Source of the DNA: an uncultured Ruminococcus sp.
GTDB lineage: Bacteria > Bacillota > Clostridia > Oscillospirales > Ruminococcaceae
Length of the DNA stretch: 43,486 nt
Direction of reading: 5' to 3'
Assembly (NCBI RefSeq): GCF_902762735.1
Contig: NZ_CACWPP010000037.1
Span: 1 to 43,486, forward strand
Part shown: piece by piece, positions 1 to 43,486 of the stretch
Position numbering within the stretch: position 1 is the stretch's first letter
Layout: every line of letters begins with the position of its first letter
The notes under the pieces: model-generated
The model's input: the letters and a program-made list of their open reading frames with translations, nothing else
What the model was told of the DNA's origin: nothing
Databases searched by the model: none
Position numbers and translations under genes: made by a program

Positions 1-155
1 GGTTATCCCGCTGACACACCACAAAAACAGCGGCTATACAGAACTTAAGGTTCTTGGCGTATATCTTTCCCCCGCCGCAGGCGGGGGAAAGATATGGGGT
101 GCTCAATTATCCTTTTGTTCACCGCATTTTTAGTTGGTGTGCTAAAGGGATAGTC
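1..155 (+). repeat. Type 1 hairpin-core repeat, copy A
   Basis: Non-coding element directly downstream of atpG. It begins GGTTATCCCGCTGACACACCA and ends in TTGGTGTGCTAAAGGGATAGTC, which are imperfect terminal inverted repeats. In the middle is a 16-bp perfect stem (ATATCTTTCCCCCGCC, loop GCA) at about 63-97. Its left end lies at the window edge, so any flanking duplication cannot be seen. It falls where atpD would normally follow atpG, so the transcript probably carries this hairpin between cistrons, or the operon ends here. Confidence 0.8.
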
Positions 156-165
156 ATATTATGAA

Positions 166-1026
166 TTACGAATTATCATTAAGGCTTGCCGAGCTTATCT
201 CGGTTATCTCCTGAGTTATCTGTGCCTGTCTTGCGCGGTTGTAGAGCAGTGACAGCTTGTCGATCATCTCGCTTGCGTTGTCGCTGGCAGACTCCATCGC
301 CGTTCTTCTTGCAGCCTGCTCACTGGCAAAGCTGTCAACTATGGCAGAATAGAGCATGCCGCCCATATATTCGGGTATCAGGCTGTCAAACACAGCTTCG
401 GGCGAGGGATCGTATATGGTCATCGGGTGCTTTTTGCCCAGATATTCCAGATTTTCAACAGGCAGTATCCTCAGATGCTGAGGTTCCTGCGTCATCACCG
501 AAACGAATGTGGTGTAGACCAGTTCCACCGCATCAAAGTCGCCCAGCTTGAACCTGTCCACGACCTTGTTCGCTATCATCATCGCGTCGATAAGTTCGAT
601 GCCCTCAGCTATCTGCGGGAAACCGTCTATCAGCTTGTATTCGCGCTTCTCAAAGAACTCAACAGCCTTTTTGCCTATCGCCATTATAACAGCCTCACCG
701 CCGCTTGCCTGTATCTCATCAGCCTTAGCCTTAGCCAGCTTCAGCACATTCGAGTTGAAGCCGCCCGCAAGCCCTCTGTCACCTGCAATAACTATCAGCA
801 GTACCGAGTTTTTGAACTTCTTCTTGGTGAACACCGAAGTAAATTCGTGGTCGCGGGAAATATCCGCCATCACCTGGAATACGCCCTCAAAAAACGGGTG
901 TACCGCCTCAGCACGCTCTTTGGCTTTCCTCATCTTCGAGGACGCGACCAGCTGCATCGCTTTGGTGATCTGCATGGTGCTTTCCACGCTCTTTATACGG
1001 CGCTTAACGTCCTTCATGTTAGCCAT
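166..1026 (-). CDS. atpG: F1 ATP synthase gamma subunit
   Basis: Central rotor shaft of F1, coupling c-ring rotation to the catalytic alpha/beta hexamer at the inner face of the membrane. The 286-aa length and the N-terminus (MANMKDVKRRIKSVESTMQI, then TKAMQLVA) are typical of the family, as is the C-terminal helix with NRARQAQITQEITEI. The start has a GGAGAG site about 7 nt upstream and lies 12 nt after the atpA stop, so it is co-transcribed with atpA. No atpD or atpC follows inside the window; the next 165 bp hold a repeat element. Family assignment is firm. Confidence 0.97.
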   Translation of the reverse strand: MANMKDVKRRIKSVESTMQITKAMQLVASSKMRKAKERAEAVHPFFEGVFQVMADISRDHEFTSVFTKKKFKNSVLLIVIAGDRGLAGGFNSNVLKLAKAKADEIQASGGEAVIMAIGKKAVEFFEKREYKLIDGFPQIAEGIELIDAMMIANKVVDRFKLGDFDAVELVYTTFVSVMTQEPQHLRILPVENLEYLGKKHPMTIYDPSPEAVFDSLIPEYMGGMLYSAIVDSFASEQAARRTAMESASDNASEMIDKLSLLYNRARQAQITQEITEISSASLNDNS

Positions 1027-1038
1027 AAGCCGCTCTCC

Positions 1039-2553
1039 TTACTTCTGCTTTACAAACTTCTCCGCGAAATCTTTCAGCACTTCTTTCAGCGCCTTTTCGT
1101 TCTCAGCGGTAAGTTCTTTGGTGTCCCTTATGGAAGCCAGTATATCGGGGTGAGCCTCATCGAGGTGTATGAACAGATCCTTCTCGTACTCACGAATATC
1201 CTCAACAGGTATGCTCTTTAGATAGTTGTTTACAACAGCGTAGATTATAACTACCTGCTTCTCAACATCAACAGGGGAGTTCTTCGACTGTTTCAGCACT
1301 TCAACTATACGTTCGCCCTGTGCCAGTCTGTCTTTGGTATCCTGGTCGAGGTCCGAGCCGAACTGCGAGAAGCTCTGCAATTCTCTGTACTGCGAATATA
1401 GCAGTTTCAGCGGACCCGAGACTTTCTTCATAGCCTTTATCTGCGCCGAACCGCCGACACGCGATACCGAGATACCGGGGTTTACCGCAGGTCTTACGCC
1501 CGAGAAGAAAAGCTCTGTTTCAAGGAATATCTGACCGTCTGTGATGGAGATAACGTTTGTAGGTATGTAAGCCGAAACGTCGCCCGCCTGAGTTTCTATG
1601 ATAGGCAGTGCGGTTATCGAACCGCCGCCGTTCTCTTCATTCAGACAGCATGCTCTTTCAAGCAGTCTTGAATGCAGATAGAATACATCGCCTGGATAAG
1701 CCTCTCTTCCCGTCGGTCTTTTCAGCAGCAGCGACATTGTTCTGTATGCCACCGCATGCTTTGAAAGGTCATCATAAACGCAAAGCACATCCTTGCCCTG
1801 AAGCATGAAGTACTCAGCCATAGCAACGCCCGCATAAGGCGCTATGTACTGCAAAGGCGCCATCTCGGAAGCCGTTGCCGAAACTACGATGGAGTAGTCC
1901 ATAGCATCGTTCTTTGTCAGTGTATCAACGATGTTCGCTACCGTCGAGATCTTCTGACCGATGGCAACATATATACAGATGACGTTCTTGCCCTTCTGGT
2001 TGATTATGGTATCCAGCGCGATAGTAGTCTTTCCTGTCTGTCTGTCGCCTATAATAAGTTCACGCTGACCTCTGCCGACGGGTATCATCGAGTCGATAGC
2101 CTTGATGCCTGTCTGTAAAGGTCTGCTTACCGATTTTCTTGTGATTATGCCGAAAGCGGGGCTTTCAACGGGTCTTGTCTCGTTTGTGAGTATCGCACCC
2201 TTGCCGTCTATGGGCGCACCCAGCGCGTTAACGACTCTGCCCAGCATAGCTTCGCCCACAGGCACCGAAACTATCCTGCCTGTACGCTTAACGGTCGAGC
2301 CTTCTCTGATGCCCTCCTCAGTACCCAGCAGAACACAGCCCACGAAGTCCTGTTCGAGGTTCATCGCCATGCCGTAGGTACCGTTATCAAACTCCAGCAG
2401 TTCGCCCGACATGCACTTATCCAGACCGTTTACTCTGGAAATACCGTCGCCCACTGTGCATACAGTGCCGACATCGTCCAGCACCAGCTTGGTGCGGTAA
2501 TTTTTGATCTGTGATTTTATCAGACCTGTTATTTCATCAGGACGTAAATTCAT
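1039..2553 (-). CDS. atpA: F1 ATP synthase alpha subunit
   Basis: Non-catalytic nucleotide-binding subunit of the F1 hexamer. The protein is 504 aa, the usual length. The P-loop GDRQTGKTT is near residue 170, and the signature [17 protein letters not shown], with the conserved arginine that reaches the beta-subunit active site, is near residue 360. It lies between atpH (39 nt upstream) and atpG (12 nt downstream). The ribosome site upstream of the ATG is modest (GAAGGGAACGG). Confidence 0.98.
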
Positions 2554-2592
2554 ATTTTTCCGTTCCCTTCTGTACGTTTAAATAAAATAGCA

Positions 2593-3141
2593 CTACGCGA
2601 TAGTGTTTGTGATCTGTGCTTTCAGCTTGCCGAGCCTTGTCCTCACGCTGGAGTCCAGCTCCGTATTGCCGTAGCGCACCACGATACCGCCTATTATCGA
2701 CTTGTCCACCTCTTCGGTCAGCACTATGTTCCTGCCTGTGGACTTTGACAGCTTGTCAGTCAGGCGCTTTCTCAGCTCAGCCGTCAGCGGTGATGCGGTT
2801 ATGGCAGTAACTTCGAGTATGTTCTTCTCGTCGTTGTACATCTTCCTGAACTCGGCATAGATCTCGCCCAGCTTGTCTGCCCTGCCCTTTTCAGCCACAA
2901 GGCACAGGAAATCCAGCAGCAGACCCTCCAGCCTGCCGCCGAAAACAGTGTTAAGGCTCTCAGCCTTCTCCCTGCCCGCGATAAGGGGCGATGACAGGAA
3001 CTTTATGTAATCGGCGCAGTCGTCCGTCCGCATAAGTTCATCAAAATCGGTGAACCCGCTGAAAACGCTCTCCAGCTTATCCTGTTCAGTACACAGTTCA
3101 AACAGCGCGGTGCTGTAAACCTTGCCTACCGTTTCAGCCAT
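2593..3141 (-). CDS. atpH: F1Fo ATP synthase delta subunit
   Basis: Peripheral-stalk subunit (OSCP/delta family) that holds F1 to the b subunits. It is 182 aa, with the N-terminal helical domain (AETVGKVYSTALFELC) and the C-terminal conserved stretch VDKSIIGGIVVRYGNTELDSS. The start codon overlaps the atpF stop (TGATG), so translation is coupled. This family is poorly conserved, but the position between atpF and atpA fits. Confidence 0.95.
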   Translation of the reverse strand: MAETVGKVYSTALFELCTEQDKLESVFSGFTDFDELMRTDDCADYIKFLSSPLIAGREKAESLNTVFGGRLEGLLLDFLCLVAEKGRADKLGEIYAEFRKMYNDEKNILEVTAITASPLTAELRKRLTDKLSKSTGRNIVLTEEVDKSIIGGIVVRYGNTELDSSVRTRLGKLKAQITNTIA

Positions 3142-3656
3142 CAGTTCTCACCCACATTGTCGATGAATTCGCTTATCAGCCGCTCGTTGTCGGCACCCGA
3201 AAGATCCTTTTCGATAACAGCCTGCGCCGCCTGGAATGCAATATCTGTAATATCGTCCTTGATCTTGTTCACAGCGATCTTCTTCTCGCGCTCTATCTCA
3301 TTTCTCGCCTGCTCGGTGATGCCCTTAGCCTCCACCTTTGCATCAGCGATTATCTCATCACTTCTCTGCTGCGCCTTGCGTGTAGCCGCCTGTATTATCT
3401 GCGCAGACTCTTCCTTTGCGCCGCTTATGCGCTGCTCGTACTCCTGCTCGAGCTGTTTGGCGTGTTCTTCCGCCTCGTCAGCCTTCTTGTAAGTTTCCGC
3501 TACCTCGTTCTTCCTGTCCTCCATCACCTTGTTCACCTTATCGAACAGGAAGTGCTTCAGCACCAGAAACAGTATTAGCAGGTTGAGCCATGTGGCGATA
3601 ATGGTAGTGAGATTTATCGACAGAAAATCCGTCACATCTCCTGCTGACATTATCAT
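3141..3656 (-). CDS. atpF: Fo ATP synthase b subunit
   Basis: Peripheral-stalk b subunit: one N-terminal membrane helix (about residues 13-34, TIIATWLNLLILFLVLKHFLF), then a long charged coiled coil rich in Glu, Lys and Ala. The chosen start is the ATG at 3656, 8 nt after GGGAGG; an in-frame TTG two codons upstream and a second ATG two codons downstream are alternatives. This gives 171 aa. The stop overlaps the atpH start. Only one b-type gene is present, so the stalk is presumably a homodimer. Confidence 0.96.
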   Translation of the reverse strand: MIMSAGDVTDFLSINLTTIIATWLNLLILFLVLKHFLFDKVNKVMEDRKNEVAETYKKADEAEEHAKQLEQEYEQRISGAKEESAQIIQAATRKAQQRSDEIIADAKVEAKGITEQARNEIEREKKIAVNKIKDDITDIAFQAAQAVIEKDLSGADNERLISEFIDNVGEN

Positions 3657-3711
3657 CTGCAAAACCTCCCTTTATCTGTATGCAAAACCGTTATAACAAT
3701 ACTATGCTATA

Positions 3712-4029
<318 letters not shown>

Positions 4030-4401
4030 TTACTTATTTTTTCGACAAACGCGGGTGTTCAAAGCCTTTATAGCCCACCGCCCGCAAAATGTCATCGCCG
4101 TTTTCAAGCCTTGCTTCGCCGACATCATCGCGCCTGCAAAGCCCCCCGAAAACATATCCTGCCACCCTTGCCGCACAGGAAGGTCTGTGCAGTTAACGGC
4201 TTCTGTATTCGGCACGCCCAGCACCATGCAGGGCTGATATTCCCTGAAAAACACCCTTACCGTCAGCCGCCTGTTGTCTTTAGGCACAGACAGCGGGTAA
4301 GATATAACAGGGAAGACCGAAATATCGTTTTCATCATATCTGTACGCCCACAGGTACTCTCTGCCGCCGACAGAAAGTTCCTCAGCTTCGGGCTTTTCAT
4401 A
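4030..4401 (-). pseudogene. Frame-disrupted ORF between atpB and atpE
   Basis: This 370-bp stretch shows coding character but no intact frame. An ATG at 4400, one base after the atpB stop, reads only 44 codons. Adding one A to its AAAA run would give MKKPEAEELSVGGREYLWAY and continue in the frame that follows atpB through FFREYQPCMVLGVPNTEAVN. Near 4160-4180 a different frame becomes the better one, ending VAGYVFGGLCRRDDVG, then EARLENGDDILRAVGYKGFE and HPRLSKK, with many GNN codons. At least two frame breaks are implied. No family recognised. A start at the in-frame GTG at 4287 would give 85 aa but has no ribosome site. A sequencing error is possible. Confidence 0.5.
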
Positions 4402-5127
4402 TCATTCTTCTGCCGCCGCCGCAACGTTAACCATCGTCAGCGTAGAGAATATGTATGCCTGTATACAGCCCGAGAACAGGTCGAAATATACCGACAGCAC
4501 CGCAGGTATACCTACCTGCAATACGCTGAATGCCCACGAAGCGAACTCAAAATGCAGATGCAGTGCCTCAGACGCATTTCCCAGCGCCGAATACAGCAGA
4601 CCTGTTATTACCATGCCGCCCGCAACGTTGCCAAAAAGACGGAACGCCATCGAAGCGGGAGTAGCTATCTCACTGATAAGGTTCAGCGGCAGTATGAAAG
4701 CCACAGGCTGTGCGAAGCCCTTGAGGTAGCCCAGAAAACCGTTCGCCTTTATCTTGTGGAACGTTATCAGCACGAATGTGACTATCGCCCACGCCGCCGT
4801 AACGTTTATGTCCGCCGTCATCGAACGCAGACCCACCATGCTTATCAGTGCGCCCAGCACCGCCGATACCAGCAGTGTGCCGATGTACGGGGCGTAGTAC
4901 ATCATCTTCTCGCCCATCGAAGTCCTGACCATGTTGTTGACAAATCCAACGAACATCTCAGCCACTATCTGCTTTTTGCTTTCGGGCTTCTTTTTGAGGT
5001 CTCTGGTCAGCCACAGACAAAGCAGTGTGACCACAACGATTATCAGCCAGCCCATTACCACCGTTTCCGTAAAAATCAGCGGACCTATCGTAAAGACGAT
5101 CTTGGGACCGTCACCTAATCCTTCCAT
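4402..5127 (-). CDS. atpB: Fo ATP synthase a subunit
   Basis: Stator channel subunit of Fo that passes the coupling ion to the c-ring. It has 241 aa with five to six hydrophobic segments. The motif SMAFRLFGNVAGGM contains the essential arginine facing the ring, and the last helix contains LSVYFDLFSGCIQAYIFSTL. It follows atpI by 6 nt and is followed by the disrupted ORF, whose longest open stretch is in the same frame beyond the TGA stop. Confidence 0.97.
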   Translation of the reverse strand: MEGLGDGPKIVFTIGPLIFTETVVMGWLIIVVVTLLCLWLTRDLKKKPESKKQIVAEMFVGFVNNMVRTSMGEKMMYYAPYIGTLLVSAVLGALISMVGLRSMTADINVTAAWAIVTFVLITFHKIKANGFLGYLKGFAQPVAFILPLNLISEIATPASMAFRLFGNVAGGMVITGLLYSALGNASEALHLHFEFASWAFSVLQVGIPAVLSVYFDLFSGCIQAYIFSTLTMVNVAAAAEE

Positions 5128-5133
5128 AAACGC

Positions 5134-5562
5134 CTATCCTTTCCTGCCGATGAAGTGATCGGCTGTTAGTATCATTCGCGGGAAAAGCTGAGGTATCAGC
5201 ACACCCGTAAAGTTTGCAAGACCCGTATATGCGGCGGCACAGCTTATCAGCACCAGCGCCGACATCCTCAGCGCATAGCAGGTGCGCATCTTCCTGACGG
5301 CGGCTTTTCTGTCCAGCGTGACAGCTGTTTCACAGCACCGTCCGAAATACATATACTGCCCGCACATGAAAGCGTAGCCGATGCCGAACCCCAGAAGCTG
5401 AGAGAACTTAAAGCCCCACAACAGCGTCACCGCAAAGCAGAATGCTGTCATTACAGCGCCCCACCTGCATATCATCGAAAGCAGCGGCTTTATCACCGAC
5501 CCGCCGCCCGAAAGCGCCGTATCTTCTCTGTTTTCCAAATCTGATCTCCGCCTTTCGGTCAC
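5134..5562 (-). CDS. atpI: ATP synthase subunit I-like membrane protein
   Basis: Small membrane protein (142 aa) at the head of the operon, with about four hydrophobic segments (residues 27-50, 53-72, 93-115 and 118-135). AtpI proteins are poorly conserved and are thought to assist c-ring assembly or Mg2+ supply. The assignment rests on position, size and topology more than on motifs. A cytosolic charged N-terminus (MTERRRSDLENRED) precedes the first helix. Confidence 0.8.
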   Translation of the reverse strand: MTERRRSDLENREDTALSGGGSVIKPLLSMICRWGAVMTAFCFAVTLLWGFKFSQLLGFGIGYAFMCGQYMYFGRCCETAVTLDRKAAVRKMRTCYALRMSALVLISCAAAYTGLANFTGVLIPQLFPRMILTADHFIGRKG

Positions 5563-5681
5563 AGCACAAAACTAAACTCGCACATACAAATTTATTATAA
5601 CATCTTTTGAAATTTTTTTAAAGGGGTTTTCAAGTTATCTCCTGATATTTTACAAATTATTAACAAAACTATCTGCTATTT

Positions 5682-5708
5682 TTAGTAAAATATGCGCCAA
5701 TTTACTAA
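5682..5708. promoter_or_regulatory. Inverted repeat in atp leader
   Basis: TTAGTAAA and TTTACTAA form an 8-bp inverted repeat separated by 11 nt in the atp operon leader, about 15-40 nt after the expected transcript start. It could be a protein site or a weak RNA stem. No regulator is recognised. Confidence 0.35.
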
Positions 5709-5730
5709 CTGTTGGTCATTTATTTGCATT

Positions 5731-5759
5731 ATTATACCATCTGGCTCAAATGTTGTCAA
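5731..5759 (-). promoter_or_regulatory. Consensus sigma-A promoter of the atp operon
   Basis: On the minus strand TTGACA (5759-5754), a 17-nt spacer and TATAAT (5736-5731) match the vegetative consensus at all 12 positions. Transcription would start near 5724 and give a leader of about 160 nt before atpI. A perfect core promoter is unusual unless a repressor restrains it; see the adjoining palindrome. Confidence 0.85.
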
Positions 5760-5766
5760 TTGGCAA

Positions 5767-5783
5767 AATGACCAATGGTCATT
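5767..5783. promoter_or_regulatory. Perfect 17-bp palindrome, likely operator
   Basis: AATGACCA-A-TGGTCATT is perfectly symmetrical and sits 8 bp upstream of the -35 box of the atp promoter. The half-site TGGTCATT recurs at 5713-5720, just after the expected start, with a poor second half (4 of 8). Sites on either side of the core promoter suggest a dimeric repressor with cooperative or looped binding. The regulator family is unknown. Confidence 0.6.
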
Positions 5784-5789
5784 AATTGT

Positions 5790-5946
5790 CGCCTGTCCGT
5801 ATTGTGATGTGTGACAGCCCTCATCGGCAGGGAAGCCCCATGTTCTCCGTTGATAACAGTCCTCTATGCCCAAATAATATAAGGGACGGCACTGTGTCAG
5901 CCGCATCTGTGTCTGCGCTGTCCGCGCACGCAGTTTTATTTTGAAC
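5790..5946. other. Intergenic stretch without recognised feature
   Basis: Between the palindrome and the chimeric repeat lies about 155 bp of moderately GC-rich sequence with several short CTGTGTC-like repeats. No convincing reading frame with a ribosome site, and no recognised RNA family, could be seen on either strand. Confidence 0.4.
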
Positions 5947-6093
5947 TCCCAGTTTTGATGTGTATTGCTGATGATACAAAATGGCTGTTCTTTCGTATTG
6001 TTCCCCCGCCTTCGGAGGGGGAAAGATAACCGCCAACTGTATTTGGTTCCCGATATAACATCGTTTATTTTGGTGTATCAGCGGGATGATCAC
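5947..6093. repeat. Chimeric type 2/type 1 hairpin repeat, copy D
   Basis: The left half (TCCCAGTTTTGATGTGTATT through TTTCGTATTGTTCCCCCGCC) is the type 2 arm. The right half, from GGGGGAAAGATAACCGCCAA to TCAGCGGGATGATCAC, is the type 1 arm. The join is in the shared GC-rich core at about 6003-6026. The outer stem no longer pairs, one core pair is a G/A mismatch, and the ends have no matching flanking duplication. All this fits recombination between two elements. Confidence 0.75.
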
Positions 6094-6169
6094 ATTGAAA
6101 AAACGCCTGTTTTTTCGCGCCGCATCAGGGAAGCGCAGAACCGATCCCGTGTTATTCATATTTTACATC

Positions 6170-6198
6170 TTGACTTTATTTTGGGGATATGATAAAAT
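6170..6198 (+). promoter_or_regulatory. Promoter of the glycosyltransferase gene
   Basis: TTGACT (6170-6175), a 17-nt spacer and TAAAAT (6193-6198). A perfect 14-bp palindrome, ATAGTATATACTAT, follows at 6218-6231 in the early transcribed region and could be an operator, though AT-rich palindromes also arise by chance. Confidence 0.6.
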
Positions 6199-6294
6199 TA
6201 GACTACATATAACATATATAGTATATACTATGTAAAAATTTACCTGCCCACAGCGGGCTCGATGATGTTTTTGGTGGGAAAGGAGGCGTTCTGC

Positions 6295-7209
6295 ATGGCA
6301 CGGCTGACAGGAAGAAAAAAGTCACGGCATATACTTGGCAGTGTGGCTGGCTATAAATTGCCGAAATATAGTGTGCTGATGTCGGTGTACGACAAGGAAA
6401 TGCCCGAAAATCTGAACCAGAGCCTTGAATCTATGCTGAAACAGACCTACCCGCCCTCTGATTTCGTGCTGGTCTGTGACGGCAAGCTGACCAATGAGCT
6501 TGATGTGATAATCAAGTCTTTCCAGAATGAGTACAAAAAAATATTCCGCATAGTGCGCATAGATGAGAACGTTGGTGCGGGCAAAGCGGTCAACAAGGGC
6601 ATAAAGGCATGCAGATGCGAATATATAGTGCGCATGGACAGCGACGATGTTTCAAAGCCCGACAGGTGCATGAAGGAGATGCTGATGTTTGCGGTGATGC
6701 CCGAACTTGATATTGTCGGCAGTTTCGTGGAGGAGTTCGATGATTATACCGACAAGACCATCTCGCTGAAAAAAGTGCCGCTGGTGCAGAAAGATATACT
6801 CAGCTATTCAAAGCGCCGCAACCCGTTCAACAGGCAGACGGTGGCTTTCCGTAAAAGCAAGGCGATGGAAGTCGGCGGGTACAGTGACCTGAAACTCTGC
6901 GAGGACTACGAGTTTGCCGTGCGTATGCTGGCAAACGGCGCGGTGGGGCAGAATATCCCCGAAGTGCTGGTGCGCTACCGCGTGAGTGAAAGCACACCCG
7001 AGATACGCCGCAGCTGGCGGCTGACAAAGGGCTTTGTGGCAGTGCGCTGGAAATTGTTCATTGAGGGCTATATAGGTTTCAGGGATTTCTTTCCGCCCTG
7101 CTTTTTACAGCTGATGCTTTTTGTACTGCCCATGCGCTTCACAAGATGGTTTTACAGGAAATTCCTGCGCGATACAAAGATAACTCCGCCCACTGCGGAT
7201 AATGTATGA
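6295..7209 (+). CDS. Family 2 glycosyltransferase
   Basis: Cytosolic or membrane-associated GT-A enzyme that transfers a sugar from a nucleotide donor, probably to a surface polysaccharide. The start is the ATG at 6295, 8 nt after AGGAGG; an upstream in-frame ATG at 6262 lacks a site. The result is 304 aa. The N-terminal fold has KYSVLMSVYDKEMPE, and the metal-binding DxD-like motif RMDSDD is at about residues 114-118. LCEDYEFAVRMLANG corresponds to the acceptor/base region (the ED motif of the family). The C-terminal region has a hydrophobic, membrane-associating stretch near FFPPCFLQLMLFVLPMRF. It appears monocistronic. Donor and acceptor cannot be told. Confidence 0.9.
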   Translation: MARLTGRKKSRHILGSVAGYKLPKYSVLMSVYDKEMPENLNQSLESMLKQTYPPSDFVLVCDGKLTNELDVIIKSFQNEYKKIFRIVRIDENVGAGKAVNKGIKACRCEYIVRMDSDDVSKPDRCMKEMLMFAVMPELDIVGSFVEEFDDYTDKTISLKKVPLVQKDILSYSKRRNPFNRQTVAFRKSKAMEVGGYSDLKLCEDYEFAVRMLANGAVGQNIPEVLVRYRVSESTPEIRRSWRLTKGFVAVRWKLFIEGYIGFRDFFPPCFLQLMLFVLPMRFTRWFYRKFLRDTKITPPTADNV

Positions 7210-7227
7210 GAGAAAAAAGGATATTTC

Positions 7228-7257
7228 AAACGGCATCATATGAAGTGAATGCCGTTT
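7228..7257 (+). terminator. Hairpin after the glycosyltransferase gene
   Basis: A perfect 9-bp stem, AAACGGCAT / ATGCCGTTT, with a 12-nt loop lies 18 nt after the stop. No T run of note follows, so termination would be weak; the family 3 repeat that begins 9 nt later may add to it. Confidence 0.45.
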
Positions 7258-7265
7258 GCTGTATA

Positions 7266-7366
7266 TATAGCAATCCGCCTTAAAATTCAGACAAAATCCA
7301 GTCACAAAATCCATATATCCGAGCTTTTGCGACCGGATTTTGTGAATTTAAATAGTTGGATTGCTA
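7266..7366 (+). repeat. Family 3 long-TIR repeat, copy 1
   Basis: About 101 bp with long imperfect inverted arms. The left arm reads TAGCAATCC, then TTAAAATTCA, CAAAATCC and GTCACAAAA; the reverse of the right arm reads TAGCAATCC, TTAAATTCA, CAAAATCC and GTCGCAAAA. Related copies are at 16808-16896 and 18102-18204. The ends fall at TA, as in miniature elements of Tc1/IS630-type transposases, but no transposase is in the window. Confidence 0.8.
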
Positions 7367-7397
7367 GAGAGTTTCAAGGTGAAACGGGGGTATTTAA

Positions 7398-9074
7398 ATG
7401 AAGGGTAATATCAAAAAAATGCTGGCGCTGACACTTGCACTTACCATCAGCGCGGGGCTTTTCGGCTGTGGTGAGAACGGCGGCGAAAAAGCCGAAAGCA
7501 AGGCGGAAAACAGTTCTGCGGCAGAAAGCAGTGAGGTCAAGGAAAAAGCGCCTGTGACGGAAACTATCGGCGATTTTGACCTTTCCGAACTGACTGACGA
7601 ATATGACGTGCCTGCCGATTTTGAGCTGACTGTCGAGGGCGAGAGCGGCGAGATGGTCAACCAGTCGTTCGTGATGGATAAGGCGTTCGCGGGCGATTTT
7701 TCGGGCGAGGGCTATGTGGCTGTGCCCGAACAGGGCGATGAAGTCACCTTTGAGGTGGAACTTCCCGCGAAAGGCAGTTACGACATTATAATGACGATGG
7801 CGACCGACAACAAGGGTTCGATGAACCTGATAACCGTTGACGGCAATGCGGCAGTAAAGTTCAGGGCAGAAGACCCGAAGTTCGCTGAGGTCAGGGCTGA
7901 AAGCGTGCTGATAGACGGCGGCAAGCACACGCTGGGCGTTCGCGGCGATACGGGACATATCTACCTGGACAGCCTGAAGATAGTGCCTGCACCTGCGGTG
8001 GATATTTCAAAGTTCGAGGTCACGCCCGACCTCTGCAACCCCAACGCCAGCGACAACGCGAAAAGGCTGTACAGCTTCATGCGGGCATGCTACGGCAAGT
8101 ATACCATTTCGGGTCAGTATTCGGGCGATAATGAGGGCAAGGACAGCCGCGAGTTCAAGGAGATAGACAAGCGCACAGGCAAGTCTCCCGCCATACTGGG
8201 TCTTGATGTGGGAAATCTGGGCATATCCACCATGATAGACCATCAGGTGGGCGGCGGAGATATGGTGCCTCTCCAGGCGATGGACTGGTACAACAACAAT
8301 AACGGCATAGTTACAATGTGCTGGCACTGGCATGCACCCGCAAAGTATCTGGAAGTCAACGGCCAGCCCTGGTGGAGGGGCTTCTACACCGACAGCACCA
8401 GCTTCGATCTTGGCAAAGCCATGAGCGGTGAGGATAAAGAGGGCTATGATGCCATAGTTGCCGAACTTGATAATATGGCACAACAGCTGAAACCTCTGGC
8501 TGATGCCGATGTGCCGATACTCTGGAGACCTCTTCACGAAGCGGCGGGCGACCCGAAATATCCGGGCAAGGCATGGTTCTGGTGGGGCGCATCGGGCAAA
8601 AAAGCCTACCTCGAACTCTACAAGCTGATGTACGACAAGTTCGTTAACGAGTATCAGCTGAATAACCTGATATGGGTCTGGAATGCGCAGAACAAGGACT
8701 GGTATCCGGGCGACGAGTATGTTGACATAGTGGGATACGACTGCTACCCTGCCGAGAAAGACAGTTCTTCGCAGAAGGAGTATTACGAATTTCTGGCAGA
8801 GTGCTCACCTTCGGGCAGCAAGATAATTGCCGAGACCGAGAACGGCTCGATGTTCGACCCCGATGCCGCTTTCAATGAAGGCACAAGATGGTCATACTTT
8901 GCCACATGGAACGGCGAGTTCACCATAAAGGACAAACAGCTGTCAGAACAGTATACCACCTTTGATATGTGGGATAAGATATACGCAAGCGAAAAGGTCC
9001 TTACTCTTGATGAACTGCCCGACCTCAAAAGCTGGCCCATCGACCTTGACGCTTATCTTGCCGAAAACAAGTAG
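7398..9074 (+). CDS. Cell-surface lipoprotein GH26 beta-mannanase
   Basis: Endo-acting beta-mannan hydrolase (558 aa) predicted to be anchored on the outer face of the membrane. A signal peptide ends in the lipobox L-F-G-C24, followed by a Ser/Glu-rich linker to about residue 65. Residues 75-198 look like a carbohydrate-binding beta-sandwich (VADFELTVEGE-type start, HIYLDSLKIVPAP end, CBM35-like). The GH26 domain covers about 205-545, with acid/base E381 in WRPLHEAAG and nucleophile E479 in IIAETENG, plus MCWHWHAP. It has no dockerin, unlike the other secreted proteins here, so it would act at the cell surface and not on a scaffold. Mannan specificity is inferred from the family; xylanase activity also exists in GH26. 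Confidence 0.92.
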   Translation: MKGNIKKMLALTLALTISAGLFGCGENGGEKAESKAENSSAAESSEVKEKAPVTETIGDFDLSELTDEYDVPADFELTVEGESGEMVNQSFVMDKAFAGDFSGEGYVAVPEQGDEVTFEVELPAKGSYDIIMTMATDNKGSMNLITVDGNAAVKFRAEDPKFAEVRAESVLIDGGKHTLGVRGDTGHIYLDSLKIVPAPAVDISKFEVTPDLCNPNASDNAKRLYSFMRACYGKYTISGQYSGDNEGKDSREFKEIDKRTGKSPAILGLDVGNLGISTMIDHQVGGGDMVPLQAMDWYNNNNGIVTMCWHWHAPAKYLEVNGQPWWRGFYTDSTSFDLGKAMSGEDKEGYDAIVAELDNMAQQLKPLADADVPILWRPLHEAAGDPKYPGKAWFWWGASGKKAYLELYKLMYDKFVNEYQLNNLIWVWNAQNKDWYPGDEYVDIVGYDCYPAEKDSSSQKEYYEFLAECSPSGSKIIAETENGSMFDPDAAFNEGTRWSYFATWNGEFTIKDKQLSEQYTTFDMWDKIYASEKVLTLDELPDLKSWPIDLDAYLAENK

Positions 9075-9088
9075 ATATTATAAAACAT

Positions 9089-9242
9089 GGTTATTCCGCT
9101 GACACGCCACAAAAACATTGGTTCTGCGGGATCTAAGGTTGTCAGCGTATATCTTTCCCCCGACGCAGGCGGGGAAAAGATATTGTGCGCTCAATTATCC
9201 TTATATTTACCGCATTTCAATTGATGTGCTAAAGGGATAACC
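9089..9242 (+). repeat. Type 1 hairpin-core repeat, copy B1
   Basis: Starts 12 nt after the mannanase stop. Its ends are the most symmetrical of the family: GGTTATTCCGCTGACACGCCA and the reverse of its right end, GGTTATCCCTTTAGCACATCA. The core stem around 9146-9182 (ATATCTTTCCCCCG... GGCGGGGAAAAGATAT) has accumulated mismatches. A type 2 element follows after 11 bp. Confidence 0.8.
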
Positions 9243-9253
9243 ATAAAATAAAA

Positions 9254-9394
9254 TCCCAATTTGGTTGTGTATTGTTCCCCCGCCGAAGGCGGGGGAACAA
9301 TACGAAAGAACAGCCATTTTGTATCATCAGCAATACACATAAAAATTGGGAAACAGCCATTTTGTATCATCAGCAATACACATAAAAATTGGGA
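9254..9394 (+). repeat. Type 2 hairpin-core repeat, copy B2
   Basis: Ends are TCCCAATTT and AAATTGGGA. The core is a perfect 16-bp stem, GTATTGTTCCCCCGCC with loop GAA. The 43-bp right arm (9309-9351) is repeated exactly at 9352-9394. The nine bases AAAATAAAA occur immediately to the left (9245-9253) and one base to the right (9396-9404), as expected of a target-site duplication. Confidence 0.85.
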
Positions 9395-9400
9395 GAAAAT

Positions 9401-9438
9401 AAAAAGTGCGCGGCTGATATATCGGCGGCGCACTTTTT
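9401..9438 (+). terminator. Terminator of the mannanase transcript
   Basis: AAAAAGTGCGC pairs with GCGCACTTTTT around a 16-nt loop that can extend the stem (GATATATC). It lies 330 nt past the mannanase stop; repeats B1 and B2 separate the gene from it. Confidence 0.8.
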
Positions 9439-9493
9439 GTCTGCAAGGGCGGAAGGTATACCGCAGATTTATAAAAACAGGCTTTGCAGGGTA

Positions 9494-9522
9494 TTGCAAA
9501 GCGCGGAAAAATATGCTATAAT
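9494..9522 (+). promoter_or_regulatory. Promoter of leuS
   Basis: TTGCAA (9494-9499), 17 nt, TATAAT (9517-9522), with an extended -10 (TGC before the hexamer). The leader is only about 60 nt and contains a small hairpin GCCCGT-AAGG-ACGGGC (9541-9556). It is too short for a T-box, which is otherwise common on aminoacyl-tRNA synthetase genes of this phylum. Confidence 0.75.
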
Positions 9523-9589
9523 AAGAGTTGGAATTTTTTCGCCCGTAAGGACGGGCATATCATAACATTTCAAAAGGTGATGAATTTTA

Positions 9590-12019
9590 ATGAAGAATTA
9601 CGATTACAGCGCCATTGAGAAAAAATGGCAGAAGTATTGGGAGGAGCATGAGACTTTCAAAACAGATGTCTGGGATTTCAGCAAGCCTAAGTTCTATGCG
9701 CTTGACATGTTCCCCTATCCGTCAGGCGTGGGTCTGCATGCAGGTCACCCCGAAGGCTATACCGCCAGCGATATAGTTTCCAGAATGAAGAGAATGCAGG
9801 GCTACAACGTTCTGCACCCGATGGGCTATGACTCTTTCGGTCTGCCTGCCGAACAGTATGCGGTGACAACAGGCAACCACCCCAACGGCTTCACTCAGGA
9901 GAATATCAAGACTTTCTCCAAACAGCTGAAAGAACTGGGCTTTGACTACGACTGGTCGAAGATGATAGCTACATCTGACCCCGAGTACTACAAGTGGACA
10001 CAGTGGATATTCAAACAGCTCTACCTGGACGGCTATGCAAAATATATCGACATGCCCGTAAACTGGTGCGAAGAGCTGGGCACTGTGCTTTCAAACGATG
10101 AGGTCATCGACGGCAAGTCCGAGCGCGGCGGCTACCCCGTTGTAAGAAAGAACATGAAGCAGTGGGTCATCGACCAGCCCGCTTTTGCAGAAAAACTGCT
10201 GGAGGGTCTTGACGAGATAGACTGGCCCGAGTCAACAAAATCCATGCAGCGCAACTGGATAGGCAAGTCAACAGGCGTTGAGGTGGAATTCGATATAGTG
10301 GGCGGCGGAAAGTTCTCCATCTTCACCACTTGTATCGAAACCATCTACGGCATCACTTTCATGGTGCTCGCCCCCGACGGCGCTATCACCGAGAGCCTGC
10401 TGGACAGGGTGCAGAACCGCGAGGAAGTTCAGGCTTATATTGACGAGACCAAGAAGAAAAACGATATGGACCGCACCGAGCTGAACAAGACCAAGTCGGG
10501 CTGTGAGCTGAAAGGCGTTACCTGCATAAACCCAGTAAACGGCAAGGAAGTGCGCATGTTCATCGGCGACTTCGTGCTGGCAAGCTACGGCACAGGCGCG
10601 GTAATGGCTGTACCGAGCCACGACCAGCGTGACTTTGAGTACGCGGTTGCCCACAATATCGACATGATACAGGTCATCGACGGCAAGGACGGTCACATCG
10701 ACGTTACCGATGCCGCTATGGAAAAGACCGAGTATCTGGGCAAGGGCTATAAGCTGATAAATTCTGAGGAATTCACAGGTCTGACCGTTGAGGAGGCTAA
10801 GGAAGCCATCACCGTCAAGCTGGAGAAGATGGGCAGAGCAAAGCGCACTGTCAACTACCACTTCCGTGAGTGGATATTCGCACGCCAGAGATACTGGGGC
10901 GAACCTGTGCCTGTGGTTCATACCGAGAACGGCATTCATGTACTCGATGATGAAGAACTGCCCCTTATCCTGCCCGAACTGGACGACTATAAGGGTAAGA
11001 ACGGCAAAGCACCTCTTGAGAACGCGACCGAATGGAAAAAGTACGACAGAAACGGCATAAAGGGCGTTCGCGAAACTTCCACAATGCCTGGCAGTGCAGG
11101 TTCGAGCTGGTATTTCCTGAGATATATCGACCCGCACAACGACAAGGAGTTCGCAAATCAGGAACTGCTGAAACACTGGATGCCTGTTGACCTCTACATC
11201 GGCGGACCCGAACACGCGGTAGGTCATCTGATGTATTCGCGTATCTGGAACAGATACCTGTACGATAAGGGTCTTGCACCTACCAAAGAGCCTTTCAAGA
11301 AGCTGGTGCATCAGGGCATGATACTGGGCGAGAACGGCGTAAAGATGGGCAAGCGCTTCCCGAAGTACGTCGTGAACCCATCTGATATAATCAGAGATTT
11401 CGGCGCGGATACCCTGAGACTCTACGAGATGTTCATGGGACCTCTGGAAGTTTCCAAGCCCTGGAGCCAGAGCGGTGTTGAGGGCGCAAAGCGCTTCCTG
11501 AACAGAGTGTGGAACTTCTTTACCGAAGAAAGCAATATCACCGAAGATAACAACGGTGCGCTGACTAAGGTATACCACCAGACTGTAAAGAAGGTCACAG
11601 ATGACTACGAACAGCTGGCATTCAACACAGCGATCGCACAGATGATGATATTCGTGAACGCAGTCTACAAGAACGGCAGCTGCCCGAGAGAGTATGCTGA
11701 GGGTCTTATCAAGATGCTGTCCTGCATCTCGCCGCATATCGGTGAGGAGATATGGAGCATTCTGGGTCACGATGATACCATCGCTTACGAAAGCTGGCCG
11801 ACCTACGATGAAGCTGAACTGGTAGAAGACACTGTCGAGATCGCTGTACAGGTCAACGGCAAGGTAAAGGCAAAGCTGAACATCGCTAAGGACGAAGCTA
11901 AGGACAAGGTGCTGGCTGATGCAAAGGCTGAGGAGAGCATAGCAAAACTCATTGACGGCAAAACTGTTGTCAAGGAGATATATGTTCCTAATAAGCTGGT
12001 AAATATCGTGGTAAAGTAA
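9590..12019 (+). CDS. leuS: Leucyl-tRNA synthetase
   Basis: Charges tRNA-Leu with leucine in the cytosol. It has 809 aa, normal for bacterial LeuRS. The class I HIGH-type motif is HAGH (residues 50-53), after PYPSGVGL. An editing (CP1) domain follows, with TGAVMAVPSHDQRDFEYA. The tRNA-binding anticodon domain begins with the typical DADTLRLYEMFMGPL-like stretch (here GADTLRLYEMFMGPL). The usual KMSKS loop is replaced by K585-M-G-K-R, so the second lysine is kept but the serines are lost. The start has AAAGGTGATG about 9 nt upstream. The gene is monocistronic. Confidence 0.98.
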   Translation: MKNYDYSAIEKKWQKYWEEHETFKTDVWDFSKPKFYALDMFPYPSGVGLHAGHPEGYTASDIVSRMKRMQGYNVLHPMGYDSFGLPAEQYAVTTGNHPNGFTQENIKTFSKQLKELGFDYDWSKMIATSDPEYYKWTQWIFKQLYLDGYAKYIDMPVNWCEELGTVLSNDEVIDGKSERGGYPVVRKNMKQWVIDQPAFAEKLLEGLDEIDWPESTKSMQRNWIGKSTGVEVEFDIVGGGKFSIFTTCIETIYGITFMVLAPDGAITESLLDRVQNREEVQAYIDETKKKNDMDRTELNKTKSGCELKGVTCINPVNGKEVRMFIGDFVLASYGTGAVMAVPSHDQRDFEYAVAHNIDMIQVIDGKDGHIDVTDAAMEKTEYLGKGYKLINSEEFTGLTVEEAKEAITVKLEKMGRAKRTVNYHFREWIFARQRYWGEPVPVVHTENGIHVLDDEELPLILPELDDYKGKNGKAPLENATEWKKYDRNGIKGVRETSTMPGSAGSSWYFLRYIDPHNDKEFANQELLKHWMPVDLYIGGPEHAVGHLMYSRIWNRYLYDKGLAPTKEPFKKLVHQGMILGENGVKMGKRFPKYVVNPSDIIRDFGADTLRLYEMFMGPLEVSKPWSQSGVEGAKRFLNRVWNFFTEESNITEDNNGALTKVYHQTVKKVTDDYEQLAFNTAIAQMMIFVNAVYKNGSCPREYAEGLIKMLSCISPHIGEEIWSILGHDDTIAYESWPTYDEAELVEDTVEIAVQVNGKVKAKLNIAKDEAKDKVLADAKAEESIAKLIDGKTVVKEIYVPNKLVNIVVK

Positions 12020-12136
12020 TAATGGCAGTTTTCTTTACCACGCCGTCCGATGACGTTTTTTGTATATTATTGTCAAAATAACCAAAATATGAACGAAAAT
12101 ATTTGCAGATAAATTTTAAAAATATTTTCAAGGCTA

Positions 12137-12165
12137 TTGACTTTTCGGGTGAAATATAGTATAAT
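12137..12165 (+). promoter_or_regulatory. Promoter of rpsU
   Basis: TTGACT (12137-12142), 17 nt, TATAAT (12160-12165). It gives a leader of about 160 nt before the TTG start of rpsU. The leader has short inverted repeats (for example CACC-CTTGT-GGTG near 12262-12273) but no recognised regulatory RNA. A 4-bp hairpin with TTTTTT at 12047-12062 may be a weak leuS terminator just upstream. Confidence 0.75.
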
Positions 12166-12330
12166 AAATTTGTAATTTATTCGACTGTCATGTTTCCGCA
12201 GATCTTAGACAGAGAATGACGTTTTTGCGTTACAAGTTTGCACAAAGCAGACCTTCACTATCACCCTTGTGGTGTGCGGGAGCGGTTGAATGATTACCTC
12301 TGTCACAGGTGGCAAAGGGAGGGAAACATT

Positions 12331-12504
12331 TTGGCAGAAATTCGTGTTGGCAAGAACGAAACTCTGGATACCGCTCTCAAGCGTTTTAAGAGATCATGCG
12401 CAAGAGATGGCGTTATCGCTGAGGTTCGTAAGAGAGAACACTACGAAAAGCCTTCGGTAAAGCGCAAGAAGAAGTCCGAAGCTGCTCGTAAGCGCAAGTA
12501 TTGA
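12331..12504 (+). CDS. rpsU: Ribosomal protein bS21 (TTG start)
   Basis: Small-subunit protein near the 3' end of 16S rRNA, 57 aa: [20 protein letters not shown], then [16 protein letters not shown] and a basic tail [14 protein letters not shown]. The start is a TTG at 12331, 7 nt after a strong AGGGAGGG site. A longer in-frame reading from 12238 would add 31 residues unlike S21 and is rejected. It is monocistronic, with its own promoter and terminator. Confidence 0.95.
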
Positions 12505-12518
12505 TATGAATTTAAAAA

Positions 12519-12549
12519 AGCGGATACTTTGGTATCCGCTTTTTCTTTT
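12519..12549 (+). terminator. Terminator of rpsU
   Basis: A 9-bp stem, AGCGGATAC-TTTG-GTATCCGCT, followed by TTTTCTTTT and preceded by A-rich sequence, 14 nt after the rpsU stop. Textbook intrinsic terminator. Confidence 0.9.
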
Positions 12550-12627
12550 GCGGCGTTCACTTCAGCGTGCCGCGAACTTTGGCTGTTTAGTATGGTGTGT
12601 CAGCGTGACAGCCATATTTTATTTTGT

Positions 12628-12874
12628 GGTTATCCCGCTGATACACCAAAATAAACGATGTTATATCGGGAATATCCCAATTTGGTTGTGTATTGTTCCC
12701 CCGCCGAAGGCGGGGGAACAATACGAAAGAACAGCCATTTTGTATCATCAGCAATACACATCAAAATTGGTTGGCGTATATCTTTCCCCCGCCTGCGGCG
12801 GGGGAAAGATAACATCACCTCAGTTGTTCTCCATTGATAAAGGTATTTTGCAGTGGTGTGCTAAAGGGACAGCC
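12628..12874 (+). repeat. Type 1 repeat, copy C, interrupted by a type 2 element
   Basis: Left end GGTTATCCCGCTGATACACCA, right end GTGGTGTGCTAAAGGGAC. The core stem TATCTTTCCCCCGCC with loop TGC is at about 12779-12812. The left arm is broken by a type 2 insertion at 12675-12770. A 21-bp direct repeat (starting GACAGCCATATTTT) lies at 12607-12627 and 12868-12888. It is longer than the other flanking duplications and overlaps the element end, so part of it may belong to an older element remnant. Confidence 0.75.
12675..12770 (+). repeat. Type 2 repeat nested inside copy C
   Basis: Left end TCCCAATTTGG, core stem GTATTGTTCCCCCGCC with loop GAA, right arm ending CATCAAAATTGG; the last GGA is lost at the junction. 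It replaces about 10 bp present in uninterrupted type 1 copies (between TCGGGAA and TTGGCG). The nesting shows that type 2 elements moved after type 1. Confidence 0.8.
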
Positions 12875-12897
12875 ATATTTTATTTTGTATAAAAGAC

Positions 12898-12926
12898 TTT
12901 ACTTTACCAAGATTTTATGTTATAAT
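12898..12926 (+). promoter_or_regulatory. Promoter of the yqeG cluster
   Basis: TTTACT (12898-12903), 17 nt, TATAAT (12921-12926) with an upstream TG. It begins 10 bp after the 21-bp repeat that flanks copy C, so the element inserted just upstream of this promoter. The leader is about 30 nt. Confidence 0.65.
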
Positions 12927-12962
12927 GAATGTGAACATTATCTAAATAAAGGCAGGTATAAT

Positions 12963-13076
12963 ATGGTCAAACGGTTTGTCTGCTCTATCATATTGTCGCT
13001 GTTTATGTGTGTCGCGGTGCCGGTGAACCTGACGATGTATGCTGTATATAAATTAAGAAAAAGGAAAGTTAAATAA
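12963..13076 (+). CDS. 37-aa single-span membrane peptide
   Basis: MVKRF at the start, one hydrophobic helix (about residues 6-30, VCSIILSLFMCVAVPVNLTM) and a basic end KLRKRKVK. The charge pattern puts both ends close to the membrane face, with Lys/Arg at each side. The ATG at 12963 has AAAGGCAGG upstream. Its TAA stop shares an A with the yqeG start (TAATG), so yqeG is translationally coupled to it. A longer in-frame reading upstream lacks a ribosome site. Function unknown. Confidence 0.65.
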   Translation: MVKRFVCSIILSLFMCVAVPVNLTMYAVYKLRKRKVK

Positions 13077-13567
13077 TGATATTTTTTTTCAAGCCCACCT
13101 ACGTGTTCGACAAGGTGGTGGATATAACACCCGAATTTCTTCGTAAAAAGCAGATAAAAGGGCTTCTGCTCGACCTTGACAACACCCTCACGACACACAA
13201 CAACCCCGTTGTGCCGCAGTCAAGCCTTGACTGGATAGAGAAAATGAAGTCGGCAGGCATTAGCCTGATGATAGTTTCAAACAACCACGCACCGAGAGTC
13301 ACACCGTTTGCAGAACAGCTGGGGCTTGATTTCGAGTGCGAGGGCGCTAAACCGCTGACTTTCGGGTACAGCAGGGCGATAAAGCGCATGGGGCTGAAAA
13401 ACCGCGAGGTCGCGGCTGTGGGCGACCAGATATTTACAGATGTGATGGGCTCTAACCTCAAAGGGATACGCTCGATATTCGTTTTCCCCATAAAGCCCGA
13501 AGAAAGCCTGCCTTTTCGGTTCAAAAGGGCTTGCGAGAAGCCTTTTCTGCCGAAGCTGAGTAAATAA
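13076..13567 (+). CDS. yqeG: YqeG-type HAD-IIIA phosphatase
   Basis: Cytosolic HAD-superfamily phosphohydrolase of 163 aa. Motif I is LLLDLDNTLT (about residues 30-39, nucleophile DLDNT), motif II IVSNN (about 67-71), motif III K in EGAKP, and motif IV AVGDQIFTDVMGSN. Family members are short, without a cap domain, and the substrate is unknown; some act on lipid-linked phosphates. It is coupled to the preceding membrane peptide, which may localise it (inference). Confidence 0.9.
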   Translation: MIFFFKPTYVFDKVVDITPEFLRKKQIKGLLLDLDNTLTTHNNPVVPQSSLDWIEKMKSAGISLMIVSNNHAPRVTPFAEQLGLDFECEGAKPLTFGYSRAIKRMGLKNREVAAVGDQIFTDVMGSNLKGIRSIFVFPIKPEESLPFRFKRACEKPFLPKLSK

Positions 13568-13606
13568 CGGCGAAACGCCGAAATAAATAAAACGGAGGTC
13601 ATTGAC

Positions 13607-13801
13607 ATGAGTGATTTTTTCAGAGAACTGATAGGAGTTAATTGTAATTTTTCGACCACTGACGGTGAGTATCGCAACTATGTGCTGAGAGATATTTCCA
13701 ACGACTGGATAGTTATTGAGAAAGCGGCTGAGTCTATCTACCTCAATCTTTCGCATATCATTTCCATCAAAGTAGCGGCAGACGTCAAGGACGAAGGCTG
13801 A
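13607..13801 (+). CDS. Conserved-looking 64-aa protein
   Basis: Acidic small protein (MSDFFRELIGVNCNF..., ...YLNLSHIISIKVAADVKDEG) with alternating beta-like stretches, reminiscent of short Lsm/SH3-like barrels, but no family is recognised. GGAGG lies 9 nt before the ATG. The TGA stop overlaps the start of the next gene (TGATG), indicating coupled translation with the endonuclease IV-like protein. Confidence 0.75.
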   Translation: MSDFFRELIGVNCNFSTTDGEYRNYVLRDISNDWIVIEKAAESIYLNLSHIISIKVAADVKDEG

Positions 13802-14661
13802 TGCAGGCAAAGTTCGGACCTGCGGGCGGCAGTGACAGATTTTCGGCTGAATGCAAGTCGTCATTACAGCTGCCCGGCTGGGTCAGCCGAATGGGGCTGG
13901 ATCACTTTGAATATCAGTGCGGCAGAGGTGTCAGGGTCAGCGATAAGCTGGCGGCATCACTTAGGGCAAAGGCAGAGGAACATGGCGTGACCGTTTCACT
14001 GCATGCGCCCTATTTTATTTCACTTTCAAGCACTGAGTCAGAAAAGCGCGATAAAAGCATCGACTATATCTTGCAGTCGGCAGATGCGGCAAAGCGTCTG
14101 GGGGCTGAGCGGATAGTCATACACAGCGGTTCGTGCGCAAAAATGACCCGCGCACAAGCCCTCGAACTGGCAAAGGATACCCTCATTCGGGCGAGGAAAA
14201 CGGCTGTTGAACAGGGGCTTGGCGGCATCATCTTCTGCCCCGAAACTATGGGCAAGGTAAATCAGCTGGGCGACCTGGACGAGGTGCTGGAACTCTGTGC
14301 GCTTGATGACAGCTTCCTGCCCTGTATCGACTTCGGGCACTTAAATGCAAGGGAATTTGGCTGGATAAAGGGCAAAGAGGAATACGCGCAGATACTCGAT
14401 GCCATCGGCAATAAGCTGGGTGAGGACAGGCTGAAAGTCTTTCATGCGCATTTCTCTAAGATAGAATTTACTGTGTCGGGCGGCGAAAAGCGTCACCTGA
14501 CATTTGCTGAGAACAACGGCTTCGGTCCTGACTATGAGCCGCTGATGGAGCTTGTGGCGAAAAGAGGACTGGCGCCCACATTCATTTGCGAGAGCGCGGG
14601 CACACAGGACATAGACGCGCTGACCATGAAGCAGTACTACCTTAAAGCGCTGGAAAAATGA
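13801..14661 (+). CDS. nfo: Endonuclease IV-like AP endonuclease/TIM barrel
   Basis: 286 aa, xylose-isomerase-like TIM barrel of the AP endonuclease 2 family, which cuts DNA at abasic sites with three metal ions. Metal-ligand stretches seen: SLHAPYFISL (His), RIVIHSGS (His), CPETMG (Glu), PCIDFGHLNAR (Asp, His), VFHAHFSK (His) and the terminal ICESA (Glu). It starts on the TGATG overlap with the 64-aa gene. Because some members of this fold act on sugars, the DNA role is probable, not proven. Confidence 0.88.
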   Translation: MQAKFGPAGGSDRFSAECKSSLQLPGWVSRMGLDHFEYQCGRGVRVSDKLAASLRAKAEEHGVTVSLHAPYFISLSSTESEKRDKSIDYILQSADAAKRLGAERIVIHSGSCAKMTRAQALELAKDTLIRARKTAVEQGLGGIIFCPETMGKVNQLGDLDEVLELCALDDSFLPCIDFGHLNAREFGWIKGKEEYAQILDAIGNKLGEDRLKVFHAHFSKIEFTVSGGEKRHLTFAENNGFGPDYEPLMELVAKRGLAPTFICESAGTQDIDALTMKQYYLKALEK

Positions 14662-14682
14662 GTAATGCAGGGGGAGATCGGA

Positions 14683-15609
14683 ATGAGCGAGTATGAGATA
14701 GCGCTGGAGCTGGACGCAAAAAACACAGCAAAACTCATGTGCATGATGTGCGGCAGTGCCATGATAGAAAAGGGGATAAGACCGCGCGTGAGCATTATCA
14801 GATTTCTTGCGGGAAACGAGGAAGCTGTATTAGAGCTGTTTGAAAATACCGCCCTTTCGCAGGAGATGATAGAGGTCATGTTCTGTTCGGCGGTCACTGA
14901 ACGCTATGATGCCGAAAACGGACTCTTTTTTGCGGGGCTTGAATGCCGCAGAACTATGAGCATAATGAAAGCGAACCTGCTGTTTTTCCGCAGTTTCGCC
15001 GCACAGGTCGAGGTAAGTCCGTTATACAGTCCCCATAACTACCACCCAACAGTCATGCTGGGGACGGGGCTTGACCCCGATGAAGCCCGTGAGAGCTTCA
15101 ATATACTCACCGAGATGTTCTCGTCTTTCTCGGCAACAGCGGAAAAAGCCGTGCTGATAAGGTGCGATGACATGTGCGTATTGTCAGCGCATGAACTGGA
15201 ATGTTTCGGCAAAGACCTGCCTGCGGCAAGGTTCACCTCACTGCGTCCGGGCATGACAGCTGCCGATGCTGAGCGCACACTTATGAAAAGGCTTCTGCTG
15301 AAGCCTTCGGGCGGCGACACGGTGAACAGCCGTGATGTCAGGTTCAGAGATGCGGGTGTTTCGCTGTCTTTCAGCGATGACACGTCCACTCTGCGCACGA
15401 TACGCTTTGAGAGACCCTTTGACCTGCCCGTGCTGGGGCTTGACAGGAATGCTGTAAAGCGCGAACTGGGTCTGCCGCAAAGGTACAGCACGCCCAACGA
15501 TTTTTACAGCGAAAGCTGGTATTACGATGATCTGATAGGCGATGCCGTACTGCGTCTGGATTTTGAGAAAAGTCCCGCAGGCGTATGCTGTACCGTTTTT
15601 CTGTGCTGA
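14683..15609 (+). CDS. 2H-phosphoesterase-like protein with BamE-like C-terminal domain
   Basis: 308 aa. The ATG at 14683 has GGGGGAG 6 nt upstream; an ATG at 14665 lies before that site and is rejected. Residues 1-165 resemble a 2H phosphoesterase (2'-5' RNA ligase type): RPRVSIIRF stands where the first H-x-S/T should be, with Arg for His, while the second motif HPTV is intact (YHPTVMLGT). Residues 175-305 look like a small BamE/SmpA-type domain: LRPGMTAADAERTL, GLPQRY, ESWYYDD and LRLDFE. The loss of the first His suggests binding without full catalysis. This domain pairing is unfamiliar to me. It follows nfo by 21 nt. Confidence 0.6.
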   Translation: MSEYEIALELDAKNTAKLMCMMCGSAMIEKGIRPRVSIIRFLAGNEEAVLELFENTALSQEMIEVMFCSAVTERYDAENGLFFAGLECRRTMSIMKANLLFFRSFAAQVEVSPLYSPHNYHPTVMLGTGLDPDEARESFNILTEMFSSFSATAEKAVLIRCDDMCVLSAHELECFGKDLPAARFTSLRPGMTAADAERTLMKRLLLKPSGGDTVNSRDVRFRDAGVSLSFSDDTSTLRTIRFERPFDLPVLGLDRNAVKRELGLPQRYSTPNDFYSESWYYDDLIGDAVLRLDFEKSPAGVCCTVFLC

Positions 15610-15610
15610 A

Positions 15611-15644
15611 AAAAGCCGTGTCCGATGGTTCGGGCACGGCTTTT
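15611..15644. terminator. Bidirectional terminator
   Basis: AAAAGCCGTGTCCGA pairs with TCGGGCACGGCTTTT (one mismatch). It has A and T runs on both sides, so it can end the plus-strand gene cluster and the minus-strand transglutaminase gene that converge here. Confidence 0.85.
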
Positions 15645-15669
15645 CTGTTTGCCTGTAAACGGCACAGCT

Positions 15670-16716
15670 TTATTTGTTGTAAGAGATATATCCTGCAACG
15701 ATCACTTTTCCATCGAATTCGAGCATTTTCCATGCCACGAAACGCTCCTCGGGTGCCGCCAGAAATTTCAAATATGCTTCGGCGAGTTCATCGCTGATGT
15801 AATTCGCTGAAACTTGTTTGTTGATGTTCTCGTTTTTTTCGAGATTCCAGCCTTCTGTGTCGGTCGGCACTATATATATATCCTCCTGACCGCTTTCCAG
15901 TGCATTTTCCAAAATGGCGCATATTTCGTCGGGACTGCTCACTTCCGTAAGTTCATGGGCGATAAAGCTGTCCTCAGTGCTGTCGCATTTTGGGTAAGCA
16001 CTGCTGTCCCATTCGTGCCGCTTCAGCATCACCTCTTTTGATGTGTTGAAATATGTGTGGCTGATCGGTCTGTTGTCCTTGTCGGGAACAGGGTCGTCCC
16101 ACGTTACATCAACATAATACCAGTGACCGTTTATCTGCGCCATGTTCCAAGCATGCTCCTCGCCGCCGTCGGCAGAAGCCATAATGGATAAGCACGGTAT
16201 CTCCAGCATATCCATGAACATCTGGAAAGTGGTGGTGTAGCCGCTGCAAATGCACTCACCGTCATACAGCGCACCGTATGGGTCAGCCGCGTGTTCGCCT
16301 GTCTCGCCGAAAATGCTCAGATGCCCCTTGTCGTAGGTGATGTTTTTTATCATGTAGTCGTGTATAGCCGGTTCTTTTTCATAGTCGGTCATACCATCAG
16401 TCACGCACTGTTCTATGACCTTCTTTGCGCGGCTGAGTATATCGCACTGCAAATCGTCCAGCGCTGAGGTATCGCCCGTAAGATAAGCCTGTGAGATCGG
16501 CTTTGTGTCATACAGCGCATTTTCATCGCCCTCATCGGCATCGGGTGTTTCGGATGTTTCCTCCGCCGTTTCTTCTGACGTTTCCTCTGCCGTGCTTTTC
16601 GTTATTTCTGCTCGTTTTTTATAGCTGGATTTCTCCTGTACCGCCGTGCTTTTTATCAGACAAGCTGACAGAAGCGCGACCCCCAGTGAACTGAGCGCTA
16701 TCATCTTTTTTTTCAT
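15670..16716 (-). CDS. Lipoprotein with transglutaminase-like domain
   Basis: 348 aa, surface-anchored: the signal peptide ends in the lipobox L-S-A-C19, followed by a Thr/Glu-rich linker to about residue 65. The transglutaminase-core fold has C157 in GECICSGY, H188 in EEHAWN and D203 in YYVDVTWDD, the complete Cys-His-Asp triad. A C-terminal region of about 110 aa is unassigned (ends LEFDGKVIVAGYISYNK). Such domains can be peptidases, cross-linkers or amidases; the reaction is not known. GGAGAG lies before the ATG. A TGACA-TGTTC-TGTCA inverted repeat at 16742-16756 sits just upstream and may be a regulatory site. Confidence 0.85.
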   Translation of the reverse strand: MKKKMIALSSLGVALLSACLIKSTAVQEKSSYKKRAEITKSTAEETSEETAEETSETPDADEGDENALYDTKPISQAYLTGDTSALDDLQCDILSRAKKVIEQCVTDGMTDYEKEPAIHDYMIKNITYDKGHLSIFGETGEHAADPYGALYDGECICSGYTTTFQMFMDMLEIPCLSIMASADGGEEHAWNMAQINGHWYYVDVTWDDPVPDKDNRPISHTYFNTSKEVMLKRHEWDSSAYPKCDSTEDSFIAHELTEVSSPDEICAILENALESGQEDIYIVPTDTEGWNLEKNENINKQVSANYISDELAEAYLKFLAAPEERFVAWKMLEFDGKVIVAGYISYNK

Positions 16717-16807
16717 TATGTCTCTCCTTAGTCATGGCAGCTGACATGTTCTGTCAATATACCCCGCCCGCAGATACGGTCATCGCGTTAACTTTAACTG
16801 CGGGCAT

Positions 16808-16896
16808 TATAGCGATCCGCCTTAAAATTCAGACAAGATCCATAGATCCGAGCTTTTGCGACTGGATTTTGTGAATTTAAACAGCCGGATCGCTAT
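16808..16896 (+). repeat. Family 3 long-TIR repeat, copy 2
   Basis: About 89 bp, TATAGCGATCC ... GGATCGCTATA, same arms as the copy at 7266 but with a shorter left arm. It ends 6 bp from the stop of the transglutaminase-dockerin gene and could serve as that gene's terminator hairpin. Confidence 0.8.
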
Positions 16897-16902
16897 AAAA
16901 GT

Positions 16903-18048
16903 TCATCGTATGCCCTTTACCCTCGCCGCCAGCTTGACGACATCTGCTACGTTTATCTTTCCGTCGCCGTTCAGGTCAGCTTTTTGGAGTCTTTCGCCCG
17001 TTAATGGTCTGAGGTTCTTGACATGTGCGGCAACTACCGATATATCAGTAACATTCACTTTGCCGTCGCAGTTTACATCATAATCTGTGCTGTCGATAGC
17101 GGGCATGTATTTTTCGGGGTCAAAATCGGTATCGCTTATATCAGGCAGTTCGATGAGAAAATCCTGATAGCTGGAGCTGGGCTTATGAGGTGTGTGATCC
17201 TCGCTCATAAACTGTTCGCCTTTTGCGAAGTACCTGTAATCGCCCAGAATGTCGTCCCATGTGCAGTCGATATAATAGCACATGCCGTCATCGAGCCGCA
17301 CCGCGTTCCACGCATGTTCACCTCCGTCCGCTGTGCCGCTGACGAAATAGTTGTCAATATCGAGATAATTCAGCACCACCTGGAAAGTACGCGCATAAGT
17401 CTCGCACACGCCTTTGCCCTTTTCGGCAGCGCCCACTATGTTGTGCGCCCATGCTTCCGCAGAAGGCGTACCGTTGCTTTCAAACGCATATTCGAGGTCA
17501 TGGGTCAGCACATCATGCACAGCCTTAGCCTTGTCATAAGCCCTGCCCGATGCCTTTTCAGCCACCGTTTTTACATAGCTTTCGATGTTATTCTGCACCC
17601 TAGCCCTTGCACTGCCCGAAACATAATCATCGTCAACTACCATAAGAAACTCTTTTTCACTGCACGCCGAATGTTCGCTGACAAAGTAGAAGATCGGGTT
17701 GTCATCTCTGAAAGTGTAGTAGACTATCGAGGCTTCAGCGGCAGTAAGATCGCCGTTCATCAGCACCGAATAGCAGTTGTAGCCGTAGTAGCTGCCCACT
17801 GTGCGTTCGGTGTCGTTCCACAGTTCAAGGGCGACATCATACATCTTGTCATATAACTTCTGCATCTCTTTGCCCTTGTCCATAGTGCCGAGATATTCGT
17901 AGCCTGCGGTGCTTGTGCAGTCCGACACGAAGTCGCTGCTGTCCTCAGCCGCAGGGATACCTGCCGCCATCGCGCCGAATGCGCTGCCCGCTGCGGGCAT
18001 GAGTACCATTACCAGTGCTGCTGCGGCAGCTGTGAGTTTCTTTAACAT
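16903..18048 (-). CDS. Secreted transglutaminase-like protein with dockerin
   Basis: 381 aa. Signal peptide about residues 1-29 (ends AFGAMAAG). The transglutaminase-core domain has C215 in GKGVCETYAR, H245 in GEHAWNAV and D261 in YYIDCTWDD. A type I dockerin covers about 323-381, with two Ca-binding repeats: DVNCDGKVNVTDI...AAHVKN and DLNGDGKINVADV...AARVKG. It would dock onto a cohesin scaffold outside the cell, which the lipoprotein paralogue at 15670 would not. GGAGTG precedes the ATG. Family 3 repeats flank the gene in opposite orientation. Confidence 0.92.
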   Translation of the reverse strand: MLKKLTAAAAALVMVLMPAAGSAFGAMAAGIPAAEDSSDFVSDCTSTAGYEYLGTMDKGKEMQKLYDKMYDVALELWNDTERTVGSYYGYNCYSVLMNGDLTAAEASIVYYTFRDDNPIFYFVSEHSACSEKEFLMVVDDDYVSGSARARVQNNIESYVKTVAEKASGRAYDKAKAVHDVLTHDLEYAFESNGTPSAEAWAHNIVGAAEKGKGVCETYARTFQVVLNYLDIDNYFVSGTADGGEHAWNAVRLDDGMCYYIDCTWDDILGDYRYFAKGEQFMSEDHTPHKPSSSYQDFLIELPDISDTDFDPEKYMPAIDSTDYDVNCDGKVNVTDISVVAAHVKNLRPLTGERLQKADLNGDGKINVADVVKLAARVKGIR

Positions 18049-18101
18049 AGTATCACTCCTTCATCGTGAACGTTTTTCTCCCGCTTTCGCCGTGTATCGC
18101 C

Positions 18102-18204
18102 ATAGCGATCCAACTGTTTAAATTCACAAAATCCAGTCGCAAAAGCTCGTATCTATGGATTTTGTGACCGGATTTTGTCTGAATTTTAAGGCGTATCGCT
18201 ATAA
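18102..18204 (-). repeat. Family 3 long-TIR repeat, copy 3
   Basis: About 103 bp, in the opposite orientation to the copies at 7266 and 16808. It starts TAGCGATCCAACTGTTTAAA and ends AAGGCGTATCGCTATA. It lies in the space between rsmI and the transglutaminase-dockerin gene, about 55 bp before the latter's start. Confidence 0.8.
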
Positions 18205-18236
18205 TGCCGCAATATCAGTTCTGCCGAAACGTGGGA

Positions 18237-19079
18237 TCATTTGTTGTTTTCTACCAGCATCGAATAAAGTTCGCCTTTAGCGAAGCCTGTTGCCCTTGCT
18301 ATCTCGCGGCAGGCATCAGTGCCGCGCACGCCCTTTTCCACAAGTGCCTGCACCTGTGCGAATGCCTGTTCGATAGTCTCAGCCTCAGCTATATCCTCTT
18401 CTGACGCACCCTCTATCACCAGCACGAACTCGCCTTTTGCCGCCTTGTTATCGGGATACATCTCCAGCGCCGCCGAAAGTGTGGTGCGTATGGCTTCTTC
18501 GTGCAGTTTTGTCAGTTCTCGGCAGAGCGATATTTTCCTGTCCCCGAAATATTCCAGCATATCCCTCAGCGTCTTGTGCAGCTTGTGGGGGGCTTCGTAG
18601 AATATCAGCGTTTCGCGGGCATCTTTCACCTGCGCCAGATGGTCATACCTCTGCCGCTTGTTCACCGACAGAAAGCCCTCAAAGCGAAATCTCGAAGTAT
18701 TCAGCCCGCTTATCGCCAGCGCCGATATGACCGCAGAAGGTCCTGGCACTACCTCGACTTTTATGTTGTTCTCGGCACACAGCTTCACCAGCTTTTCACC
18801 GGGGTCTGATATGCAGGGCATGCCCGCATCAGTGACTATCGCGGCATTTTCGCCCGCTATAAGCCGCTCGATTATCTGCTCGCCTGCGTGTGCGGCATTG
18901 TGTTCCTGATAGCATATCAGGGGCTTTTTCGGTCTTATCTCAAAATGGTTCAGCAGTTTCATGGTAACTCTTGTGTCCTCAGCGCAGATGAGATCCACCT
19001 TTTCAAGCGTTTCCACCGCGCGGTAGGTCATATCGCCCAGATTGCCTATCGGCGTGCCCACAACGTAAAGTATGCCCAT
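18237..19079 (-). CDS. rsmI: 16S rRNA (cytidine-1402-2'-O)-methyltransferase
   Basis: SAM-dependent tetrapyrrole-methylase-fold enzyme, 280 aa, that modifies C1402 in the decoding centre. Signature stretches: LYVVGTPIGNLGDMTYRAVE, EDTRVT, TDAGMPCISDPG, VVPGPSAVISAL and FEGFLS. The start is the ATG at 19079, overlapping the stop of the amidohydrolase (TGATG) with GGGAGGGTG upstream; the preceding GTG is less likely. It is the second gene of a two-gene unit. Confidence 0.95.
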   Translation of the reverse strand: MGILYVVGTPIGNLGDMTYRAVETLEKVDLICAEDTRVTMKLLNHFEIRPKKPLICYQEHNAAHAGEQIIERLIAGENAAIVTDAGMPCISDPGEKLVKLCAENNIKVEVVPGPSAVISALAISGLNTSRFRFEGFLSVNKRQRYDHLAQVKDARETLIFYEAPHKLHKTLRDMLEYFGDRKISLCRELTKLHEEAIRTTLSAALEMYPDNKAAKGEFVLVIEGASEEDIAEAETIEQAFAQVQALVEKGVRGTDACREIARATGFAKGELYSMLVENNK

Positions 19080-20239
19080 CACACACCCTCCCTGCGAACG
19101 ACTTTGCCATCTATCATCACAAGCGAGGGGCTTGACATAACTTCAAACGGGTTGCCCTCAAACAGCACCATGTCAGCCAGCTTGCGAGGTTCTAACGAAC
19201 CTGTTATATCATCAATTCCCACTATCTTAGCCGCCGAAGAAGTCACAGCCTTAACGCCGTCATAGAAACTCAGCCCGTTCTTGATGCAGATACCCACTGA
19301 GACAGGCAGATATTCTATCGGCACTTCCGAATGGTCGGTGCATACAGCCACTTCCAGACCGTTCTCTTTCAGCACAGCCGCATTTTTCGGGGTGAGGTTA
19401 GCCATCTCGGGCTTGCACCTGTCACATATCACAGGACCCACCACACAGCTTACTTTCTCGCCCGCCAGTTCCTCAGCGATAAGATGACCGTCAGTGCAGT
19501 GTATCAGTATGTAGTCAAGGTCGAACATATTGGCTATGCGCACCGCAGTGAAAATATCATCTGCGCGGTGACAGTGGAAATGCGCCTTTATCTCGCGTTT
19601 CAGCAGAGGTATCAGCGCTTCCATAGCGCTGTCATAGTCGGGCATATCGCTCTCGCTCTCAGCCAGTTCCTTGTCGCGCATGTAGCGCTGTGCCTTGTTG
19701 AGGTTATCCTTTATTATGCTTGCCACAGCCATTCTTGTTACAGGCGACTGTTCATGGTCCATATAAGTGAGTTTCGGATTCTCGCCCAGCGCCATCTTCA
19801 TGCCGATGCGCCCCCTGCCCATGCTGTCTATGCGTCTGCCGTCAGTCTTTACCGCCACGACAGCGCCCGCTATGGGGTTTGTAGAACCTGGTGAAACTAT
19901 CACCGTAGTTATGCCCGCCTGCCTTGCCATTTCAAAGGAATAGTCCAGCGGGTTTATGCCGTCCAGTATATCCAGCTGTGGGGTGCATGGGTCGAACTCT
20001 TCGTTGAGATCCTCGCCCTCTATGCCTACACCCGCACCGGTCAGCCCCATGTGAGTATGCGCATCAATAAATCCGGGATAGAGGGTCATACCCCTGCCGT
20101 CGATGTCATCTTCGTTATCCTTATCGGGTGAGCCTTCACCGACAGCGGTAATGATGTTCCCCTCAACGGTGACATAGCCGTTTTCGATGATAGTATCTTC
20201 GCTGTCCATCGTATATATCTTCACATTTTTAATGTTCAT
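19079..20239 (-). CDS. Metal-dependent amidohydrolase
   Basis: 386 aa, imidazolonepropionase-like branch of the amidohydrolase superfamily. Metal ligands seen: PGFIDAHTHMG (HxH), KAHFHCHRADD (His), LIHCTDG (His) and CTDHSEVP (Asp). The C-terminal strand ADMVLFEGNPFEV is typical of the composite domain. The ATG at 20239 with GGAGG is chosen; a longer reading from 20344 would run through the promoter and terminator. Substrate unknown. Coupled with rsmI. Confidence 0.88.
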   Translation of the reverse strand: MNIKNVKIYTMDSEDTIIENGYVTVEGNIITAVGEGSPDKDNEDDIDGRGMTLYPGFIDAHTHMGLTGAGVGIEGEDLNEEFDPCTPQLDILDGINPLDYSFEMARQAGITTVIVSPGSTNPIAGAVVAVKTDGRRIDSMGRGRIGMKMALGENPKLTYMDHEQSPVTRMAVASIIKDNLNKAQRYMRDKELAESESDMPDYDSAMEALIPLLKREIKAHFHCHRADDIFTAVRIANMFDLDYILIHCTDGHLIAEELAGEKVSCVVGPVICDRCKPEMANLTPKNAAVLKENGLEVAVCTDHSEVPIEYLPVSVGICIKNGLSFYDGVKAVTSSAAKIVGIDDITGSLEPRKLADMVLFEGNPFEVMSSPSLVMIDGKVVRREGV

Positions 20240-20272
20240 AAGAAGTCCTCCGTTTTTTATTCGGTAATAGAC

Positions 20273-20301
20273 ATTATAACATATACTCACGATTTTTGCA
20301 A
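20273..20301 (-). promoter_or_regulatory. Promoter of the amidohydrolase-rsmI unit
   Basis: Minus strand: TTGCAA (20301-20296), 17 nt, TATAAT (20278-20273) with an extended -10 TG. It is the same pattern as the leuS and LRR-gene promoters. It directly abuts the terminator of the preceding transcript. Confidence 0.75.
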
Positions 20302-20302
20302 G

Positions 20303-20332
20303 CAAAAACGGCGGGAAAAATCTTCCCGCCGT
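20303..20332 (-). terminator. Terminator of the dnaE transcript
   Basis: A perfect 10-bp stem, ACGGCGGGAA/TTCCCGCCGT with a 5-nt loop; on the minus strand TTTTT follows. It serves the dnaE and 54-aa genes, from which it is now separated by a type 1 repeat. Confidence 0.85.
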
Positions 20333-20369
20333 CAGTTGTTCCATATAAGATCACTCTATTACCGAATAC

Positions 20370-20511
20370 GACTATCTCTTTAGCACACCACTGCAAAATA
20401 CCTTGTTGATGTTATCTTTCCCCCGCCGCAGGCGGGGGAAAAGATAACCGCCAACTGTATTTGGTTCCCGATATAACATCGTTTATTTTGGTGTATCAGC
20501 GGGATGATCAC
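20370..20511. repeat. Type 1 hairpin-core repeat, copy G, with 12-bp flanking duplication
   Basis: Starts GACTATCTCTTTAGCACACCA and ends TGGTGTATCAGCGGGATGATCAC. The core stem GTTATCTTTCCCCCGCC with loop GCA is at about 20411-20449. ATTACCGAATAC is found immediately on both sides (20358-20369 and 20512-20523). The right end supplies the stop codon of the 54-aa gene. Confidence 0.88.
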
Positions 20512-20672
20512 ATTACCGAATACTCGAAATTCTCCCATTTAAGTGTCATGCCCTCATCGGTCTCATCAGGCAGAAGTGCCATAGCCACGAGTATGTCCTC
20601 ACCGTTTTCGGTGTTGGTGAGATGTGCGTAGTCGCCGTCTATACGTGCCACTTTGTAAATTATCGGTGTCAT
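20508..20672 (-). CDS. 54-aa protein downstream of dnaE
   Basis: Small acidic protein, MTPIIYKVARIDGDYAHLTN, then TENGEDILVAMALLPDETDE and GMTLKWENFEYSVM. GGAGGG lies 6 nt before the ATG, and the gene starts 24 nt after the dnaE stop, so it is co-transcribed. The TGA stop belongs to the end of repeat G. Removing the repeat and one copy of the 12-bp duplication restores ...EYSVIE followed by TGA, so only the last two residues were changed. The short length fits a family of small proteins that accompany dnaE/pfkA loci, but I do not recognise it. Confidence 0.8.
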   Translation of the reverse strand: MTPIIYKVARIDGDYAHLTNTENGEDILVAMALLPDETDEGMTLKWENFEYSVM

Positions 20673-20696
20673 GCCGTTCCCTCCTTTTCATTTATC

Positions 20697-23600
20697 TTAA
20701 CCAAAAGCAATATTGCCCCTGCCCACAATATCATACAGCTCGTTCATCACTCTATGGTCTGCATGTATCCTGTGCAGACCTTTTATCGCAGTCTTTCGCC
20801 TGAGGTCTGCAAAGTAGATCGTCAGCGCCGCGCCGCCCGCATCTGCATACTTCTGCGCCAGCGCCTTCACCTCCGCCAGCCTTTCCTTGTCGGTGGAGTT
20901 CAGCCGCAGACATATCCCCATGCCCAGCATCCTTTCGGTGAACTGACTGCCTGTTTCGATAGCATCTGCCATCAGCTTAGGCGGTTCATCGGCTTTCACC
21001 GATACCCGCCCCCGCAGGTGAAGCACAGCCTTCTCCTTCACCAGTTTTCCTGTTTTCTCATAGGTTTTCGGGAAAACCACTATCTCCATCTCGCCACTCT
21101 TGTCCTCGCCGGTGGCAAAGCACATCATATCGCCTTTTTTTGTGACGAATGAGCGCATTTTTGTTATCATCACAAGTACCTCAGCCGTTTTGCCGTCGCC
21201 CGAAAGCCCTGCCGCCGAAATTTCCCCCAGCGCTGTCAGGTTTGCCGCCTTTGCGAACGGCTCACAGCGGTCTATGGGGTGCATCGAGAGATACATGCCC
21301 AGCGCTTCCTTTTCATATTCCAGCAGTGCGGCGGTGTCGTATTCATCGGCTGAAAGCGTGGGCTTTTCAAGCACCTCACCGCCCTGCGGCTGACCCACGC
21401 TGAAAAAGTCCAGCTGACCCTCGATGCGGTCAGCGGCAGACTTGCCCAGATCGCCGATGATTATGCCGCTGTTGATGACTTTTTCGTGGCGGTTGCCTTC
21501 AAAGCAGTCCATCGCGCCCGCCTTTATCATGGCTTCCACCATTCTATGCTGAATGTCATGCCCCTGCATGCGTCGGCAGAAGTCGTTCAGTGTCCTGAAA
21601 TCTCCGCCAAGCTGACGCTCCCGCAGTATCGCGGCTGTCGCACTGCTTCCCAGTCCCTTTATCGCCAAAAGCCCGAAGCGTATATCACTGCCCTCCGAAA
21701 CGAAGCCTGCTCCGCTCTTGTTTATGTGCGGAGGCAGTACTTTAACGCCGTGTTTTCTTGCGGCGGCGATGTAGGTGTACAGCTTGTCCGCGCTCTCCCC
21801 GATGGCATCTGTCAGCAGTGCCGAAAAGTATTCGCGGAAGAAATGGCATTTCAGGTATGCCGTGCGGTAAGCCACCGTCGCATAAGCCGCCGCGTGTGAC
21901 TTGTTGAAAGCATAGCTTGCAAAGCTGGACATGTCATCAAATATCTCGTTTGCGATGTTCACAGGTACACCGTTGGCAGCAGCGCCCCTGCAAACGCCCT
22001 CTTCGCCGTATATGAAAGCCTTGCGCTCATTTTCAAGCACATCGGCTTTTTTCTTTGACATGGCACGGCGCACAAGGTCAGCCCTGCCCAGCGAATACCC
22101 CGCCAGCGTGCGGAATATCTGCATTACCTGCTCCTGGTAGACTATACAGCCGTAAGTCACCTCCAGTATCGGCTTCAGCAGAGGGTGCTTGTAGCGCACC
22201 AGACGCGGATCGTGGCGGCATCTGATGTAATTCGGTATCGAGTCCATAGGACCTGGACGGTACAGCGAAAGCACAGCGATCAGATCCTCTATGCCCGTTG
22301 GACGCAGGCGCATTATCGTGCTTGTCATGCCTCCCGATTCAAACTGGAAAACGCCCTCAGTCTCACCACGCGAAAGCATATCGTATACCGCCTTGTCGTC
22401 AAGCGGTATCTTCTCTATGTCAAAATCGGGGCGGGTCTTTTTTATCTCGTCACAGCAGTGCTTGATTATCGTAAGGTTGCTTAGCCCCAGAAAATCTATT
22501 TTCAGAAGCCCCAGCCGCTCCAGTATCGTCATCGTGTACTGTGTCGATACCGCGCCCTCACGGGCATACAGCGGCACATAACAGTCAACGGGTTCTTTTG
22601 TTATCACCACGCCCGCCGCGTGGGTCGAGATGTTGCGCGGCATGCCCTCTATCTTCATGGCGGCATCTATTATGCGCTTCATGGAAGGGTCTGCATAAAG
22701 CTGTCTCAGCTCGTCAGACTTCTCCACCGACTCCGAAAGCGGCAGCCATCTCGGTGCGGCTTTAGCCAGCTTGTCGCCCACAGCATAAGCCTCTCCCATG
22801 ACCCTTGCGGCATCGCGCAACGCCTGTTTTGCCGCCATAGTGCCGAATGTGACTATCTGCGCCACATGGTCAGCGCCGTACTTGTCCACCACATAGTCTA
22901 TCACTTTCTGCCTGCCCTCGACACAGAAATCTATATCGAAATCGGGCATGGTCACACGTTCGGGGTTGAGAAATCTCTCGAATATCAGGTCATATCTCAG
23001 CGGGTCTATATCGGTTATGCCTATACAGTAAGCGCAAAGACTGCCCGCGCCCGAACCCCTTCCGGGACCTACGGGTATATCGTGACTTTTTGCATAGTTG
23101 ATAAAGTCCCACACTATCAGGTAATAATTGGTATATCCCATGGAAGTTATGACCGAAAGCTCATATTCCATGCGCTTCACAGCTTCTTCCGTCGGCTGAC
23201 CGTACCGTTTTTGCAGACCCTCGCGGCACATATCCCGCAGGAACTTCTCGTTGTCGTCAACGCCCTTGTAGCTGTAATAGGGAAGTATCGTATTGCCGAA
23301 CTCTATGCTGACATTACACCGCTCGGCTATCCTCACCGTGTTCTCCATAGCATCGGGTATGGCAGGGTACAGCTGTGCCATCTCTTCGGCAGACTTCACA
23401 TAAAACTCGTCAGACGGAAATTTTATAGCAGGGTTTTCGAGTGTGGTGGCAGTTGAGATGCACATAAGCACCTGCTGTGCCTCTGCGTCCCCGCGCCGCA
23501 GGTAGTGGCAGTCGTTCGTCAGGCAGAGGGGTATGCCCGTATCCTGCGAAAGTCTCACCAGCGACGGCATCACACGCTGTTCGTCAGCATCTCTGTGCCG

Positions 23601-24134
23601 CTGTATCTCGATGAAATAATTGCCCTCACCGAATATGCTTTGGTACAGCTTTGCAGTCTCGACAGCGCCCTTGTAATTGGTATTGCTTATCTTCTGCGCA
23701 AGTTCGCCCGCTATGCAGCCCGAAAGGCAGATAAGCCCCTCATGGTACTCTCTCAGCAGTGCAAGGTCTATGCGGGGACGGTTGTAGAAGCCCTCTGTAT
23801 AGCCCAGCGACACCAGCTTGATAAGGTTCTTGTAGCCCGTATCGTTTTCGCACAGCAGTATCAGGTGATAGGGCTTGCCCTCACCGTAGTTCTTATCCTG
23901 ACGGTTTCCGCGCGCCACATACACCTCACAGCCTATTATCGGCTTTATGCCCGCCGCTCTGCATGCATTGTAGAACTCTATCGCCGCGAACATATTTCCG
24001 TGATCGGTGACAGCGCAGGCAGTCTGACCTATCTCTTTCAGCCTTGCCATAAGTTCGTTTATGCGGCAAGCGCCGTCCAGCAGAGAATATTCTGTATGCA
24101 GATGCAGATGCACGAAATCAGCCACACTGTTCAC
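20697..24134 (-). CDS. dnaE: DNA polymerase III alpha subunit
   Basis: Replicative DNA polymerase, 1145 aa. N-terminal PHP domain: FVHLHLHTEYSLLDG and VTDHGNMFAAIEFYNA. Palm active site: PGRGSGAGSLCAYC, then PDFDIDFC with the catalytic aspartates at about residues 397-401. Fingers motif: YRPGPMDSIPNYI, and the SYAFNKSHAAAYA stretch. A helix-hairpin-helix region follows, then an OB fold near 985-1060 (EVLVMITKMRSFVTKKGDMM). It is the DnaE, not PolC, type, without an exonuclease insert. The GTG at 24134 is taken as start, with AAAGG close upstream; a GTG three codons later is possible. Confidence 0.97.
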   Translation of the reverse strand: MNSVADFVHLHLHTEYSLLDGACRINELMARLKEIGQTACAVTDHGNMFAAIEFYNACRAAGIKPIIGCEVYVARGNRQDKNYGEGKPYHLILLCENDTGYKNLIKLVSLGYTEGFYNRPRIDLALLREYHEGLICLSGCIAGELAQKISNTNYKGAVETAKLYQSIFGEGNYFIEIQRHRDADEQRVMPSLVRLSQDTGIPLCLTNDCHYLRRGDAEAQQVLMCISTATTLENPAIKFPSDEFYVKSAEEMAQLYPAIPDAMENTVRIAERCNVSIEFGNTILPYYSYKGVDDNEKFLRDMCREGLQKRYGQPTEEAVKRMEYELSVITSMGYTNYYLIVWDFINYAKSHDIPVGPGRGSGAGSLCAYCIGITDIDPLRYDLIFERFLNPERVTMPDFDIDFCVEGRQKVIDYVVDKYGADHVAQIVTFGTMAAKQALRDAARVMGEAYAVGDKLAKAAPRWLPLSESVEKSDELRQLYADPSMKRIIDAAMKIEGMPRNISTHAAGVVITKEPVDCYVPLYAREGAVSTQYTMTILERLGLLKIDFLGLSNLTIIKHCCDEIKKTRPDFDIEKIPLDDKAVYDMLSRGETEGVFQFESGGMTSTIMRLRPTGIEDLIAVLSLYRPGPMDSIPNYIRCRHDPRLVRYKHPLLKPILEVTYGCIVYQEQVMQIFRTLAGYSLGRADLVRRAMSKKKADVLENERKAFIYGEEGVCRGAAANGVPVNIANEIFDDMSSFASYAFNKSHAAAYATVAYRTAYLKCHFFREYFSALLTDAIGESADKLYTYIAAARKHGVKVLPPHINKSGAGFVSEGSDIRFGLLAIKGLGSSATAAILRERQLGGDFRTLNDFCRRMQGHDIQHRMVEAMIKAGAMDCFEGNRHEKVINSGIIIGDLGKSAADRIEGQLDFFSVGQPQGGEVLEKPTLSADEYDTAALLEYEKEALGMYLSMHPIDRCEPFAKAANLTALGEISAAGLSGDGKTAEVLVMITKMRSFVTKKGDMMCFATGEDKSGEMEIVVFPKTYEKTGKLVKEKAVLHLRGRVSVKADEPPKLMADAIETGSQFTERMLGMGICLRLNSTDKERLAEVKALAQKYADAGGAALTIYFADLRRKTAIKGLHRIHADHRVMNELYDIVGRGNIAFG

Positions 24135-24227
24135 CGACCTTTCTTTGTATTATGTGATAGTATCAGAAAATGCACCATACTTTCCCACGTACCCGATGTG
24201 TGAAAAAGCAAGCTCATACCGCTTTAA

Positions 24228-24512
24228 CGCCCCGCCCGAACAGCCTTTCAGCAGCATAAAATAGCCGGCGGCTTTTTTTCGCCCGCCCGAACAGCCAGCC
24301 TGCGCATTACCGTTTCTCCGCCATGCCATCACATTACAGCACAGCAAGACCCGTCCGGCATAAAATAGCCGGCGGCTTTTTTTGCCCGCCGAAATGCCCG
24401 CCTGCGCATTACCGTTTCTCCGCCATGCCATCACATTACAGCACAGCAAGACCCTTCCAACATAAAGCGGGCGATCCGTTTCACTTCGCCGAATTGCCCG
24501 CCTGCGCATTAT
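24228..24512. repeat. Tandem repeat array of about 104-bp units
   Basis: Units start GCATAAAATAGCCGGCGGCT at 24254 and 24358, with partial units before 24254 and after 24460. The shared segment includes CCTGCGCATTACCGTTTCTC and GCCATGCCATCACATTACAG. Each full unit contains a short AGCC-GGC-GGCT stem followed by T7, which may weaken transcription. It lies upstream of dnaE and next to a type 2 repeat; no gene is seen. No clear dnaE promoter could be found in 24135-24260. Confidence 0.8.
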
Positions 24513-24519
24513 TTGTGTA

Positions 24520-24617
24520 TCCCAATTTGGTTGTGTATTTTTCCCCCGCCGAAGGCGGGGGAAAAATACGAAAGAACAGCCATTTTGTATCATCAGCAAT
24601 ACACATCAAAATTGGGA
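24520..24617 (+). repeat. Type 2 hairpin-core repeat, copy E
   Basis: The shortest complete type 2 copy, 98 bp: TCCCAATTTGG left end, AAATTGGGA right end. The core stem is GTATTTTTCCCCCGCC with loop GAA. Compared with copies B2 and C the stem pair G-C (GTATTG / CAATAC) is changed to T-A (GTATTT / AAATAC), a compensatory double change. It ends 9 bp from the stop of cobD. Confidence 0.85.
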
Positions 24618-24625
24618 GTATTGTG

Positions 24626-25615
24626 TTATTTGATGAACTGTATAGCTATCAGGTAAACCGCAGTGCGCATCAGTGCGCAGAATACCATAGCGGCGGCGGA
24701 AGTACCTGTCAGCAGCTGACTTATCCAGAACACCTCTCCCGAAGCTATGGGGTGAGTGTTGTCCCCGATGAGCTGTCTGCGCGTCATGCAGCCGTTCCTG
24801 CTCTCACTGCCGCCCAGCTGTATGTCGAGCGCACCTGCCGCCACCGACATTGTACAGCCCGAATTCGGGCTTGGCGAATGGCGCTTGTCACGCTCGTATA
24901 TCCTTGCGGCGTTCTTCTTGTCAAGCCTGAGAAAAGCCGCGTCCCAGCGCATGAATGCGGCGGCAAGCCTTGCAGGCAGGAACATCACCACATCGTCCAG
25001 CTTTGCGGCGACTTTGCCGAAATGCAGGTGTTCATCGTCCTTGAAACCCACTATGTTGTCCATGATATTAACTACCCGACAGAACACAGCGCCCACTCCA
25101 CCGAAAAGGCATGCCCAGAACATGGGAGCTACCACTATATCCACCACGTTTTCAGCCGCCGCCTCAACAGCGCATTTTGCGCATTCCGCAGTACTGAGAT
25201 CTTCAATGTCGCGGTCGGTCAGGTTTTTGAGATAGCGGCGTGTACTGCTGATATTATCGGTCCTTACACCACGATAAACACCCAGCAGGTTTCTGCGCAT
25301 GTTCCTGCCCGAAATGGAGGACCAGCACAGCAGACCTTCCATTATTATGCCGATGATCACATTCAGCTTATAGCACAGAAACACCAGCACCGCGCTTATG
25401 CCCAGACAGATCAGCAGTGTCATCACCACCAGCATTATGCCCGCCATATTCTGTGCTTCGGGGGACTCAAGATAGGCGTTTTTCAGTATGTTTTCCAGCT
25501 TCTGCACCAGCCGCTTGACCATATTCACGGGATTCATCGAGCCGCCAAGATCGCCAAGCATCATATCCAGCGCATAACCCAGCGCCAACGCGCACAGGGA
25601 ATTCATTATCATCAT
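24626..25615 (-). CDS. cobD: Adenosylcobinamide-phosphate synthase (CobD/CbiB)
   Basis: Inner-membrane enzyme that attaches aminopropanol phosphate to adenosylcobyric acid in cobalamin synthesis. It has 329 aa with several hydrophobic segments (for example residues 57-100 and 155-180). Family stretches: LALGYALDMMLGD, AAAENVVDIVVAP (usual AxENxxDGxxAP type), RHSPSPNSGCTMSVAAGALDIQL and DNTHPIASG near the C-terminus. No other cobamide gene and no cobalamin riboswitch are near, so it may serve salvage. It has its own promoter. GGAG lies about 10 nt before the ATG. Confidence 0.92.
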   Translation of the reverse strand: MMIMNSLCALALGYALDMMLGDLGGSMNPVNMVKRLVQKLENILKNAYLESPEAQNMAGIMLVVMTLLICLGISAVLVFLCYKLNVIIGIIMEGLLCWSSISGRNMRRNLLGVYRGVRTDNISSTRRYLKNLTDRDIEDLSTAECAKCAVEAAAENVVDIVVAPMFWACLFGGVGAVFCRVVNIMDNIVGFKDDEHLHFGKVAAKLDDVVMFLPARLAAAFMRWDAAFLRLDKKNAARIYERDKRHSPSPNSGCTMSVAAGALDIQLGGSESRNGCMTRRQLIGDNTHPIASGEVFWISQLLTGTSAAAMVFCALMRTAVYLIAIQFIK

Positions 25616-25656
25616 AGGCTTTTACTCCTGTATAAACAAAAATAGCTTTTCATATC

Positions 25657-25685
25657 ATTATAGCATATTTTTCTCCTGTTTTCAA
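25657..25685 (-). promoter_or_regulatory. Promoter of cobD
   Basis: Minus strand: TTGAAA (25685-25680), 17 nt, TATAAT (25662-25657) with an extended -10 (TGC before the hexamer). The leader is only about 35 nt, too short for a cobalamin riboswitch. Confidence 0.75.
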
Positions 25686-25737
25686 GACCTTTTCCCTGCA
25701 TTTTTTATACGCTCACGGCAAGATGCACGGCAAGATG

Positions 25738-25995
25738 CACAAGCCCCTCACAGCCCCACTCCCACAAACCCCACTCCCTTTTTCAACTTTCCGACCCTCA
25801 ACCCGTTGAAAAAACGCACTCTTCACAAGCCCCGCACAGCCCCACTCCCACAAAACCCCACTCCCTTTTTCAACTTTCCGACCCTCAAACCGTTGAAAAA
25901 AACGCACTCCTCACAAGCCCCGCACAGCCCCACTCCCACAAAACCCCACTCCCTTTTCAACTTTCCAACCCTCAAACCGTTGAAAAAAAGCCCCT
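25738..25995. repeat. Three tandem 86-88-bp units with G-quadruplex motifs
   Basis: Each unit reads ACAAGCCCC..., then a C-rich block, CTTTTTCAACTTTCC and CCGTTGAAAAAA. The minus strand of each block is GGG-AGT-GGGG, a 5-6-nt loop, GGG-AGT-GGGG (25754-25778, 25840-25865, 25928-25953), a canonical four-tract quadruplex pattern. The array lies upstream of the cobD promoter. Open frames through it are repetitive and have no ribosome site, so I treat it as non-coding. Confidence 0.9.
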
Positions 25996-26017
25996 GCTAA
26001 AACGCCCTGCCCACACT

Positions 26018-26056
26018 AAAAAAATCACAGCACCCGCCTTTCGGCAAATGCTGTGA
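26018..26056 (-). terminator. Terminator of the murC-lexA-zinc ribbon operon
   Basis: The stem TCACAGCA (26025-26032) / TGCTGTGA (26049-26056) is followed on the minus strand by seven Ts. It begins 18 nt after the stop of the zinc-ribbon gene. Confidence 0.88.
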
Positions 26057-26073
26057 CAGCTATGTTTATTATG

Positions 26074-26856
26074 TTATTCCTGTATCTCATCAGCGCCCTT
26101 GCCGAGTGCCGATGCATGCTTTATCTCGCCTTGGACCATAAAAGTGCCGAGGATATAATTTTTCATAATATTATTATCCTCATTGGTGATCTTCTTGCCG
26201 TCAATGTGAAGCTGTGTAACAGCCGTCTGACCGTCCTCATCTCTGCCGAATACCATTTTGTACTCATGCCCGTCTGAGGTCGTGCCTGTAAAAGTCACCT
26301 TGTTCTTGCTGAAATCGAACCACCACTTTGTCTCTTCAAAATAGTTGTCGAAAGCGGTGCTGTAATTCTTGCTGGCGAGTTTTATGTCATTGTCCAGATC
26401 GAAATCATACCCCGAATGAGAGGTTATGAACACTCTTCCCACCGCATACAGCACAAGCCCGATGGCGATAATGATGATGAACTTTATCAAATACGCGATA
26501 CCTGGTCCTATAATACTGCGCGCAGACTGCTTTCCGCTGCCCGTAGCCGCCTGGAAAGGCAGTTTGCCGTTATCTTTTCTGGGGTCATAGTTTTCGGGCA
26601 GATGTTCGCGCCTTGCTTTGGGCGTGCCGTAATTCGGGTCGAGTTTGTCCATCTGCCTGCCCGAACGGTTGGCGGCATACGGTGTCTGTGCGCGTATGCG
26701 TCCCGCAGTCAGACCGTCATTGTTATCGGCGTTAGAAAAACTGCTTTTGTTTTTCAGTTCAGCCCCGCGGTAGGCAGGCATGACTTTGCCGCACCCCGGG
26801 CAAATTTTCGCTGTGCTTTCGACGCTTGCACCGCAAAATCTGCATGATATATTCAT
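26074..26856 (-). CDS. Zinc-ribbon membrane protein
   Basis: 260 aa. The N-terminal zinc ribbon has CRFC (residues 5-8) and CPGC (19-22), of the zinc_ribbon_2 type. A long polar linker to about residue 112 is followed by one transmembrane helix (about 118-138, YLIKFIIIIAIGLVLYAVG). The extracytoplasmic part, about 120 aa, is mixed alpha/beta (YDFDLDNDIKLASKNYSTAF...). The topology, ribbon inside and domain outside, is a common design in Clostridia for envelope proteins of unknown role. It starts 34 nt after lexA and ends the operon, so it may share SOS or wall-linked expression. Confidence 0.8.
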   Translation of the reverse strand: MNISCRFCGASVESTAKICPGCGKVMPAYRGAELKNKSSFSNADNNDGLTAGRIRAQTPYAANRSGRQMDKLDPNYGTPKARREHLPENYDPRKDNGKLPFQAATGSGKQSARSIIGPGIAYLIKFIIIIAIGLVLYAVGRVFITSHSGYDFDLDNDIKLASKNYSTAFDNYFEETKWWFDFSKNKVTFTGTTSDGHEYKMVFGRDEDGQTAVTQLHIDGKKITNEDNNIMKNYILGTFMVQGEIKHASALGKGADEIQE

Positions 26857-26890
26857 TTGCTTATTACCTTTCCTTTACTCAGTGTCAGTG

Positions 26891-27475
26891 TCAGATATAC
26901 CTTATAACACCGACAACTCTTCCGAGAATGTCAACACTGTCTACTATTATGGGCTGCATGGTATCGTTTTCGGGCTGAAGCCTGAAATGCCCATCCTCTT
27001 TGTAGAAGGTCTTGACCGTAGCGTCCTGACCATCGACCATAGCCACGACTATTTCGCCGTTCTCTGCAACAGGGGACTGTTCGACCACCACCATATCCCC
27101 ATCGAGAATGGCGGCGTTTATCATCGACTCGCCCCTTACTTTAAGTGCGAAAAGCGGGTTGCTGTAATGTCTTGCAGGCTGAAAGCTGATGTACTCGCTG
27201 ACATACTCAATGGCAGTTATCGGAGTGCCTGCTGTAACAGTTCCCACCAGCGGTATCAGCATGCCGTTGCCGCCCACCAGCCTTATAGCGCGGTTCTGAT
27301 TATCGCCCTTGCTAAGAAAACCCTTGTCGGTAAGGCTCTGTATATACCTGTGGGCAGTAGAAGTTGATTTAAAACCGAAGTGACTGCACACCTCGCGCAC
27401 TGTGGGAGGATAGCCTTCCTCAACACGCGATTTTATAAATTCAAATACCTTGCGCTCGTTATCGGTGACTTTCAT
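26891..27475 (-). CDS. lexA: LexA repressor
   Basis: SOS repressor, 194 aa. The winged-helix DNA-binding domain is at residues 1-65 (PPTVREVCSHFGFKSTSTAH). The autocleavage site is A82-G83 (TVTAGTP), the catalytic serine S117 (RGESM) and lysine K155 (DATVKTF). Its start overlaps the end of murC by 17 bp, and no promoter of its own is visible, so basal expression comes from the wall-synthesis transcript. I saw no clear GAAC-N4-GTTC box directly upstream. Confidence 0.97.
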   Translation of the reverse strand: MKVTDNERKVFEFIKSRVEEGYPPTVREVCSHFGFKSTSTAHRYIQSLTDKGFLSKGDNQNRAIRLVGGNGMLIPLVGTVTAGTPITAIEYVSEYISFQPARHYSNPLFALKVRGESMINAAILDGDMVVVEQSPVAENGEIVVAMVDGQDATVKTFYKEDGHFRLQPENDTMQPIIVDSVDILGRVVGVIRYI

Positions 27476-28919
27476 CGTATCCTCCTTGATCGGCGGAATT
27501 CAGCCTTTTAGCCAGTTTCTTTGCCAGTTTGTATACATCTCCGCAGCCGAAAGTTATAACGATGTCGCCCTCCTGCATGTTGTCAGTGATGTAGTCGATG
27601 CATTCATCGAAATTCTTTTCTTTCTGCTCGGCAGTCTGCCTGTCAGCCAGATCATGCGGCGTATCGAACCATACCGCGTTTTTTGTCTTAGCCCCCAGCA
27701 TCTCGGTGTATATGCCGTGTTCGTTCTTTTCGCGGCTTCCCATTATATCTGTGATGACCGATATATCAGCTATCTCCAGCGCGCGTGCGAAATCGTCCAT
27801 CAGTATCTCTGTGCGCGAATAGGTGAAAGGCTGGAAAACTGCCCACACCCTGTTGAAGTCCAGCTCCTTAGCGGCTTTGAGCGTAACAGCTATCTCGGCA
27901 GGGTGATGCGCATAGTCATCTACTATCGTTATGCCGCCCACCTTGTCTATCAGCTGGAAACGTCTTATAGCGCCGTGAAAAGCGGCGAGACCCTTAGCCG
28001 CGTCCTCAAAGCTCAGCCCCGAATACCTTGCGGCGGCTATGGCGGCAAGCGCATTCACCACATTGTGGTCGCCCGGAACATTTATCTCCATCTCAGCGGC
28101 AGCCTTGCCCTTAAAGAATACCCTGAACTTTGTCACAAGCCCCTGTTTGCTTATTATCTCGGCAGAATAGTCATTCTTTCTGTCCCAGCCGAAGCTGATA
28201 AGTTCCTTGCCCGAAATGCCCTCCAGCGCTTTGCGGGTGTTGGCATCATCGCCGTTGAATATGACAGCTTTTGTCGCCATATCAGCAAATTTATGGAAAC
28301 TCTTTATGATATTTTCGATATTCTTGAAATATTCCAGATGGTCCGCATCAACATTGAGTATTATCGCCACATCAGGGAAAAGTTTCAGGAAATGATCCTG
28401 ATACTCGCAGGCTTCACACACCATGCTCTCAGACTTGCCCGCTCTGCCCGAACCGCCTATACTCGGCAGTTTTCCGCCGATGACACAGCTTATATCTTCG
28501 CCCGCATCAACGAATATCTCCGTCAGCATAGATGAAGTCGTGGTCTTGCCGTGAGTGCCGCACACGCACAGCGCGTTCGAGTACCAGCTTGTTATGACAC
28601 CCAGTATCTCCGCACGCTCACAGACTATGGCATCGCTTGCTTTTGCGGCGATAAGTTCGGGGTTGTCAGCCATTATAGCGGCTGTGTATATGATAAGTTC
28701 AGCGCCCTCGATATTCTCAGCCTTCTGACCTAAGAATACCTTTATGCCCATCTTGCGAACAGCATCGAGTGTCTCAGTCTCATTGTTGTCAGAACCCGTT
28801 ATCTCGTATCCCTTTGAATGGAATATCTGTGCCAGCGGGTACATGCCCGAACCGCCTATGCCAATAAAATGTACACGTTTTATCTTATCAAGAACCTCTT
28901 CTGTAAGAACAGAACTCAT
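27459..28919 (-). CDS. murC: UDP-N-acetylmuramate--L-alanine ligase
   Basis: Cytosolic ATP-dependent ligase adding L-Ala to UDP-MurNAc, the first amino acid of the peptidoglycan stem. It has 486 aa. N-terminal UDP-binding motif GIGGSGMYPLA (about 20-30), P-loop GTHGKTTTSS (121-130), and the catalytic/Mg and substrate regions NVDADHLEYF and DDYAHHPAE. The C-terminal end (about 17 bp) overlaps lexA. Upstream at 28970-28975 there is a TATAAT on the minus strand, but the -35 (TTTATT-like) is weak. Confidence 0.97.
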   Translation of the reverse strand: MSSVLTEEVLDKIKRVHFIGIGGSGMYPLAQIFHSKGYEITGSDNNETETLDAVRKMGIKVFLGQKAENIEGAELIIYTAAIMADNPELIAAKASDAIVCERAEILGVITSWYSNALCVCGTHGKTTTSSMLTEIFVDAGEDISCVIGGKLPSIGGSGRAGKSESMVCEACEYQDHFLKLFPDVAIILNVDADHLEYFKNIENIIKSFHKFADMATKAVIFNGDDANTRKALEGISGKELISFGWDRKNDYSAEIISKQGLVTKFRVFFKGKAAAEMEINVPGDHNVVNALAAIAAARYSGLSFEDAAKGLAAFHGAIRRFQLIDKVGGITIVDDYAHHPAEIAVTLKAAKELDFNRVWAVFQPFTYSRTEILMDDFARALEIADISVITDIMGSREKNEHGIYTEMLGAKTKNAVWFDTPHDLADRQTAEQKEKNFDECIDYITDNMQEGDIVITFGCGDVYKLAKKLAKRLNSADQGGYDESHR

Positions 28920-29167
28920 TGAGTTTCTCTCCTCTCTTCAAAATAATATCAACACACCTATACGATTTTATTATACTACATTTTTTCAGAAAAATAAAGA
29001 CCTTTTGCGAATATTTTTTTTATTTGGGGTAAAAATATTTTTGCAGTCAAAAGCATCTGCCCGTCCGCTTTGCAGCGGGGCAGGCGCGGCGGCGGGAACG
29101 GTCTGTGCCGCCCGCTCGTCCCGCTGTCTTTACGGACGCGGCAGAGATCATCAGGGGGGAAAACAGC
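28920..29167. other. Divergent murC/spoVG intergenic region
   Basis: The left part is AT-rich and should hold the murC promoter (minus TATAAT at 28975-28970) and a spoVG promoter that I could not place with confidence. The right part is very GC-rich. It includes a hairpin CTGCC...CCGCT / AGCGG...GGCAG at 29057-29083 and further GGCGGG/CCCGCC pairings, so the spoVG leader should be strongly folded. No open frame is convincing. Confidence 0.5.
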
Positions 29168-29443
29168 ATGGAGATAACAGGCATAAAGATCAGGAAAATA
29201 CTTGAACACGGACGTTTGCGCGGCATAGTCAGCGTTACTTTTGACGATGTGTTCGCAGTGCATGATATTAAAATAGTGCAGGGCGAACACAGGCTGTTCG
29301 TTGCCATGCCCAGCAGACGCGATGAAAGCGGAAGCTACCGCGACATCGTCCACCCCATAACTCCGTCAGCGCGTGAGGCGATAGAAGCGCAGGTGCTTGA
29401 CGCATTTATGGAAGAACAGCACAGGCACGGCAAAACACAGTAA
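29168..29443 (+). CDS. spoVG: SpoVG-family regulatory protein
   Basis: 91 aa. The start is MEITGIKIRKI, 7 nt after a GGGGGGA site; upstream in-frame codons lack a site. Family signature: VTFDDVFAVHDIKIVQGEHRLFVAMPSRR and DIVHPITPSAREAIEAQVLDAF. SpoVG proteins bind DNA/RNA and affect septation and sporulation in Firmicutes. Here it stands alone, not next to purR or glmU as in Bacillus. Confidence 0.95.
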   Translation: MEITGIKIRKILEHGRLRGIVSVTFDDVFAVHDIKIVQGEHRLFVAMPSRRDESGSYRDIVHPITPSAREAIEAQVLDAFMEEQHRHGKTQ

Positions 29444-29567
29444 ATAGAAAGCGTAAACCGCCCGCACAAAAGCTGTAAAGCGCTCAGGCGTAAAATAAGA
29501 TACTTTATTGCTTTGCGAAAACGTTACCATTCTTTTAATTATGGGATATGTTAAGAAAAGTATAGTA

Positions 29568-29602
29568 TTGACTATTCCAATAACGGTCACTTGTGCTATA
29601 AT
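29568..29602 (+). promoter_or_regulatory. Candidate promoter of the ABC exporter operon, over-long spacer
   Basis: An extended -10, TGC-TATAAT (29597-29602), is preceded by TTGACT (29568-29573), but the spacer is 23 nt instead of 17. Either the extended -10 acts alone or an activator distorts the spacer. The leader is about 300 nt and contains repeat F and a perfect 12-bp palindrome, GGGAGATCTCCC, near 29833-29844. Confidence 0.5.
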
Positions 29603-29655
29603 TAATAGGATTTCAGATCTCGGCTGTCAGGCACATCGCTGTATAAATTTTTTTT

Positions 29656-29816
29656 ATGACTATCCCTTTAGCACACCAACTAAAAATGCGGTAAACAAAA
29701 GGATAATTGAGCGCCCCATATCTTTACCCCGCCTGCGGCGGGGTAAAGATAACCGCCAACTGTATTTGGTTCCCGATATAACATCGTTTATTTTGGTGTT
29801 TCAGCGGGATGATCAC
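29656..29816. repeat. Type 1 hairpin-core repeat, copy F
   Basis: Starts ATGACTATCCCTTTAGCACA and ends TTTCAGCGGGATGATCAC. The core stem is TATCTTTACCCCGCC with loop TGC and GGCGGGGTAAAGATA; the C-G pair of other copies is replaced by A-T, a compensatory change. AATTTTTTT is found on both sides (29646-29654, 29817-29825). The left arm matches copy A, the right arm copies D and G. It lies in the leader of the ABC operon. Confidence 0.82.
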
Positions 29817-29915
29817 AATTTTTTTCAGGAGGGGGAGATCTCCCGTCTGGGGGGATCCGGCGGTGTGCCGTCACGACAGCCGTAAAAAACGGCATTATCA
29901 TTAAGGAGGAAGAAT

Positions 29916-31694
29916 ATGTTCCAGCTGAAATGGCTGTGGGTGAACATGAAAGAGAGCCGCGCGGCATATATCGCGGCGCTGGTGCTTTCGATAGCCTGTA
30001 ACGGGCTTTACATAACAGCACCCTATTTCCAGTCGCGGATAATAGATACATTCATCTCGAACGAGAACGCGGCGGCTAATCTGCGAGAGCATCGCGATCT
30101 GCTGATATGGCTGATAGCAGGCATGATAGGCTTCACTTTTCTGCGTACCTGCATGCAGTATGCCTGCAACATGTACTATGAAAAAGCATCGCAGGGCATG
30201 ATCTACAAAATAAGGACGCACCTGTTCCGCAAGATAGAAAATCAGGATATGGATTTCTACGACCGCTACCGCACAGGCGACCTTATGACAAGGCTTACGG
30301 GCGACCTCGACATGGTGCGGCATATGGTATCGTGGGTCATAAAGGGCTGTGTCGAGAGCATAGCGCTGTTTCTCGCAAGCATGATATACTTTTTCACCAT
30401 CGACTGGCGCACCGCACTGTGCATACTGGCGATGACTCCCGTTATCTTCTTCGTGACAAGGCTGTTCTCGCGCCATGCAGGACCTGCTTACCGCAAGGTC
30501 AGGGAAACTTCATCTGCGCTGAATACTGCCGCACAGGAGAATATCTCGGGCAACCGCGTGGTAAAGGCGTTCGCAAAAGAGGACTACGAGATCGAGAAGT
30601 TCCGCATGCGTGATGAAGAATACCGCTCGGCAAACATAAAAGCGGCTATGGTCTGGCTGAAATATCACCCGTTCATCGACATAGCGGCAGGTGCGCTCAG
30701 TGTCATACTGCTGCTGTGCGGCGGATATTTTATGATACAGCAGCACCTCACTATGGGTCAGTATGTGGCTATTTCGGGACTTCTCTGGGCGGTCAGCAAC
30801 CCCATGAGGAACATGGGCAACTATGTCAACGACTTCCACCGCTTTATGGCATCGGCAAGCAAGGTCATCGAGATATACTATGAAGCTCCCCGCATAGTTG
30901 ACCGCGCAGACGCAGAGGACACCGAAGAAAAGCTGAGGGGCGAGATAGAGTTCAGAAATGTCACATTCTCCATCGGCGATAAGAAGATACTCGATAATAT
31001 CAGCTTCCACATCAAGCCGGGTGAAACTGTGGTCATCATGGGCGAAACGGGAAGCGGCAAGACCTCGCTGATAAACCTTATACCCAGATTTTTCGACTGT
31101 GACAAGGGCGAGGTGCTGGTTGACGGTCTGAATGTGCGCATGCACAGACTCCATACGCTGAGAAGCAGTATAGGCATAGCCACACAGGACGTTCTGCTTT
31201 ATTCAGATACTATCGACTCCAATATAGCCTACGGCGACAGCGAACTGGAAGAGGAGTATGTCCGCAGGTGCGCCGAACTGGCGGCGGCAAGCGATTTCAT
31301 CGAGAAACTGCCCATGAAGTACGATACCATAGTCGGTGAGCGCGGCGTGGGTCTCTCGGGCGGTCAGAAACAGAGGATCTCGCTGGCGAGGGCAATAGCC
31401 ATCAAGCCGAAGGTGCTGATACTCGATGATACCACTTCTGCGGTGGATATGGAGACCGAGCATTATATCCAGCAGAGTCTTGGCGGCGGTCTTGATTTTG
31501 AATGCACTAAAATAATCATCGCCCAGCGAATATCTTCTTCAAAGAACGCGGATAAGATAATCATTCTGCAAGACGGCAAAATAGCCGACATGGGCACACA
31601 TGATGAACTGATAAGGCGCGAAGGCTACTACAAACAGATATACGAACTGCAAAGCGGCATAAACTGCAAGGCTGAAAGCGGGGTGGGGGCATAA
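29916..31694 (+). CDS. ABC exporter half-transporter with degenerate ATPase site
   Basis: 592 aa, six-helix exporter domain (residues 15-300) fused to an ATPase domain (340-575). Walker A is GETGSGKT (376-383) and the signature LSGGQKQR (480-487). The Walker B end is LILD-D505 where a catalytic Glu is expected, and the switch-loop His is Gln537 (IIIAQRIS). This site therefore cannot hydrolyse normally, as in one partner of known heterodimeric exporters. GGAGG lies 5 nt before the ATG. The stop overlaps the next gene (TAATG), so the two are made in equal amounts. The substrate could be a drug, lipid or peptide; unknown. Confidence 0.95.
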   Translation: MFQLKWLWVNMKESRAAYIAALVLSIACNGLYITAPYFQSRIIDTFISNENAAANLREHRDLLIWLIAGMIGFTFLRTCMQYACNMYYEKASQGMIYKIRTHLFRKIENQDMDFYDRYRTGDLMTRLTGDLDMVRHMVSWVIKGCVESIALFLASMIYFFTIDWRTALCILAMTPVIFFVTRLFSRHAGPAYRKVRETSSALNTAAQENISGNRVVKAFAKEDYEIEKFRMRDEEYRSANIKAAMVWLKYHPFIDIAAGALSVILLLCGGYFMIQQHLTMGQYVAISGLLWAVSNPMRNMGNYVNDFHRFMASASKVIEIYYEAPRIVDRADAEDTEEKLRGEIEFRNVTFSIGDKKILDNISFHIKPGETVVIMGETGSGKTSLINLIPRFFDCDKGEVLVDGLNVRMHRLHTLRSSIGIATQDVLLYSDTIDSNIAYGDSELEEEYVRRCAELAAASDFIEKLPMKYDTIVGERGVGLSGGQKQRISLARAIAIKPKVLILDDTTSAVDMETEHYIQQSLGGGLDFECTKIIIAQRISSSKNADKIIILQDGKIADMGTHDELIRREGYYKQIYELQSGINCKAESGVGA

Positions 31695-33463
31695 TGGCAA
31701 GAAATAAATACGATGAGGACGAACAGCTGGAAGCTCCCTTCGACTTTACCCATCTGAAGCGTTCCTACGTGTACATAAAGAAGTATCAGGGCAAGATGGT
31801 GCTTTCGCTGGTGCTTAGCATGGCGGCGGCAGTTTTCGGGCTTGTCGGACCTCTGCTGACACAGCGGGCGCTGGACAAGACCATTCCCGATAAAAACGTT
31901 AAAGAACTGATGCTGCTGGGCTTCGGTCTGCTGGGGTTCAATCTGGCGGCTACGATACTGGGCAACATACGCGGCAGGATAATGACCGTCGTTGGGCAGA
32001 ACATAATCTTCGATATACGCGAAGACCTCTTCGCACACCTGCAAAAACTGCCTTTCACCTATTACGATGACAGACCTCACGGTAAGATACTGATACGTGT
32101 CATAAACTACGTGAACTCGGTGTCGGATATGCTTTCAAACGGCATAATAAACTTCGTCATGGAGATATTGAACATGGTGTTCATACTGGTGTTCATGCTG
32201 ATGGTAAGCCCTAAGCTGACACTTGTGGCGCTGTCTGGTCTGCCGATATTCATGCTGGTCATGTTCGCTATAAAGAAACAGCAGCGCCGCGCATGGCAGG
32301 ACGTTTCAAACAAGTCCTCCAACATGAACGCCTATTTGCAGGAGAATATCGTGGGCGCAAGGATAACGCAGGTGTTCACCCGCGAGGAAGAGAACGCCGA
32401 GATATACGACAGGCTGAACAGCAAGTACCGCAAGGCATGGATGCGTGCGGTAAAATACTCGAACCTTGTGTGGCCCGCCACCGATAACATCTCAACGCTG
32501 ATAAGGGCGGCGCTGTTCGTGATAGGTCTGCTGGTACTGCCTCAGGGCGCGGTATCGCTGGGCGTGCTGGCGGCTATGACAGGCTACGCGAGCCGCTTCT
32601 GGCAGCCTATAATGAACATCTCCAACATAATGAACAACTTCATCAACAACATAGCTTACCTCGAACGTATCTTTGAAACGCTGGACGAACCTGTTACCAT
32701 CTCCGATAAAGAGGGCGCAGAAGAACTGGGCGAGATAACAGGTCAGGTCAGCTTTGAGGACGTTACTTTCGGCTACGAGAAGGACATCAACGTGCTTGAA
32801 CATGTCTCCTTTGATGTCAAGGCAGGGGAGAGCGTTGCACTGGTAGGACCGACAGGTGCAGGCAAATCCACCATAGTTTCGCTGATCTCGCGCTTCTACG
32901 ACATCGAACATGGGCGCATAACCGTTGACGGCGTGCCTATATCAGATGTCACGCTCAAGTCGCTGAGAAGTCAGATGGGCATAATGCTCCAGGACAGCTT
33001 CATTTTCAGCGGCACGATACTGGATAATATCCGTTACAGCAAGCTGGACGCTACCGATGAAGAGGTACGCGCGGCGGCAAAGACAGTCTGCGCCGATGAA
33101 TTCATCAGGCATATGGAGCAGGGCTATAAAACCGAAGTCAACGAGCGCGGCAGTAAGCTGTCAGGCGGCGAGAAACAGCTTATCAGCTTTGCAAGGACTC
33201 TGCTGAGCGACCCGAAGATACTGGTGCTTGACGAAGCGACTTCCTCCATAGATGCCAAAACAGAAGCCCTTTTACAGCAGGGCATAAACCGCCTGCTAAA
33301 GGGCAGGACATCTTTCATAATCGCCCACAGGCTCTCGACCATACGTAACTGTGACCGCATAATGTACATTGACGAGAAAGGCATTCTCGAAAGCGGCAGT
33401 CACGATGAACTTATGGAAAAGCGCGGCGCTTATTACAAGCTGTACACCGCACAGTCGGCATGA
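31694..33463 (+). CDS. ABC exporter half-transporter with intact ATPase site
   Basis: 589 aa. Six-helix exporter domain (about 30-325) and ATPase domain (350-585): Walker A GPTGAGKST (385-393), signature LSGGEKQL (489-496), Walker B VLDE with E514 intact, switch H545 (IIAHRLST). It pairs with the upstream half-transporter as a heterodimer in the plasma membrane. The translational overlap at 31694 and the complementary motif losses support this. A strong terminator follows. Confidence 0.96.
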   Translation: MARNKYDEDEQLEAPFDFTHLKRSYVYIKKYQGKMVLSLVLSMAAAVFGLVGPLLTQRALDKTIPDKNVKELMLLGFGLLGFNLAATILGNIRGRIMTVVGQNIIFDIREDLFAHLQKLPFTYYDDRPHGKILIRVINYVNSVSDMLSNGIINFVMEILNMVFILVFMLMVSPKLTLVALSGLPIFMLVMFAIKKQQRRAWQDVSNKSSNMNAYLQENIVGARITQVFTREEENAEIYDRLNSKYRKAWMRAVKYSNLVWPATDNISTLIRAALFVIGLLVLPQGAVSLGVLAAMTGYASRFWQPIMNISNIMNNFINNIAYLERIFETLDEPVTISDKEGAEELGEITGQVSFEDVTFGYEKDINVLEHVSFDVKAGESVALVGPTGAGKSTIVSLISRFYDIEHGRITVDGVPISDVTLKSLRSQMGIMLQDSFIFSGTILDNIRYSKLDATDEEVRAAAKTVCADEFIRHMEQGYKTEVNERGSKLSGGEKQLISFARTLLSDPKILVLDEATSSIDAKTEALLQQGINRLLKGRTSFIIAHRLSTIRNCDRIMYIDEKGILESGSHDELMEKRGAYYKLYTAQSA

Positions 33464-33508
33464 CCATTTTGCCGTACTCCCCGCATGCGGCAAATACCCC
33501 AATAACAC

Positions 33509-33544
33509 AACACCGCTTCGGCTTGCGCTGAGGCGGTGTTTTTT
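33509..33544 (+). terminator. Terminator of the ABC exporter operon
   Basis: AACACCGC / GCGGTGTT with a 16-nt inner region that can also pair, followed by TTTTTTT in part overlapping the stem end. It lies 46 nt after the stop. Confidence 0.85.
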
Positions 33545-33553
33545 GCATATGAA

Positions 33554-33583
33554 AAGCCTCCGCACCCGAAGATGCAGAGGCTT
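33554..33583 (-). terminator. Terminator of the dockerin-module gene
   Basis: On the minus strand GAAGCCTC...GGAGGCTT followed by TTTT, 35 nt after the stop of the gene at 33618. With the preceding stem it forms back-to-back terminators between convergent genes. Confidence 0.75.
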
Positions 33584-33617
33584 CATTATTCAGCTTGTGT
33601 CAGCAGTATCGCAGGTA

Positions 33618-35882
33618 TTAACCCTTTGTCAGACCCTCGATAGTGAAGGTAACAGACAGTTCCTTGCTGAACTTGAGGTTAGCAAAGTCGATGCCGGGAT
33701 CGTCCTTGGTAGTGCCGTACTGGTTGTAGATCTCAATTCTGTAACGGTTGTTGTCGTCCTCGATGTTGCCATACTTGAACTTGGACTCATCAAATTTGAT
33801 CTCAACGCCGTCAGCCTTGATGGAAGTAACCTTGACAGTCAGTTCCTGACCTGTGTATCTGCCCTTGCCCATAACGTCCTTGGTGGGGTCAGCATCGGTG
33901 AACTTCTTCTGAGTGCCCTTCTTTGTAGCTTCGCCGTCCCATGTCATTGTGCCGTCGCAGATACCTGTGATGTCAACGCAGAATACGGTAGCGCCCTCGC
34001 TGGGGATTATCTCGCCTGTTGCTTCATCGCGGTAGATGCCTGCATCGTGTATACCCAGTTCAGCATCAGCCTCAACAGCAGGGTCGGGAGTTTCCAGCGA
34101 CTCAGGGGTGATGGAAACAGTGTACTCGCCGTCGCCGTTGAGTATAGCGTCAACGCCGTAAGCGCCCTTGTCAGCCGCAGAAGTGCTGTGACCGTTCCAG
34201 TTGCCCCAGCCCCATGAAGTGTTGGTGAACATCAGGAATGCGTCGTAAGGCAGGTTCTCTACCTCAGCAGAAGTAGGATCGTTATCGGGATCCTGAGGCT
34301 CGTCAGCAGGCTTGCCTGTCAGCTGCTTGATGCCCTTAACGTGAGCAGCTATCTTAACGATGTCGGTAACGTTTATCTTGCCGTCGAAGTTAACATCAGC
34401 CGCCTTGAACTGTGCATCAGTTGTCAGAGGTTTGAGGTTCTTAACGTGAGCAGCTACCTTTGTAATATCGGTAACGTTTATCTTGCCGTCGCCTGTAACA
34501 TCACCGTAGAGTATGTCCTCGCTGTCAGTAGGATTGGGATCATCAGGCTTGTCGGGCTCATCAGGGACCTTCATCTCGTTGAAATCGTACCAGTCGGGAG
34601 CAGTATAGGTAGGCTGTTCGGTAGTGCCGTCCATCTTCAGCTTTTCGTTGAGATAAACGTTCTCGGGAGCAGGGTTCAGTACGATGTGGTCAATATCAAC
34701 ATCGACTAAGGGGTTGCCGTCCTCATCGTTTGTCCAGTTCTGCATCCAGATGTGAGCCCAGCGGTCAAACTGGTCGAAGAAGCAGTTCTCGTTGACAACA
34801 GTGAAAGCGTAAACGCCGTCAGAGACCTTTATAGGTGTAGCAGCCTGAGGATTTGCGGGATCTGTGTTTGTATCAACATAACCGTCGTTGTTGGAGTCAA
34901 CATAGTTGCCGTTCTCGTCTTTTACATAGCCGTTGCTGGAGAAAACACTTGCGGTCGCCCAGCCTGTGCTGGAATTGTTTGTGCCGACAGCGCCCACCAT
35001 GAAGCCTGCCTTAGCCAGCTGTTCCTCATTTACCTTGAGGAATACGGTCATACCTGTGATGGTGGAAGAATCCCATGCAGAGTTGAACAGTGCAGGGTGA
35101 TCCGTAGGCGAGTTAGAGCCCATCAGATAAACTTCGTGGTTGGAATTTTCGTGGTTTACATGAATATCGGGAATGGTGTAGTCACTGAAAACGTCCTTTT
35201 CAGCCTTTACATCGTCCATTACATTGAATGTAACGTCGATATAGTCATACTCCATCGCGTCAATGCCCTTGAACGGATTGTTTTCATCGCTCTTGGTAGA
35301 GCCGTACTCGTTGTAAAGCTCGACCCTCCAGTTGTTCTTGCCTTCGGGATCGCCTGTAACTATCTTTGAGTAGTCAAGTGTAGTAGCGGCATCTTTCTCG
35401 GGCTTCTCAAGGTTCGGAGCTTTCAGTGTGGAGGATTTCAGCTTAGGCTCAATGATAGTTTCGCCGGTCTCCTTGTCGGTGGTCTCCTTTGTTATGAGAT
35501 TTCCGTTTTCGTCATACTGTTTTGAGTAGAGAGTTACTTTTGTAACATCTATCTGCATGTTCGGGTACTGGTCATAAATATCCTCCAGATCAATGCAGAA
35601 AACAGCAGCGCCGCTTGTCCTGATCTCTTTGCCCTTGCCCTCTTCGTCCTTTGGAGCGATGCGTAATTTGTTCTCGCCTCTTACTACCTCTATGCTGGAA
35701 GACCAGTCCTGACCTGCCCAGTCGCCTGAAGCGAAAGCGGCCTTAGCGATAACGGGAGTGCCGTCAGCTTTGAGCAGAGCTTCGCCGTTAGGCATATCCT
35801 TTGCAGAAGCGGGAAGCATAGCGACCATACCTGCGGTGATAGCAGCTGCGGTCATGCCTGCAAAAAACTTCTTAAATCTCAT
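33618..35882 (-). CDS. Secreted protein with internal dockerin between duplicated modules
   Basis: 754 aa. Signal peptide about 1-27 (ends MLPASAK). No catalytic domain is recognised. Residues 45-235 and 545-752 look like two copies of one beta-rich module: both have SGAAVFCIDL or GATVFCVDI, and WRVELYNEYGSTK or YRIEIYNQYGTTK, near the end. Between them, residues 240-430 form another beta-rich region, then a Pro/Asp linker, and a type I dockerin at about 459-521 (GDVTGDGKINVTDITKVAAH and ADVNFDGKINVTDIVKIAAH). Dockerins are usually terminal, so the central place is unusual. Carbohydrate binding is a guess from context. GGAGG precedes the ATG. Confidence 0.85.
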   Translation of the reverse strand: MRFKKFFAGMTAAAITAGMVAMLPASAKDMPNGEALLKADGTPVIAKAAFASGDWAGQDWSSSIEVVRGENKLRIAPKDEEGKGKEIRTSGAAVFCIDLEDIYDQYPNMQIDVTKVTLYSKQYDENGNLITKETTDKETGETIIEPKLKSSTLKAPNLEKPEKDAATTLDYSKIVTGDPEGKNNWRVELYNEYGSTKSDENNPFKGIDAMEYDYIDVTFNVMDDVKAEKDVFSDYTIPDIHVNHENSNHEVYLMGSNSPTDHPALFNSAWDSSTITGMTVFLKVNEEQLAKAGFMVGAVGTNNSSTGWATASVFSSNGYVKDENGNYVDSNNDGYVDTNTDPANPQAATPIKVSDGVYAFTVVNENCFFDQFDRWAHIWMQNWTNDEDGNPLVDVDIDHIVLNPAPENVYLNEKLKMDGTTEQPTYTAPDWYDFNEMKVPDEPDKPDDPNPTDSEDILYGDVTGDGKINVTDITKVAAHVKNLKPLTTDAQFKAADVNFDGKINVTDIVKIAAHVKGIKQLTGKPADEPQDPDNDPTSAEVENLPYDAFLMFTNTSWGWGNWNGHSTSAADKGAYGVDAILNGDGEYTVSITPESLETPDPAVEADAELGIHDAGIYRDEATGEIIPSEGATVFCVDITGICDGTMTWDGEATKKGTQKKFTDADPTKDVMGKGRYTGQELTVKVTSIKADGVEIKFDESKFKYGNIEDDNNRYRIEIYNQYGTTKDDPGIDFANLKFSKELSVTFTIEGLTKG

Positions 35883-35962
35883 TATAAAATTCCTCCTTCA
35901 AAAATTCCGTATCCATACAATACATTCAGAATTTAGTATTCGCGCCAAATCCCGATAGCATC

Positions 35963-35991
35963 ATTATACATCATCGACGCTTAATTGTCAA
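35963..35991 (-). promoter_or_regulatory. Consensus promoter of the dockerin-module gene
   Basis: Minus strand TTGACA (35991-35986), 17 nt, TATAAT (35968-35963): a full consensus match, so strong expression is expected. The leader is about 75 nt. Confidence 0.85.
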
Positions 35992-36091
35992 GAGTTTTTA
36001 GCGATTTTTATTAAATTTTATTCATTTTGCAAGATATGTCAAATCAGTTTGAAAAGCTAATATTTTCATATTATGAAAACGTTGCCATACC

Positions 36092-36125
36092 AAAAAGGGA
36101 CGACCGATATTGCTCGGCCGTCCCT
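36092..36125 (-). terminator. Terminator of the LRR-dockerin gene
   Basis: AGGGACGACCGA / TCGGCCGTCCCT, one mismatch in 12, with a T5 tail on the minus strand. It lies about 110 nt past the stop at 36235. The 110 nt between hold no further feature. Confidence 0.85.
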
Positions 36126-36234
36126 CTGTATTATTATAGTGATGTTATCACAAGATACGTTCACATCAGCTTTTTATGAGCTTTGTGACCTGCACCTGCC
36201 CGAATTGCAGGGCTTCGCTGTGATACGGCTGTTA

Positions 36235-39200
36235 TCAGAGCTTTCTGAGACCCTTTACGTGAGCAGCAATCTTGGAAATATCTGTAACATTTATCTTGCC
36301 GTCGCCGTTAACATCGGCAGCTGTCAGGTCATCGAGCTTTCTGATGCCCTTAACGTGAGCAGCGACCTTAACGATGTCAGCAACGTTTATCTTGCCGTCG
36401 CCGTTTACATCACCCAGCATGGTCTCGGTAATATTGCCGCCCTCTTCGTTGATAACAACGGTGATAGATGCAGAGACCGTGCCGTTGGCATTTCTTGCAG
36501 TTACGACAACTTCGCCCATATCCTTGATGGAGAGAACGCCGTTGTTGTTGATAGTAGCGATCTCAGGCTTGTTTACAGACCATTTCAGGGTATCAGCAGC
36601 ATCTTCGCCGTTGGCAGTGGTCTGCTTGCAAACGATGGTGAACTTACCTGTTTTCTTTGCAATAGCTATCTTGCTCTTCAGATTTGCACCGTCGGTGTTC
36701 TGGAAGGTCAGTTTTGCAGCGGCTTTAGCATTGTCAACAAAAACAACATTGTTCTTGTACTTTTCAGCATAAGTCTGTGCGGTAGAATTCTCTGTGCCGT
36801 ACAGTGTTATCTTGCCGTTTGAGCTGTTGCAGATGCCGTTGATCAATTCGACAGTACCGTTAGAACCGAAGTCGATGTATTCGAGGTTGTGGCAGTCGTG
36901 GAAAGCATTTTCCTCGATCTTCTTCACATTATCTGTCAGCTTGACGCTCTTCAGGAAGAAGTTAGCCGCGCAGGAAGAAGTGCCGATGGTCTCAACGGAA
37001 TCAGGCACAGTGAAGATCGGGTCTTTCTTGCGTACAGGACGAACCAGCAGCTTTGTCATATCCTTGTTGTAGAGCGTGCCGTCATAACTTGTGTAGTTGG
37101 GGTTCGCAGGATCAACGTTTATAGCTTCAACAGGTGTGTAGTTCTTTGACTGTATCTCATCTTCCTTGAGATAGAAGTTGAACATCGAGAGATTGAGGGA
37201 AGTAGCAGAAGCAGGGAAGTTGATGACCTGCATGCAGAAGTTGTTTTGGAAAGCGTTGCTGCCTATCAGTGTCAGGCTCTCAGGGATGGTGTACTCGCCT
37301 TCCTTGTCATTCTTAGTACCCAGTGTGTGCAGGTAGTTGCACTGGCTGAAGCTGCCGTTGCCCAGCTTTACGACTGTTTTCTCGGGCAGCAGGCAGGTGT
37401 TGAGATTTCTGCATTCAGAGAAGCAGCTGTCAGGTACTTCGATTATGTTAGAGCCTGAGAAATCAGCTTTTTTCAGCTCACTGTTCCTCTGGAATGCACC
37501 GTTGCCGATAAATATGGTAGAACCGTTGGCAGGTGTGCCCACAACGATATTTTTGAGCTTGTCATTTCCGAAAGCGTTTGACTTTATGCGCAGCAGACTG
37601 CTTGGGAAGTTTGAAACATCGCCGCTTTCAGAAGAAGAAAATCTTTCAAGTGAAGTGCAGTTTGAAAATGCAGAATCGCCTATCTCGGAGAGTGTGGAAT
37701 TCTCGTCCCACTTTACATAAGTCATAGCCGAGCAGCTGTTGAATGCGCTTGGACCGATCTGCGCGATGCTCTTCGGTATAACAGCATATTCGAGCGATGT
37801 GCATTTTTCAAATGTAGAGTTCTGTATAATTTTGATGTTTGAGAAAGCAGTTTCGCCCGAAGGAGTGGTAGGCATTCTTTTCAGCGAAGTGCATTCTCTG
37901 AAAGCAGAAGCGCCGACCTGAGTGATGGTGTCGTTCATAACGACCTCTGCGAGGTTGGTGCATTTCTCAAATGCAGACTGGTCAATGGTAGATACCTCGC
38001 CCAGGAATGTTATCTTATCCAGTGAAGTATCGCCCTTGAATGCGTTGGTCTGTATTACCTTAACGCCCTTAGGCATGGATATGGTGTTGGTCGCGTTGCC
38101 GCCAACGTTTGAACCGAGCAGACCTGTGCAGCCGCTGAACGAGTTCTTGCCCACAACAGCGAACTGTGAAGTCTCAGGGAAGTTGATGTACTTGAATGTC
38201 TTGCAGTTCATGAAACCGCTGTCCTGTACACCGCCGAGAGAACCCGGGAACTGGAAGGTGTAAGGCAGTGGGCTTGCATTTGAAGGTGTCAGTGTTTCAA
38301 GCGATGCACAATCCTTGAAAGCGTTGTCGTAGATAGTACCCAGATCCTTTGATACAACTACGTCCTTCAGGGACTTGCAGTTCAAGAATGTATTTTTTGG
38401 TATAGCAGTTATCGCATCAGGCACAGTTATAGCCAGCAGTGAATAGCAGTTCTGGAAAACTTCCGTGCCCATACTGGTAACAGGGCTTATGTCAGCCGCA
38501 GTCAGACCTGTGCAGTTGACGAATGTATCTGAATTGAGTACTGTCCATGTCGAAGGGAGAACTACCTTGTTCTTGGTCCTTGCCGTGTCAGATCTTGGAT
38601 AAAGCGAAAGAACGATGCAGTTTGCGAAAGCGTTCGCTTCAACTGTCGTGAGCTGGTCTGAAACAACTACTTTTTCGAGCTTTGTACAGCCTGCGAATGC
38701 CTGTTTTCCAAGGAAGGTGTTCGCATCGGGCAGTTCGATGGATACCAGCGAAGTGCAGTTCTGGAAAGCGCCTGCCATTATATTTGCGCAGTGTGAATTT
38801 GCAGGGTCTGAACCGATCTTAACGGTAGTCAGCGAAGAACAGCCGTTGAAGCAGTTTGCAGGTATCCATGCCGCAAGATCAGGCCATGTAAAGTTCTGGA
38901 GTGATTTGCAGTTGTTGAACATGCCGTTTGTGCCCAGCATCATTTCAGGACCGCCCACAGGGAAAGTATTGTAGTCAAGTCCCTTGATGGACATTCTTAC
39001 CAGCTTTTCGCAGTTCGCGAATACCGAGTTGCCCAGCATCATAAGGGTGTCAGGTGATTCAAATTCAAATGTTTCCAGGCTGGTGCAGCCGTTGAATGCG
39101 CTGTCATCTATACTTGTAACAGAGGCAGGCAGCTCAACGTTTACCAGTGTGGTGTTGCCGCTGAAAGCATTTTTGCCGATGCTGGTGAGGTTCGGTCCGA

Positions 39201-39783
39201 AAATGTAAGAGTTTATCTGCTTGCAGTTCTGGAAAGCACTTGCACCGATGGTTGAGATGTTTGAAAGGTCCATAGTGGTCTCAACAGTACCGTTGAGGAT
39301 CTGGCAGCCGCTGAAAGCATTAGCGCCCAGTTCGGTTATTGTCGAACCCAGTGTAACGGTCTGAAGGCGGGAGCAGTTTGAAGCAAATCCCTGACCGACT
39401 GCATTTATAAGGTCATCTTCAAAGTAGATGTGTGAAAGGTTCGGGTAAGTGCTGAGGCCCTTGCGCGGTGCGGTGAGAGTTATCTTTCTGCCGTCGATAC
39501 TGCCGCCCAGCTCACTTGTCAGCTGATTTCTCAGACCGCTCATATTGATATTCAGCTCAGTAGCACTCTCGGGCAGACCCAGATATGTGAAAAGGTCTTC
39601 GACCTGTATCGAGATCGAACCGTCCTCAGCTACGGTAGCAGTCGCACCGTCGAGCTGTATCTTCTGAGTTGCAGCAGAAGCGGTGATTGTGGCAGCAGGC
39701 GAGAAATTGAACACCGAATTTGCAGGTACGCATGAAGCGGCCATGAGCAGTGCAGCAATGCTCGCCATTATCTTCTTTTTCAT
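36235..39783 (-). CDS. Secreted BspA-like leucine-rich-repeat protein with Ig-like domain and dockerin
   Basis: 1182 aa. The ATG at 39783 has GGAGG 8 nt upstream; an ATG ten codons earlier precedes that site and is rejected. Signal peptide about 1-37. Residues about 90-960 are a long run of 22-24-residue LRR_5 (BspA-type) repeats with the pattern IG..AF..C..L..V..P. Residues about 1030-1115 form a Big_2-type Ig-like domain (LKWSVNKPEIATINNNGVLS). The C-terminal type I dockerin, about 1122-1182, has GDVNGDGKINVADIVKVAAH and ADVNGDGKINVTDISKIAAH. BspA repeats bind host or bacterial surfaces, so this would put an adhesin on a dockerin-cohesin scaffold. The promoter is strong. Confidence 0.93.
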   Translation of the reverse strand: MKKKIMASIAALLMAASCVPANSVFNFSPAATITASAATQKIQLDGATATVAEDGSISIQVEDLFTYLGLPESATELNINMSGLRNQLTSELGGSIDGRKITLTAPRKGLSTYPNLSHIYFEDDLINAVGQGFASNCSRLQTVTLGSTITELGANAFSGCQILNGTVETTMDLSNISTIGASAFQNCKQINSYIFGPNLTSIGKNAFSGNTTLVNVELPASVTSIDDSAFNGCTSLETFEFESPDTLMMLGNSVFANCEKLVRMSIKGLDYNTFPVGGPEMMLGTNGMFNNCKSLQNFTWPDLAAWIPANCFNGCSSLTTVKIGSDPANSHCANIMAGAFQNCTSLVSIELPDANTFLGKQAFAGCTKLEKVVVSDQLTTVEANAFANCIVLSLYPRSDTARTKNKVVLPSTWTVLNSDTFVNCTGLTAADISPVTSMGTEVFQNCYSLLAITVPDAITAIPKNTFLNCKSLKDVVVSKDLGTIYDNAFKDCASLETLTPSNASPLPYTFQFPGSLGGVQDSGFMNCKTFKYINFPETSQFAVVGKNSFSGCTGLLGSNVGGNATNTISMPKGVKVIQTNAFKGDTSLDKITFLGEVSTIDQSAFEKCTNLAEVVMNDTITQVGASAFRECTSLKRMPTTPSGETAFSNIKIIQNSTFEKCTSLEYAVIPKSIAQIGPSAFNSCSAMTYVKWDENSTLSEIGDSAFSNCTSLERFSSSESGDVSNFPSSLLRIKSNAFGNDKLKNIVVGTPANGSTIFIGNGAFQRNSELKKADFSGSNIIEVPDSCFSECRNLNTCLLPEKTVVKLGNGSFSQCNYLHTLGTKNDKEGEYTIPESLTLIGSNAFQNNFCMQVINFPASATSLNLSMFNFYLKEDEIQSKNYTPVEAINVDPANPNYTSYDGTLYNKDMTKLLVRPVRKKDPIFTVPDSVETIGTSSCAANFFLKSVKLTDNVKKIEENAFHDCHNLEYIDFGSNGTVELINGICNSSNGKITLYGTENSTAQTYAEKYKNNVVFVDNAKAAAKLTFQNTDGANLKSKIAIAKKTGKFTIVCKQTTANGEDAADTLKWSVNKPEIATINNNGVLSIKDMGEVVVTARNANGTVSASITVVINEEGGNITETMLGDVNGDGKINVADIVKVAAHVKGIRKLDDLTAADVNGDGKINVTDISKIAAHVKGLRKL

Positions 39784-39863
39784 TTGTTTTTCCTCCTTCA
39801 GGATCCTGTTCATTATTTTTTTGTTGACTCACATATAAATACAGATACAACTGTACAGAGATA

Positions 39864-39892
39864 ATTATAACACATATTTTACAAATTTGCAA
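39864..39892 (-). promoter_or_regulatory. Promoter of the LRR-dockerin gene
   Basis: Minus strand TTGCAA (39892-39887), 17 nt, TATAAT (39869-39864) with extended -10 TG. The leader is about 75 nt. Confidence 0.75.
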
Positions 39893-39965
39893 TAGGTCAT
39901 GTAAAAAACATTCAGCGGCAAAACCATACCGAATTGGGGGTTTAGCCAAAAAAGTTCGGTGCGCG

Positions 39966-39995
39966 GTAATATAAGGCAAAATGCCTGCATAAAAT
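39966..39995 (+). promoter_or_regulatory. Candidate sigma-E promoter of yabPQ
   Basis: GTAATAT (39966-39972), 15 nt, CATAAAAT (39988-39995), close to the mother-cell sigma-E pattern (ATATT / CATACAnT). yabP is known to be sigma-E dependent in Bacillus. The expected start would lie only a few bases before the ribosome site, which is tight. An AGGCA-AAA-TGCCT hairpin overlaps the spacer. Confidence 0.4.
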
Positions 39996-40017
39996 GACCA
40001 TCAGGGAGGCGATAAGC

Positions 40018-40290
40018 ATGACAGACATTCAGGGAAGGCATAATGCCATCATGGAAAACCGCAGTAAACTGATGCTGACAGGCGTTAACGACGTGGAACG
40101 TTTTGACGAGAACGTTGTGGTGCTGTATACCCAGCTGGGCGAACTGACCGTAAAAGGTGAAAAGCTCCACATCAGCGAAATGAGCATAGAAAGCGGCGAG
40201 CTGAACATCGACGGCGAGATCTCCGCGCTCATATACGGTCAGCGCGATGCAGTCAGCAAACTGGGCTTTTTCGGGAAACTTCTGCGATGA
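40018..40290 (+). CDS. yabP: Sporulation protein YabP
   Basis: 90 aa, YabP/YqfC-like family: GRHNAIMENRSKLMLTGV, then DVERFDENVVVLYTQLGELTV-type beta-rich sequence and ELNIDGEISALIYG. It is needed for spore cortex formation in the mother cell. The ATG at 40018 has GGGAGG about 9 nt upstream; an in-frame ATG at 39994 lies before it. It overlaps yabQ by ATGA. Confidence 0.92.
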   Translation: MTDIQGRHNAIMENRSKLMLTGVNDVERFDENVVVLYTQLGELTVKGEKLHISEMSIESGELNIDGEISALIYGQRDAVSKLGFFGKLLR

Positions 40291-40574
40291 GCATTTTTGA
40301 AGCGGCATCACAGCTGGGCGTGTTCCCCTCAGGGGTGGTGCTGGGACTGCTGCTTGGTGTCCTGTCAGCCGCAGTATGGCTCGAACGGCGGCTGAAACGC
40401 CCGAAATGGCTGATATTCGCAGGCGATATGCTGATGACGCTGTTCTGCGCCTTCTGCGTATTCATGCTCGGCGTTGGCATAGAGGGTCATCTGCGCTACC
40501 CGACATTCTGCGGCTCGGTACTGGGCTTTTGCGCCGTGTGGGGACTTATCAGTGCAGTAAAAAGAAAAAAATAG
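40287..40574 (+). CDS. yabQ: Spore cortex protein YabQ
   Basis: 95 aa membrane protein with about three hydrophobic segments (11-31, 41-63 and 73-90). Its place directly after yabP, with an ATGA overlap, and its length support YabQ, whose N-terminal part is short in Clostridia. It localises to the forespore outer membrane in known cases. Its stop codon is the first base of a hairpin that terminates the opposite strand. Confidence 0.82.
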   Translation: MSIFEAASQLGVFPSGVVLGLLLGVLSAAVWLERRLKRPKWLIFAGDMLMTLFCAFCVFMLGVGIEGHLRYPTFCGSVLGFCAVWGLISAVKRKK

Positions 40575-40598
40575 CCCGCATTCCCAAAGAATGCGGGC
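40565..40598 (-). terminator. Terminator of the radical SAM operon
   Basis: A perfect 10-bp stem, GCCCGCATTC / GAATGCGGGC; the minus strand continues TATTTTTTTC. It lies 640 nt past the radical SAM gene, the space being filled by the repeat array. On the plus strand an A run, not a T run, follows, so it is a poor yabPQ terminator. Confidence 0.75.
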
Positions 40599-40630
40599 AA
40601 AAATATTAAATATCACCATCGCCGTCAAAA

Positions 40631-41250
40631 GCGGGAGCAAGCCCCCGCCCTGCAATGCATGTTATATGCACTCGCAAAAAGCCAGAAACACAAAGCAATA
40701 AACCATGCCAATAATTATGCATTATGACTATCCCTTTAGCCAAAAGCCAAAGGCGGGAGCAAGCCCCCGCCCTACAATGCATGGCAAAGGCGGGAGCAAG
40801 CCCCCGCCCTACAATGCATGGTATATGCACTCCCCAAAAGCCAAAAACACAAAGCAATAAACCATGCCAATAATTATGCATTATGCATTATGAATTATGA
40901 ATTATGAATTATGACTATCCCTTTAGCCAAAAGCCAAAGGCGTGAGCAAGCCCCCGCCCTGCAATGCATGGTATACGCACTCCCCAATAACCAAAAACAC
41001 AAAGCAATAAACCATGCCAATAATTATGCATTATGACTATCCCTTTAGCCAAAAGCCAAAGGCGGGAGCAAGCCCCCGCCCTACAATGCATGGATTATGA
41101 ATTATGAATTATGACTATCCCTTTAGCCAAAAGCCAAAAGCGGGAGCAAGCCCCCGCCCCACAATGCATGTTATATGCACTCCCAAAAACCAAAAACACA
41201 AAGCAATAAACCATGCCAATAATTATGCATTATGAATTATGAATTATGAA
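40631..41250. repeat. Complex repeat array with six GC-rich hairpin units
   Basis: Six copies of GCGGGAGCAAGCCCCCGCC (one with a base change) start at 40631, 40753, 40790, 40940, 41062 and 41140. Between them are recurring segments: CTACAATGCATGG, AAAAACACAAAGCAATAAAC, CATGCCAATAATTATGCATT and runs of ATTATGAATT. Four junctions carry GACTATCCCTTTAGC, identical to the terminal sequence of type 1 elements. No gene is seen. The last ATTATGAATT run provides the final codons and stop of the radical SAM gene. Confidence 0.9.
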
Positions 41251-42184
41251 TTAAATTACCCCCTTGATAAGACCCTCGACGCGCCATTTCCATGTCGATG
41301 CCGTTCAGGACTCTTCGCTTGTCACAGCTCCACAGAGGTGCGATAAGCTCCGACTTGTCGCCGTCACCTGTCAGCCGCTCTATGATAATGTGCGGCGGCA
41401 GAAGTTCCAGCTGGTCGCATATCAGCGAGATGTATTCATCGCGCTCAAGCGCCCTGAATTCGCCGCGCGCATACATGTCCGCAAGGGCAGTGCCTTTCAG
41501 CACATGCAGAAGATGCAGCTTCACCGCATGTATATCCAGCTGACCCACCTGCTTTGCCGACTGTAACATCATCTCGCGGCTCTCATTCGGCAGACCGTCT
41601 ATCAGATGTACACACACATTCACGCCGTTCTCCCGCAGAAGTTCGTACCCCCGCAGAAAATCCGCGTATGTGTGACATCGGTTCATGGCAAGGGCAGTTT
41701 CGTCAAAAACAGTTTGCAGACCCAGCTCTACCGTAAGATAGGTCTGCTTTGCCAGACCGCCCAGCATGACAGCTTTTTCCCTGTCTATGCAGTCAGCGCG
41801 GGTCGCTATGCTCAGCCCCACCGCATTCTCCAGCGACATCGCCGCCGTGAACATCTCCCTGAGATAGCCCACATCTGCATATGTACTGCTCCCCGCCTGA
41901 AAATACGGTATGCAGAGACCGTTCTGCCACTTCTTTTCCATGACCGCCCGAACCTCAGCGTACTGTGCTTCGATGGTGTCTCTCGGGTCGCCCGCAAAAT
42001 TCCCGCTGAGTTTAGCAGAACAGAACTTGCACCCGCCCACGCCCTTGCTCCCGTCGCGGTTGGGACACCCCAGATCCAGATTCAGCGGAACCTTGAATAC
42101 CTTTCTGCCAAAGCGCTTTTTTAAATAGTAGCTGTAACTGTGGTAGCGCTTGTTGTCGTCTGAATACGGAAACTCGTTCATCAT
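41237..42184 (-). CDS. YhcC-type radical SAM protein (TIGR01212 family)
   Basis: 315 aa. The 4Fe-4S motif is C-x7-CKFC (DLGCPNRDGSKGVGGCKFC), the spaced variant of this family. SAM-binding and barrel features: YFQAGSSTYA, GLSIATRADC, YLTVELGLQT, HLIDGLPNE and HLLHVLKGT. Its function is unknown. The start overlaps the stop of the gene upstream (ATGATG/TGA). The last residues (NLIHNS) and the stop are encoded by the start of the repeat array, so the C-terminus may have been altered. Confidence 0.92.
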   Translation of the reverse strand: MMNEFPYSDDNKRYHSYSYYLKKRFGRKVFKVPLNLDLGCPNRDGSKGVGGCKFCSAKLSGNFAGDPRDTIEAQYAEVRAVMEKKWQNGLCIPYFQAGSSTYADVGYLREMFTAAMSLENAVGLSIATRADCIDREKAVMLGGLAKQTYLTVELGLQTVFDETALAMNRCHTYADFLRGYELLRENGVNVCVHLIDGLPNESREMMLQSAKQVGQLDIHAVKLHLLHVLKGTALADMYARGEFRALERDEYISLICDQLELLPPHIIIERLTGDGDKSELIAPLWSCDKRRVLNGIDMEMARRGSYQGGNLIHNS

Positions 42185-43032
42185 TCTGCGGGAACGTCCG
42201 TAATAGGCGGATCGGTGATGACAGGCTCAGGCTCGGAAGTCCCTGTGTCGGGCTGTCCGCTGTCAGATGCGGAAGTGTCGCTCGCATCTGATTCGGTGGG
42301 CTGTGTTTCGGTATCTGCCGAACTTTCCGATGTGGTGAAAGTGCGCTTTGATATTACCGTAGTCGTGGTAGTGACCGTCGGCGCATCATTGTTGAGGGTG
42401 ACAGTGTCCTCCTCCTCAGGCTCGGTGGTGTAAGTAAAAGTGCTGTACGTCGAAGAAGGTCTGCTTACCGCAGTCGTGCCGCCGCCGGGCGCAGTCTCAG
42501 CCTCCTCAGGCTCAGTGACGGTATTGCCGTTCTTGTCGGTCTTTGCCGCCTTAGTCGTCACCTTGTTCTCGCTCAGCCCGTTGTCATCGTCATCAGGCTC
42601 AAAAGCGTTATGCTCGCTTGTCGGCTGTGTCTCGGCAGGGGTGATGTAGTTGCCGCTGCTCTTTTCGGTTATGGTGTTGCCTATCCCGTAGAGAAGCGCC
42701 GCATATTCGCGGGCAGTCTTGATCTCTTCGGGTATGGGCAGATCGCGCAGATACCGCTCTTCCAGCCCCTTAGCGAACTCGCCGCTCATAAAAGTCTCTT
42801 TTGTTAATGTCAGCTCTTCGTCGTTGTTGATTATCTTTCCGCTGTTTACCGCCAGAAATGCCACAGATATAAAAATGAACAGCACTGACATTATCAGCAG
42901 GTTCAGATTATCGAAATGCCCCACACCCGTTTCAAGTGCCAGAAATCTCACAGCGCGGTCATTTTCTTCGCATTCATCGGGAAGCGGGTACTTTTCCGCC
43001 TCAGCCTTTATTTTGTTGAAATCCTTTTCCAT
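42181..43032 (-). CDS. Single-span membrane protein with Thr/Pro-rich outer domain
   Basis: 283 aa from the ATG at 43032 (GAGGTG 8 nt upstream); a longer reading from 43092 starts inside the preceding gene. Residues 1-42 are charged and cytosolic. One helix is at about 43-66 (LNLLIMSVLFIFISVAFLAV). A region of about 60 aa follows, and then about 130 aa dominated by Thr, Glu, Ser, Pro and Asp, low-complexity and probably wall-spanning. No family recognised. It is translationally coupled to the radical SAM gene. Confidence 0.75.
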   Translation of the reverse strand: MEKDFNKIKAEAEKYPLPDECEENDRAVRFLALETGVGHFDNLNLLIMSVLFIFISVAFLAVNSGKIINNDEELTLTKETFMSGEFAKGLEERYLRDLPIPEEIKTAREYAALLYGIGNTITEKSSGNYITPAETQPTSEHNAFEPDDDDNGLSENKVTTKAAKTDKNGNTVTEPEEAETAPGGGTTAVSRPSSTYSTFTYTTEPEEEDTVTLNNDAPTVTTTTTVISKRTFTTSESSADTETQPTESDASDTSASDSGQPDTGTSEPEPVITDPPITDVPAE

Positions 43033-43069
43033 TGTAACACCTCGTTTTGAAAAATTGAACTCGTTTGCT

Positions 43070-43357
43070 CTACACCCCCGCATAAGCCACAAGCGTCATA
43101 AAACTTAAAATGAATACCGCCGCAGTGCTTAACGTCTTAGCCGCCCTGACAGCACTGTAAGTGCGCCTGTTTTTTGCGGAAATCCTGTCCGCACAGCCCG
43201 TTATCTTTCTGCGTACAGGGGTGCAGACTATACAGAAAGCTATCGCTGTCAGCACAATGTTTTGAAGCACGCTCTCTTTTACAGCCACACTGAGGGTGTA
43301 CTTAGTGCCTGCCCCTGCCGAACCGAACAGCAGGGAAGCCGCCAAAAGTTTGCTCAC
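43070..43357 (-). CDS. Small two-helix membrane protein, tandem copy 1
   Basis: 95 aa, GTG start. Hydrophobic segments at about residues 27-46 (VLQNIVLTAIAFCIVCTPV) and 73-93 (LSTAAVFILSFMTLVAYAGV), with a basic loop between (RRKITGCADRISAKNRRTYS). The GTG overlaps the stop of a near-identical upstream gene (GTGA), and no separate ribosome site is needed. The first 18 residues resemble a weak signal. Family unknown. Confidence 0.7.
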   Translation of the reverse strand: MSKLLAASLLFGSAGAGTKYTLSVAVKESVLQNIVLTAIAFCIVCTPVRRKITGCADRISAKNRRTYSAVRAAKTLSTAAVFILSFMTLVAYAGV

Positions 43358-43486
43358 ACCCCCGCATAAGCCACCAGCGTCATAACACTTAAAATGAATA
43401 CCGCCGCAGTGCTTAACGTCTTAGCCGCCCTGACAGCACTGTAAGTGCGCCTGTTTTTTGCGGAAAGCCTGTCCGCACAGCCCGTT
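43354..43486 (-). CDS. Small membrane protein, tandem copy 2 (partial)
   Basis: Runs off the right edge; only the last 43 residues (TGCADRLSAKNRRTYSAVRA, then AKTLSTAAVFILSVMTLVAYAGV) are seen. It differs from copy 1 at two residues. The 130 bases 43357-43486 match 43073-43202 at 127 positions, a period of 284 bp. Recent tandem duplication. Confidence 0.75.
   Translation of the reverse strand, partial: TGCADRLSAKNRRTYSAVRAAKTLSTAAVFILSVMTLVAYAGV

Follow-up and report, generated by a model that had tools for sequence, protein, structure and literature searches.

Correia elements, short repeats of Neisseria, come in two length forms. Functions of Correia/NEMIS elements that involve RNase III, IHF and promoters are described in parts of PMC10969869. 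The IS1595 family of insertion sequences follows, in the portion of PMC8101967 that concerns it, a rule of 8-bp target duplication. A third relevant system is template switching at palindromes, which according to sections of PMC8604942 and PMC8794818 homogenises the arms and completely inverts short spacers (3 nt included) where the arms are about 10 bp or more; such loop inversions are rare in the rRNA data of PMC8794818, as given in those sections.

The window, the whole stretch of 43,486 nucleotides that was analysed, is contig C37 of a 4.06-Mb genome of an uncultured Ruminococcus in 242 contigs, and the AtpA encoded in it shares 98% identity with the AtpA of Ruminococcus albus KH2T6. The preliminary description placed type 1 elements at 1-155, 9089-9242, 12628-12874, 20370-20511 and 29656-29816, all of which are present as described and were refined to the limits given below, and half a copy at 5947-6093; that stretch also exists, but it is a chimera of half a second-family MITE and half a type 1 element. 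The ends said to be shared are indeed shared inverted ends, of two distinct types, A (TGTGRTTATCCCGCTGAYACACCA) and B (TATGACTATCCCTTTAGCACACCA), and the halves of type 1 elements fall into types A1 and A2, B1 and B2. The ends of the second MITE family, as in the chimera, are ATCCCAATTTGG/CTCCCAATTTTGATG. The core listed for each element is a palindrome with 10-bp arms, TTCCCCCGCC-NNN-GGCGGGGGAA.

1-158, minus strand: type 1 MITE, halves B1-A1 (B to A on the minus strand), with an A end truncated where the contig begins; core 67-89
5946-6094, unstranded: chimera in which the right half of a second-family MITE and a type 1 half (A2) meet within the hairpin; core 6001-6023
9086-9245, minus strand: type 1 MITE, diverged B1-A1; core 9155-9177
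9250-9394, plus strand: second-family MITE (ATCCCAATTTGG...AAATTGGGA) with a 43-nt terminal duplication; core 9275-9297
12625-12877, minus strand: composite type 1 MITE (B2...A2) enclosing a second-family element; cores 12696-12718 and 12784-12806; target duplication TTTTATTT
12671-12770, plus strand: second-family MITE nested within the composite
20367-20512, plus strand: type 1 MITE, halves B2-A2; core 20418-20440; target duplication TTACCGAA
24519-24618, plus strand: second-family MITE; core 24541-24563
29655-29817, plus strand: type 1 MITE, recombinant halves B1-A2; core 29724-29746, in which a C-G pair has become A-T; target duplication ATTTTTTT

Of the type 1 copies of the window, four could be assessed for target duplications, copy 1 being incomplete in its A end. 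Three of the four (12625-12877, 20367-20512 and 29655-29817) stand between exact 8-bp duplications; the fourth, at 9086-9245, has no exact 8-bp duplication, the chimera has no target duplication, and an exact 8-bp duplication was not seen at the second-family MITE 24519-24618. Copy 1 is absent from KH2T6 at the orthologous place beside atpG. Six copies in 43 kb had been called dense; five B ends in 43 kb, compared with a genome average of about one per 13.5 kb, make the window somewhat denser than the rest.

Type 1 elements are MITEs, short (mostly 126-165 bp), non-coding and numerous, with imperfect inverted ends. An 18-mer from the B end occurs 158+142 times in the genome with at most one mismatch, against 0+0 for its reversed control, and so is not there by chance; it was found in 10 of 29 genomes of the genus, this one included. 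From 836,227 sampled bases of the genome, 78 end pairs were obtained and 62 scored, namely A/B pairs of at most 260 bp away from stretch ends (one end serves in two of the 62), which leaves aside same-type pairs (four BB and three AA), longer spans and pairs at stretch ends. Exact 8-bp duplications accompany 34 of the 62, preceded by A in 30 of the 34 and followed by T in 26. Counts by offset favour a length of 8 bp over the 9 bp initially considered, the A and T target bases mimicking 9-10. Insertion is mostly intergenic, since 13 of the 62 elements overlap a rough ORF by more than half, compared with 88% of random windows. No match to the element was found in phage records, and of the plasmid records one, pRUMAL02 of R. 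albus 7, matched weakly, at 75% over 59% of the query. A literature search on Ruminococcus MITEs, IS1595 MITEs and R. albus insertion sequences found no paper on these elements.

The statement that no transposase is present holds for the window but not for the genome, which contains fragments of one. The complete form was recognised in a relative, G002, as elements of about 1,020 bp with inverted ends ATGGTTATCCCTTTAACACACCACA. Among 13 fetched copies, the 20 end bases are perfectly inverted in 12, and 12 have an exact 8-bp duplication, with A before it in 11 of the 12 and T after it in 11 of the 12. The 291-aa protein, scanned on copy L153, matches DDE_Tnp_IS1595 (1e-21), Zn_ribbon_IS1595 (4e-10) and NF033547 (1e-47), which together with the 8-bp duplication places the element in the IS1595 family. 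The left end of a MITE in G002 (L170) is identical to the insertion sequence's end over 23-24 bp, making the G002 elements an autonomous partner with matching ends, and transposase fragments of the window's own genome adjoin the same or a similar end. The protein has six matches in this genome, the best being 87% over residues 168-291, from base 3 of contig C167; four further ones touch the ends of contigs C4, C33, C130 and C159, and the sixth, in C64, lies inside its contig and contains stops. Apart from the one in C4, the five edge fragments continue into the same end or, in the case of C159, into a similar one. Because the fragments are mostly at contig edges, the insertion sequence is probably multi-copy in this genome and the cause of the assembly breaks. 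No complete copy of the transposase was seen in this genome, a circumstance that counts against the overall explanation given below. IS256 (PF00872) was rejected as partner, as it is represented by a single fragment at a contig edge (C175) with no matching end, by reading, in its first 1,200 bases. Among the matches listed for the ends of the second MITE family, none was recognised as an autonomous partner.

The putative movement of the type 1 elements by a transposase in trans, as the preliminary description had suggested, gains support from their ends, their 8-bp duplications, a target preference matching that of the relative's IS1595-family elements, and the fragments in the same genome. 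To judge from these sequence features, the elements were probably moved by a known kind of transposase, which would recognise ends of about 24 bp and leave 8-bp duplications in AT-rich, mostly intergenic sites. The type 1 elements are likely to be non-autonomous MITEs that belong to an insertion sequence of the IS1595 family and that have multiplied, in this Ruminococcus albus-like genome, to several hundred.

With at most one mismatch the GC-rich core occurs at 306 places in the genome, versus none for the control, and it was found in 11 of 29 genomes of the genus, this one included; when 391 genomes were drawn evenly from the class, three proved to have the exact core, namely this genome and two from another family of the order (G314 and G197), which hold four exact cores without inverted ends. 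The same core lies inside the second MITE family, whose ends are unrelated to those of type 1 and which has its own 8-bp duplications in 24 of 52 cases, inside an element of G026 (L225) with yet other inverted ends and, by reading, inside other subfamilies of G003, G014 and G026 whose ends resemble those of type 1; two near-cores in G010 look, by reading, unlike elements. When 20 elements of G003 and G004 were picked by their end, the core being absent within one mismatch, those with a central hairpin were found by reading to hold the same core in decayed form, several had no central hairpin at all, and no other central hairpin was seen in any with both ends. Two type 1-ended elements of the window's genome (L143 near 11562 and L150 near 4713) count against this, as their interior is a different one and includes GC-rich inverted stretches of another sequence. 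The sharing of one core by MITE families with unrelated ends raises the question why.

If the core were a separately mobile or recognised palindrome inserting centrally into different MITEs, its outer stem being target sequence or regrown after entry, one would find, as is the case, the same core in families with unrelated ends and different outer stems, and a hairpin that is cleanly present or absent: the main spans of type 1 elements are 149 and 114, and the difference is the 35-bp palindrome. Some cores in G013 and G014 (L196, L197, L201 and L207) are without recognisable element ends and might be free-standing. However, no free-standing mobile core is established, 19 of 98 hits being unclassified and several of these decayed or due to chance. 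A tree built from 43 copies, 27 of them with and 16 without the hairpin, requires five changes of hairpin state, compared with a mean of 13.2 after shuffling, and well-supported branches force only one change, so that the pattern may be due to a single loss or to a few. The left flank GTTGTATATC occurs, by reading, with the hairpin in G004, G009, G026 and this genome, so the hairpin looks old. Independent entry of the core is, on balance, highly unlikely.

The hairpin is not present in all elements. An automatic call, nested and odd forms included, divides the B1A1 elements into 19 with and 19 without it. Exact duplications accompany 14 of 28 hairpin-free pairs versus 20 of 34 hairpin-bearing ones, and 9 of the 13 hairpin-free pairs of span 114; seven of the 24 second-family copies with duplications lack the hairpin. 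Since hairpin-free elements have target duplications, the hairpin seems dispensable for spread, and the central palindrome would be an optional passenger of the MITEs.

Compensatory changes are the usual proof of a selected RNA fold, and the preliminary description reported one, a stem pair C-G that became A-T on both strands; it is real, in the copy at 29655 (TTACCCC.../...GGGGTAA). From it the conclusion had been drawn that the fold, and not just the sequence, is kept; retention of pairing through sequence change is supported between hairpins of different outer stem, and within the family for which it was proposed most core changes affect one side only. An alignment was made of 15 hairpins that differ in their outer stems, 13 of them from Ruminococcus, several being related (three share GTTATC) and four (L196, L197, L201 and L207) not being established members of any MITE; the invariance of the core across the alignment is by construction, most rows having been found by the core pattern and some being related. 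In the 13 Ruminococcus hairpins, 99.1% of 221 cells pair, with 31 two-sided changes, no one-sided change and two unpaired cells; none of 500 shuffles reached that number of two-sided cells, and slid versions of the alignment gave 0 to 6. Further pair types are not above the shuffles (176 of 500 reach their number). All 15 hairpins together have 43 two-sided and three unpaired cells. The stem covaries, mainly between families.

These paired changes, far above shuffles and slid controls, would be expected if selection kept the hairpin for its fold in RNA, perhaps as a signal for RNase III processing or mRNA stability of the kind known from Correia/NEMIS elements. Predicted folds are strong (z of -5.1 to -8.3 for three elements, one of them on both strands), and the core varies less than its flanks. 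Against such selection, no one-sided half-steps are found between differing outer stems, with one G-U cell in all, and changes in the core within families are mostly one-sided: 16 to one two-sided in B1A1 (40 copies from this genome and relatives), seven to two in B2 (20 copies) and 15 to none in the second family (40 copies). The outer stem of the same 40 B1A1 copies has 23 one-sided, 15 two-sided Watson-Crick and five other two-sided changes, while the outer-stem counts of the second family are unreliable owing to a register shift. Over the 16 pairs of 24 B1A1 copies of equal length from this genome, there are six two-sided and 19 one-sided changes; nine of the 19 leave G-T, which an RNA helix could tolerate, an observation that counts against the overall explanation. 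Target duplications on hairpin-free elements, already mentioned, and the orientation of neighbouring genes, codirectional for 37 of 60 elements and for 237 of 381 gaps overall, likewise argue against an RNA structure under selection, which is unlikely.

A different origin of the paired changes is indicated by the 3-nt loop. When copies are sorted into families by approximate motifs in their flanks, the loop equals the reverse complement of the family majority exactly in 7 of 40 B1A1 copies (two have other variants), 3 of 20 B2 copies (two others) and 2 of 7 copies of family F4 (two others); the change from TGC to GCA amounts to three substitutions. The second family has no inverted loop in 40 copies, a result that counts against template switching, and five other variants, four of which are type 1 loops; one inverted second-family loop, in G009 (L215), lies outside the 40-copy count. 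Unlike halves are also found joined. Among 90 hairpins, 21 rows are non-canonical, and ten of these have both halves clear: five join type 1 with the second family, three are mixed type 1, one is A-A and one B-B. Eight of these ten chimeras, including all five cross-family ones, have no exact 8-bp duplication; two mixed type 1 chimeras have one. Loop inversions and half-swaps point to a mutation process of DNA, fitting template switching better than selection on RNA. The covariation is real and is accompanied by footprints of template switching; the paired changes most likely come from copying errors at DNA palindromes rather than from a need for an RNA fold.

A GC-rich stem between genes might also be a bidirectional intrinsic terminator carried from gap to gap, and the intergenic location noted above would suit it. 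The base of the stem, however, is T-rich on the 5′ side and A-rich on the 3′ side on both strands; a scan of 1-13000, which covers six of the nine window cores, calls no terminator, a GC stem followed by a T tract being found at none of the six; and copies between convergent genes (13 of 60) differ little from gaps in general (69 of 381). A terminator is scarcely credible. The suggestion that the elements act as RNA signals is left unsupported by the missing terminator calls, the ordinary orientation of neighbours and the hairpin-free copies with duplications. Rfam has no match in the window at gathering score and two sub-threshold ones at 12460-12652, the second overlapping the copy at 12625. 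Given the strong predicted folds, effects on transcripts are possible.

The uniformity of the core is a separate matter. Across 24 B1A1 copies the core arms deviate by 2.9%, the flanks by 6.0% (p = 0.008 for core versus flanks) and the ends by 2.5-2.6%. As the arms are about half as variable as the flanks and about as little variable as the inverted ends, the core sequence may be under some constraint. By itself, template switching leaves unexplained why the inner 10 bp are constant across families and the outer stem is not, which counts against it. It is conceivable but doubtful that, throughout the genus, MITE families whose ends are unrelated share TTCCCCCGCC-NNN-GGCGGGGGAA as a module, its sequence kept because something binds, cuts or copies it and its outer stem rebuilt in each host element. 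Uniformity through exchange at the palindrome is favoured over recognition by something. Hairpin-for-hairpin exchange would spread one core through several MITE families.

The explanation that best accounts for the whole, and that can be held with reasonable confidence, is of IS1595-family MITEs subject to template switching at a passenger palindrome. A replicating polymerase would switch template on the central DNA palindrome, copying one arm onto the other to give paired changes, flipping the 3-nt spacer and occasionally joining halves of different elements; judged by these footprints, template switching rather than selection for an RNA fold would explain most of the covariation. With two-sided changes, inverted loops and swapped halves side by side in hundreds of natural copies, the palindrome offers a test bed for how far RNA covariation can be imitated by template switching on DNA.

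The elements resemble the Correia/NEMIS elements of Neisseria in being many and short, with inverted ends, in that the whole element can fold on itself, and in having long and internally shorter forms; they differ in their ends and host, and their length forms differ by the central palindrome. With IS1595 insertion sequences and their MITEs they have in common the partner's zinc-ribbon and DDE_Tnp_IS1595 transposase, the 8-bp target duplication and the shared inverted ends; unlike the IS1595 element of G002, the MITEs share the ends only and carry a central GC palindrome that is absent from that insertion sequence. Arm homogenisation and complete inversion of a short spacer are also features of template-switch (quasipalindrome) mutation; unlike in the described cases, the palindromes here belong to mobile elements, and halves of different families are joined at them.

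Type 1 ends also bound further elements in DNA stretches outside the window (designated by L numbers). A 516-bp stretch delimited by such ends (L047, 14852-15367), with a repeat of 8-10 bp on its flanks, perhaps consists of nested elements because there is an additional end-like motif inside it. The elements near 11562 of L143 and near 4713 of L150, both from the same genome as the window, have type 1 ends around a quite different interior (CTGATAGCCGTAATTCAGCG...) and are an additional subfamily.

Other repeats were located in the window as follows.
7266-7389, 16803-16905 and 18080-18208: third repeat family, about 124 bp
24275-24466: two direct repeats of 90 bp, 102-bp spacing, 88% alike
25738-25991: three CA-rich tandem units, 87-bp spacing, intergenic
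40626-41196: tandem array, unit of about 150 bp
43072-43202 and 43356-43486: direct repeat of 131 bp, 98%

The ends of the third family resemble TATAGCAATCC...GGATTGCTATA, and near 11811 of L136 a copy is nested within a type 1 element. The array units contain B-end stubs (ATGACTATCCCTTTAGCCAAAA), and the array's GC hairpin, GGCGGGAGCAAGCCCCCGCC, differs from the type 1 core hairpin. The second copy of the 131-bp repeat ends exactly at the last base of the contig; this repeat may represent an assembly edge.

The 20-nt core is identical in L229, L230, L232 and L234, which come from two genomes (G314 and G197) that belong to a different family within the order. Around these cores no inverted ends are visible and the outer stems, of other sequence, are mostly paired; possibly the cores are terminators.
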